64,000 nt of DNA from Methylobacterium gnaphalii (GTDB lineage: Bacteria; Pseudomonadota; Alphaproteobacteria; Rhizobiales; Beijerinckiaceae), in NCBI RefSeq assembly GCF_007992215.1, contig NZ_BJZV01000008.1, positions 62,001-126,000 of the forward strand. Direction: 5' to 3'. Of this stretch, positions 1 to 64,000 are shown piece after piece (within the stretch, counting starts at the first letter, position 1; each line of letters opens with the position of its first letter). The notes beneath the pieces were generated by a model. The model had not been told where the DNA came from. It saw only the letters and a list, made by a program, of their open reading frames with translations, and searched no databases. A program made the translations under genes and the position numbers.

Positions 1-1
1 T

Positions 2-613
2 GCCTTCACCACGCGGAGCGCCGTCGGCATGCTGACGCGCATCGGAATGCCCGTGCTCGAACTTGGTGTGCCCGGCGACTTCGACGGCGTTCGGGCTCAG
101 ATCCGAAAGGTCGCGCAGGCGCTCGGTCATCCCGATCGCGGGGAGGCCTTGGTCGCGGATCTCGACAGGGGGCTCGCCGAAGCCACCGTGGCACCTCGGC
201 TGCTGCGCGCCCTGGTGATGCGGCCGAACGGCTTTACCGTCGCACCCGGCTCGCTTGGGGATGCCGTCATCCGCGCCGCCGGTCTCGTCAACGTCGCCGC
301 AGAGATCGGTCGGGACCGCTTGGGCCAAGTGCCCCTCGAAGCAGCCGCCTTCGCAGAGGCGGATCTCATCGTCCTCGACGATGCCAGCACCGAAACGCCC
401 TCGCTTGCCGACGCGCTGCTGCATCATCCCGTACTGGAGCGGCTTCGCCAGGAGGGGCGGACCGTGTCGATCCCGAACCGGCTCTGGAACTGTCCGGGGC
501 CGCAGGTCGCGGAGGTGGTGAAGCGCCTTGCCGAGGCGGCAAGGGCGCGCACGGCAGGCTACCCTCTCCCGAAGACGGGCGAGCATTTCTTGCCTGCTGG
601 CACCCTCCAATGA
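2..613 (+). CDS. ABC transporter substrate-binding protein, metallophore/haem/B12 type (5' end outside window)
   Basis: The reading frame is open from the window edge, so the N-terminus and any signal peptide are missing; 203 residues are visible. The C-terminal lobe of a helical-backbone periplasmic binding protein (BtuF/FepB/HmuT class) is recognisable. There is a long helix rich in Ala/Leu just after the first lobe, a lobe-2 segment with VLDDAS, and a C-terminal PNRLWNCPGPQVAEVV, which resembles the end of haem and cobalamin binders. The stop overlaps the permease start by 4 bases (ATGA), so the two are translationally coupled. It would deliver a chelated metal ligand to the downstream permease. 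The ligand cannot be told from the sequence. Confidence 0.85.
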   Translation, partial: AFTTRSAVGMLTRIGMPVLELGVPGDFDGVRAQIRKVAQALGHPDRGEALVADLDRGLAEATVAPRLLRALVMRPNGFTVAPGSLGDAVIRAAGLVNVAAEIGRDRLGQVPLEAAAFAEADLIVLDDASTETPSLADALLHHPVLERLRQEGRTVSIPNRLWNCPGPQVAEVVKRLAEAARARTAGYPLPKTGEHFLPAGTLQ

Positions 614-1632
614 ATGCGCCACTGTCGCCGCTCGTTCAGCGATCTCACCCCGGCCGGTGGCTCGTGCCGAGCCTGGCCCTTCTCGTCGCAATCCTCGTCA
701 TCGTCTCGATCTCCAGCGGGTATGCCGCTTTCGATGTGCCGGCCGCGGCCGCTGATTGGCTCGCGGGCCGCAACACCTTGCAGGCCCTCGTGTTCTGGGA
801 GTTGCGCCTCCCACGGGCGCTGCTTGGTGCTCTGGTTGGCTTCAGCCTCGGTCTCACGGGGGCCGTGATGCAGGGCTATCTCCGCAACCCGCTCGCCGAC
901 CCCGGCATCCTCGGCATCTCCTCGGCTGCGGCACTCGGCGCGGTCATCGTATTTTACAGCGGCATGGCGGGTGCGCTCAGCCTCGCCCTGCCGCTTGGAG
1001 GGATCGCCGGCGCCGCCGGGGCGGCGCTTGCCATCAACCTGCTGGCGATGCGCGGGACCGGCACGCTCGGGCTCATCCTCGCGGGCGTCGGCCTGTCGAG
1101 CCTTGCCGGCGCGCTGACGGCGCTGGCGCTCAACTTCGCGCCGAACCCCTACGCGGCCCTCGAGATCGTCTTCTGGCTGATGGGTTCGCTCACGGACCGC
1201 AGCATGGACCATGTCTGGCTCTGCCTGCCGCTGATGGTGATCGGCTGGTTGATGATGCTCTCTACCAGCCGAGCCCTCGACGCGCTCTCGCTCGGTGAAG
1301 ACACCGCCGCCAGCCTCGGCTTCGACCTCGTCTCAGTGAGGCTGCGCATCGTGACGGGGGCCGCGCTGACGGTCGGAAGCGGCGTCGCAGTGAGCGGTGC
1401 AATCGGCTTCGTCGGTCTGGTGGTGCCCCATCTGGTGCGTCCGCTGGTCGGTGCCCGGCCTTCGGCGAGCCTGCTGCCGAGCGGGTTCGCAGGTGCCGCT
1501 CTCGTCCTGATCGCCGACATCGCCGTGCGGCTGCTGCCGGCACGACCGGAGCTCAAGCTCGGTGTGGTCACGGCGCTCGTCGGTGCGCCGTTCCTGATCG
1601 GCCTGCTGTTCCACCACCGGGGAAGAGGCTGA
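610..1632 (+). CDS. FecCD-family ABC transporter permease
   Basis: This 340-residue polytopic inner-membrane protein has about nine to ten hydrophobic segments and the usual FecCD length. Family signatures include GAVMQGYLRNPLADPGILG near residue 80 and GLVVPHLVRPLVG near residue 275. It forms the channel for import of siderophore, haem or cobalamin supplied by the binding protein upstream. Its start overlaps the binding-protein stop and its own stop overlaps the ATPase start (TGATG), which supports one operon. Specificity is not readable. Confidence 0.93.
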   Translation: MNAPLSPLVQRSHPGRWLVPSLALLVAILVIVSISSGYAAFDVPAAAADWLAGRNTLQALVFWELRLPRALLGALVGFSLGLTGAVMQGYLRNPLADPGILGISSAAALGAVIVFYSGMAGALSLALPLGGIAGAAGAALAINLLAMRGTGTLGLILAGVGLSSLAGALTALALNFAPNPYAALEIVFWLMGSLTDRSMDHVWLCLPLMVIGWLMMLSTSRALDALSLGEDTAASLGFDLVSVRLRIVTGAALTVGSGVAVSGAIGFVGLVVPHLVRPLVGARPSASLLPSGFAGAALVLIADIAVRLLPARPELKLGVVTALVGAPFLIGLLFHHRGRG

Positions 1633-2432
1633 TGCGCCTCGCGGTGGAGCATGCCGTCATCCGCCTCGGCGGTCGCACGATCCTCGACGGTGTCAGCCTC
1701 GCCGTGGGGCCGGGCGAGTTCGTTGGCCTCGTCGGACCGAACGGCGCCGGCAAAACCACCTTGCTGCGCCTGCTCGCCGGCCTGATCACGCCTGATGCCG
1801 GTCGGGTCACGATCGATGGCCGACCGCTCGATGGCGTGACGCGCGATGAGCGTGCCCGGCGCCTCGCTGCGTTCTTCCAGAATGCTGGCATCGGCTGGCC
1901 GATGCGCGTGCGCGAGATCGTCGCCCTCGGCCGCTTGCCCCACCGCCGCGCCTTCGCCGCCGAGAGCACCGCCGATCACGTGGCTATCGCCCGCGCCATG
2001 GCGGTGACCGAAGTCGCAGAACTCGCCGAGCGCATCGAGCCGACGCTCTCGTCTGGCGAGCGCATGCGGGTGCTGCTCGCCCGCGCGCTTTGCGTCGAGG
2101 CCGAGATGCTGCTCGCCGACGAACCGATCACCGCCCTCGATCCGGCCCACCAGCTCGATGCGATGGCTCTGCTGCGTCGGGTCAGTCACGACGGCGCTGG
2201 CGTGATCGCCGTGCTGCACGACCTCACGCTCGCCGCGCGCTATTGCGACCGGCTCGTGGTCCTGGACAGGGGCCGCATCGTCGCAGACGGTGCTCCCGCG
2301 ACAGCGCTCGCCGACGATCTGCTGCATGCCGTCTTCGGCGTCACCGCCGAGCGCGGGACTCATGCGGACGGCGGCGCATACGTTCTTCCTTGGGCGCGCT
2401 CGCAGCAAGCTTCGGGAAAGACACGGCCATGA
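1632..2432 (+). CDS. ABC transporter ATP-binding protein (FecE/HmuV/BtuD type)
   Basis: This 266-residue nucleotide-binding subunit partners the FecCD permease. Walker A GPNGAGKTT lies at residues 35-43, the Q-loop region follows at about residue 80, Walker B is MLLADEPITALDP near residue 157, and the H-loop is VLHDLTLAARYCDR. The signature motif reads LSSGE instead of the usual LSGGE, a mild variant. The start overlaps the permease stop by one base and the stop overlaps the next gene by 4 bases. It energises import of the chelated metal or corrinoid. Confidence 0.93.
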   Translation: MRLAVEHAVIRLGGRTILDGVSLAVGPGEFVGLVGPNGAGKTTLLRLLAGLITPDAGRVTIDGRPLDGVTRDERARRLAAFFQNAGIGWPMRVREIVALGRLPHRRAFAAESTADHVAIARAMAVTEVAELAERIEPTLSSGERMRVLLARALCVEAEMLLADEPITALDPAHQLDAMALLRRVSHDGAGVIAVLHDLTLAARYCDRLVVLDRGRIVADGAPATALADDLLHAVFGVTAERGTHADGGAYVLPWARSQQASGKTRP

Positions 2433-3394
2433 CGATCGCCACCACTTCGGAGATAGACGATGTCCGTGCCGTCGAGGCGCTGCTGCGAGCCTGCCTCGCC
2501 GACCCGGAGACGGGCTGGAGCGTCGGCAGCTTCGGCGCCATTGCCGAGTTCATGCGCGACTCGGACGAGACCGTCACCGAGCTGTCCGATGGACGCCTCG
2601 GCATCTACACCTCGCGCGGTGCCGTCGCCTTCAGGCCGATCCCCGGCCTGCGGCCGGCGGCCTACGAGACCGCAATCAATTCCGGCTGGAATCACGCTAT
2701 CGCTCTCTGCCTGCCGGAGGAGGCCTGCGCGATGGCGCGCCGGACGGTCGTGACCGAACTCGGCCCGGACAAGGATGCCGCGCGGCCAGAGGATCGCGAC
2801 GCAATCCTGTTCGATCTCGGCCTCGACCTCCTCGCCGTCGACGCCTGCGTGCGCTCGGCGGAAGCGGAGGTCATCGCGTGCCTGCGAGCAGGGACTGGCA
2901 AGCCGGTCTTCGACCACGGCAGCCCAATCGGTCCGCGTCTCGTGGAGATGAGCCCCCACCGCGTCTTCATCGGCCGGGCCGGTCGCGTCGAGGTCTTCCA
3001 GCCGATCCCGCCGTCCGACGGAAAGAGCCCCGACGGACCGCACACCCACGTCATGCCGAAGCTTCTGAAGCTCGGACGGACCCATGCGGCGACGACGCCG
3101 ATCCCGGAGGGTTTCGTGCCGTTCGCGGGCATCCATCCGGCTCACCCTTACAAGGACGCCCTCGGCCAGCGCATCCCCTTCCTGCAGGAGCGGGTCGATG
3201 CTTTTCAGGCGCTGCTCGACCGCTGGGGCGATCCGGAGCTCGTGGCCGCCAAGCGGCATGTCGCCGAGGGTGGCGATTCGAATGCGATCGGCCCCGGACG
3301 CCACCTCCAAGCTGCCCGCCGCGTCGCCGAGAACCAAGCCCGCTACCGCCGCGGCGAGACGTTGGAGATTACTCCGGACGAGGGGGAGGCTTAG
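2429..3394 (+). CDS. Unrecognised 321-residue protein coupled to the ABC importer
   Basis: I do not recognise a family with confidence. The start ATG overlaps the ATPase stop (ATGA), so it is very likely co-translated with the importer. It has no signal peptide and no membrane segment, and looks cytosolic and acidic. The centre to C-terminal half is rich in histidine and proline, with GPHTHVMPKLLKLGRTHA near residue 208 and GIHPAHPYKDALGQ near residue 240. These could bind a metal, but that is inference. The position argues for a role after uptake, such as ligand release, chelator modification or metal handling. Confidence 0.8.
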   Translation: MTIATTSEIDDVRAVEALLRACLADPETGWSVGSFGAIAEFMRDSDETVTELSDGRLGIYTSRGAVAFRPIPGLRPAAYETAINSGWNHAIALCLPEEACAMARRTVVTELGPDKDAARPEDRDAILFDLGLDLLAVDACVRSAEAEVIACLRAGTGKPVFDHGSPIGPRLVEMSPHRVFIGRAGRVEVFQPIPPSDGKSPDGPHTHVMPKLLKLGRTHAATTPIPEGFVPFAGIHPAHPYKDALGQRIPFLQERVDAFQALLDRWGDPELVAAKRHVAEGGDSNAIGPGRHLQAARRVAENQARYRRGETLEITPDEGEA

Positions 3395-3470
3395 GCTGGG
3401 CAGGAGCGATCTGGCGACGATTTCGAGAACGCGGCGCTGATTTCGTTACCATTGCCGCGATTGCAACGAG

Positions 3471-3496
3471 CATGGCTTCGAAAGATCGAGGCCATG
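3471..3496. promoter_or_regulatory. Inverted repeat upstream of the GntP-like permease
   Basis: Eleven-base arms CATGGCTTCGA and TCGAGGCCATG flank a 4-base spacer, with a single G:T-type mismatch. It sits 68 bases before the preferred permease start and after the stop of the ABC operon. It could be an operator or a leader hairpin. There is no T-run, so it is not a typical terminator. Confidence 0.35.
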
Positions 3497-3564
3497 CAGT
3501 CATCCCTTGACTCCCGGCACGCCGACCTTCGACAGAAATGGCTTGGCTTGCCTCAGGATTCTCG

Positions 3565-4962
3565 ATGAGCTTCGTGGTCTGCCTCGCGGCTTTGTTCTTC
3601 CTGATGGCGGTCGCCTATCGGGGTTTCTCCGTCATCCTGTTCGCGCCGATTGCGGCGATGGCGGCAGTGCTGGTTACCGATCCGGCCGCCGTGCCGACGA
3701 TCTTCTCCGGACTGTTCATGGAGAAGATGGTCGGCTTCCTGAAGCTGTATTTTCCGCTCTTCCTGCTCGGCGCCGTCTTCGGAAAGCTCATTGAGATCTC
3801 CGGCTTCGCCCGCTCGATCGTTGGCGCGGTCACAGGGCTGCTCGGGCAGGGCAGGGCGGTCGCGGCGATCGTCATTGTCGGTGCGATCCTGACCTATGGC
3901 GGCGTCTCGCTCTTCGTGGCGGTCTTCGCGGTCTATCCATTCGCTGCCGAGTTATTTCGGCGCAGCGACATCCCCAAGCGCCTGATTCCCGGCACTATCG
4001 CACTTGGCGCTTTCACCTTCACGATGGACACCCTGCCGGGCACCCCGCAGATCCAGAATATCATCCCGACAAGCTTCTTCAGGACCGATGCTTATGCCGC
4101 CCCGTGGCTCGGCATCATCGGCTCGATCTTCGTGTTCGTGCTCGGCGTAAGCTGGCTTGAATTTCGTCGTCGCAGGGCGGCGGCGGCCGGCGAAGGCTAT
4201 GGCGCTGATCATGCCGAGGAGCCGGCTGCGAGCGAGGACAAAGTCACGATCCATCCGGCGATCGCGCTCCTACCGCTCATCATCGTCGGACTCGGCAACA
4301 AGCTGCTGCTGTCTTTGATCACCGCATCCTACGGCACAGAGGCTTCGGCAGCGCTTAACCCCGAGATGGCCGCGCATCCGGTCACGGTCCAGGTGAAAAC
4401 GGTCGCGGCAATCTGGGCGGTCGAAGGCGCGCTGATCCTCGGCATCCTCGCTACCGTGCTGCTGGGCTTCCGTAACCTCGCGAGCCGCTTCTCCGAGGGA
4501 TCCAAGGCGGCGGTTGCCGGTTCACTGCTCGCTGGCATGAACACCGCAACGGAATACGGTTTCGGCGCGGTGATCGCGGCCCTTCCGGGCTTCAAAGTCA
4601 TCTCGGATGCGCTCTCCGCGATCCCGAATCCCCTTGTGAACGAGGCGGTGACGATCAACGTGCTGGCCGGCGTCACCGGCTCTGCCTCCGGTGGCCTGTC
4701 GATCGCGCTGGCCGCGCTCGGAGAGCGGTTCGTCCAGGCGGCCCAGGCCTCCGGCATCCCGCTGGAGGTCATGCACCGCGTCGCGTCGATGGCAAGCGGC
4801 GGCATGGATACGTTACCGCACAATGGTGCGGTGATCACATTGCTCGCCGTCACCGGGCTGACGCACCGGCAGTCATACGGCGACATTTTCGCGATCACCT
4901 GCATCAAGACGCTGGCGGTGTTCTTCGTAATCGGCGTGTATTACGCGACAGGACTGGTTTGA
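3565..4962 (+). CDS. GntP-family permease (organic acid/gluconate-type symporter)
   Basis: This protein of about 465 residues has twelve or so hydrophobic segments. It matches the GntP/anion-symporter type, with the paired motifs TMDTLPGTPQIQNIIPTS in the first half and ASGGMDTLPHNGAVI in the second half, a typical internal duplication. The ATG at 3565 has an AGGA about 7 bases upstream and gives the family-like N-terminus MSFVV. An in-frame ATG at 3538 adds nine residues and is weaker. It likely imports a carboxylate by proton symport; the substrate is unknown. It is monocistronic and convergent with the Cys-rich gene. Confidence 0.88.
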   Translation: MSFVVCLAALFFLMAVAYRGFSVILFAPIAAMAAVLVTDPAAVPTIFSGLFMEKMVGFLKLYFPLFLLGAVFGKLIEISGFARSIVGAVTGLLGQGRAVAAIVIVGAILTYGGVSLFVAVFAVYPFAAELFRRSDIPKRLIPGTIALGAFTFTMDTLPGTPQIQNIIPTSFFRTDAYAAPWLGIIGSIFVFVLGVSWLEFRRRRAAAAGEGYGADHAEEPAASEDKVTIHPAIALLPLIIVGLGNKLLLSLITASYGTEASAALNPEMAAHPVTVQVKTVAAIWAVEGALILGILATVLLGFRNLASRFSEGSKAAVAGSLLAGMNTATEYGFGAVIAALPGFKVISDALSAIPNPLVNEAVTINVLAGVTGSASGGLSIALAALGERFVQAAQASGIPLEVMHRVASMASGGMDTLPHNGAVITLLAVTGLTHRQSYGDIFAITCIKTLAVFFVIGVYYATGLV

Positions 4963-4993
4963 AGTTGAACGCGAACGGTCGCGCCCTGCCGCG

Positions 4994-5341
4994 CTAAGCC
5001 GCCATCGTACGGCAAGTTTTCTCACAGTGCCGGCACGCCTGTACACAATCATCCATGTCGCCGACCTGTTCGCATGATGCAGCGCAGGCGGCGCAGATCT
5101 CGGCGCAGGCTGCACATTGATGTCGATGAATGGCGCTCCCGATCAGCATGAGGTGAGCGCAGGTACGGCATGCCTCCGCACAGGACAGCATCAAGCGGAA
5201 ATGCTCTGGTTCTACGTGCCGTCCACCGGCTGTGAGGCAGTGATTCGACGCCATTCCGAGGCAGGTCTGATAGCAGGACAGACAGGCATCGATGCACGCC
5301 TGCATTTCCGAATTTGATGTCTGAGTCACGGTTCTCTCCAT
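4994..5341 (-). CDS. Four-helix-bundle copper-storage-like protein (Csp3/DUF326 type)
   Basis: This 115-residue protein has 17 cysteines, most spaced CxxC or CxxxC along predicted helices (residues 16-27, 54-61, 76-90, 99-110), as in the Csp proteins that store Cu(I) inside a four-helix bundle. It has no signal peptide, which fits the cytosolic Csp3 type and not the exported Csp1 type. His residues at 34, 42, 47, 63, 72, 74 and 105 are extra candidate ligands. It lies alone between a GntP permease and gatB, with no copper exporter nearby. The role in copper buffering is family inference. Confidence 0.88.
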   Translation of the reverse strand: MERTVTQTSNSEMQACIDACLSCYQTCLGMASNHCLTAGGRHVEPEHFRLMLSCAEACRTCAHLMLIGSAIHRHQCAACAEICAACAASCEQVGDMDDCVQACRHCEKTCRTMAA

Positions 5342-5498
5342 CGATGATGTTAATCCGCAAACCCATACCGTGCGCTGCGGTTCGCTATCGGCCGCTCATC
5401 CATGGTCGTGCCGTCGCTCGCCTTGACCGCGAAGGCTCGTGCTTCCTACACACGGCAAATTCCGGCGGACGATGGTCCGCGCCGAGATCTGAGACGTC

Positions 5499-6971
5499 AT
5501 GAACGCGCCGGTTTCCCCGAACAAACTCATCAAGGGCGGCCTGCACGACTGGGAGGTCGTGATCGGCATGGAGATCCATGCCCAGGTCACCAGCCGCTCC
5601 AAGCTATTTTCCGGCGCGTCCACCGCGTTCGGTGCCGAGCCGAACGACCACGTCTCGCTTGTTGATGCGGCCATGCCCGGCATGCTGCCGGTGATCAACG
5701 AGGAATGCGTCGCGCAGGCCGTACGCACCGGCCTCGGGCTCAAGGCCAAGATCAACCTGCGCTCGGTCTTCGACCGCAAGAACTATTTCTACCCGGATCT
5801 GCCGCAGGGCTATCAGATCTCGCAGTACAAGGATCCGATCGTCGGTGAGGGTGAGGTGCTGGTCGATCTCGCCGATGGCGAGTCGATCACGGTCGGCATC
5901 GAGCGCCTGCATCTGGAGCAGGATGCCGGCAAGTCGCTGCACGACCAGGACCCAACGAAGAGCTTCGTTGATCTCAACCGCTCTGGCGTCGCCTTGATGG
6001 AGATCGTCTCGCGGCCGGACCTCCGCTCCTCGGAAGAGGCGCGCGCCTACGTGACCAAGCTGCGCACCATCCTGCGCTATCTCGGCACCTGCGATGGCGA
6101 CATGGAGAAGGGGAATCTCCGTGCGGATGTGAACGTCTCGGTGCGCAGGCCTGGCGACCCACTCGGCACACGCTGCGAGATCAAGAACGTCAACTCGATC
6201 CGCTTCATCGGTCAGGCCATCGAGACAGAGGCCCGCCGCCAGATCGCAATCATCGAGGACGGTGGCACGATCGACCAGGAGACCCGGCTCTACGACCCGA
6301 ACAAGGGCGAGACTCGCTCGATGCGGTCTAAGGAGGAAGCGCACGATTATCGCTACTTCCCCGATCCCGACCTGCTGCCGCTCGAATTCGACCAGGCCTA
6401 TGTCGAAGGGCTTGCGGCGGACTTGCCGGAATTGCCGGATGCCAAGAAGGCCCGTTTCATCGCCGATTTTGGGCTCTCAGCCTACGACGCCGGGGTGCTT
6501 GTCGCCGAGCGTGCCTCGGCCGACTACTTCGAGTCGGTGGCGAAGGGCCGCGACGGCAAGGCTGCCGCGAACTGGGTGATCAATGAGCTGTTCGGACGCC
6601 TGAACAAGGAGGGCCGCTCGATCGAGGACACCCCAGTCTCGGCGGAACAGCTCGGAGCGATTGTCGACCTGATCGGCGAGGGCGTAATCTCCGGCAAGAT
6701 CGCCAAGGATTTGTTCGAGATCGTTTGGTCCGAGGGCGGTTCCCCGCGCGAGATCGTCGAGCAGCGCGGCATGAAGCAGGTCACCGATACCGGTGCCATC
6801 GAGGCAGCGGTGGACAAAATCATCGCCGACAACCCGGACAAGGTCGCCCAGGCCAAGGAGAAGCCGACGCTGCTCGGCTGGTTCGTCGGCCAGACCATGA
6901 AGGCCACCGGCGGAAAGGCCAACCCGGCCTCGGTGAACGCCCTGCTGAAGGCTAAGCTCGGGATCGAGTAA
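5499..6971 (+). CDS. gatB: Aspartyl/glutamyl-tRNA(Asn/Gln) amidotransferase subunit B
   Basis: GatB is the tRNA-binding and kinase subunit of GatCAB, which converts Glu-tRNA(Gln) and/or Asp-tRNA(Asn) to the amidated forms. At 490 residues it is full length. The N-terminal [15 protein letters not shown] and the [15 protein letters not shown] block are diagnostic. A C-terminal YqeY-like tail domain ends with [17 protein letters not shown]. gatA and gatC are not in the window. It is followed by a 627-base gene-free stretch that starts with a repeat. Confidence 0.98.
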
Positions 6972-7598
6972 GCAGCATCCTTATTGTGAGGCACGGCCGA
7001 AGCGTTCGGGAGCCAATAGGCAGAAGCCGCGGAAGCGGCGCCGAATTGCTTCGCTGCACTCGCAATGATGGGTGAGGGTTCAGCTAAAGGTCGGGATCAC
7101 GACGGAAGGCGCCAGCCGGCCGATATGCCGGGGCGCTGGGTAGCAGCATCTCGTTTGACTTCGCCACGGAAACCGCGGCGGAAGCGGCTCAAGGTGGGGC
7201 TGATGCGTGTTCGAAGTCGCACCTATACAGGTCGCTTCTGCGCCCCTGGGGCCGCTTCCGTCCGGTGGTTCGTCACGTTTCGCCGCTCGATCTCAGGCCA
7301 AACCGTTCCTGCGATCTTCTATGCGGCTTTCTGCTGGGGTGGAGTCATTCCTGTCTCCTTCAGCCAAATCTCTTCGTAACAACGATCGCAATATCGCTGT
7401 CTCTCCGAGGTGTCTGTGCTTCCCTCGCGAAGCACCTAGAGAGACTGCGACTGTCCTCATGACGCGTCAAGTGCTAATTGTACCCAAGCTTGTTTAAGAT
7501 CTCGCAAAAGAGTGCTTTCCGAGCAGGTCGGTGTTTGGTGGCAGATACTTACCGCGCTGCGGCGTAGTCGAACAAGACGGCGACGGCCCGAGCCCTCG
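6972..7598. other. Gene-free stretch between gatB and the DUF2380-like gene
   Basis: The 627 bases between convergent gatB and the minus-strand gene hold a palindromic repeat at 6981-7073. The rest, especially 7200-7500, has somewhat lower GC than its surroundings. Short open frames exist but none has a believable start, codon pattern or family signature. I see no tRNA or transposase remnant. Confidence 0.6.
6981..7073. repeat. Palindromic repeat (REP-like family A), full-length intergenic copy
   Basis: The right arm AATTGCTTCGCTGCACTCGC followed by AATGATGGG (7044-7072) is a clear match to the right arm inside thiE at 51700-51729. The left arm (from 6981, TTATTGTGAG through CCGAAGC) is a decayed inverse of it. 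Total length of about 92 bases is close to the 89 bases of the thiE copy. It lies 10 bases after the gatB stop. Confidence 0.7.
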
Positions 7599-8096
7599 TC
7601 ATCGTTCGAGGATTTGGTTCTTGACCAGGTATTTGATCCCACGGTCGAAGGATTCATCGGTGTTGCCGCGCAGGTCGACGCTGTAGGCCTTCTCCGGCGC
7701 GCCGTCCTTCAGCGGCTTGTAGTAGACGTTTATGTTGAGGATCAGGTTCGAGACTTTCTGGACAGCCCCCACGAAGACGGCCTCGGCTCCAACCTTCTGG
7801 CCGAACGTCTCGGCGCAGCCTCCGCAGGCGCGTAGATCGGCGATTTTGGCGACGTCGTCCTTTACCGCGTCCGTAGGGACAACGGTGTAGCGCCCGGTCT
7901 TCTCAAGAAGGCTACGGAACTCGTCGGCGGTCTTCGTCAACCGCGCCTTGTCGTCGTCGGTCGGCGGCGTCGGCGCGCCCTTAGCAAACTGGAAATCGAA
8001 CACCGCGACCTTCTCGGGCTCGGCCTGAGCCGGAGCAATCGGGCCTAGCACCGCCGCCAGAGCACACCAGCCTGCGATAAGTCTCATCGGCATCAT
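7599..8096 (-). CDS. Exported DUF2380-like protein
   Basis: This 165-residue protein has an N-terminal signal peptide (hydrophobic residues 4-20, cleavage after AQA near residue 26). The mature part opens with KVAVFDFQF, the characteristic start of DUF2380/DUF3280-type periplasmic proteins that resemble TolB-N-like domains. A CGGCAETFGQKVGAEAVFVG segment follows in the middle. A Shine-Dalgarno-like AGGAG precedes tandem ATG codons. Function is unknown. It is divergent from the flavoprotein at 8262. Confidence 0.75.
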   Translation of the reverse strand: MMPMRLIAGWCALAAVLGPIAPAQAEPEKVAVFDFQFAKGAPTPPTDDDKARLTKTADEFRSLLEKTGRYTVVPTDAVKDDVAKIADLRACGGCAETFGQKVGAEAVFVGAVQKVSNLILNINVYYKPLKDGAPEKAYSVDLRGNTDESFDRGIKYLVKNQILER

Positions 8097-8261
8097 TAGA
8101 CTCCTACATGCTGGTGGCGACGGAATGCTGCTTTCCGCACCAGGGCAAACGCTGGGGGGTCGAGATCGATCAGATGGTCATCATGCAATACGTCCCGCCG
8201 CGGAGCGCTGCGTCGTGCTGCCTCCCGTGACGATTGACTTCGGATCTGCCAGCACGGCGCC

Positions 8262-9587
8262 ATGATGATCGATCGTGCGGCTCCGGCTGCCCATGCTCAC
8301 CACCGCCCGACGCTCGCACCGCGCCTGGCGACGCTGCCGATCGCGCCCGACGTCGTCGTGGTGGGTACCGGTGCTGCCGGCATCGCTGCCGCGCGGCGGT
8401 TGATCGAGGTTGGGATCTCCGTCGCCGTACTGGAGGCACGCGACCGGATCGGCGGCCGCGCCGTGACCACGGGCCTGCGCGGCCATCCGATCGATCTCGG
8501 CGCTCATTGGCTTCATGCTGGGCCGGTCAATCCGCTGGTCGCGCTCGGGCACGCCCGTGGCGAGCGCCTGCGCAAGGCGCCACAACCCGGTCACCTCATG
8601 ATCGGCCGCCGCACGGGGCGTCCCGAGGAGCGCCGCGCTTTTCTGCGCGCCTTCGACCTCGCCGACGGCGCCATGACACTCGGCGCCACAGCCACCAGCG
8701 AAGACCGGGCAGTAGGCTCTCTGATCCCCGACGGGCTAGGGCCCTGGAGGGACCGCATCGATCTCGTCCACACCCTCGTCTCGGGGCGGCCACTCGACGA
8801 GGTCTCGCTGCACGATTGGCCGAGCCTCGAATACGGCGAAAACTATTTCATTGATGGCGGCTACGGCGCCTATCTCGCGCGGCTGGCCCAAGAGCTGCCG
8901 ATCGTCCTCCAAAAGCCGGTCACCCGCATCGACCGCTCGGACAGCGGCGTGACGGTGGAGACCGCAGATGGCGCCACCCTCTCGGCCAAGGCCGTGATCG
9001 TGACCGTGCCGATCATGGTGCTGCAGGCGAGCATTCGGTTCACGCCGGCCCTGCCGCCAGAAATCCGCGCCGCGATCGACGGCTTTACCTCCGGCATTTA
9101 CGAGCACGCCGTGCTGCACTGGCCCTCGGCGCCGTTCCAAGGCCGTGACCGCCTCGCTACCGTGGTCGGTGGGCGCCATCGTCCACCCGGCCTGCTGACG
9201 CGGATCGACGGCACGCCGTTCCATTACTTCGAAATGGATGCTGCTATGGCCGAAGCTCTCGACGGCAAGGCAGTACCAGCCGATGCGGCCCGGCATCTCG
9301 TCCGTCAAGTGCTGGCGGAGCATGTCGGCTACCGCGCCCTGCACGATCTCAGCATCCCTGCCGTCACAGAGTGGCGGCGCGATCCGTGGTCGCGCGGCTC
9401 CTGGGCCGTGGTGCCCCCAGGTCATGCCCCAGCTCGGGTTGCGCTGAAGGCCTCGGTCGACGAGAGACTTTGGTTCGCGGGCGAGGCGCTGTCGCGCGAG
9501 CAATGGGGGACGGTGGGTGGCGCCTACGCGGAAGGCACGCGGGCCGCAGACGAGATCGCGGCGCGCCTAGGGCAAAACCTCGCCTGA
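8262..9587 (+). CDS. Flavin-containing amine oxidase family protein
   Basis: This 441-residue protein has the complete FAD-binding pattern of the monoamine/polyamine oxidase superfamily. The dinucleotide motif VVVGTGAAGIAAARRL is at residues 27-42, EARDRIGGRA follows, then DLGAHWLH. The C-terminal WFAGEALSREQWGTVGGAY contacts the flavin. It would oxidise a primary, secondary or polyamine using oxygen or another acceptor; the substrate is unknown. There is no clear signal peptide. The N-terminal 25 residues before the FAD motif are poorly ordered, so a later start is possible. Confidence 0.88.
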   Translation: MMIDRAAPAAHAHHRPTLAPRLATLPIAPDVVVVGTGAAGIAAARRLIEVGISVAVLEARDRIGGRAVTTGLRGHPIDLGAHWLHAGPVNPLVALGHARGERLRKAPQPGHLMIGRRTGRPEERRAFLRAFDLADGAMTLGATATSEDRAVGSLIPDGLGPWRDRIDLVHTLVSGRPLDEVSLHDWPSLEYGENYFIDGGYGAYLARLAQELPIVLQKPVTRIDRSDSGVTVETADGATLSAKAVIVTVPIMVLQASIRFTPALPPEIRAAIDGFTSGIYEHAVLHWPSAPFQGRDRLATVVGGRHRPPGLLTRIDGTPFHYFEMDAAMAEALDGKAVPADAARHLVRQVLAEHVGYRALHDLSIPAVTEWRRDPWSRGSWAVVPPGHAPARVALKASVDERLWFAGEALSREQWGTVGGAYAEGTRAADEIAARLGQNLA

Positions 9588-9666
9588 GCCGTGCCGCATT
9601 GCCTCGCCAGGATGACGAAACCGGCGCGTCGGGACGAACCGACCATACCGGATCGCGGGGGAATGA

Positions 9667-10287
9667 ATGAACTGGGTCGAGGCGATCGGCTATGCCGGCA
9701 CCGTGCTCACCGTCGCCTCGTCGGCAATGAGCACCATGATCCCGCTGCGCATCGTGGCGCTTACGGCGAGTTGTGTCGTCATCACCTACGGCCTGATGAT
9801 CGGCAGTATGCCCGTCGTACTGACCGAGATGATCCAGATCCCGTTCAATGCCTGGCGGCTTTTTCAGATGGTCCGCCTGGTGAAGGACGTCGAGAAGGCG
9901 GCATCCGGCGACCTCGCCCTCGATTGGCTCAAGCCGTTCGGCAAGGCGCGCCAGTTCAAGGCGGGGCAGGTGATCTTCCGCATGGGCGACGAGGCCTCGG
10001 AGATGTTCACCATCGAGAGTGGGCGCTTCCGCATCCCCGAGCACGACGTTGACCTCGGCCCGGGCGATGTCGTCGGCGAACTCGGCATGCTCGCGCCGGA
10101 CAACCGGCGCACCGGGTCGCTGGTCTGCATCGAGAGCGGGCACGCGCTCTGCCTAGCCTATTCGGAAGTCAAGCAGCTCTACTATCAGAACCCGGAATTC
10201 GGGTTCTATTTCCTGAAGCTGACCAGCGAGCGGCTTTTCCAGCATGCCGGGCGATCGGCAGCGTCAGTGCCGGCCGATGCCGTTTGA
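9667..10287 (+). CDS. Membrane-anchored cyclic-nucleotide-binding domain protein
   Basis: This 206-residue protein starts with about three hydrophobic helices (residues 5-70), similar to small YgjV-like membrane modules. A cNMP-binding/CAP-like beta-barrel follows (about residues 95-190), with FKAGQVIFRMGDEASEMFTI and LGPGDVVGELGML. No DNA-binding helix-turn-helix follows, so it is a membrane-tethered sensor and not a CRP regulator. The canonical phosphate-binding cassette is only partly conserved (GELGMLAPDNRRTGS), so ligand binding is uncertain. It is 79 bases downstream of the flavoprotein on the same strand. Confidence 0.8.
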   Translation: MNWVEAIGYAGTVLTVASSAMSTMIPLRIVALTASCVVITYGLMIGSMPVVLTEMIQIPFNAWRLFQMVRLVKDVEKAASGDLALDWLKPFGKARQFKAGQVIFRMGDEASEMFTIESGRFRIPEHDVDLGPGDVVGELGMLAPDNRRTGSLVCIESGHALCLAYSEVKQLYYQNPEFGFYFLKLTSERLFQHAGRSAASVPADAV

Positions 10288-10295
10288 CGGGGTGC

Positions 10296-10718
10296 TCAGT
10301 CCTGCTGACGCATGAAGGTATCAGGCGTGCCGGTGCCTTCTTGGACGAAGCGGATGTCGCGTGGGGCGCGGCGGGGCGTGTCCACCGAGAGGAAGACCAT
10401 CGGCTCCTCTAGGATCTTCGGCACCGAATGAACGACGCCGCGCTTGAACACCACGAGCTTTCCTGGCCCGACCTCCACCGGCTCTTCATCGCCGAACTTC
10501 ATCAGGCAGCGGCCAGAGAGCGAGTAGAGATACTCGTCGCAGGTCGCGTGGGTGTGTGGCGGCGTCGGCTTGTAGACGCGGAAAACCCGGGCGCTCGCCG
10601 CCTCGTCGTCGGTAAAGCGGTGGTCGGCGACCATGGTGTCGGAGGTCTCCGGCAGCCGGGCAGCGTAGGCCGCCACGTCGAACACCGCGTGATCCACAAT
10701 GGGCGCTTCGCTCGACAT
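10296..10718 (-). CDS. Cupin-domain protein
   Basis: This 140-residue single-domain beta-barrel protein has the two cupin motifs. PPHTHATCDEYLYSLSG supplies H, H and E, and GPGKLVVFKRGVVHSV supplies the last H, so a 3-His/1-Glu metal site is likely. The start at 10718 (MSSEAP) was chosen because the longer in-frame extension reads through the neighbouring gene's region. Substrate and activity are unknown. It lies just downstream of, and on the same strand as, the NDUFA9-like gene. Confidence 0.85.
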   Translation of the reverse strand: MSSEAPIVDHAVFDVAAYAARLPETSDTMVADHRFTDDEAASARVFRVYKPTPPHTHATCDEYLYSLSGRCLMKFGDEEPVEVGPGKLVVFKRGVVHSVPKILEEPMVFLSVDTPRRAPRDIRFVQEGTGTPDTFMRQQD

Positions 10719-10756
10719 CGTCCCGCTCCGTCGTTTCCTGCCATTTCGGCTCGCGC

Positions 10757-11911
10757 TCAGTTGCGCGTGCCCCACCGTTTGCCCATGGCGCCCGCCGGCG
10801 CAGATCCCTGACCAATCGCAGGGCCGCTCGCGGTGCGCGGATGATGCCCGGATTTCGCGTCCGTCGGCTGCGGCGCGAGCAAGTCGGGAACGGCCTCTTC
10901 CTTCTCGGTGCCGCGCCCCTGAGCGAACTGGCCATGCTTGCGGTAGGTCCACAGATAGCCTGGGACGACGGCTTCGGCGGCGGTCGGCACGATACCGAGC
11001 GCCTCGATGGTCCGGCCTTCGGCCTTCGCCGCTTCGGAGACCACATTGTCGGTCTGCAGCATGATCACCTGGTCGCGGGTCAGCTTGAGGTAGTCGGGCA
11101 GCAGCCCGAGCGTCGCCGTATTGGCCAATTCGAGCGCGCGCGCCTGCAGGCGCGCCAGCGGCCAGGGCAGGTCGACCACGACGCGCTGGCGCATGATCAC
11201 TTTGAGCATGTAGCGCACGAAGTGTTCGAGCGTGCCGATCTCGGGTCCACCAAGCTCGTAGACCTTCCCACCCTCGGCCTTGCCATCGACAGCCCGCGCA
11301 ATCGCCTCGGCGACGTCACCGACGAAGATCGGCTGGAACTTGGTCTGGCCGCCGACGAGCGGCAGCACCGGCAGCATCGTGGCGAGCGTCGCAAAACGGT
11401 TGAAGAAACCGTCGCCGGGGCCAAACTGCAGCGAGGGCCGGAAGATGACCGCGTCGGGCCGCGACTTCAGCACCTCGGCCTCGCCGAGTGCCTTAGAGGC
11501 AGCATAGCGCGACTCCGAGGCCGCATCCGCGCCGAGCGCGGAGACTTGGACCACGCGCGCACCGACATCCGCCGCAGCCCGCGCGATCTCCCCAGCGCCT
11601 TCGGTCTGCAGCCGCGAAAACCTCTGGCTGCCGCTCTCCTGAAGAATACCGACGAGGTTGATGACGACGTCGGAGCCTTCAACCGCGCGGCGGATCGAGG
11701 CGTGATTGCGCAGGTTTGCCTGTACGGCGACGATCTGGCCGACCCAGCCAAGGGGCTGCAGGAACAGCGCAAGATCTGGCCGGCGCACGGCAACGCGGAT
11801 GCGGTAGCCGCGCTTAGCCAGCGCACGCACCACGTGGCGCCCGACGAAGCCGGACCCACCGAACACGGTCACGAGCTGATCTTGCGGGCGGGTCGGGGGA
11901 TCGATGCTCAT
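10757..11911 (-). CDS. NDUFA9-like NAD(P)-binding protein (atypical SDR)
   Basis: This 384-residue atypical short-chain dehydrogenase has the N-terminal Rossmann motif VFGGSGFVGRHVVRAL near residue 16 and a YAASK (YxxxK-type) motif near residue 135. Alphaproteobacterial homologues are related to the NDUFA9/39-kDa accessory subunit of respiratory complex I. The C-terminal 60 residues are low in structure (EKEEAVPDLLAPQ region) and probably disordered. The start at MSIDPPTRPQ (11911) is preferred over an upstream ATG. No nuo genes are in the window. Confidence 0.88.
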   Translation of the reverse strand: MSIDPPTRPQDQLVTVFGGSGFVGRHVVRALAKRGYRIRVAVRRPDLALFLQPLGWVGQIVAVQANLRNHASIRRAVEGSDVVINLVGILQESGSQRFSRLQTEGAGEIARAAADVGARVVQVSALGADAASESRYAASKALGEAEVLKSRPDAVIFRPSLQFGPGDGFFNRFATLATMLPVLPLVGGQTKFQPIFVGDVAEAIARAVDGKAEGGKVYELGGPEIGTLEHFVRYMLKVIMRQRVVVDLPWPLARLQARALELANTATLGLLPDYLKLTRDQVIMLQTDNVVSEAAKAEGRTIEALGIVPTAAEAVVPGYLWTYRKHGQFAQGRGTEKEEAVPDLLAPQPTDAKSGHHPRTASGPAIGQGSAPAGAMGKRWGTRN

Positions 11912-12103
11912 CGCCGAACGAACCTGTCTCAAGCGCATCCCGACGGTACGAAGGTCCGGTCGGCCGAGGCGCAGCAACACGAAGAACCGAGACGCCTAGC
12001 CACATAGGGAAAATCCCAATGGCGGCAGCCCTGGCCGGCCGCTTCTTAGAACAGTTTTGGTTCAGCGGGGAGCGGCTTTCGGTATGCAAAAGCGCTCGTT
12101 GGT

Positions 12104-12787
12104 TCAGCGTGCATCGCACTCGAAACGGCCTTCTTTCACGAAATGCAGGGCCTCGCGGATCACGCGGCGATTCCACATCATCGTGACATGCGTGGTGTGA
12201 AGAGTGAGGTGGGCGCTCATGCCGGGCACGCGCGTGCGGGCGACTGTAACGCGCCCGTCATTTGGTCCGGGCAGCAGCAGCCAGGATTCGAGCAGATAGA
12301 GGCTGCGATCGGCCGCGATGACGCCAAGTGGATAATCGACCGGGCCGAGAAGCCGCGTCAGCTGCTCGCTCCGGCGCGTGACGAGCTGAGCCCCCGACGG
12401 GCCGAAGAACCGGCGGTAGAGTCGCAGGCGATGCAACGCGTCAGCCACCTCGCTCCCCCCATTCGGTGGCGCCAGCATGACGACCCTGCCGAGATTCCGG
12501 GGGCGGTGCCGCGTGATCAGTGCACGGGCGACGAGCCCTCCCATTGAGTGCGTCACGAAATGGAGGCGCCCGACACTGCTGGAAAACGCCTCGATCTCGC
12601 GCCGCACGATCTCCGCGAGGACGCCGAGGGCGGCCTGCCGCGCCGGATAGTCAATGTTCAACGTCGCATAATCGCGGCTGCGAAACGCCCGCTCCATCTT
12701 GCGCATGGAGGAAGCCCGGCGCGCCGTACCGTGCAGCAGCACAACGCCGTCCGGTTGAAGCGTGTGCGTCTCGGGTCCCAGGCTCAT
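12104..12787 (-). CDS. Alpha/beta-hydrolase, lipase/esterase-like
   Basis: This 227-residue protein has an oxyanion loop VVLLHGTARRASSM at about residues 15-28, the nucleophile elbow THSMGGLV (Ser near residue 82), an acidic PNDGRVT and a terminal histidine in HTTHVTMMW. It resembles PGAP1/EstA-like lipases in size and motif order. There is no signal peptide, so it is probably cytoplasmic. The substrate is unknown. It is divergent from the MFS transporter at 12860. Confidence 0.85.
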   Translation of the reverse strand: MSLGPETHTLQPDGVVLLHGTARRASSMRKMERAFRSRDYATLNIDYPARQAALGVLAEIVRREIEAFSSSVGRLHFVTHSMGGLVARALITRHRPRNLGRVVMLAPPNGGSEVADALHRLRLYRRFFGPSGAQLVTRRSEQLTRLLGPVDYPLGVIAADRSLYLLESWLLLPGPNDGRVTVARTRVPGMSAHLTLHTTHVTMMWNRRVIREALHFVKEGRFECDAR

Positions 12788-12859
12788 CGCGCCCTCGGTG
12801 TAGGTCGAGCTAAAGTGGCGACGATCAACTCCCTAGCGTAGCAGGCACACCCCACAACG

Positions 12860-14146
12860 ATGACAAAGGCCGGTGCCAGCGGAGCGGGAACGGGCCTCCC
12901 GGGCTACCTCGCATTGTTCGCGGCGCTCTACGGCGCGTACGGGGCGCTCTCACCGTTCCTGCCGGCCTTCCTTGCCGAGCGTGGGCTCTCGCCGCAGGAC
13001 ATCACTGTTTTCCTCGCTGCTGCAACGCTGGTCCGGCTGGCCTCCGGTCCGCTCGCTGGGCGGATCGCCGATCGCACCGAGCGGACGCGTGGCGTGCTCG
13101 TGATCAGCCTCGCACTTTCGGCAGTTGCGAACCTCTCGCTGCTCGCGGGCCACGGCTTCTGGCCGCTCCTTGCCATCGGGATCGTCCAAGCGGTGTGGAC
13201 GGCGCCGCTCGCACCGCTGGCCGATGCGCTGGCACTGGCTGCCGCGCAGGGCGGCCGAGCTTTCCAGTACGGCTGGGCGCGCGCGGCCGGTTCGGCCGCC
13301 TTCATATCGGCGACCGTACTGAGCGGGTTTGCGGTCGATCTTTACGGTAGCACTGCGGGACTCGGGATCTGCGGTGCGGCCTTCGCGGCTGCGGCGGTGG
13401 TTGCGACGCGGGTCGTCACATCTTCCGGCCCACACGCCTCCATCGAGATGCCAGAATGCGGTGACGGCATCGCAGGAGAGGTGGACGGATTACCGAGCGA
13501 ACTGAGACTCTCCTTCGAGACTCGGCAAAACCTGGCACCTCAGGATGAGGGGGCGCATGGGAAGAGCTCGCAGCGAAACGGTTTCCTCGCCCTCGCTGCG
13601 ATTCCCCGTTTCCGCCGCGTGGTCTTCGTCGCTGCGCTCGTAATCGGCGCGCATGCCATGCAAGATGCCTTCGCGGTGATCGTCTGGCGCGACGCCGGCC
13701 TGTCATCCGGCATCGCTGGCCTGCTCTGGTCGGAGTCAGTCGCTGCGGAAGTCCTGGTCTTCCTGCTGATCGGCCCTTGGCTGTTCGCCAAACTCGGAGC
13801 ACCGGGCGTATTGACGATCGCGGCCCTCGCCGGAGCGCTGCGGTGGGCGGTTCAGGGCGCGACGACATGGCTGCCGGCGCTCGTCGCCATCCAGAGCCTG
13901 CACGGCCTGACATTCGCGGGTCTGCATCTCGCCTGCCTCGCTGTCATCGAACAGAGCGTGCCGGACAACCTACGCGCAACCGCTCTCAGCGTTTATGGAA
14001 CTCTCGGCATCGGGCTCGCCTCGGCGCTGTTGACTCTCGCCTCCGGCCAGCTCTTCGGAGCCGTTGGTCTCCGCGCGTTCTGGGTAATGAGCGCGCTCAG
14101 TCTAGCCGCGGTACCACTGGCCCTGTCGCTTCGAGCGGAGAAATAA
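12860..14146 (+). CDS. MFS transporter, PPP (HcaT/LacY-like) type, with a repeat-derived central loop
   Basis: This 428-residue protein has twelve hydrophobic segments in two halves. The first half resembles the HcaT/MFS_1-like subfamily (GLPGYLALFAALYGAYGAL, then FLAERGLSPQDI). The cytoplasmic loop between helices 6 and 7 (residues about 190-245) is unusually long, and residues 217-231 are encoded by a palindromic-repeat-like sequence. Transport substrate is unknown. It is the upstream neighbour of priA on the same strand, separated by 107 bases. Confidence 0.87.
   Translation: MTKAGASGAGTGLPGYLALFAALYGAYGALSPFLPAFLAERGLSPQDITVFLAAATLVRLASGPLAGRIADRTERTRGVLVISLALSAVANLSLLAGHGFWPLLAIGIVQAVWTAPLAPLADALALAAAQGGRAFQYGWARAAGSAAFISATVLSGFAVDLYGSTAGLGICGAAFAAAAVVATRVVTSSGPHASIEMPECGDGIAGEVDGLPSELRLSFETRQNLAPQDEGAHGKSSQRNGFLALAAIPRFRRVVFVAALVIGAHAMQDAFAVIVWRDAGLSSGIAGLLWSESVAAEVLVFLLIGPWLFAKLGAPGVLTIAALAGALRWAVQGATTWLPALVAIQSLHGLTFAGLHLACLAVIEQSVPDNLRATALSVYGTLGIGLASALLTLASGQLFGAVGLRAFWVMSALSLAAVPLALSLRAEK
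13509..13560 (+). repeat. Repeat family C copy inside the MFS gene
   Basis: The stretch CTCCTTCGAGACTCGG followed by GGCACCTCAGGATGAGG is a dispersed palindromic element, read in frame as part of the cytoplasmic loop (RLSFETRQNLAPQDEG). The copy in mobA at 59116-59165 is the same element in the same orientation relative to coding but in a different reading frame. Confidence 0.65.
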
Positions 14147-14253
14147 CGTAGCGCTCCTGCCTATCACGCGCGCCGGCAGTTCTTTGTCGACAGCGAACGA
14201 GTACAAATGTAGAACAAAAGGCCGCGAGCCTGCCGCTTCCAACATCAGGTCTC

Positions 14254-16623
14254 ATGCCTCAGGTCGCCGACATTCTGATCCCTTTAGCGCTCGACACCGC
14301 CTACAGCTACGCCGTGCCGACAGGCCTCACGCTGAAGGATGGCGACGTTGTGCAGATCCCGCTGGGTCCGCGTGAAACCATCGGAGTGGTCTGGGGTGTC
14401 GAGGATCGGGCCTCGGGCGGCAACCTGCGTCCGGTGAGCGGGGCCATCGAGGTTGCGCCGCTGTCCGAGCCGCTGCGGCGCCTCGTCGACTGGCTGGCGC
14501 GCTACACGCTGGCGCCGAAAGGCTCGGCACTCGCGATGGCGTTACGCCTGCCCGACGAGAACGCCCGCACAGAGATCGTGCGTATCGGCGTGCGCTCGGC
14601 CGGTAAGCCCGCCTCCAGACCCACAAAGGCCCGTGAGAAGGTGCTTGCGGTCGCCGCCGATGGCGAGGTGCGTGGCAAGAGCGCGCTGGCCAAGGAAGCG
14701 GGCGTGTCCCTGAGCGTCGTCGACGGGCTGATTGATGACGGCGCGCTGGAGACCATCGCCCTTGTGCCCGAGCCTGTGGCACTGCCGCCCGACCCGGATT
14801 TTCCAAGGCAGATGCCGCTCTCGGAGGCGCAGGCCGAGGCCGCGGCAAAGCTGATCGCGGCGTTTGACACGGTATCCCCCTTTCCCCAAATGCAGGGAGA
14901 GGACCGTGACGATCTCGCCGTTGGGGCTGTGAGTTCGAAAGGCGAGGCTGAAGACAGGCCTCAGGACGAGGCTCATCCGCGAACATTCCCTCACGATCCG
15001 CTGCTGCCTGGTTCCGCGCCCAACGGGGGAGGGGCAGCCCTCTCCTCGCAGGCGGGAAGAGGCGATTCCCACGAGGTACCGCGCGCGATTCTGCTTGAAG
15101 GCGTCACCGGCTCGGGCAAGACCGAGGTTTATTTCGAAGCCGTTGCCGAATGCGTGCGGCGCGGCCGGCAGGCCCTTGTGCTGATGCCAGAAATCGCGCT
15201 GACGGCGCAGTTCCTGGACCGGTTTGCGGCGCGGTTCGGCGTGCGGCCCGCGACTTGGCACTCGGGCATCGGCGGCCGGCGGCGGGAGAGGCTTCGCGCC
15301 GGCGTAGCAGCGGGTGAGGTGTCGGTTGTGGTCGGCGCGCGCTCGGCGCTGTTTCTACCCTTCACCGATCTCGGCCTCATCGTCGTCGATGAGGAGCACG
15401 AGAGCGCCTACAAGCAGGAGGACGGCGTCCATTATCACGCCCGTGACATGGCCGTGGTACGCGGGCGGCTCGAAGGCTGCCCGGTAGTGCTGGCCTCGGC
15501 GACGCCCTCGATCGAGTCGCGGGTGAACACCCAGCGCGGGCGTTACGGCCACATCGTCCTGCCCGAGCGCTTCGGCGGCCGGCGGCTGCCGGACATCACC
15601 GCCATCGATATGCGCCTCGACAAGCCCGAGCGCGGCCGTTTCCTGTCACCGCCGATGGTGGCGGCGGTGAAGAAGGCCGTGGCCGATGGCGAGCAAGCCC
15701 TGCTCTTCCTCAATCGGCGCGGCTATGCACCGCTGACGCTGTGCAGCGCCTGCGGCCACCGGTATCAGTGCCGGAACTGCTCCACTTGGCTCGTCGAGCA
15801 CCGCTTCCGAAGGGCGCTGGTCTGTCACCATTGCGGCTACACCGAGCGCAAGCCCGAGGCCTGTGTCGAATGCGGCACCTTCGACCATCTCACCCCGTGC
15901 GGCCCCGGCGTCGAGCGCATTGCCGAGGAGGCCGCCGAGCTGTTTCCTGACAAGCGCATCATCGTGCTGTCGAGCGATTTTCCGGGGGGCACCGAACGGC
16001 TGCGCCAGGAACTCGAAGCTGTCGCCGCTGGCGAATGCGACATCGTCATCGGCACCCAACTCGTCGCCAAAGGGCACAACTTTCCGTACCTGACACTGGT
16101 TGGGGTGCTCGACGCCGATATCGGCCTGACGTCCGGCGATCCGCGGGCCGCAGAGCGAACCTTCCAGCTCCTGCAGCAGGTGACCGGCCGTGCGGGACGC
16201 GGCGAGCGGCCAGGTCGCGCATTGGTGCAGACCTACCAGCCTGATCATCCAGTGATCGCAGCCCTGCTCTCGGGAGAAGCCGAGCGGTTTTATGAGGAGG
16301 AAATTCACGCGCGAGAGGCGGCTGGACTCCCCCCCTTCGGCCGACTGGCGGCGCTGATCGTTTCGGCAGCGCAGCGCGAGGTCGCGGAAGCGCACGGGCA
16401 GGCCATGGCCCGAGTCGCTGATCCGCCACCCGGGATCATGGTGCTCGGACCGGCCGAGGCGCCGCTGGCGCTTGTACGCGGGCGCTACCGCTTCCGCCTG
16501 CTGGTAAAAACCGACCGAGGAATCGACATCCAGAGCTATCTGCGCGATTGGCTAGCGAGGAGCCCGAAGCCGCGCGGCAACACCAAGGTCACGATCGACG
16601 TGGATCCGCAGAGCTTCCTTTAG
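14254..16623 (+). CDS. priA: Primosomal protein N' (replication restart helicase)
   Basis: PriA reloads the replisome at stalled forks. Its 789 residues carry an N-terminal DNA-binding and winged-helix region (1-185), Walker A GVTGSGKT at residues 283-290, the Walker B box VDEEHE, eight cysteines in four CxxC pairs (two zinc sites) in the CSACGHRYQCRNC region, and the C-terminal GRAGRGERPG. Residues about 206-276 are a low-complexity insert encoded by a palindromic repeat, just before the Walker A strand; without it the length would match ordinary PriA. It is likely monocistronic. Confidence 0.97.
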   Translation: MPQVADILIPLALDTAYSYAVPTGLTLKDGDVVQIPLGPRETIGVVWGVEDRASGGNLRPVSGAIEVAPLSEPLRRLVDWLARYTLAPKGSALAMALRLPDENARTEIVRIGVRSAGKPASRPTKAREKVLAVAADGEVRGKSALAKEAGVSLSVVDGLIDDGALETIALVPEPVALPPDPDFPRQMPLSEAQAEAAAKLIAAFDTVSPFPQMQGEDRDDLAVGAVSSKGEAEDRPQDEAHPRTFPHDPLLPGSAPNGGGAALSSQAGRGDSHEVPRAILLEGVTGSGKTEVYFEAVAECVRRGRQALVLMPEIALTAQFLDRFAARFGVRPATWHSGIGGRRRERLRAGVAAGEVSVVVGARSALFLPFTDLGLIVVDEEHESAYKQEDGVHYHARDMAVVRGRLEGCPVVLASATPSIESRVNTQRGRYGHIVLPERFGGRRLPDITAIDMRLDKPERGRFLSPPMVAAVKKAVADGEQALLFLNRRGYAPLTLCSACGHRYQCRNCSTWLVEHRFRRALVCHHCGYTERKPEACVECGTFDHLTPCGPGVERIAEEAAELFPDKRIIVLSSDFPGGTERLRQELEAVAAGECDIVIGTQLVAKGHNFPYLTLVGVLDADIGLTSGDPRAAERTFQLLQQVTGRAGRGERPGRALVQTYQPDHPVIAALLSGEAERFYEEEIHAREAAGLPPFGRLAALIVSAAQREVAEAHGQAMARVADPPPGIMVLGPAEAPLALVRGRYRFRLLVKTDRGIDIQSYLRDWLARSPKPRGNTKVTIDVDPQSFL
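14873..15065. repeat. Long palindromic repeat inserted in frame in priA
   Basis: About 190 bases bounded by inverted arms: the left arm CCCCCTTTCCCC plus GGGAGAGG, and the right arm CCCTCTCC plus GGGAAGAGG. The internal sequence has no ATPase-family similarity, and translates to a Gly/Ser/Asp/Pro-rich linker. It keeps the frame open and falls between conserved PriA domains. Confidence 0.7.
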
Positions 16624-16681
16624 GATTGGCAGCGTTCCTGCCTTCACACGCAGCCTGCGTATCGCAAGGAGCTCGAAGACC

Positions 16682-17041
16682 GTGCTGACCTACGAGAAGA
16701 AGCCCAAATCCAGTTTTGCTGAGATCGTCGTCGACGGGAAAATCACCGATGACGAGATGAACAAAGTCATGGCGGCGATGAAGGCCGACCTCGATAGTGG
16801 CACCAAGCTCAAGCTCTTGGAGGACATTCGCACCTTCGAGGGCATGGAGCCGGCGGCCTTCTTTAAGGACCCGCGCTTCGGCATCTCGATGATGAAGGGC
16901 GTTAGCCACGTCGCGCTGGTAACCGATGCGCAGTGGCTGAAGATGGTCGCCGAGACCTTCAGCTTCGTCTCACCGACCCAGATCAAAGTCTTCGAGCGCG
17001 CCAAGATCGATGAGGCGCGCGCTTGGCTTAACGCCGCCTGA
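16682..17041 (+). CDS. STAS/SpoIIAA-like protein
   Basis: This 119-residue cytosolic protein matches the SpoIIAA-like (STAS-fold) family seen in many proteobacteria. It begins MLTYEKKPKSSFAEIVVDGK, continues with ITDDEMNKVMAAMKADL and ends in VSPTQIKVFERAKIDEARAWL. These proteins lack the phosphorylation serine context of true anti-anti-sigma factors, and their role is unknown. It is downstream of priA by 58 bases and ends at a strong hairpin. Confidence 0.82.
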   Translation: MLTYEKKPKSSFAEIVVDGKITDDEMNKVMAAMKADLDSGTKLKLLEDIRTFEGMEPAAFFKDPRFGISMMKGVSHVALVTDAQWLKMVAETFSFVSPTQIKVFERAKIDEARAWLNAA

Positions 17042-17064
17042 TCCTGCCGTCAGTCTCGAGAGAG

Positions 17065-17089
17065 CGACGAGCCGGCTTGCGGCTCGTCG
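17065..17089. terminator. Bidirectional stem-loop between convergent genes
   Basis: Perfect 10-base arms CGACGAGCCG and CGGCTCGTCG with a 5-base loop lie between the stops at 17041 (plus) and 17099 (minus). There is only a short TT after it, so intrinsic termination is plausible but not proven. Confidence 0.6.
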
Positions 17090-17098
17090 TTCGGCACG

Positions 17099-17500
17099 TC
17101 AGTCGGCCTGTGCGGTACGGGTGGTCTGGCGGCGTGCCGTCCAGCGGCCGGAGCAGAGCGAAGAGACCTTCCAGGTGCCCGAGCCGTTCTGGACCTGCAG
17201 ATGGCCCGAAGCCGAGCCGCTAGCCGCGCTTGTCGCGACGTTGAGGCCGACAGAACCGTCCTTGCCGACGCGACCCGTGACAGATGCGCCGCTGCTCGCT
17301 GCCTTCGAAATCGGGCGGACCTGCCCGTCGACTACCGAGAGCGAGTAGCTGTAGCGTGCGTCGCAGAAGGCGCCGTTCTCCGTCACCAGCTCGACCGACC
17401 AGTTGCCATCATAGTTGGCGCCATCACGCGCGCTTGCCGACAGAGCAAAATGCGAGCTGAGGCCAGCGGCAAGGGCGAGCGTGAGAGCGAGCTTCGACAT
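17099..17500 (-). CDS. Small exported hypothetical protein
   Basis: This 133-residue protein has a clear signal peptide (hydrophobic residues 4-20, cleavage after SASA near residue 24). The mature part has YDGNWSVELVTENGAFC and two cysteines (near 47 and 117) that could form a disulfide. It is rich in Gly/Ser with alternating hydrophobics, suggesting a small beta-sandwich. Similar heavily GC-coded exported proteins are common in Methylobacteriaceae, but I cannot assign a function. Confidence 0.75.
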   Translation of the reverse strand: MSKLALTLALAAGLSSHFALSASARDGANYDGNWSVELVTENGAFCDARYSYSLSVVDGQVRPISKAASSGASVTGRVGKDGSVGLNVATSAASGSASGHLQVQNGSGTWKVSSLCSGRWTARRQTTRTAQAD

Positions 17501-17948
17501 GCGTCATCCATCCGAGAGGTCGGGCGACCCGAAGCAACGTTCTGCCTCGAACCAGTGAGTATTGAGGATGAGCGCAACATACCGAATGAAACGGCGAGAT
17601 TGTGACGCGCAGAGGCTGAGTGATAGTAAAGCGGATCGATACGGCCAAGTTTCCGAAGAGCATCTCGCGGCGACTAGACCTGCCCTTGGGATCCGGTCAT
17701 TGATTTAGGACTTATTCAAAAATCTGCGTCGTTACCGCGGATAAACGTCCGGTCACCTGATATTCTACAAACTTACTCAGGCATTGGACTACGCTGGTGT
17801 CCAGAGGACGCAGCGATCGACCACTAAGAGGTGAAAAAAAAGCCCGCGCCGGGCGGGCCGGGCGGGTTTGGAAAGTCCACACGCTCCTTGGAGGAAGACG
17901 CATAAGATCAACGGTCGGGCACTGGCCGGTAATCCATCTGCCCAACTC
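17501..17948. other. Gene-free stretch between exported protein and rsmA
   Basis: Region 17580-17800 has lower GC than its flanks and would carry the promoter of the minus-strand exported protein at 17500. The only clear element is the terminator of the rsmA operon at 17834-17869. No coding sequence is supported. Confidence 0.6.
17834..17869 (-). terminator. Intrinsic terminator of the lpt-pdxA-rsmA operon
   Basis: Read on the minus strand, an AACCCGC arm is followed after a GC-rich loop by GCGGGC and a run of eight T. It lies 80 bases after the rsmA stop, at the expected end of the minus-strand cluster. Confidence 0.8.
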
Positions 17949-18803
17949 TCACACCGAGCCTTCGAGGATACGCGCCAGGTCGACGAAACCTTCGATGGAA
18001 ACTTCTTCCGCACGGGCTGTCTCCACCAAGCCCGAGGCCGTCAGCAGGCCGATCGGATCAGGCGTCGCTGCCTTCAGGCTCTGGCGCAACATCTTCCGGC
18101 GCTGGCCGAACGCAGCGCGGGTCACCGTCTCCAGCGCCTTCACCGAGCAGGGAAGCGGCTTCGCACGCGGTACGATCGACACCACGCTGGAGGTGACCTT
18201 CGGCGGCGGTACGAACGCAGAGGCCGCGACGTCGAACAGGATCGAGGCTTGCGTTCGCCAGCCGCAGAGCACGCCGAGTCGCCCGTAATTCGCTCGGTCA
18301 TTGGGATCGGCGACGATGCGCTCGGCAACCTCCCGCTGGAACATCAGCACGGCGCGGTCCCACCAGGGCGGCCATTCGGCCTCTGTAAGCCAGTCGATGA
18401 GCAGAGCGGTGCCGACATTGTAGGGAAGGTTCGCGACGATACGCGCCGGGCCAGTTCCGACCAGCGGCCGAGGGTCGAAGCCGACAGCATCCGCGTCGAC
18501 GACCTGGAGCCGGCCCGGATAATAGGCTGCGATCTCTGCCAGAGCGGGCAAGGCGCGTGGATCGCGCTCGATCGCGATGACCTTGCCGGCGCCGGCCGCA
18601 AGGAGCGCCCGCGTCAAGCCGCCCGGGCCCGGACCGACCTCGACCACGGTGACCCCGTCGAGCGGCCCGGCGGCGCGGGCGATGCGGCCGGTCAGGTTGA
18701 GGTCGAACAGAAAGTTCTGGCCGAGCGCCTTCTTCGGCTCCAGGCCGTGCCGCTTTACCACCTCGCGCAGAGGCGGCAGGCCGTCGGATGCGGGTTCGCT
18801 CAC
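17949..18803 (-). CDS. rsmA: 16S rRNA (A1518/A1519) dimethyltransferase
   Basis: RsmA/KsgA dimethylates two adjacent adenosines near the 3' end of 16S rRNA. It has 284 residues. Substrate and SAM motifs are in place: [11 protein letters not shown] near residue 23, [16 protein letters not shown] near 56, and NLPYN near 124. It starts with GTG, and the start overlaps the pdxA stop (GTGA), so it is translationally coupled as the last gene of the lpt-pdxA-rsmA operon. Confidence 0.97.
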
Positions 18804-19813
18804 GGCCGCGCTGCGAGACGATGGGCGAGGCGGAGCGCCGCGATCAGGCTGTCGGGGCGTGCGATGCCCTGGCCGGCGATGTCGAAGGCCGTTCCATGGT
18901 CCGGCGACGTTCGCACGAAGGGCAGTCCGAGGGTCACGTTGACACCGTCGTCGAAGGCCAGCGTCTTGATCGGGATAAGAGCCTGATCGTGGGTCGGCGT
19001 CAGCGCGACGTCGTAGGCTGCGCGAGCACGTTCGTGGAAGAGGGTATCGGCCGGCAGCGGTCCGCGGATGTCGATGCCCTCCGAGCGCAGCCTGGCCACT
19101 GCCGGGGCGAGCACGTCGCGATCCTCGCTACCTATCGTACCGGCCTCACCCGCATGCGGATTCAGGCCGGCGAGCACGAGGCGCGGGGTCGCCAGCCCGA
19201 AGCGCTCGCGCAGGCCGTCATGGACGACCCGCGCGGTGCGCTCGACCAGATCCTGCGTCAGCAAATCCGGTACCTGGCGCAGGGCGACGTGGATCGTGAC
19301 CGGCACGACGGAGAGCGTCTCGCTCCATAGCAGCATCACCGGCAGCGGGATATCGCGGCCCGGCTCAGCGGCGAGAGCAGCCAGGAATTCGGTGTGACCG
19401 GGATGGGCGAAGCCCGTCTGATTCAGCACGAATTTCGCGATCGGATTGGTCACGATGGCCGCCGCGCGACCTCTGCGGACCAGTTCGACGGCAGCGGTGA
19501 TCGACTCGATGATCGCACCGGCATTGGCTGGATCCGGCAGGCCGGGCGTTGCCTTCACCCGAGCGCCGCTCGGGAGCGGCCAGACGGGTAGGGCGCGCGG
19601 AAATACCTCAACGGCGTATTCCGGGTCGACCTCCGCCACTGGCACGAGCAGGCCGAGGCGATGCGCGGCGGCTTCCAGAAAGCTCGGGTCGCCGATCAGT
19701 AGGAAGGGCGGAATGTCCCGCTCGACCCTAGCGCGCCAGGCGGCGAGGGCGATCTCGGGACCGATCCCGGCCGGATCGCCGAGGGTGAGCGCCAGCGCCA
19801 TGTTGTCGATCAT
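18800..19813 (-). CDS. pdxA: 4-hydroxythreonine-4-phosphate dehydrogenase
   Basis: PdxA is an NAD-dependent step of the DXP-dependent pyridoxal-phosphate pathway. It has 337 residues, with the N-terminal [15 protein letters not shown] and the metal-ligand regions GHTEFLA and [14 protein letters not shown] second in-frame ATG four codons later (19801) is an alternative start. It sits between lptD and rsmA, a known alphaproteobacterial and gammaproteobacterial arrangement. In many relatives surA lies between lptD and pdxA; here there is no room for it. Confidence 0.97.
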
Positions 19814-19843
19814 GATCCGGCGACGTTTACAGCACTCTCGCGG

Positions 19844-22474
19844 TCAACGCACCGCCGAGATGCCGTCGGCCGTGGTGACCGTGTTGACGTTCTGCTTCAG
19901 ATCCGCCTCGCCCAGCGTCTTCAGTTCGATCCGCAGGAGCACGGTCTGGTTCTTCTCGCGCGTGCCGAGCGCCGTGGCGATCGGCGAGTTGATGTAGTTC
20001 AGCGAGACCGTCGTGCATTCATCCTGATAGCCGCCGCCCAGGCTGAGGCCGGTCATGAAGAAGCGGTCGCCCGGCGTATAGACCGGGGGCGGCCCAACAG
20101 GATTGGCCAGGTACGAGGTCAGGGCGTCGTTGTAGAAGTCGCGGTTGTCGAGGTAGCGGGTCAGATCGAATAGCACCGAGCCCGAGACGAACCAGTTCGG
20201 CGTGATGTGATAGGTCGCCGACGCGGTGACGCCCTCACGGCGATGATTGAAGCCGAGCGCCGGCTGCGCACCGTAATAGGAGTAGAACACCGAGGTATCG
20301 AGCGGCAGGAACGGCGCGAAGCGCGCGATGATGCCAGCCTCGAAGCGGTTCAGGCTGAAATCGTTCTGCGCCAGCCGGGTGCGGGCGATGAAGCTGATGT
20401 TCTTGTTCGGCGAGACCTGGGCCCGCCCGACGAAGTCGGAATATTGGTTCTCCAGGCCGGAATCGAGGCCGACATTGGCGATGTCGCCGCGCCGGAAGGA
20501 GTTCACCCCGGCAATGGCGATCGATTCGCCGGCCATCAGGTTGGCGTACCAGCCCGAGGGCGTGACCACCGAGTACTGGCCGCCGACATTGGCGCGAACG
20601 CCGCCCTCGACCCGGTCGTAGCCGGAGAACTTGTCCCACTCGAACAGCGAGGTGTCGTCGAAGACGAGGCTCTGCGCGTCCTCGTTCGGCAGGCGGCCGA
20701 TCCGCGTCTCGCTCGGCCGTACGATCACTTGGCCGATCGGCTCGATGGTGTGGACGCCGAGCGCGCCGAAATCGGAGACGAAGGGGTAACGCCAGTCGAT
20801 GCCGATGGCCGGCATGACCCGGCTGACGGCACCATCATTGACTGAGGCGATGCTGCTGACGTTGGCGTTCTGGTAGCCCGACAGGCTCGGGCTGACGAAG
20901 AACGAGTCCGCCCGCAGGTAGGTGAACGGCGTCCACGCCATTCCGTAATCGTCGATGAAGGTGCGGCGCCAGGAGGCCTGAGCGGACAGGCGCGTATCGG
21001 TTCCGGCGAGACCGCGCACGAGGCAGGTGCTGCGGGTGAAGGTGCTGCAGGTCTCGTAGAGCGGATAGTTGAGGCCGCCGACGGTTGGCGAGAACACGTA
21101 AGCCGTGGTCCGTGGGATGCCCTGGAAGTCCGTGGCGTCGCGGGTCAGGCTCGTGAGGTTCGTCTGGAGGCGCAGCTCGCCGCCAAGCACGCCCGGCCCG
21201 TTGATCCGCTTGTCGTAGTCGATGACCGGGGCAACGACCGGCTGCTCCTTTTGCCAGTCGAAGCTCGATAGGGACTTGAAGTAATAGCCGCGCGCCTCGA
21301 ACCAGGACCGGTCGCCCTGGCCGATCAGGTAGGCCGTCGACACCGCCTCGCGGAAGAAGTCGGTGGTCACGCTCTGGTTGCGGATACGGTAGTTGTCCAG
21401 GAACCATTTGTCGGTCACGCCGACGACGTCCCAGCCCATCCGCCAGCGGTCGTTGATGTAGAAGCGGCCCTTCGATTCGACGGAGCCGCGGAAGTCGCGA
21501 TCGGCCGCGCCGAGCGGGCTCGGCAGAAAGGCGCTCGGCGTCGTCTGCGAAATGCCGGACAGGCGAATGCTGAACTGGCCGGTGTCGAAGCGCTGGCGGT
21601 ACTCGGCCTGCCCGAGGAGCCCCTGTCGGCTGACGAAGGTCGGCGTGATCGTCAGATCGTAGCTCGGGTCGAGATTGATGAAATACGGGATGCCTGCGCC
21701 GGTGCCGATCGCCGTCGAGGTGATGAAGCGCGGCGTCAGGAAGCCGGTCTTGCGCTTCACCGACGGGTCGGCCGACTCGAAATACGGCAGATAGGCCACC
21801 GGGATGCCACCGATCTCGAGGCTCGAGTCCTCGTAGTAGATCGTATGCGTCTCGCTGTTCTGGATGATCTTGGCCGCCTTGATCTGCCAGAGCGGCGGTC
21901 GTTCCGGGTGGTCCTTACAGGGCTCGCAGGCCGTGTAGGTCGCGTAGTCGAAGCTGGTCTGCTCGCCGCCGATCCGCTCGGCGCGGGGCGCCGAGATGCG
22001 GGTGCGTAGCGGCTGACCCTTCGACTGCACCGTCGTCTGGATGCGCAGGCTGTCGATGAACCCGCTCTTGAAATCGTCGGTCAGCTCCATCCGCTCGCCG
22101 GTGACGACCGAGCCGGTCTCGTCCGTGAGTCGGACATTGCCCTCGGCGAAAACGCGGCTGGTGGTGCGGTCGTAGCGGACGCGGTCGGCCTGAAGCGTGC
22201 GGGAACCGTAATGCAGCTCCGCATTGCCTCGCGCGGTCACGGTGTTGTTGTCGTTGTCGTAGATCAGCTCGGCGGCTTCCACGAGCAGACGCTCATTCCC
22301 CTTCGGCTTCGAGGCCGCAGCGAGCTTGTTCTCCAACGCACTCTGGGCAAGCGCCTGCGAAGCCCCGGTGGTGATCGCACCGGTGAGCAGAAGCAGGGCC
22401 AAACCGGCCTGGACCGTGATGTCGGCGACCTTACGCAACGGGTCTCCAAAACCTTTTCCCGGTCGCAGCTGCAT
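19844..22474 (-). CDS. lptD: LPS assembly outer-membrane protein LptD
   Basis: LptD is the beta-barrel through which lipopolysaccharide reaches the outer leaflet. It has 876 residues. A cytosol-facing basic start is followed by a hydrophobic signal segment (about 20-44, cleavage after ALAQ), then an OstA-type N-terminal jellyroll domain (60-190). The ACEPCKDHP cysteine pair and a later CSTFTRSTC pair are candidates for inter-domain disulfides. The rest is a long beta-barrel with alternating aromatic residues. It follows lptG closely. Confidence 0.97.
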   Translation of the reverse strand: MQLRPGKGFGDPLRKVADITVQAGLALLLLTGAITTGASQALAQSALENKLAAASKPKGNERLLVEAAELIYDNDNNTVTARGNAELHYGSRTLQADRVRYDRTTSRVFAEGNVRLTDETGSVVTGERMELTDDFKSGFIDSLRIQTTVQSKGQPLRTRISAPRAERIGGEQTSFDYATYTACEPCKDHPERPPLWQIKAAKIIQNSETHTIYYEDSSLEIGGIPVAYLPYFESADPSVKRKTGFLTPRFITSTAIGTGAGIPYFINLDPSYDLTITPTFVSRQGLLGQAEYRQRFDTGQFSIRLSGISQTTPSAFLPSPLGAADRDFRGSVESKGRFYINDRWRMGWDVVGVTDKWFLDNYRIRNQSVTTDFFREAVSTAYLIGQGDRSWFEARGYYFKSLSSFDWQKEQPVVAPVIDYDKRINGPGVLGGELRLQTNLTSLTRDATDFQGIPRTTAYVFSPTVGGLNYPLYETCSTFTRSTCLVRGLAGTDTRLSAQASWRRTFIDDYGMAWTPFTYLRADSFFVSPSLSGYQNANVSSIASVNDGAVSRVMPAIGIDWRYPFVSDFGALGVHTIEPIGQVIVRPSETRIGRLPNEDAQSLVFDDTSLFEWDKFSGYDRVEGGVRANVGGQYSVVTPSGWYANLMAGESIAIAGVNSFRRGDIANVGLDSGLENQYSDFVGRAQVSPNKNISFIARTRLAQNDFSLNRFEAGIIARFAPFLPLDTSVFYSYYGAQPALGFNHRREGVTASATYHITPNWFVSGSVLFDLTRYLDNRDFYNDALTSYLANPVGPPPVYTPGDRFFMTGLSLGGGYQDECTTVSLNYINSPIATALGTREKNQTVLLRIELKTLGEADLKQNVNTVTTADGISAVR

Positions 22475-22493
22475 CTCGAACCTGAAGGCGGGC

Positions 22494-23582
22494 CTAGCCG
22501 TCTTCCTGGTAGAGAAGCGTGAGCGTACCGAGCAGACTCCCTACCACGGCCGGGAACCACGCCGCCACTGGCGGAGTGATCAAACCCGAGGCTCCCAACC
22601 CTTCCGTGACCTGTCGGACCACGTAGAGAAGGAAGCCTGCAGCCACTCCGCCGAGCACCAGTTTTCCCACTCCACCAAAGCGGAAGAACCTTAAGGAAAC
22701 CGTTGCTGCGACTAGCACCATTGCCAAAAACAGCAGCGGACGGGCAGTCAGGACATCGTACTGGAGTCGGTATCGGGTGGCGTCCAAACCGGACCGCTCT
22801 GTGCGTGCGATCGTCTCCTGCAGTTGCCAGAAGGGCACAGATTCCGGTGGTGTGAAGCGTTGCCGCACCTGGCTCGGGTCGAGACTCGACGCGATCAGGT
22901 ACGTGTCGAAATTCTCCGGGGGCTCGTCCTTCGCGAGTACGCGCGTATCCTGCAATTCCCAGTACCCATCATGCAGGATCGCGCGGGCGGCCTCGATCTG
23001 CGACTCGAAGATGCCGCTGTGGCTGAAGGTGAAGACCGTGACGCCGGCAAGCGTGGTCGTGCCCTCCACTGCCGTCTCGGCGCGGATGATCGCCTCACCG
23101 TCTAGGCCGCGCTGGCGCAGCCAGAGATCCTTGCCGGACCCCACCTTCTTCGTCCTGGCAAAAATTTTCGCCTCGATCTCGGTGGAGCGCTGCTTCATCA
23201 CAGCCGATATCGGGTTGTAGATCCCGATCGAGACGACGCCGATGCCGAGCGCTACGAACAGGCCGGGCTGCAGGAACTGCCAGGCCGAGATGCCGGCCGC
23301 CCGCGCCACCACCAGTTCCAGCTTGCGCGAGAGCTGCAGCAGCGCCGCCATCGATCCGAACAGGACCGCGAAGGGCAGCACGCCTTCGGCTACGGCGGGC
23401 GTGCGATAGAAGGCGAGCTTCGCCATCAACCCGGGCGAGGCACCCTCGGCGTCACCGGCGCGCCGCAGCAACTCGACGAAGTCGAGTGTGTAAACGAGCG
23501 CGAATACGGTGACGAACACACCAAGGATGGTGCGCACGAAGCGTAGGGCGAAGTAGCGCCCCAGCGTTGGCCCGATCAGCAT
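22494..23582 (-). CDS. lptG: LPS export ABC transporter permease LptG
   Basis: This 362-residue YjgP/YjgQ-family permease starts at MLIGPTLGRYFALRF. It has three N-terminal and three C-terminal membrane helices around a periplasmic jellyroll (about residues 130-265). With LptF and LptB it extracts LPS from the inner membrane. The ATG is 8 bases after the lptF stop. An upstream in-frame extension was rejected because it overlaps the end of lptF and lacks family similarity. Confidence 0.95.
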   Translation of the reverse strand: MLIGPTLGRYFALRFVRTILGVFVTVFALVYTLDFVELLRRAGDAEGASPGLMAKLAFYRTPAVAEGVLPFAVLFGSMAALLQLSRKLELVVARAAGISAWQFLQPGLFVALGIGVVSIGIYNPISAVMKQRSTEIEAKIFARTKKVGSGKDLWLRQRGLDGEAIIRAETAVEGTTTLAGVTVFTFSHSGIFESQIEAARAILHDGYWELQDTRVLAKDEPPENFDTYLIASSLDPSQVRQRFTPPESVPFWQLQETIARTERSGLDATRYRLQYDVLTARPLLFLAMVLVAATVSLRFFRFGGVGKLVLGGVAAGFLLYVVRQVTEGLGASGLITPPVAAWFPAVVGSLLGTLTLLYQEDG

Positions 23583-23590
23583 CGCGGCGC

Positions 23591-24760
23591 TCAGCCCGTA
23601 CCGAGACGCGGGCGCCGCAGCAGGCCGGCAAGCCGGTCCTTCGCGACACGAGCGATGGCAGCGTTCGCGGCGCGGACCCGCGCGCCCTGGAAGATCAGGA
23701 GGCAAGACAAGCCGGCGGCGAGGAGCGGGACGGCATAGATCGCGATGACGGCGCCCTGGCTTCGTACGGCGGCGCTCGAGGCCGCGAAGCCGGCGATGCG
23801 GAAAGCAACCACCGCAGTGACCGCGCCGGCCATGGCCAGGCCGCGGCCCTGGCGCGTGGTGCGCGGATCACCCAATGCCGCAAAAGCGATCAGCGCGAGC
23901 GCGATCGGATAAAGCCAGGCGGACAGCCTGTCATGCAGCTCGGCCCGGAAACGGCCCTTTTGCAGCTTGTACAGGTTCTCCGACGTATCGGGGAAAAGCA
24001 GCTGCGAGGTCGAGCGCTCGCGCGGCTTGTAGATGACGTCACCGTCGGGCGGAGAGAAGGCGGCGAGGTCGACTGCGTAGCGCTCGAAAGTCACTATCGA
24101 GGAATCGCGCGAATCCTTCTGCTGGCGGTGCACGCTGCCGTTGGTGAGCGTCAGGTAGGTCTGCCCGTCATAGTCGGTGACCACGCCCTTCTCGGCGAGA
24201 TAGACGACGGTCTTCCCCGCCTCGCGCTTGTCCTGGATGAACAGGCCGTTGAGCGAGCCGTCGCGTCCGCGTTCGCGGAAGTGGAACGTGATGCCGCTGT
24301 CGAGTGAGGTGAACTGGCCCTCCTTCACGACATTCGCGACGAAGTCGCCGCGCACGCGCGTGAGCACGTCGCGCAGCTCCTGGAACGAGGAGGGCATGAC
24401 CTGGATGGTGAGGAACGCGACCATCACGCTGACCGCCATGGCCAGGGTGAAGAATGGCTTGAGGATCTGCCGCGGCGCCATCCCGGCGGCCGACATGACG
24501 ATCAGCTCCGAGTCACCGTTCAGCTTGTTCAGAGCGTAAATCACCGCGATGAACAGCGCCACGGGCGCAATCACCGTGATCAGGGTCGGCAGCGACAGGC
24601 CGGTGATGAGCAGGAAGATCAGGAGCGTCTGACCCTTCGCCGTAACGAGGTCGAGCTCGCGTAGGGCCTGTGTTACCCAGATCGTCCCCGTGAGTCCGAT
24701 CAGGCAGGCGAGGAAGGCACCGAGTGTGATCCTGAAGATGTAACGCTCGATATGGGTCAT
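23591..24760 (-). CDS. lptF: LPS export ABC transporter permease LptF
   Basis: This 389-residue protein of the same family starts at [16 protein letters not shown] (five residues after an alternative upstream ATG). The six-helix, periplasmic-domain layout is typical, with the coupling region [13 protein letters not shown] near residue 85. It is the first gene of the lptF-lptG-lptD-pdxA-rsmA cluster and divergent from pepA. A promoter must lie in the 209 bases between them. Confidence 0.95.
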
Positions 24761-24969
24761 TGCCCGTCGCGCCAAGCCGCTCTCACCGCGGGTTTTCCGA
24801 ATGGCCGCCCGACGCGGAATTTACGGCTCAGATACCCCGAGTTGGGCCGTTTCACGGCGCTGCTCCGTCGCGTTGCGTTCTGCGCATCACAGGGTACACA
24901 AGGCCGTGGGCGCCGCTCGTGATCGGGCGAATGGCAGCCCGAAGGCAAGAGGGTCGGAAAGCTTATAAG

Positions 24970-26466
24970 ATGGCGGATGGTATCGGAATCGCCTTTCAAC
25001 CCCTGTCTTCGAAGGGCTCCGGCGACCTCGTCGTCTTCGTCGGCGACGACCTCGCGCTCTCGCCGGCCGCATCGGACCTGATCGGCGGCGCCGGCGTCGA
25101 GCTTGTGGCACGCGCCGCGGCCAGCGAGCGCTTCAAGGGCAAGTCGCAGACCGCGCTGACGCTGCCCGCACCGGCCGGCGTAGCGGCGGACCGCCTGGTC
25201 GTCGTCGGCCTCGGCTCCGCGAAGGACCGTGCCAAGATCGACTACGTGACGCTGGGCGGCTTCACGACGGGCAAGATCGGCGGCCGCACGGCCCGCGTCG
25301 CCCTGGACTGGCCGGGCAGCGAGGCCACGGCACAGGATATCGCTGACTTCACCCTCGGCGCGCGCCTACGCAGCTACAGCTTCGACCGCTACAAGACCAA
25401 GAAGAAGCCTGAGACCGAGGATGATCGCACGACGCAGCTCACCGTGCTGAGTGCCGATCCGGCCGCGGCCGAAAAAGCGGCCGACACCGCCCGGGCCGTC
25501 GCTGACGGCGTCATCCTCGCCCGCAACCTCGTCAACGAGCCGCCGAACGTCCTCTATCCGGAAGAATACGCCCGCCGCGCCTCGGAGCTAACCAAGCTCG
25601 GCGTCGAGGTCGAGGTTCTCGACGTCGCCAAGATGCGCGAGCTCGGCATGGGCGCGCTGCTCGCCGTGGCCCAGGGCTCGGGTCGCGAGCCGCGCATCGT
25701 CGTGATGCGCTGGAACGGCGCGGCCGATAAATCCGCACCTCCGCTGGCGCTGGTCGGCAAGGGCGTGGTGTTCGATTCCGGCGGCGTCTCGATCAAGTCC
25801 GCCGGCGGCATGGAGGACATGAAGGGCGACATGGGCGGCTCAGCCGCCGTCGTCGGGACCATCCACGCGCTCGCCGCGCGGGGTGCCAAGGTCAACGTGA
25901 TCGGTGCCATCGGCATCGTCGAGAACATGCCCGACGGCAATTCCTACCGCCCGTCCGACATCGTCACATCGATGTCCGGCCAGACCATCGAGGTCATCAA
26001 CACCGATGCCGAGGGCCGGCTCGTCCTCGCCGACGTCATCTACCACGTGAACCAGGCCTATAAGCCGAAGGCGATCATCGATCTCGCGACGCTCACGGGC
26101 GCGATCATCGTCGCCCTCGGCCAGGAGATCGCAGGCCTGTTCTCGAACGACGACGAGCTCTCCGCAGCGATTACCGCGGCTGGCGAAGCGGCTGGCGAGA
26201 AGGTCTGGCGCATGCCGCTGATCCCGGCCTTCGACAAGGCGATCGACTCGAAGTTCGCCGACATGAAGAACACCGGCGGACGCCACGGCGGCGCGGCCAC
26301 CGCCGCGGCCTTCATCAAACGCTACGTTGGCGAGACGCCCTGGGCGCATCTCGACATTGCAGGCGTCGGCATGAGCTCGACCCCGAGCGAGATCAACCGG
26401 AGTTGGGGCGCAGGCTGGGGCGTGCGGTTGCTCGACCGGCTGGTGCGCGACACCTACGAAGCGTGA
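24970..26466 (+). CDS. pepA: Leucyl aminopeptidase (M17)
   Basis: This 498-residue cytosolic metallo-aminopeptidase removes N-terminal residues from peptides. The M17 signature [13 protein letters not shown] lies near residue 340, preceded by the metal- and bicarbonate-site regions [15 protein letters not shown] and [11 protein letters not shown]. The start [10 protein letters not shown] was chosen. A 70-residue upstream extension is in the divergent promoter region and has no family support. It is coupled to the next gene by a GTGA overlap. Confidence 0.96.
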
Positions 26467-27164
26467 GCCGTCCAGGAATTCTCGTCGCGGCGGCGCCGCC
26501 CGCCGCCGCACTCGCCGCGCTGTTCGCTGCGTTTCTGACCGGATTCGATCAGAGCACGCCGGTCCCGGCGGAGATCGGGACCCGCTTCTACGGCTTCTTC
26601 CTCGACCACTACCCGCTGTTCGCCTTCGCGATCGTCTACGCGCTGGCGCGGGTCCTCGCCGTCGCGCTCGCTCCCGGGCCGTCGACAGTGCTGCGGCGTA
26701 TCCTGGGAGCGCTCGCCGGCCTCGCGCTGGTCCTGGCGCTGAGCCTGCATCCGACCTTTGGCGGCCTCGTCCTGCGCGGCGGCTTCATGACGGGGGGCAT
26801 GGCCTTCCTCAACCAGATGCCGATGGCCGCCGCCTACGCGCTCGGCGCGGCTGTCGCTGCCATCACCTTCGGCCTCGCCATGGGGCTCGGCGTGGTGATC
26901 GCCGGGCAGCCACCGCGTGAGCGCCTGGCCCGGCTCCGCCGCTTCGTGCGGGCACTCGGCAGCGTGGCCGTGCGGTTTCTGGCGCTCTGGTACGCGCTTG
27001 CCGTGCTCGGCTTCGCCCGCACGATCGGCCTCGGGCCATGGCCGCGCCGGCCGCTCGACGCGAGCGATACCCTGCTCGTTGCAGCTTGCCTCGTGGTGGC
27101 ATTCCTGCCCCACGCACTGATCTCCGCTGCGCGAGCCAGTTCATCGGCGCGCACTGCGGGTTGA
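26463..27164 (+). CDS. Polytopic membrane protein of unknown function
   Basis: This 233-residue protein starts at a GTG that overlaps the pepA stop (GTGA). It has about five to six hydrophobic helices, two arginine-rich loops, and no motif I recognise. High Ala/Leu content is typical of small conserved membrane proteins in this lineage. Co-translation with pepA suggests expression together, not a shared function. Confidence 0.75.
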
Positions 27165-27248
27165 TCGCCCCTGGCCGATCCCGCTAAGCCTGGGGGCGAG
27201 GCAGGCAGCCGTACGAGCCGCAACAAGGCTCGGCGCAGGGAGAACGAA

Positions 27249-28961
27249 ATGGCCGACCCAGTGGCCGGGGACCGTATCCGTGCGCGCCCATGGCTGGCGG
27301 CCTATCCGCCCGCGGTGCCGGCCGAGATCGATGTCGAACGGCTCGGTACTCTGGTCGATCTCATCGATCGCAGCACTAGGGCCTACGCGGAGCGGCCCGC
27401 GCTGATCAGCTTCGGCAATAGCGTCAGCTACCGCGAGCTCGGCGCTTTCGCGGCAAGCGTCTCGGCGTGGCTCGGGTCGCAGGGATTGGCCAAAGGCGAC
27501 CGCGTCGCGCTGATGATGCCCAACGTCGCGGCCTATCCGGCTGCCCTGATCGGTGTGCTCACCGCCGGCTGCACGGCCGTCAACGTCAACCCGCTCTACA
27601 CGCCGCGTGAGCTGATCGGGCAGCTCGAGGATTCGGGCGCGCGGGTGCTGTTCGTGCTGGAAAACTTCGCGCACACCGTCGCCGAGGCGCTGCCGATGCT
27701 GCCGCGGCTGGAGCGCGTGGTTCTCGTCGGCCCAGGCGACTGCCTTGGGCTCAAGGGCAAGGTGATCGACTTCGCCTCACGCTACGTGAAACGCGCGGTG
27801 CCCGTCTTCGAACTTCCGCCGAAGATCACAACGCGGTTCAATGCGGTGCTGCGCGCCGGTCGCAAGCTGCCGCCGCACCGGGTCGCGGTGTCGCCGAATG
27901 ATCTCGCGTTTCTGCAATATACCGGCGGCACGACCGGCGTCGCGAAGGCGGCAATGCTCACCCACCGCAACATCGTGGCCAATGTCGAGCAGAGCCGGCT
28001 GTGGTTCCAAGTTTCGGGTGATGACGGCCAGAGCCGCACCATGGTCACAGCGCTGCCGCTCTACCACATCTTCGCGCTGACGGCCTGTTTCTTCTTCTTT
28101 CTCGACATAGGCGGGTGCTGTCTGCTCATCGCCAACCCGCGCGACGTCGACGGCTTCGTGAAGACTCTGGCCACGAGCAAATTCACGCATCTGTCGGGCG
28201 TGAACACCCTGTTCAACCTGCTGCTCAACCACCCGAAGCTGCACACGGTCGATTTCTCCGGTTCCGACGGCTACCACATCGCGGGCGGCATGGCGGTTCA
28301 GGCGGCAGTCGCCGCGAAATGGAAGGCGGCCACAGGCAAAGCCCTGATCGAGGGTTATGGCCTGTCGGAGACGTCGCCGGTCGTCTCAATCAATCCCGTC
28401 GACCTGCAGGAATGGTCCGGCACGATCGGCTACCCGGTCCCGTCGACCGAGGTCGTCATCCGCAGCGCCGAGGGGAAGGACCTGCCTTACGGCGAACCGG
28501 GCGAACTCTGCGTGCGCGGCCCGCAGGTGATGGCGGGCTACTGGAATCGTCCGGAAGAGACCCGCAACGCGATGACGCCGGACGGGTTCTTCCGCACCGG
28601 CGACGTCGCCACGATGTCAGAGACGGGCCTCATCCGCATCGTCGACCGGATGAAGGACATGATCCTCGTCTCGGGCTTCAACGTCTATCCGAATGAGGTC
28701 GAGGATGTGCTCGCCAAGCACCCGGCCGTGCTCGAATGCGCGGTGGTTGGCGAGCGCGCCGAGGAAGGCGAGATCGTTGTCGCGCATGTGGTCACCAAGG
28801 GCGAGGGCATCGCGGCCGACGCCTTGAAGGCGCATGCCCGCGAGCAACTCACCGGCTACAAGGTCCCCCGCCGCATCGTGTTTCACGACAGCCTGCCGAA
28901 GACCAATGTCGGCAAAGTGCTGCGCCGGGCGCTACGCGATCACAGCGACGCCTGCGGGTAG
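27249..28961 (+). CDS. fadD: Long-chain fatty-acid CoA ligase
   Basis: This 570-residue acyl-adenylate-forming enzyme activates fatty acids to acyl-CoA with ATP. AMP-binding motif A10-like YTGGTTGVAKAAMLTH is near residue 224. GYGLSETSP, the FRTGDVATM hinge region, KDMILVSGFNVYPNEVEDV and the catalytic C-terminal lysine in PKTNVGKVLRRALRD are all present. No other beta-oxidation gene is adjacent. Confidence 0.92.
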   Translation: MADPVAGDRIRARPWLAAYPPAVPAEIDVERLGTLVDLIDRSTRAYAERPALISFGNSVSYRELGAFAASVSAWLGSQGLAKGDRVALMMPNVAAYPAALIGVLTAGCTAVNVNPLYTPRELIGQLEDSGARVLFVLENFAHTVAEALPMLPRLERVVLVGPGDCLGLKGKVIDFASRYVKRAVPVFELPPKITTRFNAVLRAGRKLPPHRVAVSPNDLAFLQYTGGTTGVAKAAMLTHRNIVANVEQSRLWFQVSGDDGQSRTMVTALPLYHIFALTACFFFFLDIGGCCLLIANPRDVDGFVKTLATSKFTHLSGVNTLFNLLLNHPKLHTVDFSGSDGYHIAGGMAVQAAVAAKWKAATGKALIEGYGLSETSPVVSINPVDLQEWSGTIGYPVPSTEVVIRSAEGKDLPYGEPGELCVRGPQVMAGYWNRPEETRNAMTPDGFFRTGDVATMSETGLIRIVDRMKDMILVSGFNVYPNEVEDVLAKHPAVLECAVVGERAEEGEIVVAHVVTKGEGIAADALKAHAREQLTGYKVPRRIVFHDSLPKTNVGKVLRRALRDHSDACG

Positions 28962-28967
28962 GGGTCG

Positions 28968-29234
28968 CTACTGCGGGCAGCCGTAGGACTGCTCGTAGGC
29001 CTTGAGCTCGGCGACCTGCGCGCGCTGGCGAGCGGACAGCGGCACATCCTCGACGGCGTCGTAGGTGCAGCCAGCATTACCAAAGGCGCGGATCGCGCGC
29101 GGTGTCCGGAAGCAGTAGCCCTGCTGCTTGTAAATTGCGTTGCGCTGGTACCAGGCGTCCTCGCAGCCGCCGGCTCGGGCCTCGAATACCCCCGCCGATA
29201 GCGCCAGCACACCGACCGTCGCTAGATATCGCAT
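28968..29234 (-). CDS. Small exported YARHG-domain protein
   Basis: This 88-residue protein has a signal peptide (MRYLATVGVLALSAG, cleavage near ARA). A YARHG-like motif with aromatic and cysteine pattern WYQRNAIYKQQGYCFRT then AFGNAGC follows, and a C-terminal Cys near the end. YARHG is a short exported domain often annotated as hypothetical. The start 29234 was chosen to give the signal peptide. It is convergent with fadD, 6 bases apart. Confidence 0.75.
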   Translation of the reverse strand: MRYLATVGVLALSAGVFEARAGGCEDAWYQRNAIYKQQGYCFRTPRAIRAFGNAGCTYDAVEDVPLSARQRAQVAELKAYEQSYGCPQ

Positions 29235-29301
29235 GAAGATCCTCCCAGAATGGGGATCTTTCGACCATGTCCTGGGCGACCTGTCGAGCGAGCGCGGCCC
29301 T

Positions 29302-30213
29302 TTAGAATGCCCAGCGCTGGGCCTTGTTGACGAGGAAATCGCGGAACGCCTGGACACGGGCGACGGAGCGCATCTCCTCCGCATAGACGAGATAGCTCTC
29401 CATGCTGGGCATCTCGCTCTCGCGCAGGATCTGGACGAGGCTCTGGTTCCCGTCGATGGCGTAGTCCGGCAGGATGCCGATGCCGGCGCCTGCGCGCATG
29501 GCCTCGTGCAGCGCCGCGACGTTGTTGACCGTGAAGCTGATCGGCCGCCGTTCGCGGCCCTCGCGCCCGATGCTGGCAAGATAGTGGGTCGCGAGCAGGT
29601 AGGACGGCTCGTTACCCCCGAACGAGACCAGGCGATGGTCGTCGAGTTCGTCGAGCGTCTTCGGCTCGCCGAAGCGCTTGATGTAATCCTCGCTGGCGAA
29701 GGCGTGATAATGTACCGTGAATAGCCGCCGCTGGATCAGGTCCGGCTGGGCGGGTCGGCGCATCCGGATGGCGATGTCGGCCTCGCGCATGGCGAGATCG
29801 AGTTCCTCATTGGTGAGGATCAGCTCGATGCGCACCTCCGGATAGAGATCGAGAAATTCGGAGACGCGCTGAGCGAGCCACGAGGTGCCAAGCCCGACCG
29901 TGGTGGTGACGCGCAGATCGCCCGAGGGCCGCTCGCTGGTCTCGACGAGACGAGCCTGTGTATTCTCCAGCCTCAGCTTCATGTCCCGCGCAGCGCGGAA
30001 CAGGAGGTCGCCCTGCTCAGTCAGGATCAGGCCGCGCGCATGCCGGTGGAACAGCGGCGCCTTCAACTCACGTTCCAGCGCGCTGATCTGCCGGCTGACC
30101 GCTGACTGGCTCAAGCCGATGTCATCGCCTGCGCGCGTGAAGCTTCCAGCCTCCGCGACGTTGAGAAATATCCGGATCTTGTCCCAGTCCAAGGCCGTGC
30201 CTCCCGTACGCAT
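29302..30213 (-). CDS. LysR-family transcriptional regulator
   Basis: This 303-residue protein has an N-terminal winged helix-turn-helix (KIRIFLNVAEAGSFTRA to SQSAVSRQISALERELK, residues about 11-50) and a C-terminal periplasmic-binding-like effector domain. Family similarity is closest to GcvA/DsdC-like LysRs. The only divergent target would be beyond trxB, since trxB is on the same strand upstream, so its regulon is not readable from context. A perfect 16-base palindrome lies 156 bases upstream. Confidence 0.93.
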   Translation of the reverse strand: MRTGGTALDWDKIRIFLNVAEAGSFTRAGDDIGLSQSAVSRQISALERELKAPLFHRHARGLILTEQGDLLFRAARDMKLRLENTQARLVETSERPSGDLRVTTTVGLGTSWLAQRVSEFLDLYPEVRIELILTNEELDLAMREADIAIRMRRPAQPDLIQRRLFTVHYHAFASEDYIKRFGEPKTLDELDDHRLVSFGGNEPSYLLATHYLASIGREGRERRPISFTVNNVAALHEAMRAGAGIGILPDYAIDGNQSLVQILRESEMPSMESYLVYAEEMRSVARVQAFRDFLVNKAQRWAF

Positions 30214-30368
30214 ACCGGGGCACGCCCCGTTCGGCTTCTGCCGAGCAGACCATCACCCCCGGGCGTCGTCCGGCCAGCCCCCAAATCCCTCGCGACAGGA
30301 TCGTACCGGGAAGCCCCGTCACGCCTTCGCCGGACGGAATTTCACGCTGCCGGCGTCTACCGTCGTCC

Positions 30369-30384
30369 AACAGCTTAAGCTGTT
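30369..30384. promoter_or_regulatory. Perfect 16-base palindrome upstream of the LysR gene
   Basis: AACAGCTT followed directly by AAGCTGTT. It lies in the 239-base gap between the trxB stop and the LysR start, with a TTGACA on the minus strand at 30417-30422. It may be an operator, possibly for the LysR itself; that is inference. Confidence 0.4.
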
Positions 30385-30452
30385 AGACTTGCGAATTGGT
30401 TGCGAATGTCACGGTGTCAACATCTTAGCTGACGATGACCTGCAACCGAGGA

Positions 30453-31430
30453 TTATTCGGCCGCTGCCTGGGTTGGATTCTCGCCGATTTCGAGGTTCGC
30501 CAGGAACTTCTCGGCCTCGAGTGCGGCCATGCAGCCCATGCCCGCCGCCGTCACTGCCTGACGGTAGACGTCGTCGGTAACGTCGCCAGCCGCGAAGACG
30601 CCGGGGATCTCAGTCTCGGTCGTGCCGGGCTTCACTGTGAGATAGCCGCCATGGCGTGTCGGTAGCTGTCCCACGAATATCGCGGTGGCGGGCTGGTGGC
30701 CAATGGCGACGAAGACGCCCTCGGTGGCGTGCTCCTTGACCGCTCCGGTGCGGACGTCCTTGAGGCGCAGATGTGTCACGGACGGTGCCGGCTCGGTCTT
30801 GCCGCAGATCTCTTCGACGGTGTGGTGCCAGATCACCTCGACGTTCGGATGCTTGAACAGGCGCTCCTGCAGGATGCGCTCCGCCCGGAACTCGCCGCGG
30901 CGGTGGACGACGGTGACCTTGCTCGCGAGATTGGCGAGGTAGAGCGCTTCCTCGACCGCGGTATTGCCGCCGCCGATCACCGTGACCTCCTTGCCGCGAA
31001 AGAAGAAGCCGTCGCAGGTTGCGCAGGCCGAAACGCCGAAGCCCTGAAACTTCGCCTCGGAAGGGAGACCGAGCCACTTGGCCTGGGCGCCGGTGGCGAT
31101 GATGAGCGCGTCACAGGAGTAGGTCTCGCCGGAATCGGCGGTAAGCCGGAACGGTCGCGTCTTGAGATCGACCTCGGTGATGTACTCGGACACGATCTTG
31201 GTGCCGACATGCTCTGCCTGGAGGCGCATCTGCTCCATGAGCCAAGGGCCCTGGATGGCGTCGGCGAAGCCGGGGTAGTTCTCCACATCGGTCGTAATCA
31301 TGAGCTGCCCGCCGGGCTGGAAGCCGGAGATCAGCAGCGGCTCGACCAGCGCCCGCGCGGCGTAGATCGCCGCGGTGTAGCCGGCCGGCCCGGAGCCGAT
31401 GATCACGAGCTTCGCGTGTGTATGGGCCAT
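30453..31430 (-). CDS. trxB: Thioredoxin-disulfide reductase
   Basis: This 325-residue flavoprotein reduces thioredoxin with NADPH. The FAD motif VIIGSGPAGYTAAIYAAR is near residue 9, the redox-active CATC in ACATCDGFFF is near residue 140, the NADPH motif is VIGGGNTAVEEALYL, and the C-terminal flavin motif is FAAGDVTDD. The start MAHTHAKLV (31430) is seven residues after an alternative ATG. LysR-trxB adjacency recurs in related alphaproteobacteria, from general knowledge. Confidence 0.96.
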   Translation of the reverse strand: MAHTHAKLVIIGSGPAGYTAAIYAARALVEPLLISGFQPGGQLMITTDVENYPGFADAIQGPWLMEQMRLQAEHVGTKIVSEYITEVDLKTRPFRLTADSGETYSCDALIIATGAQAKWLGLPSEAKFQGFGVSACATCDGFFFRGKEVTVIGGGNTAVEEALYLANLASKVTVVHRRGEFRAERILQERLFKHPNVEVIWHHTVEEICGKTEPAPSVTHLRLKDVRTGAVKEHATEGVFVAIGHQPATAIFVGQLPTRHGGYLTVKPGTTETEIPGVFAAGDVTDDVYRQAVTAAGMGCMAALEAEKFLANLEIGENPTQAAAE

Positions 31431-31486
31431 CTCATCCGTCTCCTGATCCACGTCTCCGGTCCGAAACCGTCAGCGCGTGAAAGGGC

Positions 31487-32524
31487 TTAAACTGGGTCTC
31501 GCGTGCCGTCGCCCGGCGTTGCGAGGCGCCGTTGATGCTCGACGAACGCTCGTGCCATCGTCTCGGCGATGTCAGGCGTGGCATCGATCGGGTCGTATTG
31601 CAGGGATTCCAGCCGTCCAACGAATGTCTTCAGGGCGCCGGCCATGGCAAGCCCCGCGAACATCCGCCTGTGCCGGATGTATGTCTTCGGCAGATCGAAC
31701 AGAAGAAGCGGAACGCCAGTGCTCGCCGCCTCGCCGACCATGTTAGCGGAATCCGAGGTAACGACGACCTGATCGGCAAGCGCCAGCATCGCGACGTAGG
31801 GATTGGTGCCGCTGCCGTCCCAATAGAAGCCGCCCTTGTCCACGACGAGCGCCTCCAGCGCCGCCCGAAGCGCGTCCGGCGTGCGGCGCGACACGGTCAA
31901 CATCAATGACGCGCCACCATCGGCGAGGGTCGAGAGGTGCTTCACCAGCCGTTTCATGTCGGCCGGGCGGTAGCTCAGATGGCGGCTGTTGCCTCCCACC
32001 AGGACAGCAACCCTCGGCCAGGGGAGGACAGCCAGACGCGGATCGGGCGCGGCACGTGCCGCCTGCAGCCGCTCGCGCGAGACCTGATGTGGCGCCGTGA
32101 GCGTTGTGAACACGTTCGGCCCGCGCAGGTCGTCGAAATCCGGAACCCAGATGAAGTCGGCGGCCTTGTGGCCGGTACGCGGGTCCTTGAGGAAGGCCGA
32201 GAAGGTTCGGTTGCGCGAGGCTTTCCGGACGGCACGCATGTATGGAACGGCGCGCCGGCCGGACGCGATCACGATGTCCGGCAGAGGACCAGCCAACGTC
32301 CCGCCCTCGCGTCCCGGCGCATCGCGGGGGTCGAGTGGTCCCCAAGGCGCCGTCCAGTTGAACGGCCTACGGGGGATGCGGCGCAGCTCGAAAGGAAGCT
32401 TCAGGTATTCGGCGATTCCGAGACACTGGTTTTCGTCGCCGGCCTTGCCGTCGGTGACGATCCAGGTCGAGTATCGCGACAAATCCGGGATCGACTCACT
32501 CACCAATACGCCTTCGACCGTCAT
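31487..32524 (-). CDS. Mitochondrial-fission ELM1-family protein
   Basis: This 345-residue protein matches the ELM1-like family shared between alphaproteobacteria and plant mitochondria. It has WIVTDGKAGDENQCLGIAE near the start, PDIVIASGRRAVPYMRA, VGGNSRHLSY, and VTSDSANMVGEAASTG near the C-terminus. The last resembles a GT-B fold nucleotide-sugar site. The bacterial function is unknown. The ATG at 32524 overlaps the stop of the upstream gene (ATGA), so translation is coupled. Confidence 0.88.
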   Translation of the reverse strand: MTVEGVLVSESIPDLSRYSTWIVTDGKAGDENQCLGIAEYLKLPFELRRIPRRPFNWTAPWGPLDPRDAPGREGGTLAGPLPDIVIASGRRAVPYMRAVRKASRNRTFSAFLKDPRTGHKAADFIWVPDFDDLRGPNVFTTLTAPHQVSRERLQAARAAPDPRLAVLPWPRVAVLVGGNSRHLSYRPADMKRLVKHLSTLADGGASLMLTVSRRTPDALRAALEALVVDKGGFYWDGSGTNPYVAMLALADQVVVTSDSANMVGEAASTGVPLLLFDLPKTYIRHRRMFAGLAMAGALKTFVGRLESLQYDPIDATPDIAETMARAFVEHQRRLATPGDGTRDPV

Positions 32525-33051
32525 TCGGCCGGCAACGTGCGCACGAGCCATTGGGCGTACTGCTCGGCGATGGCAGCGATGCGGCGGCGCTCGGAGGCTG
32601 GATCGTACCAGGCTCCGCCCGAGCTTGCGGGAAGAACGGCGAGTTGCGGATGGCGCGCGAGCACCTGCCCGTTCGCGCCGACGAGCAGCGCCTCGCCGTC
32701 GAGATAATCGTTCGATCCGCCACCTCCACCACGGCCGCCGCGTCCACTGTTTCCGCTGCCGGCATAGGCATTCAGCGACAGGCTGCGCACGACGACGACG
32801 AGGCTCGGGCCGCGTCCGCCGATGCGGCCGGCGAAGGCTTGCCGCAGCGCGAGGGTGAGATCGGCACGCAGGGCTTCCGCCTGCGCTCCGCCACCCTCAG
32901 CCAGAAACGGCCGCACGTCGACCCGCACGGAGGCGAACCGGCCGAAACCGGACGCGGCCTGCGTCACGCTCGCTTGCGCGAGCATCAGGCAGAGCAGGGC
33001 GGCAGCCGCGATGCCGCCGACCGTACGCACGGCGATCGTGATCGGCCTCAC
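32521..33051 (-). CDS. Exported hypothetical protein with a glycine-rich loop
   Basis: The GTG at 33051, two bases after the greA stop, gives a 176-residue protein with a signal-like hydrophobic segment (VGGIAAAALLCLMLAQASV, cleavage after TQAA). The mature part begins as a beta/alpha domain and contains a Gly/Ser-rich loop (SGNSGRGGRGGGGGS) near residue 105. An ATG at 33099 gives a longer form that overlaps greA. I recognise no family with certainty. It is co-translated with the ELM1-like gene. Confidence 0.7.
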   Translation of the reverse strand: MRPITIAVRTVGGIAAAALLCLMLAQASVTQAASGFGRFASVRVDVRPFLAEGGGAQAEALRADLTLALRQAFAGRIGGRGPSLVVVVRSLSLNAYAGSGNSGRGGRGGGGGSNDYLDGEALLVGANGQVLARHPQLAVLPASSGGAWYDPASERRRIAAIAEQYAQWLVRTLPAE

Positions 33052-33052
33052 C

Positions 33053-33535
33053 TCAGCCGCCGTACTTGATCTCAAGCACTTCGTAGGACTTTCCGCCATT
33101 CGGCGTCGTGACCTCGACGGTGTCGCCGACGCCCTTGCCGATCAGCGCACGGGCGATCGGCGAGGAAATCGAGACCCGGCCGGCATGCACGTCGGCCTCG
33201 GGCTCACCGACGATCTGGTAGCTCTTCTCTTCCTCGGTGTCGTCGTCAACGAGCTTCACCGTGGCGCCAAACTTGATCCGGTCGCCCGAGAGCTTCGAGA
33301 CGTCGATGACCTCTGCACGGGCGATCATGCTCTCGAGTTCGAGCACGCGTCCCTCGTTGTGGGACTGCGCTTCCTTGGCAGCATGATACTCGGCGTTCTC
33401 GGAAAGATCGCCATGCGCGCGCGCCTCGGAGATCGCCGCGACGATACGAGGACGCTCCACCTGCTGGCGATGCTTCAGCTCCTCTTCCATAGCCGCGAAG
33501 CCACGCACCGTCACCGGAACCTTGTCTATCGCCAT
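33053..33535 (-). CDS. greA: Transcription elongation factor GreA
   Basis: This 160-residue factor rescues backtracked RNA polymerase. An N-terminal coiled coil (residues 10-75) contains [12 protein letters not shown], with the acidic tip residues; the C-terminal FKBP-like domain ends with [12 protein letters not shown]. The start MAIDKVPVT was chosen, with the upstream extension rejected. It lies downstream of carB on the same strand, separated by a stem-loop. Confidence 0.97.
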
Positions 33536-33557
33536 CGTCTCACGCCGCAATTGAAGA

Positions 33558-33590
33558 GGCCCGGCCGGGAGCGGACGCTCCCTCCGGGCC
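33558..33590 (-). terminator. Stem-loop between carB and greA
   Basis: Nested arms GGCCCGG with GGGAGC and GCTCCC with CCGGGCC form a strong hairpin. On the minus strand it is followed by TCTTCAATT. It is 64 bases after the carB stop and 23 bases before the greA start, so it could be a terminator or an attenuator of read-through into greA. Confidence 0.6.
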
Positions 33591-33653
33591 AACTACGAGA
33601 TTATCCGGGCCGCCCCAGCGACCGGACCTTGAGGAACCTGCCGCCGTCGCGGC

Positions 33654-37127
<3,474 letters not shown>

Positions 37128-37316
37128 CTTTCGCCTTGGGTCGCGTGCATGTCTGCGGCCGCGCGCATTCGCCCCCGCGCGACGCCGAGGGGTCGGCGAA
37201 GTTCGAGGCCGGCTGACGCAGGAATGATCGTTAGGCCCCGCGTTTACACGCAGCCGCTCGGGTTTGAAAGGGCGTCCGACCGCCGAGCCGGGGACAGGCT
37301 CACAACCCATGTAGAA

Positions 37317-37410
37317 GTATAACTATTCAATTTAATAAGTATATCAGAATATTTGATGAATTGATCGAAGACATTTATTTGAGATGACCGACGGTAAGCG
37401 TCGGTCAATT
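37317..37410 (+). promoter_or_regulatory. AT-rich leader and 9-base inverted repeat upstream of pseudoazurin
   Basis: Positions 37317-37385 are strongly AT-rich against a GC-rich background, with TTGATG at 37353 and TATTTG 17 bases later as a weak sigma-70-like candidate. A perfect inverted repeat TGACCGACG/CGTCGGTCA (37385-37393 and 37399-37407, 5-base loop) sits 26 bases before the start codon and would lie in the mRNA leader or act as an operator. A consensus FNR box is not present. Confidence 0.4.
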
Positions 37411-37433
37411 TCAGAATTATTATGAGGAAAAGG

Positions 37434-37877
37434 ATGACGCCCTTCAGAACGCTTCTCGCGGTCTCACTGCTCGCAGCGACCTGCGTGTCGGCTCAGGCTG
37501 CCGAGTTCACGGTGAAGATGCTCAACAACGGCCCTGGCGGGATGATGGTCTTCGATCCGGCCTTCACAAAAGTCGCACCGGGCGACACGGTGAAGTTCCT
37601 GGCGACCGACAAGGGCCACAACGTCGAGACGATCAAGAACATGGCGCCGGAGGGCGTCGCCCCCGTCAAGGGCGCGCTCGGCAAGGATGAGACCATCACC
37701 TTCGAGAAGGAGGGCGTCTACGGCTTCAAGTGCGCGCCGCATTACATCATGGGCATGGTCGCCATGGTGGTCGTCGGCTCGAACCTCGAGAATCTCGAGA
37801 AGGCCAAGGGTCTGGAGCAGAACAAGATGGCCAAGCAGCGCTTCGAGCCGCTCTGGGTCAAGGCCGAGGCCAAGTAG
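37434..37877 (+). CDS. Pseudoazurin (type-1 copper protein)
   Basis: This 147-residue periplasmic blue-copper electron carrier has a signal peptide ending in SAQA. The four type-1 copper ligands are visible: His62 (KGHNVETI) and Cys100, His103 and Met108 in YGFKCAPHYIMGM. It could donate electrons to a nitrite reductase or other oxidase, none of which is nearby. ATG at 37434 has AGGAAAAGG before it; an ATG 12 bases earlier is possible. It lies between carB and carA. Confidence 0.95.
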   Translation: MTPFRTLLAVSLLAATCVSAQAAEFTVKMLNNGPGGMMVFDPAFTKVAPGDTVKFLATDKGHNVETIKNMAPEGVAPVKGALGKDETITFEKEGVYGFKCAPHYIMGMVAMVVVGSNLENLEKAKGLEQNKMAKQRFEPLWVKAEAK

Positions 37878-37904
37878 TCTTCAGCGGAATCCGGACAGCA
37901 AAAA

Positions 37905-37930
37905 GCCGGGCCGATCTATCGGCCCGGCTC
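37905..37930. terminator. Bidirectional terminator between convergent genes
   Basis: Perfect 12-base arms AGCCGGGCCGAT and ATCGGCCCGGCT with a 2-base loop. On the minus strand it is followed by TTTTT. It serves the minus-strand membrane protein at 37951 and also lies just after the pseudoazurin stop. Confidence 0.85.
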
Positions 37931-37950
37931 GATCCTACGAGCGCAGAGTC

Positions 37951-38328
37951 TCAGAACGCGGCGTGGAGTGCGGCCACGGCCCGGTCGATCGAAAGATAGA
38001 AGACGCCGAAGGCGACAGCCGCGGCGGCGGCGAATTCGTGCGCTTGGTTTGGCAATGTCTGGAAGCGGCGCATCGTCTCGCGGCCGAAATAGACCGAGAG
38101 CCAGGCGAGCGTCAGGACCGCCGGCATCACGAACAGATAGGAGAGCGTGCTCTCGACGCGGGTCGAGCTGGCCATCGGTTCGATCAGAGCGCGAATGTTG
38201 CGGACCCACGGCGTGTAGAACGCAGCGTAAGATGCGGTGAGCCACGCGAGGCCGACGGCGATGCCGAGATGCAACGTGAAGTGCCGATGCAACCGCGAGA
38301 AGTCGTCACGCGCGTCGTCGAGCGTCAT
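37951..38328 (-). CDS. Small membrane protein of unknown function
   Basis: This 125-residue protein has three hydrophobic segments (about residues 20-37, 62-82, 98-115). An N-terminal charged MTLDDARDDFSRLHRHF may face the cytoplasm. I recognise no family. It lies between pseudoazurin and carA and is convergent with pseudoazurin, sharing its terminator. Confidence 0.7.
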   Translation of the reverse strand: MTLDDARDDFSRLHRHFTLHLGIAVGLAWLTASYAAFYTPWVRNIRALIEPMASSTRVESTLSYLFVMPAVLTLAWLSVYFGRETMRRFQTLPNQAHEFAAAAAVAFGVFYLSIDRAVAALHAAF

Positions 38329-38501
38329 CCGGAAAATCCCATCGATCCGAAAGTCACCGGGAGCGATGCCACGAGGGTCCGCACGCCGGCTGCGATGAAG
38401 GTCGAGTGCCGTTCAAGCTGGGATTTTTTATGGCCGGACGGTGCCGAGACCATGCCCTTAAGCTACCCGCCGCATCGTGCGGCGGGCAGGTAACCGAAAG
38501 G

Positions 38502-39731
38502 TCACTTCGCCTGACCGGCAGCCCCTGTACGATGCTCGCGCATCAGGCTGACGAAGCGCTCGAACAGGTAGTGGCTGTCGCGTGGGCCTGGGGAGGCTTC
38601 GGGATGGTGCTGAACTGAGAAGGCCGGGCGGTCGGTGAGCGACAATCCGCAATTCGAGCCGTCGAAAAGCGAGACATGAGTCTCGACCGCTGTCTCTGGT
38701 AAACTCTTCGGATCGACCGCGAAGCCGTGGTTCATCGACACGATCTCGACCTTGCCGGTCGTATGGTCCTTCACCGGATGGTTCGCGCCGTGATGGCCCT
38801 GGCCCATCTTCACGGTACGGCCGCCGAGCGCCAAGCCCATGAGCTGGTGGCCGAGGCAGATGCCGAATGTCGGCACGCGCTTCTCCAGCAACTCCTGGAT
38901 GACCGGGACAGCGTAGGTGCCGGTCGCGGCCGGGTCGCCGGGACCATTTGAGAGAAATACGCCATCGGGTTTGAGCGCCAGGATGTCGGCGGCGGGCGTG
39001 GTCGCGGGTACCACGGTGACGTCACAGCCAGCCTGAGCCAGCAGGCGCAGAATGTTGCGCTTCACGCCGTAATCGATCGCGACGACGCGGTAACCGTCAC
39101 CGGCCGGCCGGCTGCCATAACCGGCCTTTACCGTCCAGGTGGTCTCGCCCCAGGTCGTGCGCTCGCGGCTGGTGACCGGAGGCACGAGATCGAGACCCTC
39201 CATCGGGGCAAGCGCCGCGGCGCGCGCCTTCAGCGCCTCGCGGTCGAACCGGCCCTGCGGATCGTTGGCGATCACTGCGTTCGGCATGCCGCGGTCGCGG
39301 ATCAGCGCGGTCAGCGCGCGGGTGTCGATCCCTGTGATGCCGACAATGCCGCGGGCCTTGAGCCAGCCATCGAGATGCGACGAGGAACGCCAGCTCGACG
39401 GCCGCGTGACGGCGGACGCAATGACCGCCCCGCGCACGCCCGAGGCCGGAGCCGCGTCGAGGCTCTCGAGGTCTTCGTCGTTCGTGCCGACATTGCCGAT
39501 ATGCGGGAAGGTGAAGGTGACGATCTGGCCGGCATAGGACGGGTCGGTCAGAATTTCCTGGTAGCCCGTCATTGCCGTGTTGAAGCAGACCTCGCCGTCG
39601 GCGACGCCCTGGTGGCCGATTCCAAAGCCTTCGAGAATCGTTCCGTCGGCAAGCACGAGCAGCGCCGTAGCGAGGGGCTCGCTCCAGGGCTCGGGTGCGG
39701 GGCGCGCAGAAGCGGCGGCGTCTTGGAGCAT
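38502..39731 (-). CDS. carA: Carbamoyl-phosphate synthase small subunit
   Basis: This 409-residue glutaminase subunit feeds ammonia to CarB. The N-terminal domain has LVLADGTILEGFGIGHQG. The class I glutamine amidotransferase domain has the nucleophile cysteine in GICLGHQLMGLALGG near residue 288 and the His/Glu pair in FSVQHHPEASPGP. The start MLQDAAAS was preferred over an ATG 17 codons earlier. carB is 1.4 kb downstream on the same strand. Confidence 0.98.
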   Translation of the reverse strand: MLQDAAASARPAPEPWSEPLATALLVLADGTILEGFGIGHQGVADGEVCFNTAMTGYQEILTDPSYAGQIVTFTFPHIGNVGTNDEDLESLDAAPASGVRGAVIASAVTRPSSWRSSSHLDGWLKARGIVGITGIDTRALTALIRDRGMPNAVIANDPQGRFDREALKARAAALAPMEGLDLVPPVTSRERTTWGETTWTVKAGYGSRPAGDGYRVVAIDYGVKRNILRLLAQAGCDVTVVPATTPAADILALKPDGVFLSNGPGDPAATGTYAVPVIQELLEKRVPTFGICLGHQLMGLALGGRTVKMGQGHHGANHPVKDHTTGKVEIVSMNHGFAVDPKSLPETAVETHVSLFDGSNCGLSLTDRPAFSVQHHPEASPGPRDSHYLFERFVSLMREHRTGAAGQAK

Positions 39732-39982
39732 CGATCTGATCCGGATGGCTCTCAGCCGCATTCCGGCGCGCACAGGGCGCACGCATGCGGCGAGCGATTA
39801 CGTTGCACATAGCGATCCGGTCGCGCCGGGGCAACGTTGCAGGGTATGGGGCTCTTTATCGCGCACAAATGATGAGTTGTGGCAGCCCGCCCGAAGACGC
39901 TTGGCCGACAGACATGCTGGCGGAGGAGCGTCGGACCGTATAGGCAGCGCCGCTTGGAAGAACGAGCCGTCAGGAACCTACC

Positions 39983-40447
39983 ATGCTGCGCGAGCGCCTC
40001 ACCGCCGAGATGAAGGCTGCCATGAAGGCCGGCGAGAAGGACAAGCTCTCGACCGTCCGCATGATTCAGGCCGCCCTCAAGGACAAGGACATCGAGGCGC
40101 GCGTCTCGGGCTCCGGCACTGGTCAGATCGACGAGGCCGAAATTCTCGCGCTGCTGCAGAAGATGATCAAGCAGCGTAACGAGGCTGCTGGCGTCTACGA
40201 GCAGGGCGGCCGTCCCGAACTCGCAGCGTCCGAGCGCTCCGAGGTCGCGATCATCGCGAGCTTTCTGCCGCAACAGATGGACGAGGCAGAGACCCGCGCG
40301 GCCATCCAGGCTGCCATCGCCGAGACGGGCGCTGCCGAGCCGAAGGACATGGGCAAGGTCATCGCGGCGCTGAAGGCCAAGTATGCCGGCCGGATGGATT
40401 TCGGGAAGGCCAGCGGCTTCGTGAAGGAGACGCTCGCCGGCAAGTAA
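39983..40447 (+). CDS. GatB/YqeY-domain protein
   Basis: This 154-residue protein is a stand-alone YqeY domain, the domain found at the C-terminus of GatB. It contains TVRMIQAALKDKDIEAR, IASFLPQQMDEAE and GKVIAALKAKYAGRMD. The in vivo role is unclear; it may act on tRNA or aminoacyl-tRNA. It is divergent from carA with about 250 bases of intergenic sequence. Confidence 0.92.
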   Translation: MLRERLTAEMKAAMKAGEKDKLSTVRMIQAALKDKDIEARVSGSGTGQIDEAEILALLQKMIKQRNEAAGVYEQGGRPELAASERSEVAIIASFLPQQMDEAETRAAIQAAIAETGAAEPKDMGKVIAALKAKYAGRMDFGKASGFVKETLAGK

Positions 40448-40501
40448 TGGCGCGCCGATCAAGGCGTGACCCAACCAACCTCAGCCGGCATCCGTGGTGC
40501 G

Positions 40502-40774
40502 TTATGCGGATGCTGGACCTAAGCCATGCTCGAACACCACGGCGAGCCGGCGCCCATCGCGACGCACGACGGTGCAGATGCGCGGACGTCTGTGCGGCCC
40601 GATGGCGAGGTTGAAGCGGTCCGGGATCTGCCCAGGCTCGGAGACCTCGATCATCGCGCCACATTGAGACTCATCCCAGACGAGGCAGTCGAGCTGCAAC
40701 GGCCGCTCATCGAGATAGATCGAGCCGAACAGAAACGCGTTCTTGCGCGGTTCCAATCGGCGGTTGTCGGTCAT
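40502..40774 (-). CDS. PilZ-domain protein (putative c-di-GMP receptor)
   Basis: This 90-residue single-domain protein has the two PilZ contact motifs. RxxxR is in RRLEPRK (residues 6-10), and D-x-S-x-x-G is in DESQCGAMIEV. Both are needed for c-di-GMP binding and both are present. Output partner is unknown. It is convergent with the YqeY gene. Confidence 0.88.
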   Translation of the reverse strand: MTDNRRLEPRKNAFLFGSIYLDERPLQLDCLVWDESQCGAMIEVSEPGQIPDRFNLAIGPHRRPRICTVVRRDGRRLAVVFEHGLGPASA

Positions 40775-41061
40775 GGTAAGCGTCCGGGGTACGGAAGGCG
40801 CGACGCTTACAGCGGCCCATTAACAAATCGTTCGGTGGTTACTCTGGGTTCGCCCGGGTCGGCCGCCATACACAGGCTGGCAGACCTCGATAAGATCGGA
40901 TCCCTGTGGAGAGGCTGTGGATGGCTAAGCTCGGGCCGCGATCTGCTGCCGATGGCGCGCGTCCGAGCGACGAGATGGTACTAGAGCGTTGAGACTCTAC
41001 CGGGGTCGATGCGGTACACTCTCCGATCCATTGATCCCGCCGACATCCGCGACCGGACCCG

Positions 41062-42978
41062 TTGCGTTACCCGCCACACATCCTCGAAGAGATTCGTGCG
41101 CGAATTCCGGCTTCCGACGTGGTCGGCAGGCGCGTGCGGCTGAAGAAGGCCGGGCGCGAGTGGCGCGGGCTGTCGCCGTTCAACTCCGAGAAGACGCCGT
41201 CCTTCTACGTCAACGATCAGAAGCAGTTCTATCACTGCTTCTCCTCCGGCAAGCACGGGGATGTCTTCCGGTTCCTGATGGAGACGGAAGGCCTGAGCTT
41301 CCCCGAGGCTGTCGAGCGCCTCGCGAATGAAGCGGGCGTGGTTCTGCCGAAGCCTTCGGCCGAGAACGAGCGCGCGGAGGAGCAGCGCAAGGGCGCGCTC
41401 GAAGTGATGGAACTCGCCGCCGTCTATTTCGAGGAGCAACTCAGGGGGCCACGAGGCTCGCAGGCCCGCGACTATCTCGATCGCCGGGCGCTGGGAGAGG
41501 GCGTGCGCCGCCAATTCCGCCTCGGCTACGCGACCGGCGACCGCTACGCTCTGCGCGACTATCTCGCCGGCAAGGGTGTCGATAAGGCGCTGATGCTCGA
41601 ACTCGGCCTGCTAACCACCAGCGAGACCGTCGCGGTCCCGTACGACAAGTTCCGCGACCGGGTGATGTTTCCGATCGCCGATGTCCGCGGTCGCGTTGTC
41701 GCGTTCGGCGGCCGCGCCATGCAAGCGGAGGTCAAGGCCAAGTACCTGAACTCGCCGGAGACGCCGCTCTTTCACAAGGGCAGGATGCTCTACAACCTGC
41801 ATGCCGCGCGAAAGGCAGCCCATGACCGCGGCACAATCATCGCGGTCGAAGGCTATATCGACGTCATTGCGATGACACTCGCCGGTCATGCCGAGACGGT
41901 CGCCTCTCTCGGCACGGCGCTCACCGAGGACCAGCTCGGCCTCCTCTGGCGCCATGGAGACGAGCCGATCCTGTGCTTCGATGGCGACAAGGCCGGCCAG
42001 AAGGCAGCCTTTCGGGCGCTCGACGTGGCGCTGCCGATGCTGGAGCCGGGCAAGTCGCTTCGCTTCGCAATGCTGCCGCAGGGCCAGGACCCCGACGACC
42101 TTTTGCGTTCCGGCGGAGCCGGCGCGATCGATGCCGTGCTGGAAGGTGCACGGCCTCTCGTCGAAGTCTTGTGGGCGCGCGAGACCGAAGCGGGGCCGCT
42201 TGATACGCCCGAGCGAAGGGCCGGGCTCGCCCGCACCCTGCGCGAGGCGGTCGCGGGTATCCGCGACGAGACCGTTCGCCGCTTCTACCGAGACGATATC
42301 GAGAATCGTCTGCGCGAGATATCTGGCGCGCGAAACGCGCGCGGTGACTACCGAGGCGCCATCCAGCCTGGGCGACAGAATGGCGAGCCGATGCGCCGGC
42401 GCGCGCGTCCGGGAGATCCGCCGCCATCGCCGCGGATCGATTTCAAATTCAGCCCGCTCCTGTCGAGTGCAACGCCGCCCCCGCAGGGCGGCGCCTTTCA
42501 GGAGCGCGAGGCGATGATCATCTCAAGCCTGATCGTCCACACCGAATTGTTGGCGATTGAGGAGGAAGACCTCTCGCAGCTCGACCTCGACAATCCCGAC
42601 GCGCAGGCCCTCCGCTCGGCCCTGCTCGACCACGTCGCCGAGGGGGCAGCATCCGATTCGGAGGTCATGGCGGCCCGGCTGGAGCGCGCGGGGCTCACGG
42701 AGGCGTCGGCGCGTCTCATGGCTCTGGTGAGGCCCGGAGACCGTTGGGCGCTCGACCCGCATGCGGATCCTGCACGCCTGGAAACGACTCTCCGTCAAGC
42801 CGTGATCTTGCACCGCAAGGCTGGAACGCTAAATAGCGAACTCCGCCAAGCGGAACGTGCCCTTGTCGACGAACCATCCGAGGCCAATTTCGCTTGGCTA
42901 TGTGACGTCAAGGAAAGATTGGCGGTAATCGCCAGCGCGGATGCCGACGCGGAGGATCCGGAGACGGACGACATCTAA
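41062..42978 (+). CDS. dnaG: DNA primase DnaG with degenerate zinc site
   Basis: This 638-residue primase makes RNA primers for replication. The TOPRIM domain is present (AVEGYIDVIAM near residue 265, LCFDGDKAGQKAA near residue 310). A linker (42330-42470) is followed by a C-terminal helicase-binding domain. In the N-terminal zinc-ribbon, three of four ligands are replaced: Ser38, Asn41 and Ser62 in place of Cys, His and Cys, with only Cys59 kept. The start is a TTG giving MRYPPH, as in relatives. rpoD follows. Confidence 0.95.
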   Translation: MRYPPHILEEIRARIPASDVVGRRVRLKKAGREWRGLSPFNSEKTPSFYVNDQKQFYHCFSSGKHGDVFRFLMETEGLSFPEAVERLANEAGVVLPKPSAENERAEEQRKGALEVMELAAVYFEEQLRGPRGSQARDYLDRRALGEGVRRQFRLGYATGDRYALRDYLAGKGVDKALMLELGLLTTSETVAVPYDKFRDRVMFPIADVRGRVVAFGGRAMQAEVKAKYLNSPETPLFHKGRMLYNLHAARKAAHDRGTIIAVEGYIDVIAMTLAGHAETVASLGTALTEDQLGLLWRHGDEPILCFDGDKAGQKAAFRALDVALPMLEPGKSLRFAMLPQGQDPDDLLRSGGAGAIDAVLEGARPLVEVLWARETEAGPLDTPERRAGLARTLREAVAGIRDETVRRFYRDDIENRLREISGARNARGDYRGAIQPGRQNGEPMRRRARPGDPPPSPRIDFKFSPLLSSATPPPQGGAFQEREAMIISSLIVHTELLAIEEEDLSQLDLDNPDAQALRSALLDHVAEGAASDSEVMAARLERAGLTEASARLMALVRPGDRWALDPHADPARLETTLRQAVILHRKAGTLNSELRQAERALVDEPSEANFAWLCDVKERLAVIASADADAEDPETDDI

Positions 42979-43146
42979 CGCTGTGACGCGCGATGCAAAT
43001 CGCTGCGCATGGTTAACGGTCGGTCAAGCAGGCATGCGTAGACCGAGTTCATCGGCCGGTGACGACCGGCATCCGAATTGCGGCTTTCAACCGGGCCATG
43101 CGAGCGCTCGCATCCGGTGCGGCCGCCACGAAAACATAGGCTGAGC

Positions 43147-45147
<2,001 letters not shown>

Positions 45148-45164
45148 GGAAACCAAAACCAACT

Positions 45165-45205
45165 CGGCAACGCCCGTTTCTGCCCAGCAGGAGCGGGCGT
45201 TGCCG
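45165..45205. terminator. Bidirectional terminator after rpoD
   Basis: Perfect 12-base arms CGGCAACGCCCG and CGGGCGTTGCCG lie 17 bases after the rpoD stop. A TTT follows on plus, and a T-rich run (GGTTTTGGTTT) follows on minus, for the convergent gene at 45215. Confidence 0.85.
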
Positions 45206-45214
45206 TTTCGAGGT

Positions 45215-45577
45215 TTATTCGGCCACGAAACGTGTCGTGCCAGTCTTCCGGTTCCAGAACAGGGTCACCTGACTGATGTTGCAGAGATTAACCTCACGGA
45301 ATTCCGAGGCGTCGCCGTCATTGTAGACAACCCGGATATCCCACTTGCAGCCGCCGCCGCCCTCGAAGTTGATCTCGGCACTTTCGCCATCACCGATCGC
45401 GTCCTTGCCCATCACGTCCTTGCCCCATTTGGAGCTACTGACCGGGCCGACATAGACTTCGTCGATCTGATAGCCGGTCTTATTGACGATGGTGAAGTCT
45501 TGCTTGGCTTGAGCCATGGCGAGACTTGGCGCGAGGAGAAGAGCAAAGGCGGTGAGACGGAGGACGGAATTCAGCAT
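45215..45577 (-). CDS. Small exported conserved hypothetical protein
   Basis: This 120-residue protein has a signal peptide (LRLTAFALLLAPSLAMA, cleavage after AMA). The mature domain opens with DFTIVNKTGYQIDEVYV and contains two cysteines (CKWDIRV and NLCNISQV). It resembles small exported proteins that are sometimes misannotated as argininosuccinate lyase in Methylobacterium; that name has no basis here. The ATG at 45577 was chosen to match the signal. Function is unknown. Confidence 0.78.
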   Translation of the reverse strand: MLNSVLRLTAFALLLAPSLAMAQAKQDFTIVNKTGYQIDEVYVGPVSSSKWGKDVMGKDAIGDGESAEINFEGGGGCKWDIRVVYNDGDASEFREVNLCNISQVTLFWNRKTGTTRFVAE

Positions 45578-45948
45578 CGGTGAAGCCCCAAAGTCGTCAT
45601 GAAGGGCGGCCGGCTGATACCGATCCTTTGGACCCCTCGAATTCCGCATAGGGCTTGCGCCTCAGTCCGGCGTAAGGAAATGTTACGAAATGTTTCCAGC
45701 CGATGGCTTGCGCACACCTTTCGCGGAGGGGAAAACCACGCAGAGCGCTGATGCCCATGATTTTAAGGGCGTAACTTCGTCAAACGTTCGAGCGAAGTTA
45801 CGTTCGAAGTGCGTGCCGTTCCGGTCTATGCTGACTGACCATCGAGGCGTGTGGCGTAATCGATCCCGAATGGGCCGCACCCCTTAGAACCTTACTTCGC
45901 TCCGTCGGTAAACCTTGCTTTGCCACGCAGCGTAACCACCTTGGCCAT
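45578..45948. other. Divergent intergenic region before the cyclase gene
   Basis: Some 370 bases separate a minus-strand exported protein from the plus-strand cyclase. A perfect 10-base inverted repeat at 45770-45802 and a direct repeat ACGTTCGA at 45784 and 45800 are the only structures seen. No coding sequence is supported. Confidence 0.55.
45770..45807. promoter_or_regulatory. Inverted and direct repeats upstream of the cyclase
   Basis: CGTAACTTCG and CGAAGTTACG form 10-base perfect arms around a 13-base spacer. ACGTTCGA recurs 16 bases apart across the same block. The block lies 142 bases before the cyclase start, an arrangement typical of an operator. Confidence 0.4.
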
Positions 45949-47292
45949 ATGCTCCACGAGGACGCCACCACGACGACGCCCAAAGAGCTAGCACCCACCG
46001 CTTTCGCCGACGGCTCCGAGGCGCAGGACGTGCCCTTCGGCGCGATCCAGCCGAGTGTCGGCATTCGCGATTGGCTGCTTGGCGAGGGCGCTCGGCTGAA
46101 GAACGCGAGCGATCTCCTGGCGGGGCTGGCCCAGCGCCTGATCGATGTTGGGGTGCCGATTGATCGTGCATCGACGGCGATCGACACGCTGCACTCGGAA
46201 TATTCGGGGGTTGGACGGGTCTGGACGCGCGACGCCGGAACCACCGTCAGGCTGTTTCCGCACGGTGAAGTCTCGGACGCGGCCTATCGGGAGAGCCCAT
46301 TCTACGCCGTTCACCAGAGCGGCGAGTGGCTGATCCTCGATCTCGACGATACCCCGGACGACCTGTTCTCGATCATCCCGGAGCTCAAGGCCGAGGGATA
46401 CACGAGCTACGTTGTCGTGCCGGTCTTCTTCACCAACGGCACTCATAACGGCATAACCTTCGCCACGCGCGCCAAGAGAGGTTTTGCGGACGAAGACATC
46501 GCGATCCTGCGCTTCATCATGCCGGCGCTCGCCGCGGTGATGGAGATGCGCATCGTCAACAAGCAGCTCGATCAGGTGTTGCGCATCTATGTCGGCGACG
46601 AGCCGCACCGAGCCATCCTTGCGGGTGACATCCGCAGGGGGCAGGTCAAGCGCATTCGCTCAGCCATCCTATTCGCTGATATGCGGGACTATACTCGCCT
46701 CTCCGCCGACCTGACGCCCGAGAAATCCGTCGAGCTCCTCAATCACTTCTTCGATTGCTTAGTGCCCGCCATTGAGCGGGAAGGCGGCGAAGTGCTGAAA
46801 TATCTTGGCGACGGCCTGCTCGCGATCTTCCGCGAGCCTGGTGACGACCTCGGCGGTGCCGCGAAAGGCGCACTCATGGCGGCGCTCGCCTCGCTCTCAG
46901 CGCTCGCCGAGGCTAATGCCGTCGGCCGATTCGGCGACAAGCCCGTCGCTGCCGGCATCGCGCTTCATCACGGCGAGGCGGCCTACGGCAATGTCGGCTC
47001 CGGCACCCGGCTCGACTTCACCGTGATAGGCCGGGACGTGAACCTCGCCAGCCGTTTGGCACGTCTCAACCGGACGCTAGGCGAGCCGCTGCTGATGTCG
47101 AAGCCATTCGTCGACTTCCTCTGGGGCGATCCCGTTTCGCTCGGCAAGCATGGCCTCGACGGCTTCCCGGAGCCGATGGAGGTCTATCGTCCGGGCCGCT
47201 CACCGTCGGCCGGCTCCTGCAAGCATGTGGCTCATCCATCGGAAACCGCGGCGGCAGCCGCGATGCTAGTGGCGGCGCAGTCCGGGGACTGA
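45949..47292 (+). CDS. Class III adenylate/guanylate cyclase
   Basis: This 447-residue protein has an N-terminal GAF-like sensory region (about 40-210) and a C-terminal cyclase domain. Metal-binding aspartates are in ILFADMRDYT and YLGDGLLAIF. A base-recognition Lys precedes the second, in EVLKYLGDG. The transition-state Asn and Arg are in DVNLASRL. So the enzyme should be catalytically competent for cAMP or cGMP. Signal and target are unknown. Confidence 0.92.
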   Translation: MLHEDATTTTPKELAPTAFADGSEAQDVPFGAIQPSVGIRDWLLGEGARLKNASDLLAGLAQRLIDVGVPIDRASTAIDTLHSEYSGVGRVWTRDAGTTVRLFPHGEVSDAAYRESPFYAVHQSGEWLILDLDDTPDDLFSIIPELKAEGYTSYVVVPVFFTNGTHNGITFATRAKRGFADEDIAILRFIMPALAAVMEMRIVNKQLDQVLRIYVGDEPHRAILAGDIRRGQVKRIRSAILFADMRDYTRLSADLTPEKSVELLNHFFDCLVPAIEREGGEVLKYLGDGLLAIFREPGDDLGGAAKGALMAALASLSALAEANAVGRFGDKPVAAGIALHHGEAAYGNVGSGTRLDFTVIGRDVNLASRLARLNRTLGEPLLMSKPFVDFLWGDPVSLGKHGLDGFPEPMEVYRPGRSPSAGSCKHVAHPSETAAAAAMLVAAQSGD

Positions 47293-47347
47293 GGCCTTCT
47301 CCGCTGCCGTCATGAGCCCCGCGACATCAGGCAGTTCGAGCGCGGAT

Positions 47348-47370
47348 CGGCCGGGTTGCGCACCCGGCCG
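47348..47370. terminator. Stem-loop between convergent cyclase and DUF4142 genes
   Basis: Perfect 9-base arms CGGCCGGGT and ACCCGGCCG with a 5-base loop lie between the stops at 47292 and 47380. No T-run is seen, so its role as terminator is inference. Confidence 0.5.
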
Positions 47371-47379
47371 CCGCAGGCG

Positions 47380-48033
47380 TTACCCCGCGCGCTGACCATC
47401 CCGACCTTGCATCCGCGAAAGGATCGCGATGTGCTTGTCGATCAGTGGAAGTGCGCCTCGCGCGATACGGCGCAGCCCCGGATCTTCGCCGCTTTGCGCG
47501 TAGCTTCCGTGGATCTGGCGCGCTTCGAGATGCCCTTGCAGCGAGGCATTGACAAAGGCGGCGTCATATTCGGGGCCGCCCGGCTGCGCGGTGAGCTGCG
47601 AAAGGATCTGCGCCTTCTGACCATCCGACGTCATGGCCCGCGCCTGAGCCGGACCGCCGAGCACAGCACCAGCGGTTCCTATGGCGGCGCCCGCCACGCC
47701 CGTCGCCAACGCGAGCGGGGCGCCGATCAGGCCGCCGGGGCCAGCTGCTACATCTGGCACCGGAGCGTTGCCGGTATAAGCCGCGATCTTGCCAGACAGG
47801 TTGACCTGCTCGTTGACCTCGGCGCGCGTGAACGCCTTCAGACGCGGATTAGCCGTCTTCCCGTAGGCATCGCGCGCTGTGTTCTCGAGAAACAGGCCGC
47901 CCTTGGTTGCCATGCTCAGATAGACGGGTGTCGGCACCACGCCGGCTGGGGTCGGCTGAGCGATGGCCGTGCGTGTCACGGCGAGCGCTGCTGTGGCGGT
48001 AAGCATGCTAGTTAGGATATCACGACGGTGCAT
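47380..48033 (-). CDS. DUF4142-family exported protein
   Basis: This 217-residue protein has an N-terminal MHRRDILTSMLTATAALAV signal with an arginine pair, so Tat or Sec export is possible. The ferritin-like helical DUF4142 part includes YLSMATKGGLFLENTARDA and ends LPLIDKHIAILSRMQ. The middle has a Gly/Ala-rich stretch (GAPLALATGVAGAAIGTAG), an unusual hydrophobic insert for the family. Function is unknown. Confidence 0.75.
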   Translation of the reverse strand: MHRRDILTSMLTATAALAVTRTAIAQPTPAGVVPTPVYLSMATKGGLFLENTARDAYGKTANPRLKAFTRAEVNEQVNLSGKIAAYTGNAPVPDVAAGPGGLIGAPLALATGVAGAAIGTAGAVLGGPAQARAMTSDGQKAQILSQLTAQPGGPEYDAAFVNASLQGHLEARQIHGSYAQSGEDPGLRRIARGALPLIDKHIAILSRMQGRDGQRAG

Positions 48034-48197
48034 GGGAGCTCCTAGGAAGCGGGGATTGTCACCGGCACCTCCCGTCCAGGGTTGCCTGACATCCGGCGTA
48101 ACCTCAGGGTTGCAACGGTGTTCCTCGACCTACGCTTAGCGTTCTCCGCCGAACACGTTCGGCTCGCATCGCGCCGGCTTTGCAGGTGAGCCGTCGC

Positions 48198-48713
48198 CTA
48201 CCCCCGCAAGGTGATCCGCGTGCCCGCCACGTTGAACTCTCGTAGTCGCGACAGAAACGACATGCCGAGCAGGTTCGCGTTCAGCCGTCCTCGCGGCACC
48301 ACCACGGCCTCGACATCGCGCACCGCGACTGGCCCGATCTGTAATAGGCGTATGCGGATTGGAGCGACGCGGACGGTGCCGTTGGCCGTACCAACCATCT
48401 GCGTAAAGTCATTGGGGCTAAGGCGGATGCCGAGACTCTCGGCTTCTTCCTCGCGGAAGGCGCAGTTCGTCGCGCCGGTATCGACCAGCATCGAGAGGGT
48501 GCGCCCATTGACGAGGGCGGTGGTCAGGAAATGGCCGCTGCGATCGGCGTGGAGTGCGATGGCGCCGGAAGAGGGGACGGATACGGACATGGCCGTCGGC
48601 ATGGCATGCGAGTCCGAAGCGGTGCCGGCTGCTCCCTTCGTGAAGATGTGCCGACCGGCGATGAGCAGGCAGAGCGCAGCTGCACACAACACCCATCTGG
48701 TCAGGCTAGCCAC
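48198..48713 (-). CDS. Membrane-anchored retropepsin-like aspartic protease
   Basis: This 171-residue protein is of the clan AA single-domain type that resembles TIGR02281. A membrane-spanning start (residues 5-22) is followed by a short linker. The protease domain has the catalytic MLVDTGATNCAF near residue 85, a flap region and NLLGMSFLSRLREF. One catalytic Asp per chain implies a homodimer. The family is common in alphaproteobacteria; the substrate is unknown. Confidence 0.88.
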   Translation of the reverse strand: MASLTRWVLCAAALCLLIAGRHIFTKGAAGTASDSHAMPTAMSVSVPSSGAIALHADRSGHFLTTALVNGRTLSMLVDTGATNCAFREEEAESLGIRLSPNDFTQMVGTANGTVRVAPIRIRLLQIGPVAVRDVEAVVVPRGRLNANLLGMSFLSRLREFNVAGTRITLRG

Positions 48714-48913
48714 GATCCGCCCCTCCCTGCACCGTGCCTGCTAGTGCACGGTTGTAGGGGTTAGCCGCGGCGCATGAAGAAAAGATCGCTGCCCAACGCC
48801 GTACCGCGCGAATGGCCTCCTGATCGCGCAGGGCGGTGAGCAAAGGATTTGCCACACCTCGCCAATTGTTGGGATCGCAGCGGGGATTGACCGCGCGCCC
48901 GTCTCGGCCCACA

Positions 48914-49024
48914 TCAGGGGTGTTCCAGGGAGATCCCCGACAAGGGGCTGAGACACCGCTATCGCCATCGGGCAGCGCGGAAATCCTTCGAACCTGATCC
49001 GGTTCATACCGGCGTAGGGATTGG
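48914..49024 (+). promoter_or_regulatory. Thiamine pyrophosphate (TPP) riboswitch
   Basis: The conserved THI-element cores are present in order: a 5' GGGGTGTTCC, GGGGCTGAGA, and the 3' core ACCTGATCCGG followed by ATACCGGCGTAGGGA. It lies 80 bases before the GTG start of thiO on the same strand and should turn off thiO-S-G-E when TPP is high. Whether control is transcriptional or translational cannot be told, but the leader lacks an obvious terminator. Confidence 0.92.
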
Positions 49025-49103
49025 ACCGCGGGCGTTCCCAGCACGCTCACTCAGCTTCACGAGAAGCGCGGCATCGATCCTTACGGGCAACCGTGGAGGC
49101 CTC

Positions 49104-50339
49104 GTGTCGGCTGTCCTGACGTCCCCGATCGGCCTGCGCCGCGGCATCGCTCCGCGGACGAATTCCGCTGCCCTGCCAGAGCGTTGTGACGTTGCCGTGG
49201 TTGGCGGCGGCCTGATCGGCCTCTCGATCGCCTGGCGGCTGGCCAAGACTGGACGCTCGGTCACCGTGATCGAGCGCGAGAGCGTTGGCGCTGGGGCGAG
49301 CCTCGCTGCGACGGGCATGCTGGCACCAGCGGCCGAGCACGAGCCGGGCTCCGACCTGCTGCTGCCGCTGGCCCTCGACAGCCTGCGCCGCTGGCCGGGA
49401 TTTCGCGATGAATTGCAGAGAGATGCAGGCATTGACATCGATTATCGCGAGGGAGGCACGCTGGTACTCGCGATCGGCCGCGATGAGGTCGAGCGGCTGC
49501 GATTTCGCTATGACTTACAATGCCGTGCAGGCGTTGCAGCACAGTGGATCTCCGGTCCGGAGGTGCGGGCACGCGAGCCGCTGCTGAGGCCAAATGTAAC
49601 GGCCGGCATCCATTGCCCGCTCGATGCGCAGGTCGATCCCCGGCTCGTGATGCAGGCGCTGGTGCATGCTTGTGAGCGTGCCGGAGTGCGTATCATCGAG
49701 CAGACGCGGGTCGAAGGCATCGGCAGGTCCAGCCAACACGCGGATCATGTTCTCGATCCTGTTCTGACCGGCCGGGGCGAGTTGCGCGCCGGTACGATCA
49801 TCCTCGCCACCGGAGCCTGGAGCGGGGAGGGCGGTTTGCTGCCCGATTCCAACATTGTTCCTGTTCGGCCAATCAAGGGGCAGTCCCTGGCGCTGAAGAC
49901 CACGCGGAGGACCGGCACGCTCTCTAGCATGGTCTGGACCGAGCAGATCCACATGGCTCCGAAGGCGGACGGTACGCTGATCGTCGGTGCGACGGTGGAG
50001 GATTGCGGGTTTCGCGAGGGCGTCACCGCCGGTGGGCTGTTCGCGCTCCTCGAAGGGGCACGCCGGGTGCTGCCGGGGGTCGAGGAGATGGAGGTCGATG
50101 CGGTCTGGAGCGGCTATCGCCCGACTTCGGACGACGATGCCCCAATCATCGATGTCCTGCCGAACGGCGTCATCGTCGCCACCGGCCATCACCGCAACGG
50201 CTACCTGCTCGCCCCCTCGACGGCCTACGCGGTGGCCGAGTTGGTGGAGCGGGGCAGCCTGCCGGATTACGCGCGCGGCTTCGGCCTCGGCCGGTTCGCG
50301 CAAGGCATACAGGACCAGCAGCAGAGAGCACGGGCATGA
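49104..50339 (+). CDS. thiO: Glycine oxidase ThiO
   Basis: This 411-residue FAD enzyme makes dehydroglycine for the thiazole moiety of thiamine. FAD motif VAVVGGGLIGLSIAWRL lies near residue 30. The GAGASLAATGMLAPAAE block and the C-terminal GHHRNGYLLAPSTAYAV contact the flavin. A GTG start is preceded by GGAGG five bases upstream. It is the first gene of the riboswitch-controlled operon, and overlaps thiS (ATGA). Confidence 0.95.
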   Translation: MSAVLTSPIGLRRGIAPRTNSAALPERCDVAVVGGGLIGLSIAWRLAKTGRSVTVIERESVGAGASLAATGMLAPAAEHEPGSDLLLPLALDSLRRWPGFRDELQRDAGIDIDYREGGTLVLAIGRDEVERLRFRYDLQCRAGVAAQWISGPEVRAREPLLRPNVTAGIHCPLDAQVDPRLVMQALVHACERAGVRIIEQTRVEGIGRSSQHADHVLDPVLTGRGELRAGTIILATGAWSGEGGLLPDSNIVPVRPIKGQSLALKTTRRTGTLSSMVWTEQIHMAPKADGTLIVGATVEDCGFREGVTAGGLFALLEGARRVLPGVEEMEVDAVWSGYRPTSDDDAPIIDVLPNGVIVATGHHRNGYLLAPSTAYAVAELVERGSLPDYARGFGLGRFAQGIQDQQQRARA

Positions 50340-50545
50340 GGCTGATCGTCAACGGCGAGCCCTGGGACCATGAGGCGGCCGATGTCGCCGCGCTCTTCGC
50401 CATTGAGGCGGAGGAGCGCGAACTGCCGTCCGAGGGCATCGCCATCGCGCTGAACGGGCGCGTCGTCCGCAGGAAGGATTGGGCCGGCACCCCATTGAGC
50501 GAGGGCGATCGCATCGAGATCGTCCGCGCCATGCAGGGCGGCTGA
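50336..50545 (+). CDS. thiS: Sulfur-carrier protein ThiS
   Basis: This 69-residue ubiquitin-fold protein carries the thiocarboxylate sulfur to ThiG. It begins MRLIVNGEPWDHEA and ends with the essential Gly-Gly. The ATG overlaps the thiO stop. It is too small to be seen except by frame; the length matches the family. Confidence 0.95.
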   Translation: MRLIVNGEPWDHEAADVAALFAIEAEERELPSEGIAIALNGRVVRRKDWAGTPLSEGDRIEIVRAMQGG

Positions 50546-50569
50546 ACGAGACACACAGGGCCTTTCGCC

Positions 50570-51373
50570 ATGACCCATCACGACACTACGCTCACCGCGC
50601 AAACCGGCGACGACCTCCTTGAGATCGCCGGCGTCAAACTCTCCTCGCGCCTGTTCATCGGCACGGCCGGCTATCCGACCCAGGGCATCATGGCCGAGTC
50701 GGTGCGCGCCTCGGGCGCCGAGGTCGTCACCGCCTCGATCCGCCGCGTCTCGCTGCAGGGCCACGGCTCGGACACGTTTCAGAAGCTCAAGGGCAAGCGC
50801 TTTCTGCCCAACACCGCCGGCTGCGAGACCGCCCGCGACGCGATCATGACCGCCGAGCTCGCCCGCGAGGCGCTCGACACCACCTGGATCAAGGTCGAGG
50901 TGATCGGTGACCGCGAGACGCTCTATCCGGACGTCACCGAGCTGATGGACGCCTGCCGCCACCTGATCGACGACGGCTTCACCGTGCTGCCCTATTGCAA
51001 CGACGATCCCGTCATCTGCGAGCGCCTCGCCGATATGGGTTGCGCCGCGGTGATGCCGATGGGCTCGCTGATCGGCTCCGGCATGGGTGTCGCCAACCCG
51101 GCCAATATCGAGCTGATCTGCCGCCGGGCGAAGGTGCCGGTGATCGTCGATGCCGGCATCGGCACGGCCTCGGATGCCGTCATCGCCATGGAGCTCGGCG
51201 CCGCAGCCTGCCTGATCAACACGGCCGTCGCCAAGGCCGACGACCCGGTCCGCATGGCCGCCGCCATGCGACACGCGGTCGAGGCCGGCCGTCTCGCCCA
51301 TCTGGCAGGACGCATCCCGCGCCGGGGCCGCGCCGAACCGTCCAGCCCGCAGCTCGGCCTCGTCGGCTCGTGA
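50570..51373 (+). CDS. thiG: Thiazole synthase ThiG
   Basis: This 267-residue TIM-barrel enzyme builds the thiazole phosphate from DXP, dehydroglycine and ThiS thiocarboxylate. The catalytic lysine is in [11 protein letters not shown] near residue 107; [26 protein letters not shown] and [15 protein letters not shown] complete the site. The stop overlaps the thiE start (GTGA). Confidence 0.97.
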
Positions 51374-52134
51374 TCCCGTCGCCGCTTCTCGTCGTCACCG
51401 ATCGGCATGGCGCAGGCCGGCCGCTGACGGAGACGGTGAGCGCGGTGTTGGAGGGGGGCGCCCGCTGGATCTGGTTTCGTGACAAGGATCTGGAACCGGA
51501 GGCGCGACGCGCCCTGGCCACTGCGCTATTGCGGCTGGTCCGCAAAGTGGGAGGCCGCCTGACGATCGGCGGTGACGTCGGCCTTGCCGCCGAAATCGGC
51601 GCGGATGGCGTGCACCTGAGCGGTTCGGTTTTTGCCGGCTCCGTCATCGCGAGCGAAGCGAAACTGTCCAGCGAGCCGCAGCGCTTAGCCGACGCGGCTG
51701 GATTGCTTCGCTTTGCTCGCAATGATGGGGCTGGACCTCAGGCGACCAAGCAGCCGGGAACGGGCGTCGCTGACATTGTCGTCCAGGCCCGCCAGCGCCT
51801 GAATCCCGGCGCACTCGTCGGCCTCTCCGCCCACAGCCTCGCCGACATCCGGACGGCAGTGGAGGCCGGAGCCGACTACGTCACTCTCAGCCCGATCTTT
51901 GCGACGGCGAGCAAGCCCGGCTACGGCCCAAGCCTCGGCCTCGCCGCTTTGCGCGAAGCGGCAGGTCTCGGCCTTCCGGTCATCGCCCTCGGCGGCATCG
52001 GAGCGGAACAGGCTCGGCTCTGCCGCGAGGCCGGCGCGGCTGGAGTCGCGGTGATGGGCGGAGTGATGCGCGCGGATGATCCGATTGCCGAGACGCGCCT
52101 GCTCATCGCCGTAACATCAAGTCCCTCATCCTGA
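51370..52134 (+). CDS. thiE: Thiamine-phosphate synthase ThiE with a repeat-derived insert
   Basis: ThiE joins the pyrimidine and thiazole halves. It is 254 residues long, against about 210 in the family. The start is a GTG overlapping thiG. The barrel motifs are VHLSGS near residue 81, VGLSAHS near 150, [18 protein letters not shown] and VIALGGIGA. Residues about 91-120 (from [13 protein letters not shown] to LLRFARND) are encoded by an 89-base palindromic repeat inserted in frame, in the loop after the third barrel strand. Confidence 0.93.
51641..51729. repeat. Palindromic repeat (family A) inside thiE
   Basis: The left arm CCGTCATCGCGAGCGAAGCG (51641-51660) is the imperfect inverse of the right arm GATTGCTTCGCTTTGCTCGC plus AATGATGG. 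Translated it gives the VIASEAK...LLRFARND peptide that I recognise as a common translated alphaproteobacterial repeat. Compare 6981-7073 and 52171-52200. Confidence 0.85.
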
Positions 52135-52170
52135 CACGCGGCGGAGCGGTTCGGATGTTCGCTGATCTCG

Positions 52171-52200
52171 CCCACCGTCATCGCGAGCGCAGCGAAGCTG
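52171..52200. repeat. Half copy of palindromic repeat (family A)
   Basis: ACCGTCATCGCGAGCGCAGC plus GAAGCTGTG matches the left arm of the thiE copy. No right arm follows, so it is truncated. It lies 36 bases after the thiE stop. Confidence 0.7.
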
Positions 52201-52234
52201 TGACCGTGGGGTCTCGAAACGCCGTGCAGCAGCG

Positions 52235-52262
52235 CGGACGCGGCGGTCTTGCGCCGCGTCCG
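52235..52262. terminator. Stem-loop between convergent thiE and hydrolase
   Basis: Perfect 11-base arms CGGACGCGGCG and CGCCGCGTCCG with a 6-base loop lie before the minus-strand stop at 52281. No T-run follows on either strand; termination is inferred from position. Confidence 0.5.
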
Positions 52263-52280
52263 GCCACACATCGTATCGGG

Positions 52281-53315
52281 TTACCGCTTCGCAATTCCCT
52301 CGATCAGGGCCCTGTTGAAGGTCTCGGGGTCGGACATCTGCGGCGCGTGGCCGAGTTCCGGGAACTCGACCAGCCGCGATCCAGGAATGGCCTTGGCCGT
52401 CGCCTTGCCGAGTTCGGGGTAGTGGCCGAGCGTCGGCTTCACGTCGGCCGGCGCCAAGTCCTTGCCGATCGCCGTGATGTCCTTCTGGCCGATCATCAGC
52501 AGCGTCGGCACCGTGATCTGGGGCAGGCGGTAGACCACGGGCTGGGTCATGATCATGTCGTAGAGCAGCGCCGAATTCCAGGCGACCTGCTCCTTGCCAG
52601 GCCCGCGATACAGGCCGGCAAGCATCTGCACCCAGGGCTCGTAACGCTCCTCCCAGTGGCCGGCGTAGTAGGTCGCCTTCTCGTAGTTGCGGATCGAGTC
52701 CGCCGAGGTCTTCAGGTCGCGCTCGAGCCATTGCGCCAGCGAGATCGGCGGCACCCCCTTCGCGCTCCAATCCTCGAGGCCGATTGGGTTGACCAGCACG
52801 AGCTGTGCAGTCTCCTTCGGGTAGAGCAGGGCGTAATGGGCAGCGAGCATGCCGCCGGTCGAGTGACCGATCACGATCGGGTTCTGAACGCCGAGCTTCC
52901 CGAGTAGGGCGTGGGTATTCTCGGCGAGCTGACGGAAGCTGAACTGGTAGGCGGCCGGCTTGCTCGACTTGCAGAATCCGATCTGGTCAGGCGCGACGAC
53001 GCGGTAGCCGGCGCCGGACAGGGCGCGGATCTGGCTTTCCCAGGTCGCGGCGCAGAAATTCTTGCCGTGGAGCAGAACCGCAGTCTGCCCATTGGGGTGG
53101 TCGGGGCGGACATCGAGATAGGCCATCTGCAGCGGCTGGCGCTGGGACGTGAACTCGTAGCGCTCGACCGGGAACGGGTAGTCGAAGCCCTGGAGTTCCG
53201 GGCCGTATGCGGCCGTCGCCGGATCGCTCGACGCGGCCTGAACCGCGCCGCCGCCGAGGACAAGGTTGATCGCGAGGGCGATCGACAGCCCGAGGTTTCG
53301 TTTCGATGCCAGCAT
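52281..53315 (-). CDS. Exported alpha/beta-hydrolase
   Basis: This 344-residue protein has a signal peptide (LGLSIALAINLVLGGG, cleavage after VQAA). Oxyanion loop VLLHGKNFCAATWES, nucleophile IGHSTGGMLAAHY (Ser near residue 147), acidic GQKDITA and histidine LGHAPQM give a full catalytic triad. It resembles lipase/haloalkane-dehalogenase-like hydrolases, but the substrate is unknown. It is divergent from guaA. Confidence 0.88.
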   Translation of the reverse strand: MLASKRNLGLSIALAINLVLGGGAVQAASSDPATAAYGPELQGFDYPFPVERYEFTSQRQPLQMAYLDVRPDHPNGQTAVLLHGKNFCAATWESQIRALSGAGYRVVAPDQIGFCKSSKPAAYQFSFRQLAENTHALLGKLGVQNPIVIGHSTGGMLAAHYALLYPKETAQLVLVNPIGLEDWSAKGVPPISLAQWLERDLKTSADSIRNYEKATYYAGHWEERYEPWVQMLAGLYRGPGKEQVAWNSALLYDMIMTQPVVYRLPQITVPTLLMIGQKDITAIGKDLAPADVKPTLGHYPELGKATAKAIPGSRLVEFPELGHAPQMSDPETFNRALIEGIAKR

Positions 53316-53591
53316 GGTGCGCGTCTCGATTTCGTCTCTGTGTCGGAGAGGCCGGAACGGCTTTCTGACGACGGCTGGCCTGTACGCCCTTCAGCGCCGA
53401 GTCAGCCAGGGCTCGGGCGCCGACCGCGTTCACCTTTTCGAGAACGAGGGCCGTGCGGGCATGGGCTGAGCTGAGGCCCGCAGCCGGGAGGTGCGCTGTC
53501 ACACTCCGGGTCGCATGCGGGCCTTGCGGCCCAACGCGTTGCGCGGCCGGGAGCCGTCGTCTAACTCGGGCGACGACACGCCCGAGGCCGC

Positions 53592-55163
53592 ATGACTCCC
53601 CTGCTCGACACCTCCCAGCACGACAAGATCCTGATCGTCGATTTCGGCTCCCAGGTGACGCAGCTCATCGCCCGCCGCGTGCGCGAAGAGGGCGTGTATT
53701 GCGAGATCGTGCCCTTCACGAAAGCCGACGCTGCTTTCGACGAGCATCGGCCCAAGGGCGTCATCCTCTCCGGCGGCCCGGAATCGGTGACCTCGGACCT
53801 CTCGCCCCGCGCCCCGCAAAAGATTTTCGACGCCGGCATCCCCGTGCTCGGCATCTGCTATGGCCAGCAGACCATGGCGGCGCAGCTCGGTGGCGAGGTC
53901 GAGGGTGGCCACCATGCCGAGTTCGGCCGGGCCGAGGTCGAGATTCTCGCCGACTCGCCGCTCTTCCACGGCGTCTGGCATGTCGGCGAGAAATATCCGG
54001 TTTGGATGAGCCACGGCGACCGCGTGACCAAGCTGCCCGACGGCTTCGTCACCATTGCGCTGTCGAAGAACGCACCCTTCGCTGCCGTCGCCGACGAGTC
54101 GCGCCGCTATTACGCGGTGCAATTCCACCCGGAGGTGCACCACACCCCGCACGGCGCCCTACTGATCCGCAACTTCGTGCGCGACATCGCCGGCTGCTCT
54201 GGCGACTGGACCATGGGTGCGTACCGCGAGGAGGCGATCGCCAAGATCCGCGAGCAGGTCGGCACCGAGAAGGTGATCTGCGGCCTGTCCGGCGGCGTCG
54301 ATTCCTCGGTGGCGGCCGTGCTGATCCACGAGGCGATCGGCGACCAGCTCACCTGCGTCTTCGTCGATCACGGCCTGATGCGGCTCGGCGAGGGCGACGA
54401 GGTCGTCCGGCTGTTCCGCGACCACTACAACATCCCGCTCGTGCACGTTCAGGCGCAGGACCTGTTCATCAGCGCACTCGAAGGCGTCGACGACCCCGAG
54501 GTGAAGCGCAAGACGATCGGCCGGCTGTTCATCGACGTGTTCGAGGAAGAGGCCAAGAAGATCGGCGGCGCGGCCTTCCTCGCGCAGGGCACGCTCTACC
54601 CGGACGTGATCGAGAGCGTCTCGTTCTCCGGCGGCCCCTCGGTGACGATCAAGAGCCACCACAATGTCGGTGGCCTGCCTGAGCGCATGAACATGAAGCT
54701 CGTCGAGCCTCTGCGCGAGCTGTTCAAGGACGAGGTGCGCCTGCTGGGCAAGGAGCTTGGCCTGCCCGAGAGCTTCGTCGGCCGCCATCCCTTCCCAGGC
54801 CCGGGCCTCGCCATCCGCTGCCCCGGCGTGATCACCCGCGAGAAGCTCGAGGCCCTGCGCAAGGCCGACGCGATCTACCTCGACGAGATCCGCCAGGCCG
54901 GGCTCTACGACACGATCTGGCAGGCCTTCGCGGTGATCCTGCCGGTGAAGACGGTGGGCGTGATGGGCGACGGCCGCACCTACGACCACGTCTGCGCGCT
55001 GCGCGCTGTCACCTCGATCGACGGCATGACCGCGGATTTCTACCCCTTCGACATGGCCTTCCTCGGCCGCGTGGCGACGCGCATCATCAACGAGGTGAAG
55101 GGCATCAACCGGGTGACCTACGATATTACGTCGAAGCCGCCTGGGACGATCGAGTGGGAGTGA
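53592..55163 (+). CDS. guaA: GMP synthase (glutamine-hydrolysing)
   Basis: This 523-residue enzyme converts XMP to GMP. The glutaminase domain has the nucleophile in [13 protein letters not shown] near residue 93 and HPEVHHT. The ATP-pyrophosphatase P-loop [13 protein letters not shown] is near residue 235. The C-terminal dimerisation domain ends KPPGTIEWE. It is monocistronic, 276 bases from the hydrolase start, with a GC-rich upstream region and no visible riboswitch. Confidence 0.98.
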
Positions 55164-55173
55164 GCGGAGGGCG

Positions 55174-55601
55174 CTAAGGCTCGACCTTCAAAGCCGGCAC
55201 ACCGACGAAAGGACCTGCCTCGGCCAGCTTTTGATCGAGCGTGCAGATCGTGGCGCCATGCTCCGACGCGACTGCGAGGTGGAGTGCATCGCCGGCGCGA
55301 GGCCCGAGGGTGTGCTGATCGACGAATTTCGCCGCTGCTCTGAATTGGGCTCCGTACACCGCCAGCACCGTCAAACTTTCGGCGATCAGCTTGTTGAATG
55401 CCGACAGGGCTGCGGCCCGCTGGTCCAAGGTAATATGGCCCGTCCTCAGCTTGATCGACAAGGCGGAGGACGTCTCCGTGATCGTCCAGTCGCTGACGGC
55501 GAGTTGCTCCGAGGCTCGCTCAGACAGCCATTCGTGGACACGTAGCGTCATCGCCTCATTCGACAGTGCGGCCACGATCAGCGACGTGTCGAGGTAGAGC
55601 A

Positions 55602-55602
<1 letters not shown>
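55174..55602 (-). CDS. PIN-domain toxin (VapC type)
   Basis: This 142-residue RNase has the PIN acidic residues Asp5 in [11 protein letters not shown], Glu near 44 in [12 protein letters not shown], and Asp near 103 and 121 in DALHLAVA and CTLDQKLAE. The start overlaps the antitoxin stop (ATGA), the usual antitoxin-first arrangement. It is convergent with guaA, only 10 bases from its stop. Confidence 0.88.
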
Positions 55603-56003
<401 letters not shown>

Positions 56004-56067
56004 CTATCCGCATGCTGACAAAACGGACGCGATTGCGCCCCTGAAGCTCCGCCTACGAAAGTCTCCG

Positions 56068-56310
56068 ATGATCAAGGCCCGCATCGTCGTCACCCTGAAG
56101 ACCGGCGTCCTGGATCCGCAGGGCAAGGCCATCGAGGCGGCGCTCCAATCCTTCGGCATCGGGGATGTCGGCAGTGTCCGCCAGGGCAAGGTCTTCGATG
56201 TCGAGATCGAAGCCAGCGACCGGGCCCAGGCCGAGACCACGCTGAAGGCTGCGTGCGAAAAACTCCTGGCGAACACCGTCATCGAAAACTACGCGATCGA
56301 GATCGCCTGA
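56068..56310 (+). CDS. purS: Phosphoribosylformylglycinamidine synthase subunit PurS
   Basis: This 80-residue small subunit links PurQ and PurL. Family motifs are KARIVVTLKTGVLDPQGKA and GVGDVG-like SFGIGDVGSVRQGKVF. The stop overlaps the purQ start (TGATG). purL is not in the window. Confidence 0.96.
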   Translation: MIKARIVVTLKTGVLDPQGKAIEAALQSFGIGDVGSVRQGKVFDVEIEASDRAQAETTLKAACEKLLANTVIENYAIEIA

Positions 56311-56990
56311 TGCGCGCGGCCATCGTCGTTTTCCCCGGCTCCAACCGCGACGCCGACGTAGCGCGGGCCCTCACGCTGGCCGGCGCCGAAGTCGTGAAGG
56401 TCTGGCATGCCGATACCGAGCTGCCTGCCGGCACCGATCTCGCCGTGCTGCCCGGCGGCTTCTCCTATGGGGACTACCTGCGCTGTGGCGCCATTGCCGG
56501 CCGTGCGGCGGCCATGGATGCCGTGCGGGCGCATGCGGCGCGCGGCGGCCTGGTGCTCGGCATCTGTAACGGCTTCCAGATCCTGTGCGAGTCGGGCCTG
56601 CTGCCCGGCGTGCTGATGCGCAACATCAACCGCCGCTTCATCTGCCACCGCCAGATGCTGCGCGTGGAGCGGGCCGATACGCGCTTCACCACGGCCTATA
56701 AGAAGGGCCAGGTCATCGACGTCTGCGTGGCGCATGGGGAGGGCAACTACTTCGCCGACCCCGAGACCATCGCGCGGCTCGAAGGCGATGGCCGCGTGGC
56801 CTTCCGCTACGCGAACGCGGCCGGTGAGCTGACCGAGGATGCGAACCGCAACGGCTCGCTGAATTCCATCGCCGGGATCTACTCGGAAAAACTCAATGTG
56901 CTCGGGATGATGCCCCATCCTGAGAACTTCGTCGAAGGCCTGATCGGTGGCGTCGACGGTCGCGGGCTGTTCGAGAGCTTGGCGGCTTAG
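56310..56990 (+). CDS. purQ: Phosphoribosylformylglycinamidine synthase subunit PurQ
   Basis: This 226-residue glutaminase feeds ammonia to PurL. The nucleophile cysteine is in VLGICNGFQILCESGLLPG near residue 87, with HPEN and the His/Glu pair in MMPHPENFVEGLIGG. The start was set by the overlap with purS. It ends 15 bases before a palindromic repeat. Confidence 0.97.
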   Translation: MRAAIVVFPGSNRDADVARALTLAGAEVVKVWHADTELPAGTDLAVLPGGFSYGDYLRCGAIAGRAAAMDAVRAHAARGGLVLGICNGFQILCESGLLPGVLMRNINRRFICHRQMLRVERADTRFTTAYKKGQVIDVCVAHGEGNYFADPETIARLEGDGRVAFRYANAAGELTEDANRNGSLNSIAGIYSEKLNVLGMMPHPENFVEGLIGGVDGRGLFESLAA

Positions 56991-57005
56991 GCCGGTTCGT
57001 CTTCG

Positions 57006-57042
57006 GCATTCCGGGTTCCGCTTCGTGGCCCGGGAATGACGG
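57006..57042. repeat. Palindromic repeat (family B), intergenic
   Basis: GCATTCCGGGTTCC and GGCCCGGGAATGACGG are near-inverse arms around a 7-base loop, located between the convergent purQ and apt. It is related to the GTCATTCCGGG copy at 61686-61731. It may also serve as a transcription stop. Confidence 0.75.
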
Positions 57043-57059
57043 CTGGCAGGGGCCGGTTC

Positions 57060-57605
57060 TCAGTGCCCCTCGAATTCCACCAATGTCCGAACGGGAACGC
57101 CGAGGTCGCGCAGCTTCTGGGCGCCACCGATCTCGGGCAGGTCGATCACGAAACAGGCGGCTACGACCTCCGCGCCGAGCTGGCGCAGCAGGTTCACAGC
57201 CGCCGTCGCGGTGCCGCCTGTGGCGATCAGGTCGTCGACGAGCAGCACGCGGTCGCCCGGTCTGATCGCGTCGACATGGATCTCGATGTGATCGGTGCCG
57301 TATTCGAGCGCATATTCCAGTGACACGGTCTTGTGAGGCAGCTTGCCCTTCTTGCGGATCGGCACGAAGCCCGACGAGAGCTGGTGCGCCACCGCGCCGC
57401 CGAGGATGAAGCCGCGCGCCTCGATACCCGCGACCTGATCCACCTGACCGCCCGCGAAAGGATGCACCAGGGAATCCACGGCACGCCGGAAGGCGCGCGG
57501 ATCACTCAGCAGGGTCGTGATATCGCGGAAGATGATGCCGGGTTTCGGGTAGTCCGGAATCGACCGGATCGAGTCCTTGAGAGCGCTGTGCTTGCGGGAG
57601 TCCAT
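57060..57605 (-). CDS. apt: Adenine phosphoribosyltransferase
   Basis: This 181-residue salvage enzyme makes AMP from adenine and PRPP. The PRPP motif [18 protein letters not shown] is near residue 122. [19 protein letters not shown] near the start is typical. It is single, convergent with purQ. Confidence 0.97.
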
Positions 57606-57761
57606 GCGGCGGGCCTTGTTATCCTAGTCCGTGGCGGAGCTTAGAGCAGAAGCCGTGCCGTGGAGCCAGAGGTGGCCTGGCACGATGGGGCTAGCACCCC
57701 GCCAGCGTCATTCGGGGGTTCTCGCTGCGGGAGCCCCGGCGAGTTGGCGTGACGTGCCCGA

Positions 57762-58571
57762 TCAGGCCGCGTTCGCCTTGCGCAGGATCGCGATCAGTTC
57801 ACCATGCAACGCCTCGTTGCCGGCCGCCACTGACTTGGCGGCAGTCTTGGCCGCCAGGGGTTCTGCCCCGCCATCGGCGTTGGTGACGAAGCCGCCGGCT
57901 TCGCGCACGAGGATGATGCCGGCCGCGATGTCCCAGGACTGGATGTCCCGCTCCCAGTAGAAATCGTTGCGGCCGCAGGCGACGTAGGCGAGGTCGAGGG
58001 CGGCAGAGCCGAAGCGTCGAGCGCCGCCGGTGACCTGCATCACGGCCGCGACCTCCTTGAGCAGTCGAGGCTGATCGCCGCGGCCGAGATAGGGCGACCC
58101 GTAGGCGACGAGGGCGTCGGCGAGCTCCTGCCGGCCGGAGACGCGCAGGCGCCGGTTGTTGAGGTAGGCGCCCTTGCCGCGCTCGGCGACGAACAGCTCG
58201 TCCTTGATCGGGTCGTAGATCACGCCGGCGACGATCATGCCATCGCGCTCCAGCCCGACCGAGATCGCGAAATGCGGAATGCCGTGCAGGAAGTTCGTAG
58301 TGCCGTCGAGCGGGTCGATGTGCCAGGTGTGGCTTTTGTCGGTTCCCTCGATCACCCCGTTCTCTTCGAGCACCAGCCCGTAGCCGGGCCGCGCCTTCAT
58401 CAGAGCCTCGCGCAGCACGTCCTCGGCCTTGCGGTCGGCGGCGGAGACGAAGTTGCCGGGCCCCTTACGCGAGACCTGCAGGTTCTCGACCTCGCCGAAA
58501 TCGCGCTTGAGGCCGCGGGCGGCCTTTCGGACGGCGTCGACCATGACGGTCATGAGGGGAGAGTTGATCAT
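57762..58571 (-). CDS. suhB: Inositol-1-monophosphatase family protein
   Basis: This 269-residue metal-dependent phosphatase has the family motifs WHIDPLDGTTNFLHGIP near residue 83 and SWDIAAGIILVREAGG near residue 212, together with VLEENGV for metal ligands. It could act on inositol phosphate or a related sugar phosphate; the symbol is by closest class and not certain. It is followed by 190 bases with no gene on either strand before mobA. Confidence 0.88.
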   Translation of the reverse strand: MINSPLMTVMVDAVRKAARGLKRDFGEVENLQVSRKGPGNFVSAADRKAEDVLREALMKARPGYGLVLEENGVIEGTDKSHTWHIDPLDGTTNFLHGIPHFAISVGLERDGMIVAGVIYDPIKDELFVAERGKGAYLNNRRLRVSGRQELADALVAYGSPYLGRGDQPRLLKEVAAVMQVTGGARRFGSAALDLAYVACGRNDFYWERDIQSWDIAAGIILVREAGGFVTNADGGAEPLAAKTAAKSVAAGNEALHGELIAILRKANAA

Positions 58572-58758
58572 GCGGAATCCGTGTCCGGCCCGATACCGGC
58601 GTGCTGATGGCGATCGGGGGTTGTCGGCGCGTTCTATACGCGTTGCAGCCGAGCGCCATAGCCATGAGCGAATTTCTGCTGGCGCGTCAGTGCATCCGTG
58701 CTGTCACGACGCAAGACCAGGTGAGCCAAATCACGGTCGGGCCCGCCTTGCTGGAACG

Positions 58759-59538
58759 CTATCGCAGCAGGGCAGCCTTTCCAGGATCGGCCAGGACCGC
58801 TTCTGCTGCCGCAAGATCGGCCGGTTCGTTGATGTTGAGGAATGGGTCGAACGGTGCGGCGGGCCAGGGCACCACAACCGCGCCGTGCCGCGCGATGAAA
58901 GCACCGACGCGGCGCTCGTCGCGCTCTACCAAAGCGGCGCGCAGGTCGTGCCGCAGCGCGACGGGCCAGAGCGCAACCGTGTAGTGCTGCTTCTCCGAGG
59001 CCGCGAGCGCGATCCGTGGATCGCCTGCGTCCAGAGCTGCGTGCAGGCGCTCGACGAGATCGCGCGGGATAAAGGGCGCATCGCCCGACACGCTGACGAC
59101 GTGGCTCATCCCACACTCTTCCTCAGCCCTGGATGCCCGCATTAGCGGGCCTCGAAGGCGGGCCTCGGATGTGTCCGTGATCCCTGGAGACCTCCTGGGA
59201 GGCTCAGCTTCACTTCGCAGCTCGGGATGAGCGTATGTGTTGGAAGTGCGATGGCGGTCATGGTGATCCCCCGCGAAATCGAGCGCGGCGAGGATGCCGG
59301 CGAGCGGGCCCGGATTGCCGGGGATGCCGTCGGGCAGGACGGGGCCATCGAACCCGGCAAAGCGCCCTGGATCGCCGTTGGCGCTGAGCACGAGCCCGGC
59401 GCCGCATTGCGGCTTCAGGCGCTCGACGACGCGGTCGAGCAGGGTCCGGCCGTTGAGGCGCAACAATGTCTTGTCCCCGCCGCCCATGCGGCGGGCGAGG
59501 CCGCCGGCCAGGATAAGCCCGAGGGTCGGCGGCGCCAT
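58759..59538 (-). CDS. mobA: Molybdenum cofactor guanylyltransferase MobA with a repeat-derived insert
   Basis: MobA joins GMP to molybdopterin. The 259 residues exceed the usual 200 or so. Motifs are LILAGGLARRMGGGDKTLL at the N-terminus, GNPGPLAGILAAL near residue 75, then VSVSGDAPFIP near residue 149. Residues about 91-141 between these are encoded by a palindromic-repeat block (59116-59268) and lack family similarity. FLNINEPADL is near the C-terminus. The start MAPPTLG was preferred over an upstream ATG that overlaps mrp. Confidence 0.92.
   Translation of the reverse strand: MAPPTLGLILAGGLARRMGGGDKTLLRLNGRTLLDRVVERLKPQCGAGLVLSANGDPGRFAGFDGPVLPDGIPGNPGPLAGILAALDFAGDHHDRHRTSNTYAHPELRSEAEPPRRSPGITDTSEARLRGPLMRASRAEEECGMSHVVSVSGDAPFIPRDLVERLHAALDAGDPRIALAASEKQHYTVALWPVALRHDLRAALVERDERRVGAFIARHGAVVVPWPAAPFDPFLNINEPADLAAAEAVLADPGKAALLR
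59116..59268. repeat. Palindromic repeat block (family C) in frame inside mobA
   Basis: CCTCAGCCCTGGATGCCCGC and GCGGGCCTCGAAGG (59121-59158) match, on the opposite strand, the repeat in the MFS gene. A second unit with CCTCCTGGGAGGC follows. The block encodes the extra loop (TSEARLRGPLMRASRAEEE region) in a different frame from the MFS copy. Confidence 0.65.
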
Positions 59539-59549
59539 GGGACGGGGCG

Positions 59550-60677
59550 CTACTCGATGACGATGCGCGGCGCCGCGCGGCTGGCCGGCGAACCGCTGAG
59601 GTTCATCCAAAGCGTTTGTGCGATCTCGCGATAGACCTTGGACTGGGGGCCCTCCGGATCCGTCGCGACAACGGGACGACCAGAATCTGAAGTCTCGCGG
59701 ATCACCATGGTCAGCGGCACCTCGCCCAGGAACGGCACCTCGAGCCGCGCCGCTTCCGTCCGCGCTCCGCCATGGCCGAAAATGTCGGATCTCTCGCCGC
59801 AATGCGGGCAGATGAAAGTCGCCATATTCTCGATCACGCCGAGGATTGGCACCGAGACTTTCCTGAACATGCTCACGGCGCGTCGGGCGTCGATCAGCGC
59901 GAGATCCTGCGGTGTCGAGACGATGACGGCGCCGGAAAGCGGCGTCGCCTGCGCCATGGTGAGCTGTGCGTCGCCGGTGCCCGGCGGCATATCGACGACG
60001 AGGATGTCGAGGTCGCCCCAGGCCACGTCCCGCAGCATCTGCGTGATCGCGGACTGGACCATCGGGCCGCGCCAGATCATCGCGGAATCGGCATCGATCA
60101 GGAAACCGATCGACATCACCTTGATGCCGTAGCCCTGCATCGGCTCGAGCACCTTGCCCTCGATCACGCGCGGCTTGCCCCCGATCCCGAACAGCTTGGG
60201 CACCGAGGGCCCGTAGATGTCGGCATCGAGCAGGCCAACCTTCAATCCCTGCGCATGCAGCGCCAGAGCGAGATTGCAGGCCGTCGTCGATTTTCCAACG
60301 CCACCCTTGCCTGAGGCGACCGCTACGATGTGCTTGACGCCCGGCAAAGCCGGTCCCGCCCTAGGGGGGCTTGGTGGCGCGCCGGGACCAGGCGGCCTCG
60401 GCTGTTGGGGCGCAGGCGTACTGGGACCCCGCTCCGAGGTGAGGCTCGCGAAGACGCTCGACACGCCGGGCATGGCGCGGATGCGCCCCTCCGCCTCGCG
60501 GCGCACGCGCTCGAAGCGCTCCGCCTCGCTCGGGTCGATCTGGATCGAGAACATCACGCGGCCCATCGGATCGACGACGACCTGAGAGAGCCGGCCGGAG
60601 CCTGGCAAACTGGTGCCGCCGCCATCGACCGCGACGGTCGACAGGGCCTGGATCACGTCGTCACGGGTGATCGCCAA
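59550..60677 (-). CDS. mrp: Mrp/ApbC-type iron-sulfur carrier P-loop ATPase
   Basis: This 375-residue protein has an N-terminal MIP18/DUF59-like domain (1-85), a Pro-rich linker (about 85-108), and a deviant Walker A VASGKGGVGKSTT near residue 115. IYGPSVPKLFG follows. A CPHCGE pair near the C-terminus is the likely cluster-binding site. It is likely an Fe-S loading factor. It precedes mobA on the same strand by 11 bases. Confidence 0.94.
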   Translation of the reverse strand: MAITRDDVIQALSTVAVDGGGTSLPGSGRLSQVVVDPMGRVMFSIQIDPSEAERFERVRREAEGRIRAMPGVSSVFASLTSERGPSTPAPQQPRPPGPGAPPSPPRAGPALPGVKHIVAVASGKGGVGKSTTACNLALALHAQGLKVGLLDADIYGPSVPKLFGIGGKPRVIEGKVLEPMQGYGIKVMSIGFLIDADSAMIWRGPMVQSAITQMLRDVAWGDLDILVVDMPPGTGDAQLTMAQATPLSGAVIVSTPQDLALIDARRAVSMFRKVSVPILGVIENMATFICPHCGERSDIFGHGGARTEAARLEVPFLGEVPLTMVIRETSDSGRPVVATDPEGPQSKVYREIAQTLWMNLSGSPASRAAPRIVIE

Positions 60678-61167
60678 GGTCAGCTCCTCGCGGCCAGTCG
60701 GCGGCCGCCATCGTCAGCGCAGTGAATACAACAGCCCATGTAACCGCGAACGCACGGAACGCCAGTCCGAAACCGGGGGCGGCCTCAGCATCTGCGCGAG
60801 GGCAGAATGGCGACGAGATTGCATCGCTTCATCGGCTCGCGCACCGCTGAACCCCCACCGCGCCGGTAAAAGCCGTCGCAGACACGGCGGCAGGCGCGTG
60901 GTTCCGGCAGGCATCTCGCCTGCTCAATTAGTCCGTTGTGATAACGCCCGTGCGCGACATGGTGTTCGCCCGTTCCTGCGCCATGGCTGAACGGGCCTCG
61001 GGCGCCCCAGGCAGCGCCAGCCTACGCTCAAGAGAATCGCTGCGACATCCGAGATCCGCATGGGCCCTCCGCTCGGCTTCGCCTGAACCAACCAGAGGCG
61101 TGGCCGTTGTCGAGGGTATGTCTCGGCTGGCCACCCGCCAGCGATAATCGAACGCTTGGAGAACTGC
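60678..61167. other. Gene-free stretch between mrp and the PNPOx-like gene
   Basis: About 490 bases of divergent promoter region. It contains small open frames on both strands but none with a family signature. A short hairpin GCAGGC/GCCTGC at 60907-60923 is the only repeat seen. I see no tRNA or riboswitch. Confidence 0.55.
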
Positions 61168-61671
61168 ATGCATCAGGGCAACCATCGCAACCACGAGGGC
61201 GCGAAGAAGCTTTTCGAGCTGATCAAGGACGTCAAGGTCGCGATGATGACCACCGCCGACCCGGACGGCACCCTGAACAGCCGGCCGATGTGGAACAACG
61301 ATGCCGACGAGAACGGCGATCTTTGGTTCTTCACCAAGCTGCATTCGCCGAAGACCGCCGAGATCAGCCGCGACAACCAGATCAACCTCGCCTTCGCCGA
61401 CCCGTCGAGCCAGAACTACGTTTCGATCGCGGGCAAGGCCGAGATCGTGACCGACCAGGCCATCATCGACCAGAAGTGGTCGTCGGCGCTGAAAACCTGG
61501 TTTCCCAACGGCAAGGACGATCCGGAGGTGGCGTTGATCCGCGTGCATCCCGAGCACGGCGAGTACTGGGACAGCCCGAACAGCAAGATGGTCCACCTCT
61601 ACGGCTTCGTAAAAGCCTCGCTGACCGGCGAGAGCCCGAAGACGGAGACAGGGAAGGTCAACTTGGCCTGA
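61168..61671 (+). CDS. Pyridoxamine 5'-phosphate oxidase-like (general stress protein 26 type)
   Basis: This 167-residue FMN-binding split-barrel protein has KVAMMTTADPDGTLNSRPM, LWFFTKLHSPKTAEI and VSIAGKAEIV. The family includes Xanthomonas GSP26-like stress proteins and FMN-binding proteins, not true PdxH. The ATG at 61168 has GGAGA about 6 bases before it; a TTG at 61156 was rejected. It is followed by a strong inverted repeat. Confidence 0.88.
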   Translation: MHQGNHRNHEGAKKLFELIKDVKVAMMTTADPDGTLNSRPMWNNDADENGDLWFFTKLHSPKTAEISRDNQINLAFADPSSQNYVSIAGKAEIVTDQAIIDQKWSSALKTWFPNGKDDPEVALIRVHPEHGEYWDSPNSKMVHLYGFVKASLTGESPKTETGKVNLA

Positions 61672-61685
61672 TCGTTTCGTCCTCG

Positions 61686-61731
61686 ATCACGTCATTCCGG
61701 GGTCGGGTAGCAGAACCCGGAATGACGTGAT
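61686..61731. repeat. Palindromic repeat (family B), perfect 16-base arms
   Basis: ATCACGTCATTCCGGG and CCCGGAATGACGTGAT are perfect inverted arms around a 14-base spacer, 14 bases after the PNPOx-like stop. This is the best-preserved intergenic palindrome in the window and is related to the copy at 57006-57042. It can act as a transcription stop. Confidence 0.85.
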
Positions 61732-61896
61732 GCGCGGTACCGGCCTGACATCCAGCCCGGTCGTGGATCCCGCGTTCCTGGGATGATGGAGGTACGAGGG
61801 AGGGGACTGCCGTCGCGCCGGATTGACTCCTCCCCGCCCACCGTGAGCCTCTGCGACGGGCGACCGCCCTGGTCGCGTCAGGGCCGATCGATCTCG

Positions 61897-63189
61897 ATGC
61901 TCGACCTCGCGACTCGCGTCTACAATCATAACTTCCGCATCGACCCGATCATCCGGTCGCTGCTCGACACCGACTTCTACAAGCTGCTGATGGCGCAGAC
62001 GATCTTCCGCCGCCATCGCGATCTGCCGGTCACCTTCGGCATCAAGAACCGCAGCAGCGCCATCCGGATCGCCGACGAGATCGATGAGGGCGAGTTGCGC
62101 GCCCAGCTCGACCATGCCCGCAGCCTGAAACTGACCCGTGGCGAGGCAACTTGGCTTCGCGGCAACACCTTCTATGGCAAGCGCCAGATGTTCTCGGCGG
62201 AGTTCCTGGACTGGTTCGAAGGCTTCCAACTGCCGCCCTACGAGCTGGAGCGGCATGATGGCCAGTATGTTCTGACCTTCCACGGCCCGTGGATCGAAAC
62301 CACGCTATGGGAGGTGCCGGCGCTGGCCATCCTCAACGAGCTGCGCTCGCGCGCGACGCTCCACGGCATGGGCAGGTTCGAACTGCAGGTGCTGTACGCC
62401 CGCGCCATGACCCGCGTCTGGGAGAAGATCGAGCGCCTGAAGAAGCTGCCCGACCTGTCCATCGCGGATTTCGGCACGCGCCGCCGCCACGGCTTCCTTT
62501 GGCAGGATTGGTGTGTGCAGGCGATGCAGGAAGGTTTGGGGAATGCCTTCCTCGGTACCTCGAACTGCCTCATCGCCCAGCGCCGCGAAGTCGAGGCCGT
62601 GGGCACGAATGCGCACGAATTGCCGATGGTGTACGCGGCGCTTGCCGAGGACGATACAGCTTTAGCCAAAGCACCTTATGAGGTGCTTGCCCACTGGCAA
62701 CAGGATTACGAGGGCAATCTGCTCGTCCTGCTCCCAGACACCTACGGCACGACGGGGTTTCTCGCTGATGCGCCGGACTGGCTCACGGCCTGGACGGGCA
62801 TCCGCATCGACTCAAAAGACCCGATCGAGGGCGGCGAGGAGGCGATCCGTTTCTGGCAATCGCGCGGCCGCGATCCCCGTGAGAAGCTCGCGATCTTCTC
62901 CGACGGTTTGGACATCGACGACATCGAACGGATCCATGCGCATTTTCACGGGCGCCTGCGGATCGGCTACGGTTGGGGCACGCTGCTGACCAACGATTTC
63001 CGCGGGTTCATGCCGGATAGGCGGCTCGACCCGATCTCGATCGTCTGCAAGGTGATCGAGGCCGATGGGCGGCCGACAGTGAAGATCTCCGACAACCCGT
63101 CGAAGGCACAGGGTCCGGAATCCGAAGTCGAGCGCTACAGGCGCGTGTTTGGCGTGGGTAAGCAGGCGGCCCAGCCCGTGCTCGTCTGA
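61897..63189 (+). CDS. pncB: Nicotinate phosphoribosyltransferase
   Basis: This 430-residue enzyme makes nicotinate mononucleotide for NAD salvage. It starts [18 protein letters not shown] and has [16 protein letters not shown] near residue 24 and the phospho-histidine in [14 protein letters not shown] 38-residue in-frame extension upstream, reaching 61783, comes partly from repeat sequence and was rejected. Confidence 0.97.
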
Positions 63190-63216
63190 TTGGGCCGGCC
63201 GCCGCAGCGCCGATCG

Positions 63217-63738
63217 CTACTTCAGCGCGTCGACCCCAGCCTGACAGATGACGACGTCCTGGTCGCTGGTGCCGCCCGAGCAGCCGATTGCGCCGATCAG
63301 CTTGCCCTCGACGATCAGCGGGATGCCGCCGGAGGAGGCGGCGAGACCAGGATCGAGCGTGCCGTAGATCGGCGGTCCCTTGCTGTAGGCCTCGAAGAAG
63401 ACCCGTGACTCGCGCCGCCAGCGCGCGGCGGTCCGCGCCTTGCGCTGGGAGATGTCGACGGAGGACAGCTGGGCGCCGTCCATCCGCGCGAAATGCACGA
63501 GATCGCCGTGCGTGTCGACGACGGCGATGTTCATCGGCCAGCCCCGCTTCTCGCCCTCTGCCTGTGAGGCCGCCACGATCTTGCGCGCCTGTTCCAGGCC
63601 GATCGGAGCACCGTACGGCACGCCGAACGGGATCTTGTCGGGCAAATTGGGCGCAGCTGGCGACGGTTGCTGGGCGACGGCCGGTAGGCTGAAGAGGGCA
63701 AGAGCGACCGAGGCCGCAATGACGGTGGGCAAACGCAT
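63217..63738 (-). CDS. Exported GlcG/HbpS-like haem-binding protein
   Basis: This 173-residue protein has a signal peptide (VIAASVALALFSLPAVAQ). The mature domain is of the GlcG/HbpS family: ARKIVAASQAEGEKRGWPMN, NIAVVDTHGDLVHFARMDG, GGIPLIVEGKLIGAIGCSGG. HbpS relatives bind haem or corrinoids and occur with diverse redox proteins. An ATG with GGAGGAGAC upstream sets the start. Its partner is not evident. Confidence 0.88.
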   Translation of the reverse strand: MRLPTVIAASVALALFSLPAVAQQPSPAAPNLPDKIPFGVPYGAPIGLEQARKIVAASQAEGEKRGWPMNIAVVDTHGDLVHFARMDGAQLSSVDISQRKARTAARWRRESRVFFEAYSKGPPIYGTLDPGLAASSGGIPLIVEGKLIGAIGCSGGTSDQDVVICQAGVDALK

Positions 63739-64000
63739 GATGTCTCCTCCAGCAGGGCCTCTGCGGGCCTCTACGGTTGATTCATCTATGGCGGCACACC
63801 GCCGCGGCGACTGACAACCTTCGCGGCTCCGTTTTTCGCCACGGCGAGGGGCATCGCTGTCGAAACAGCCAGCTATTCCTCCTCGGCCCTTCAGCGGCCG
63901 GATCACCAGGATGCAGGCCAGAAGCAGACTTAGACAGCGAAACTGAAGTTTCGCGCTCAGCCAGCGGTTGATCGCACTCGCGCCGTCCTTGCTTGCTGGT
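63739..64000. other. Window end, no gene supported
   Basis: The final 260 bases contain short open frames without family support or a clear ribosome-binding site. It includes the upstream region of the HbpS-like gene. Confidence 0.5.

Follow-up and report, generated by a model that had tools for sequence, protein, structure and literature searches.

A nested palindromic repeat of Methylobacterium found in frame within conserved genes

We describe family A, a dispersed palindromic repeat of Methylobacterium with copies lying in frame inside conserved protein genes. It is a real case of insertion resembling that of the Rickettsia palindromic elements (RPEs) in a free-living genus; this kind of insertion is already known, and we found no description of the family itself. 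The original prediction had noticed related blocks in two genes of one genome, an observation that we confirmed, and had read them as RPE-like insertions whose peptides are not selected and whose sequence evolved to be open. RPE-like insertion was borne out, as was the lack of peptide selection in the inserts of the MFS transporter gene and priA, while evolved open frames were not: the open frames are probably explained by a survival filter on tolerated passengers rather than by the design of the element.

Host genes in the window

The window, that is, the whole stretch of 64,000 nucleotides analyzed here, covers bases 62001 to 126000 of contig 8 of a 4.78-Mb genome. Its MFS transporter gene (12860 to 14146, plus strand) matches MFS_1_like (PF12832, E = 9.8e-47), with the family A repeat between the two halves. 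The gene adjoins priA (14254 to 16623, plus strand; TIGR00595), an arrangement found in 44 of the 80 priA loci compared, and the top three relatives by priA match, Methylobacterium sp. C25, M. haplocladii, and M. brachythecii, also gave the best MFS matches. The thiamine phosphate synthase gene thiE (51370 to 52134, plus strand, start estimated) matches PF02581 in two stretches (E = 3.9e-41) and scores 111.5 bits against TIGR00693, under the cutoff of 145.1. The molybdenum cofactor guanylyltransferase gene mobA (58759 to 59802, minus strand) scores 181 bits against TIGR02665, over the cutoff, and its real start is probably near 59550.

At gathering thresholds, the sole Rfam match in the whole window was a TPP riboswitch (RF00059, 60.6 bits; 48918 to 49038, plus strand), about 2.3 kb upstream of thiE. 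Two mutually similar palindromes (CATTCCGGG...CCCGGAATGACG), also present in other loci compared, lie at 57004 to 57041 and 61690 to 61727.

Architecture and distribution of family A

Related copies elsewhere in the same genome show a nested palindrome spanning about 140 bp, with outer arms CCTCATCCTGAGG and CCTCAGGATGAGG, inner arms GCCTCGAAGGAGG and CCTCCTTCGAGGC, and a weaker CCCACCC-like outer flank some 13 to 16 bases past each end. The end motif CCTCATCCTGAGG contains a TGA, which closes one of the three phases at each end on each strand. From 11 aligned copies of this genome, none of them from the window, we built a covariance model with 35 pairs over 117 model positions.

In the genome of the window, this model gave 45 matches at E <= 1, corresponding to 25 distinct places, mobA and MFS included, the three shortest of which (38 to 54 bases) may be chance. 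Across the genus, 46 of 59 genomes (this one included) had a match at E <= 0.001, and the three-contig assembly G008 had at least 150 matches at at least 85 distinct places. Four records of a plasmid collection matched as well, all from Methylobacterium and with 75 places in total; the best place in each had no annotated feature beneath it. Within the window, a further weak match lies at 59897 to 60012 (E = 0.043), and several others occur in loci L053 to L090, of which L053 turned out to be a type C repeat. Scanning the window for CCTCAGGATGAGG with three mismatches was uninformative (25 found versus 24 expected).

In four loci from several species (L380, L381, L382, and L377), a partial family A copy lies just 5' of the same gene, whose protein probably starts with MDDHKPI, and may affect its 5' region.

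Among the papers listed for Methylobacterium, in a library without most subscription papers, we found none that describes family A, judging from titles and the opening lines of abstracts. In the portions consulted, PMC2680597 mentions other repeats, and PMC5082802 deals with Bradyrhizobium REPs of different sequence.

Family A copies in the MFS and mobA genes

The mobA insert, in frame and about 48 codons long (59110 to 59256, minus strand), is a degenerate full-length family A palindrome that the model matches at 59118 to 59235. The MFS copy (13434 to 13553, plus strand) is a degenerate palindrome, also matched in frame, with a clear right half (CTCCTTCGAGACTC...CACCTCAGGATGAGG) and an eroded left half. 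In the genome-wide search the mobA copy scored E = 3.8e-5 and the MFS copy E = 0.12; because this weak match is backed by the orthologous insert of M. haplocladii (L030), which scored E = 5e-7, its assignment to family A is safe. Both blocks match a model built from copies outside the window and belong to one repeat family, as predicted, and the mobA match together with the better-preserved M. haplocladii copy rules out a chance resemblance.

Both copies are in frame, and their codons are indeed one base apart in register (CTC-TCC-TTC-GAG-ACT in MFS and GCC-CGC-CTT-CGA-GGC in mobA). From this, the original prediction derived two reading frames and entirely different peptides. The inner part does differ between mobA and MFS, but both element ends share one phase, and the statement on the peptides was too strong: the mobA insert has the ends AHPE...RAEE and the M. 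haplocladii MFS insert GHPD...APHDE, in the same phase as PHPE...APQDE. The phase of the inner stem shifts with the unequal length of the spacers that separate it from the outer stem, hence the two-frame effect. We also considered opposite orientation as a cause; the DNA scores of the two strands were too close to fix the orientation of the mobA and window MFS copies, and our claim is restricted to the difference in inner spacing.

The mobA insert is skipped in all 23 other genomes of the genus with a mobA match (G014 gave no match), and none of the 23 other rows of the mobA alignment, six of which come from outside the genus, contains it. With the thiE insert, which belongs to another family (family B) and is absent from 24 of 24 relatives, this supports the predicted RPE-like insertion in frame into conserved genes.

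The full-length MFS element is found in the window and in M. haplocladii. By eye, M. brachythecii (L031) has kept both element ends and lost the middle, and M. sp. C25 (L029) has only the right part; the frames of all these copies, including the shortened ones, are open throughout. Compared in this way, the loci read as a single old insertion followed by in-frame erosion, and the MFS and mobA copies are likely to be two old family A insertions.

Inserts in thiE, priA, and cobN

At least four host genes had been predicted to carry in-frame elements. MFS, mobA, thiE, and priA do carry them, but a single family in all four was ruled out, since thiE and priA hold inserts that match different repeats, making three repeat types. 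The family B insert of thiE (CATCGCGAGCGAAGCGAA...TTGCTTCGCTTTGCTCGCAATGA) lies in frame at 51631 to 51756 (plus strand, approximate limits), and 24 of 24 genomes of the genus match the protein as pieces flanking residues 90 to 129 or so. It is 76% identical over 95 nucleotides to the cobN insert of G032, and a half copy of the repeat is found elsewhere in the window (7040 to 7072).

The priA insert with the type C repeat (CCCTCTCC...GGCGGGAAGAGG; 14890 to 15075, plus strand), in frame in the linker ahead of the helicase domain, is common to the window and M. haplocladii (L030) and absent from L029 and L031; the repeat has matches elsewhere in L070, L054, and L447. M. gossipiicola (L035) has a different insert in the same PriA linker, a segment that thus holds different repeat inserts in different species.

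A loop of CobN was compared as well. cobN matches occur in 59 genomes, some of them being paralogues only, and the stretch bounded by its GAFRF-like and FLQPDRG anchors could be extracted from 19 of 30 loci, the other 11 not fitting the pattern. Family A occupies this loop in five loci and family B, by its peptide signature, in two (the genome of the window and G032), while in several other loops the peptides, by eye, look like CCCTCTCC-type repeats and G004 (L442) has an apparent remnant. For the G033 copy (L266), an inversion relative to G008 was favored (192 versus 158). One and the same CobN loop (L422 to L426, L432, L433, and other loci) hence carries different palindrome families by species, once flipped.

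Open frames in family A

We scored the open frames of each copy, out of six, against 200 dinucleotide shuffles per copy; such shuffles do not preserve the palindrome, and their strands are less correlated than those of the element. The 23 copies of the window's own genome (two window copies left out, three short ones kept) had 2.61 open frames versus 3.23 expected, and 2 of 200 shuffles went as low. At the 28 loci with best copies from other genomes, the figures were 1.96 versus 3.24, and the 30 best copies of G008, including three later placed in genes, had 1.97 versus 2.85, with 0 of 200 shuffles as low in either case. Hence, instead of having more open frames than base composition predicts, as expected of an element evolved for them, family A had fewer, and more stops, in all three sets. 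This deficit and the TGA in the end motif indicate that family A is not built open. Stops in all frames, named beforehand as evidence against the original prediction if frequent outside genes, characterized only a minority of copies (3 of 30 in G008, 0 of 23 in the own genome, and 0 of 28 in the others).

Length and reading phase of copies in genes

To place copies in genes, we tested the third-position GC of the two regions that flank the copy in every open frame across it, with a threshold of 0.2. The flank test was passed by 3 of 85 G008 places (at least 85 being listed), 0 of 23 in the own genome, and 0 of 28 in the others. The three G008 copies lie in the genes for urea carboxylase, birA, and cobN, conserved genes in which TIGR02712, TIGR00121, and NF008973, respectively, match on both sides of the insert. 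Further family A copies in cobN were found in G003, G033, G034, and G046. These counts are lower bounds because the MFS copy of the window, with a left score of 0.14, would fall below the threshold of 0.2, and they leave out L151, L152, L155, L160, L312, L315, L385, and L473, which passed a looser test (0.15). Own-genome copies outside the window were judged by the flank test at 0.2 and, for six spanning frames, also by Pfam.

Several candidates were rejected. Six genomes have open frames of 663 to 677 amino acids that suggested a common in-gene copy; L380, L381, L382, and L377 carry the element immediately 5' of a probable start, and L332 and L383 have a negative coding-frame score downstream. 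Among the long open frames that span a copy, those of L121, L136, and L138 match Pfam on just one flank of it.

Both end motifs were measurable in 119 of the 133 family A copies without a confirmed place in a gene. Their end-to-end spacing was 0 modulo 3 in 17, 1 in 34, and 2 in 68, so that frame-preserving spacings fell below one third and 102 of 119 were frame breaking. All nine measurable in-gene copies had a spacing of 0 modulo 3, a result that is partly built in because in-gene status requires a kept frame, and four of the nine (cobN) came from queries favoring the frame-preserving class. The window MFS copy, having lost its left motif, was not measurable; the right end of the mobA copy is degenerate (four mismatches), with two placements that both give 0 modulo 3. 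The pool of family A copies is poor in frame-preserving lengths, and the in-gene copies are drawn from that minority.

The preserved ends of all in-gene copies, mobA and MFS included, read in a single phase, PHPE...PQDE, with the end variants PHPD in birA and AHPE and RAEE in mobA. The inner stem reads GLEGG...SFEA and variants in MFS, urea carboxylase, birA, and four of five cobN copies, and PPRR or PRRR...RLRG or LLRG in mobA and the G033 cobN copy. In the other copies of fitting length, two stop-free phases were open equally often (27 and 30 of 34 readings). One is the PHPE...PQDE phase, with few cysteines and little charge, and the other a basic, cysteine-rich LILRCR...LRMR phase: peptides of left phase f1 had a mean net charge of +3.7 and 1.17 cysteines, and those of f0 a charge of +0.8 and 0.26 cysteines. 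Searches with second-phase peptides gave no homology-supported in-gene copy among the matches listed, the loci and the long open frames being those tested. In G013, one place (L267, L295, L352, and L459) did pass the flank test when read in the second phase; its opposite strand reads into what we take to be the start of MetH, and we set the place aside as probably antisense.

Substitutions in the inserts and predicted structure

In a comparison of the window with M. haplocladii, the 43 codons of the MFS insert showed 0.40, 0.37, and 0.44 changes per site at the first, second, and third codon positions, versus 0.19, 0.16, and 0.50 in the N-terminal flank and 0.19, 0.09, and 0.48 in the other flank. 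Likewise, the priA insert (60 codons) had 0.23, 0.45, and 0.40, and its flanks 0.14, 0.12, and 0.42 and, on the C-terminal side, 0.05, 0.02, and 0.36. Residue identity within the inserts is 37% (MFS) and 45% (priA), which makes the alignment behind these codon counts uncertain. Neither insert shows the third-position excess of its flanks, so their peptides do not look kept, in agreement with the predicted absence of peptide selection. For the cobN insert of G008 (L197) and G003 (L257), third-position changes amounted to 0.04, against 0.17 and 0.16 for the two flanks; a young insertion, gene conversion, or a constraint at the DNA level may account for this.

In a structural model of MobA (24 sequences, mean pLDDT 78), residues 100 to 146 form the only inner segment with a pLDDT below 50; the insert lies between a helix (82 to 102) and a strand (150 to 155), and most ten-residue blocks after position 150 exceed 90. 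The model thus predicts that the mobA insert is a low-confidence loop within a mostly confident fold. With their open frames and coding-type flanks, the inserts are probably translated as extra floppy loops.

Explanations of the open frames

In the explanation that we propose, the roughly 140-bp palindrome of family A is REP/MITE-like and would spread in Methylobacterium, chiefly between genes, landing in one only rarely. Such a copy would survive only if its length keeps the frame, if its entry phase avoids the TGA of each end, and if it sits in a surface loop or linker. It would then be translated as a disordered and nearly neutral insert whose amino acids are not conserved, and would decay by substitution and in-frame deletion. 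The G008/G003 cobN insert, with its few third-position changes, fits this scheme less well, and some in-gene copies may be conserved as DNA or refreshed by gene conversion.

It is very improbable that the elements instead evolved readable open frames in order to spread into genes. This would agree with the in-frame family A copies in at least five genes (MFS, mobA, urea carboxylase, birA, and cobN) and with the two phases per strand that are usually open at fitting length (27 and 30 of 34 readings), but it conflicts with the deficit of open frames relative to shuffles in all three sets, with the 102 of 119 copies not placed in genes that lack a frame-preserving spacing, and with the failure of 82 of 85 G008 places in the in-gene test, although that test misses some real cases. 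There is equally little reason to think that the inserts were taken into use by their host proteins: the family A inserts of cobN have open frames in five genomes, with few synonymous changes in the G008/G003 pair, whereas the MFS and priA inserts lack a third-position excess, the same CobN loop holds different families and lengths, and sister species carry apparent deletion remnants.

Survival could also depend on the peptide, the PHPE...PQDE phase being tolerated and the equally stop-free LILRCR...LRMR phase not, in which case the peptide would matter at insertion and not later. We regard this refinement as possible though somewhat doubtful. All confirmed in-gene copies are in the first phase even though the two phases are equally open in the other right-length copies (27 and 30 of 34), f1 peptides are more basic and richer in cysteine than f0 peptides (+3.7 and 1.17 versus +0.8 and 0.26), and no homology-supported second-phase copy was found in a gene among the matches listed and tested. 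Frame played no part in the discovery of five gene loci, MFS and mobA through the original prediction and urea carboxylase, birA, and cobN through the covariance model, and their agreement has a chance of about 0.03 under a 1:1 expectation. However, the independent events are few, a preferred phase of insertion could yield an identical pattern, the second-phase null covers the loci and long open frames tested among the matches listed, and the G013 place passed the second-phase flank test before being set aside as probably antisense. Based on five gene loci, the first-phase preference is suggestive.

Relation to known repeats

According to passages of PMC2229807, Rickettsia RPEs are palindromes of 105 to 146 bp that occur between genes and in frame within conserved protein genes. 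Family A shares the RPE-like size range (about 100 to 150 bp), the palindrome (35 pairs), the many dispersed copies (25 places in its own genome, 46 of 59 genomes), and the in-frame copies in conserved genes, absent from orthologues in the case of mobA. We liken it to RPEs by its behavior, with probably the same mode of action. Unlike RPEs, family A has few of its examined copies in genes and is enriched in stops.

In the passages of PMC3733652 consulted, the CGTC-tagged REPs include RPE-4 and RPE-6 of R. conorii and occur mostly in alphaproteobacteria; their tag is often TGTC or CCTC, the stems start with AT and have 8 to 9 bp with a loop of 4 to 5 nucleotides (other loops in some genera) and a CCA tail, head-to-head dimers predominate, and intragenic copies are listed, those of the GTAG and CGTC classes being already known. 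The word Methylobacterium is absent from the main text of that paper. Similar to these REPs, family A begins with CCTCAT at its CCTCATCCTGAGG ends, i.e., a tag followed by AT, and consists of two inverted units, and family B reads CGTCATCGCGAGC in thiE. Nevertheless, the stems of family A are longer and imperfect and its loops or spacers larger, as judged by eye in the 11-copy alignment.

The enterobacterial RU-1/ERIC, RU-2, and RU-3 elements are described in part of PMC2759123 as small repeats with open frames fused in frame to genes, none of them within conserved domains of superfamily proteins. Family A is likewise a small repeat with open frames joined in frame to genes, but its hosts are unrelated to those of the RU elements and it inserts inside conserved enzymes (MobA, BirA, and CobN). 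As for the Neisseria Correia/NEMIS elements, excerpts of PMC2229807 distinguish a 155-bp form with stops in all frames, found almost exclusively between genes, from a 107-bp form with open frames, found within genes. The same kind of filter seems to apply to family A, with length variants within one family in place of two element forms.

Implications

With family A, a free-living, GC-rich genus joins the groups that have palindromic repeats inside conserved genes, and two easily confused ideas are separated, namely, an element designed for translation and an element that passes a survival filter. We tentatively suggest, at somewhat less than even confidence, that a small set of permissive loops (in CobN and the PriA linker) are natural acceptors, repeatedly hit by unrelated palindrome families in either orientation, with family A always entering through the phase of the hydrophilic peptide. 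If so, the genus would represent a natural screen for insertion tolerance, in which length class, phase, and peptide chemistry jointly decide survival and neutral drift of the peptide follows. The CobN loop, with its several repeat families in many species, offers a comparative test bed for the tolerance of proteins to insertions of 30 to 50 residues.
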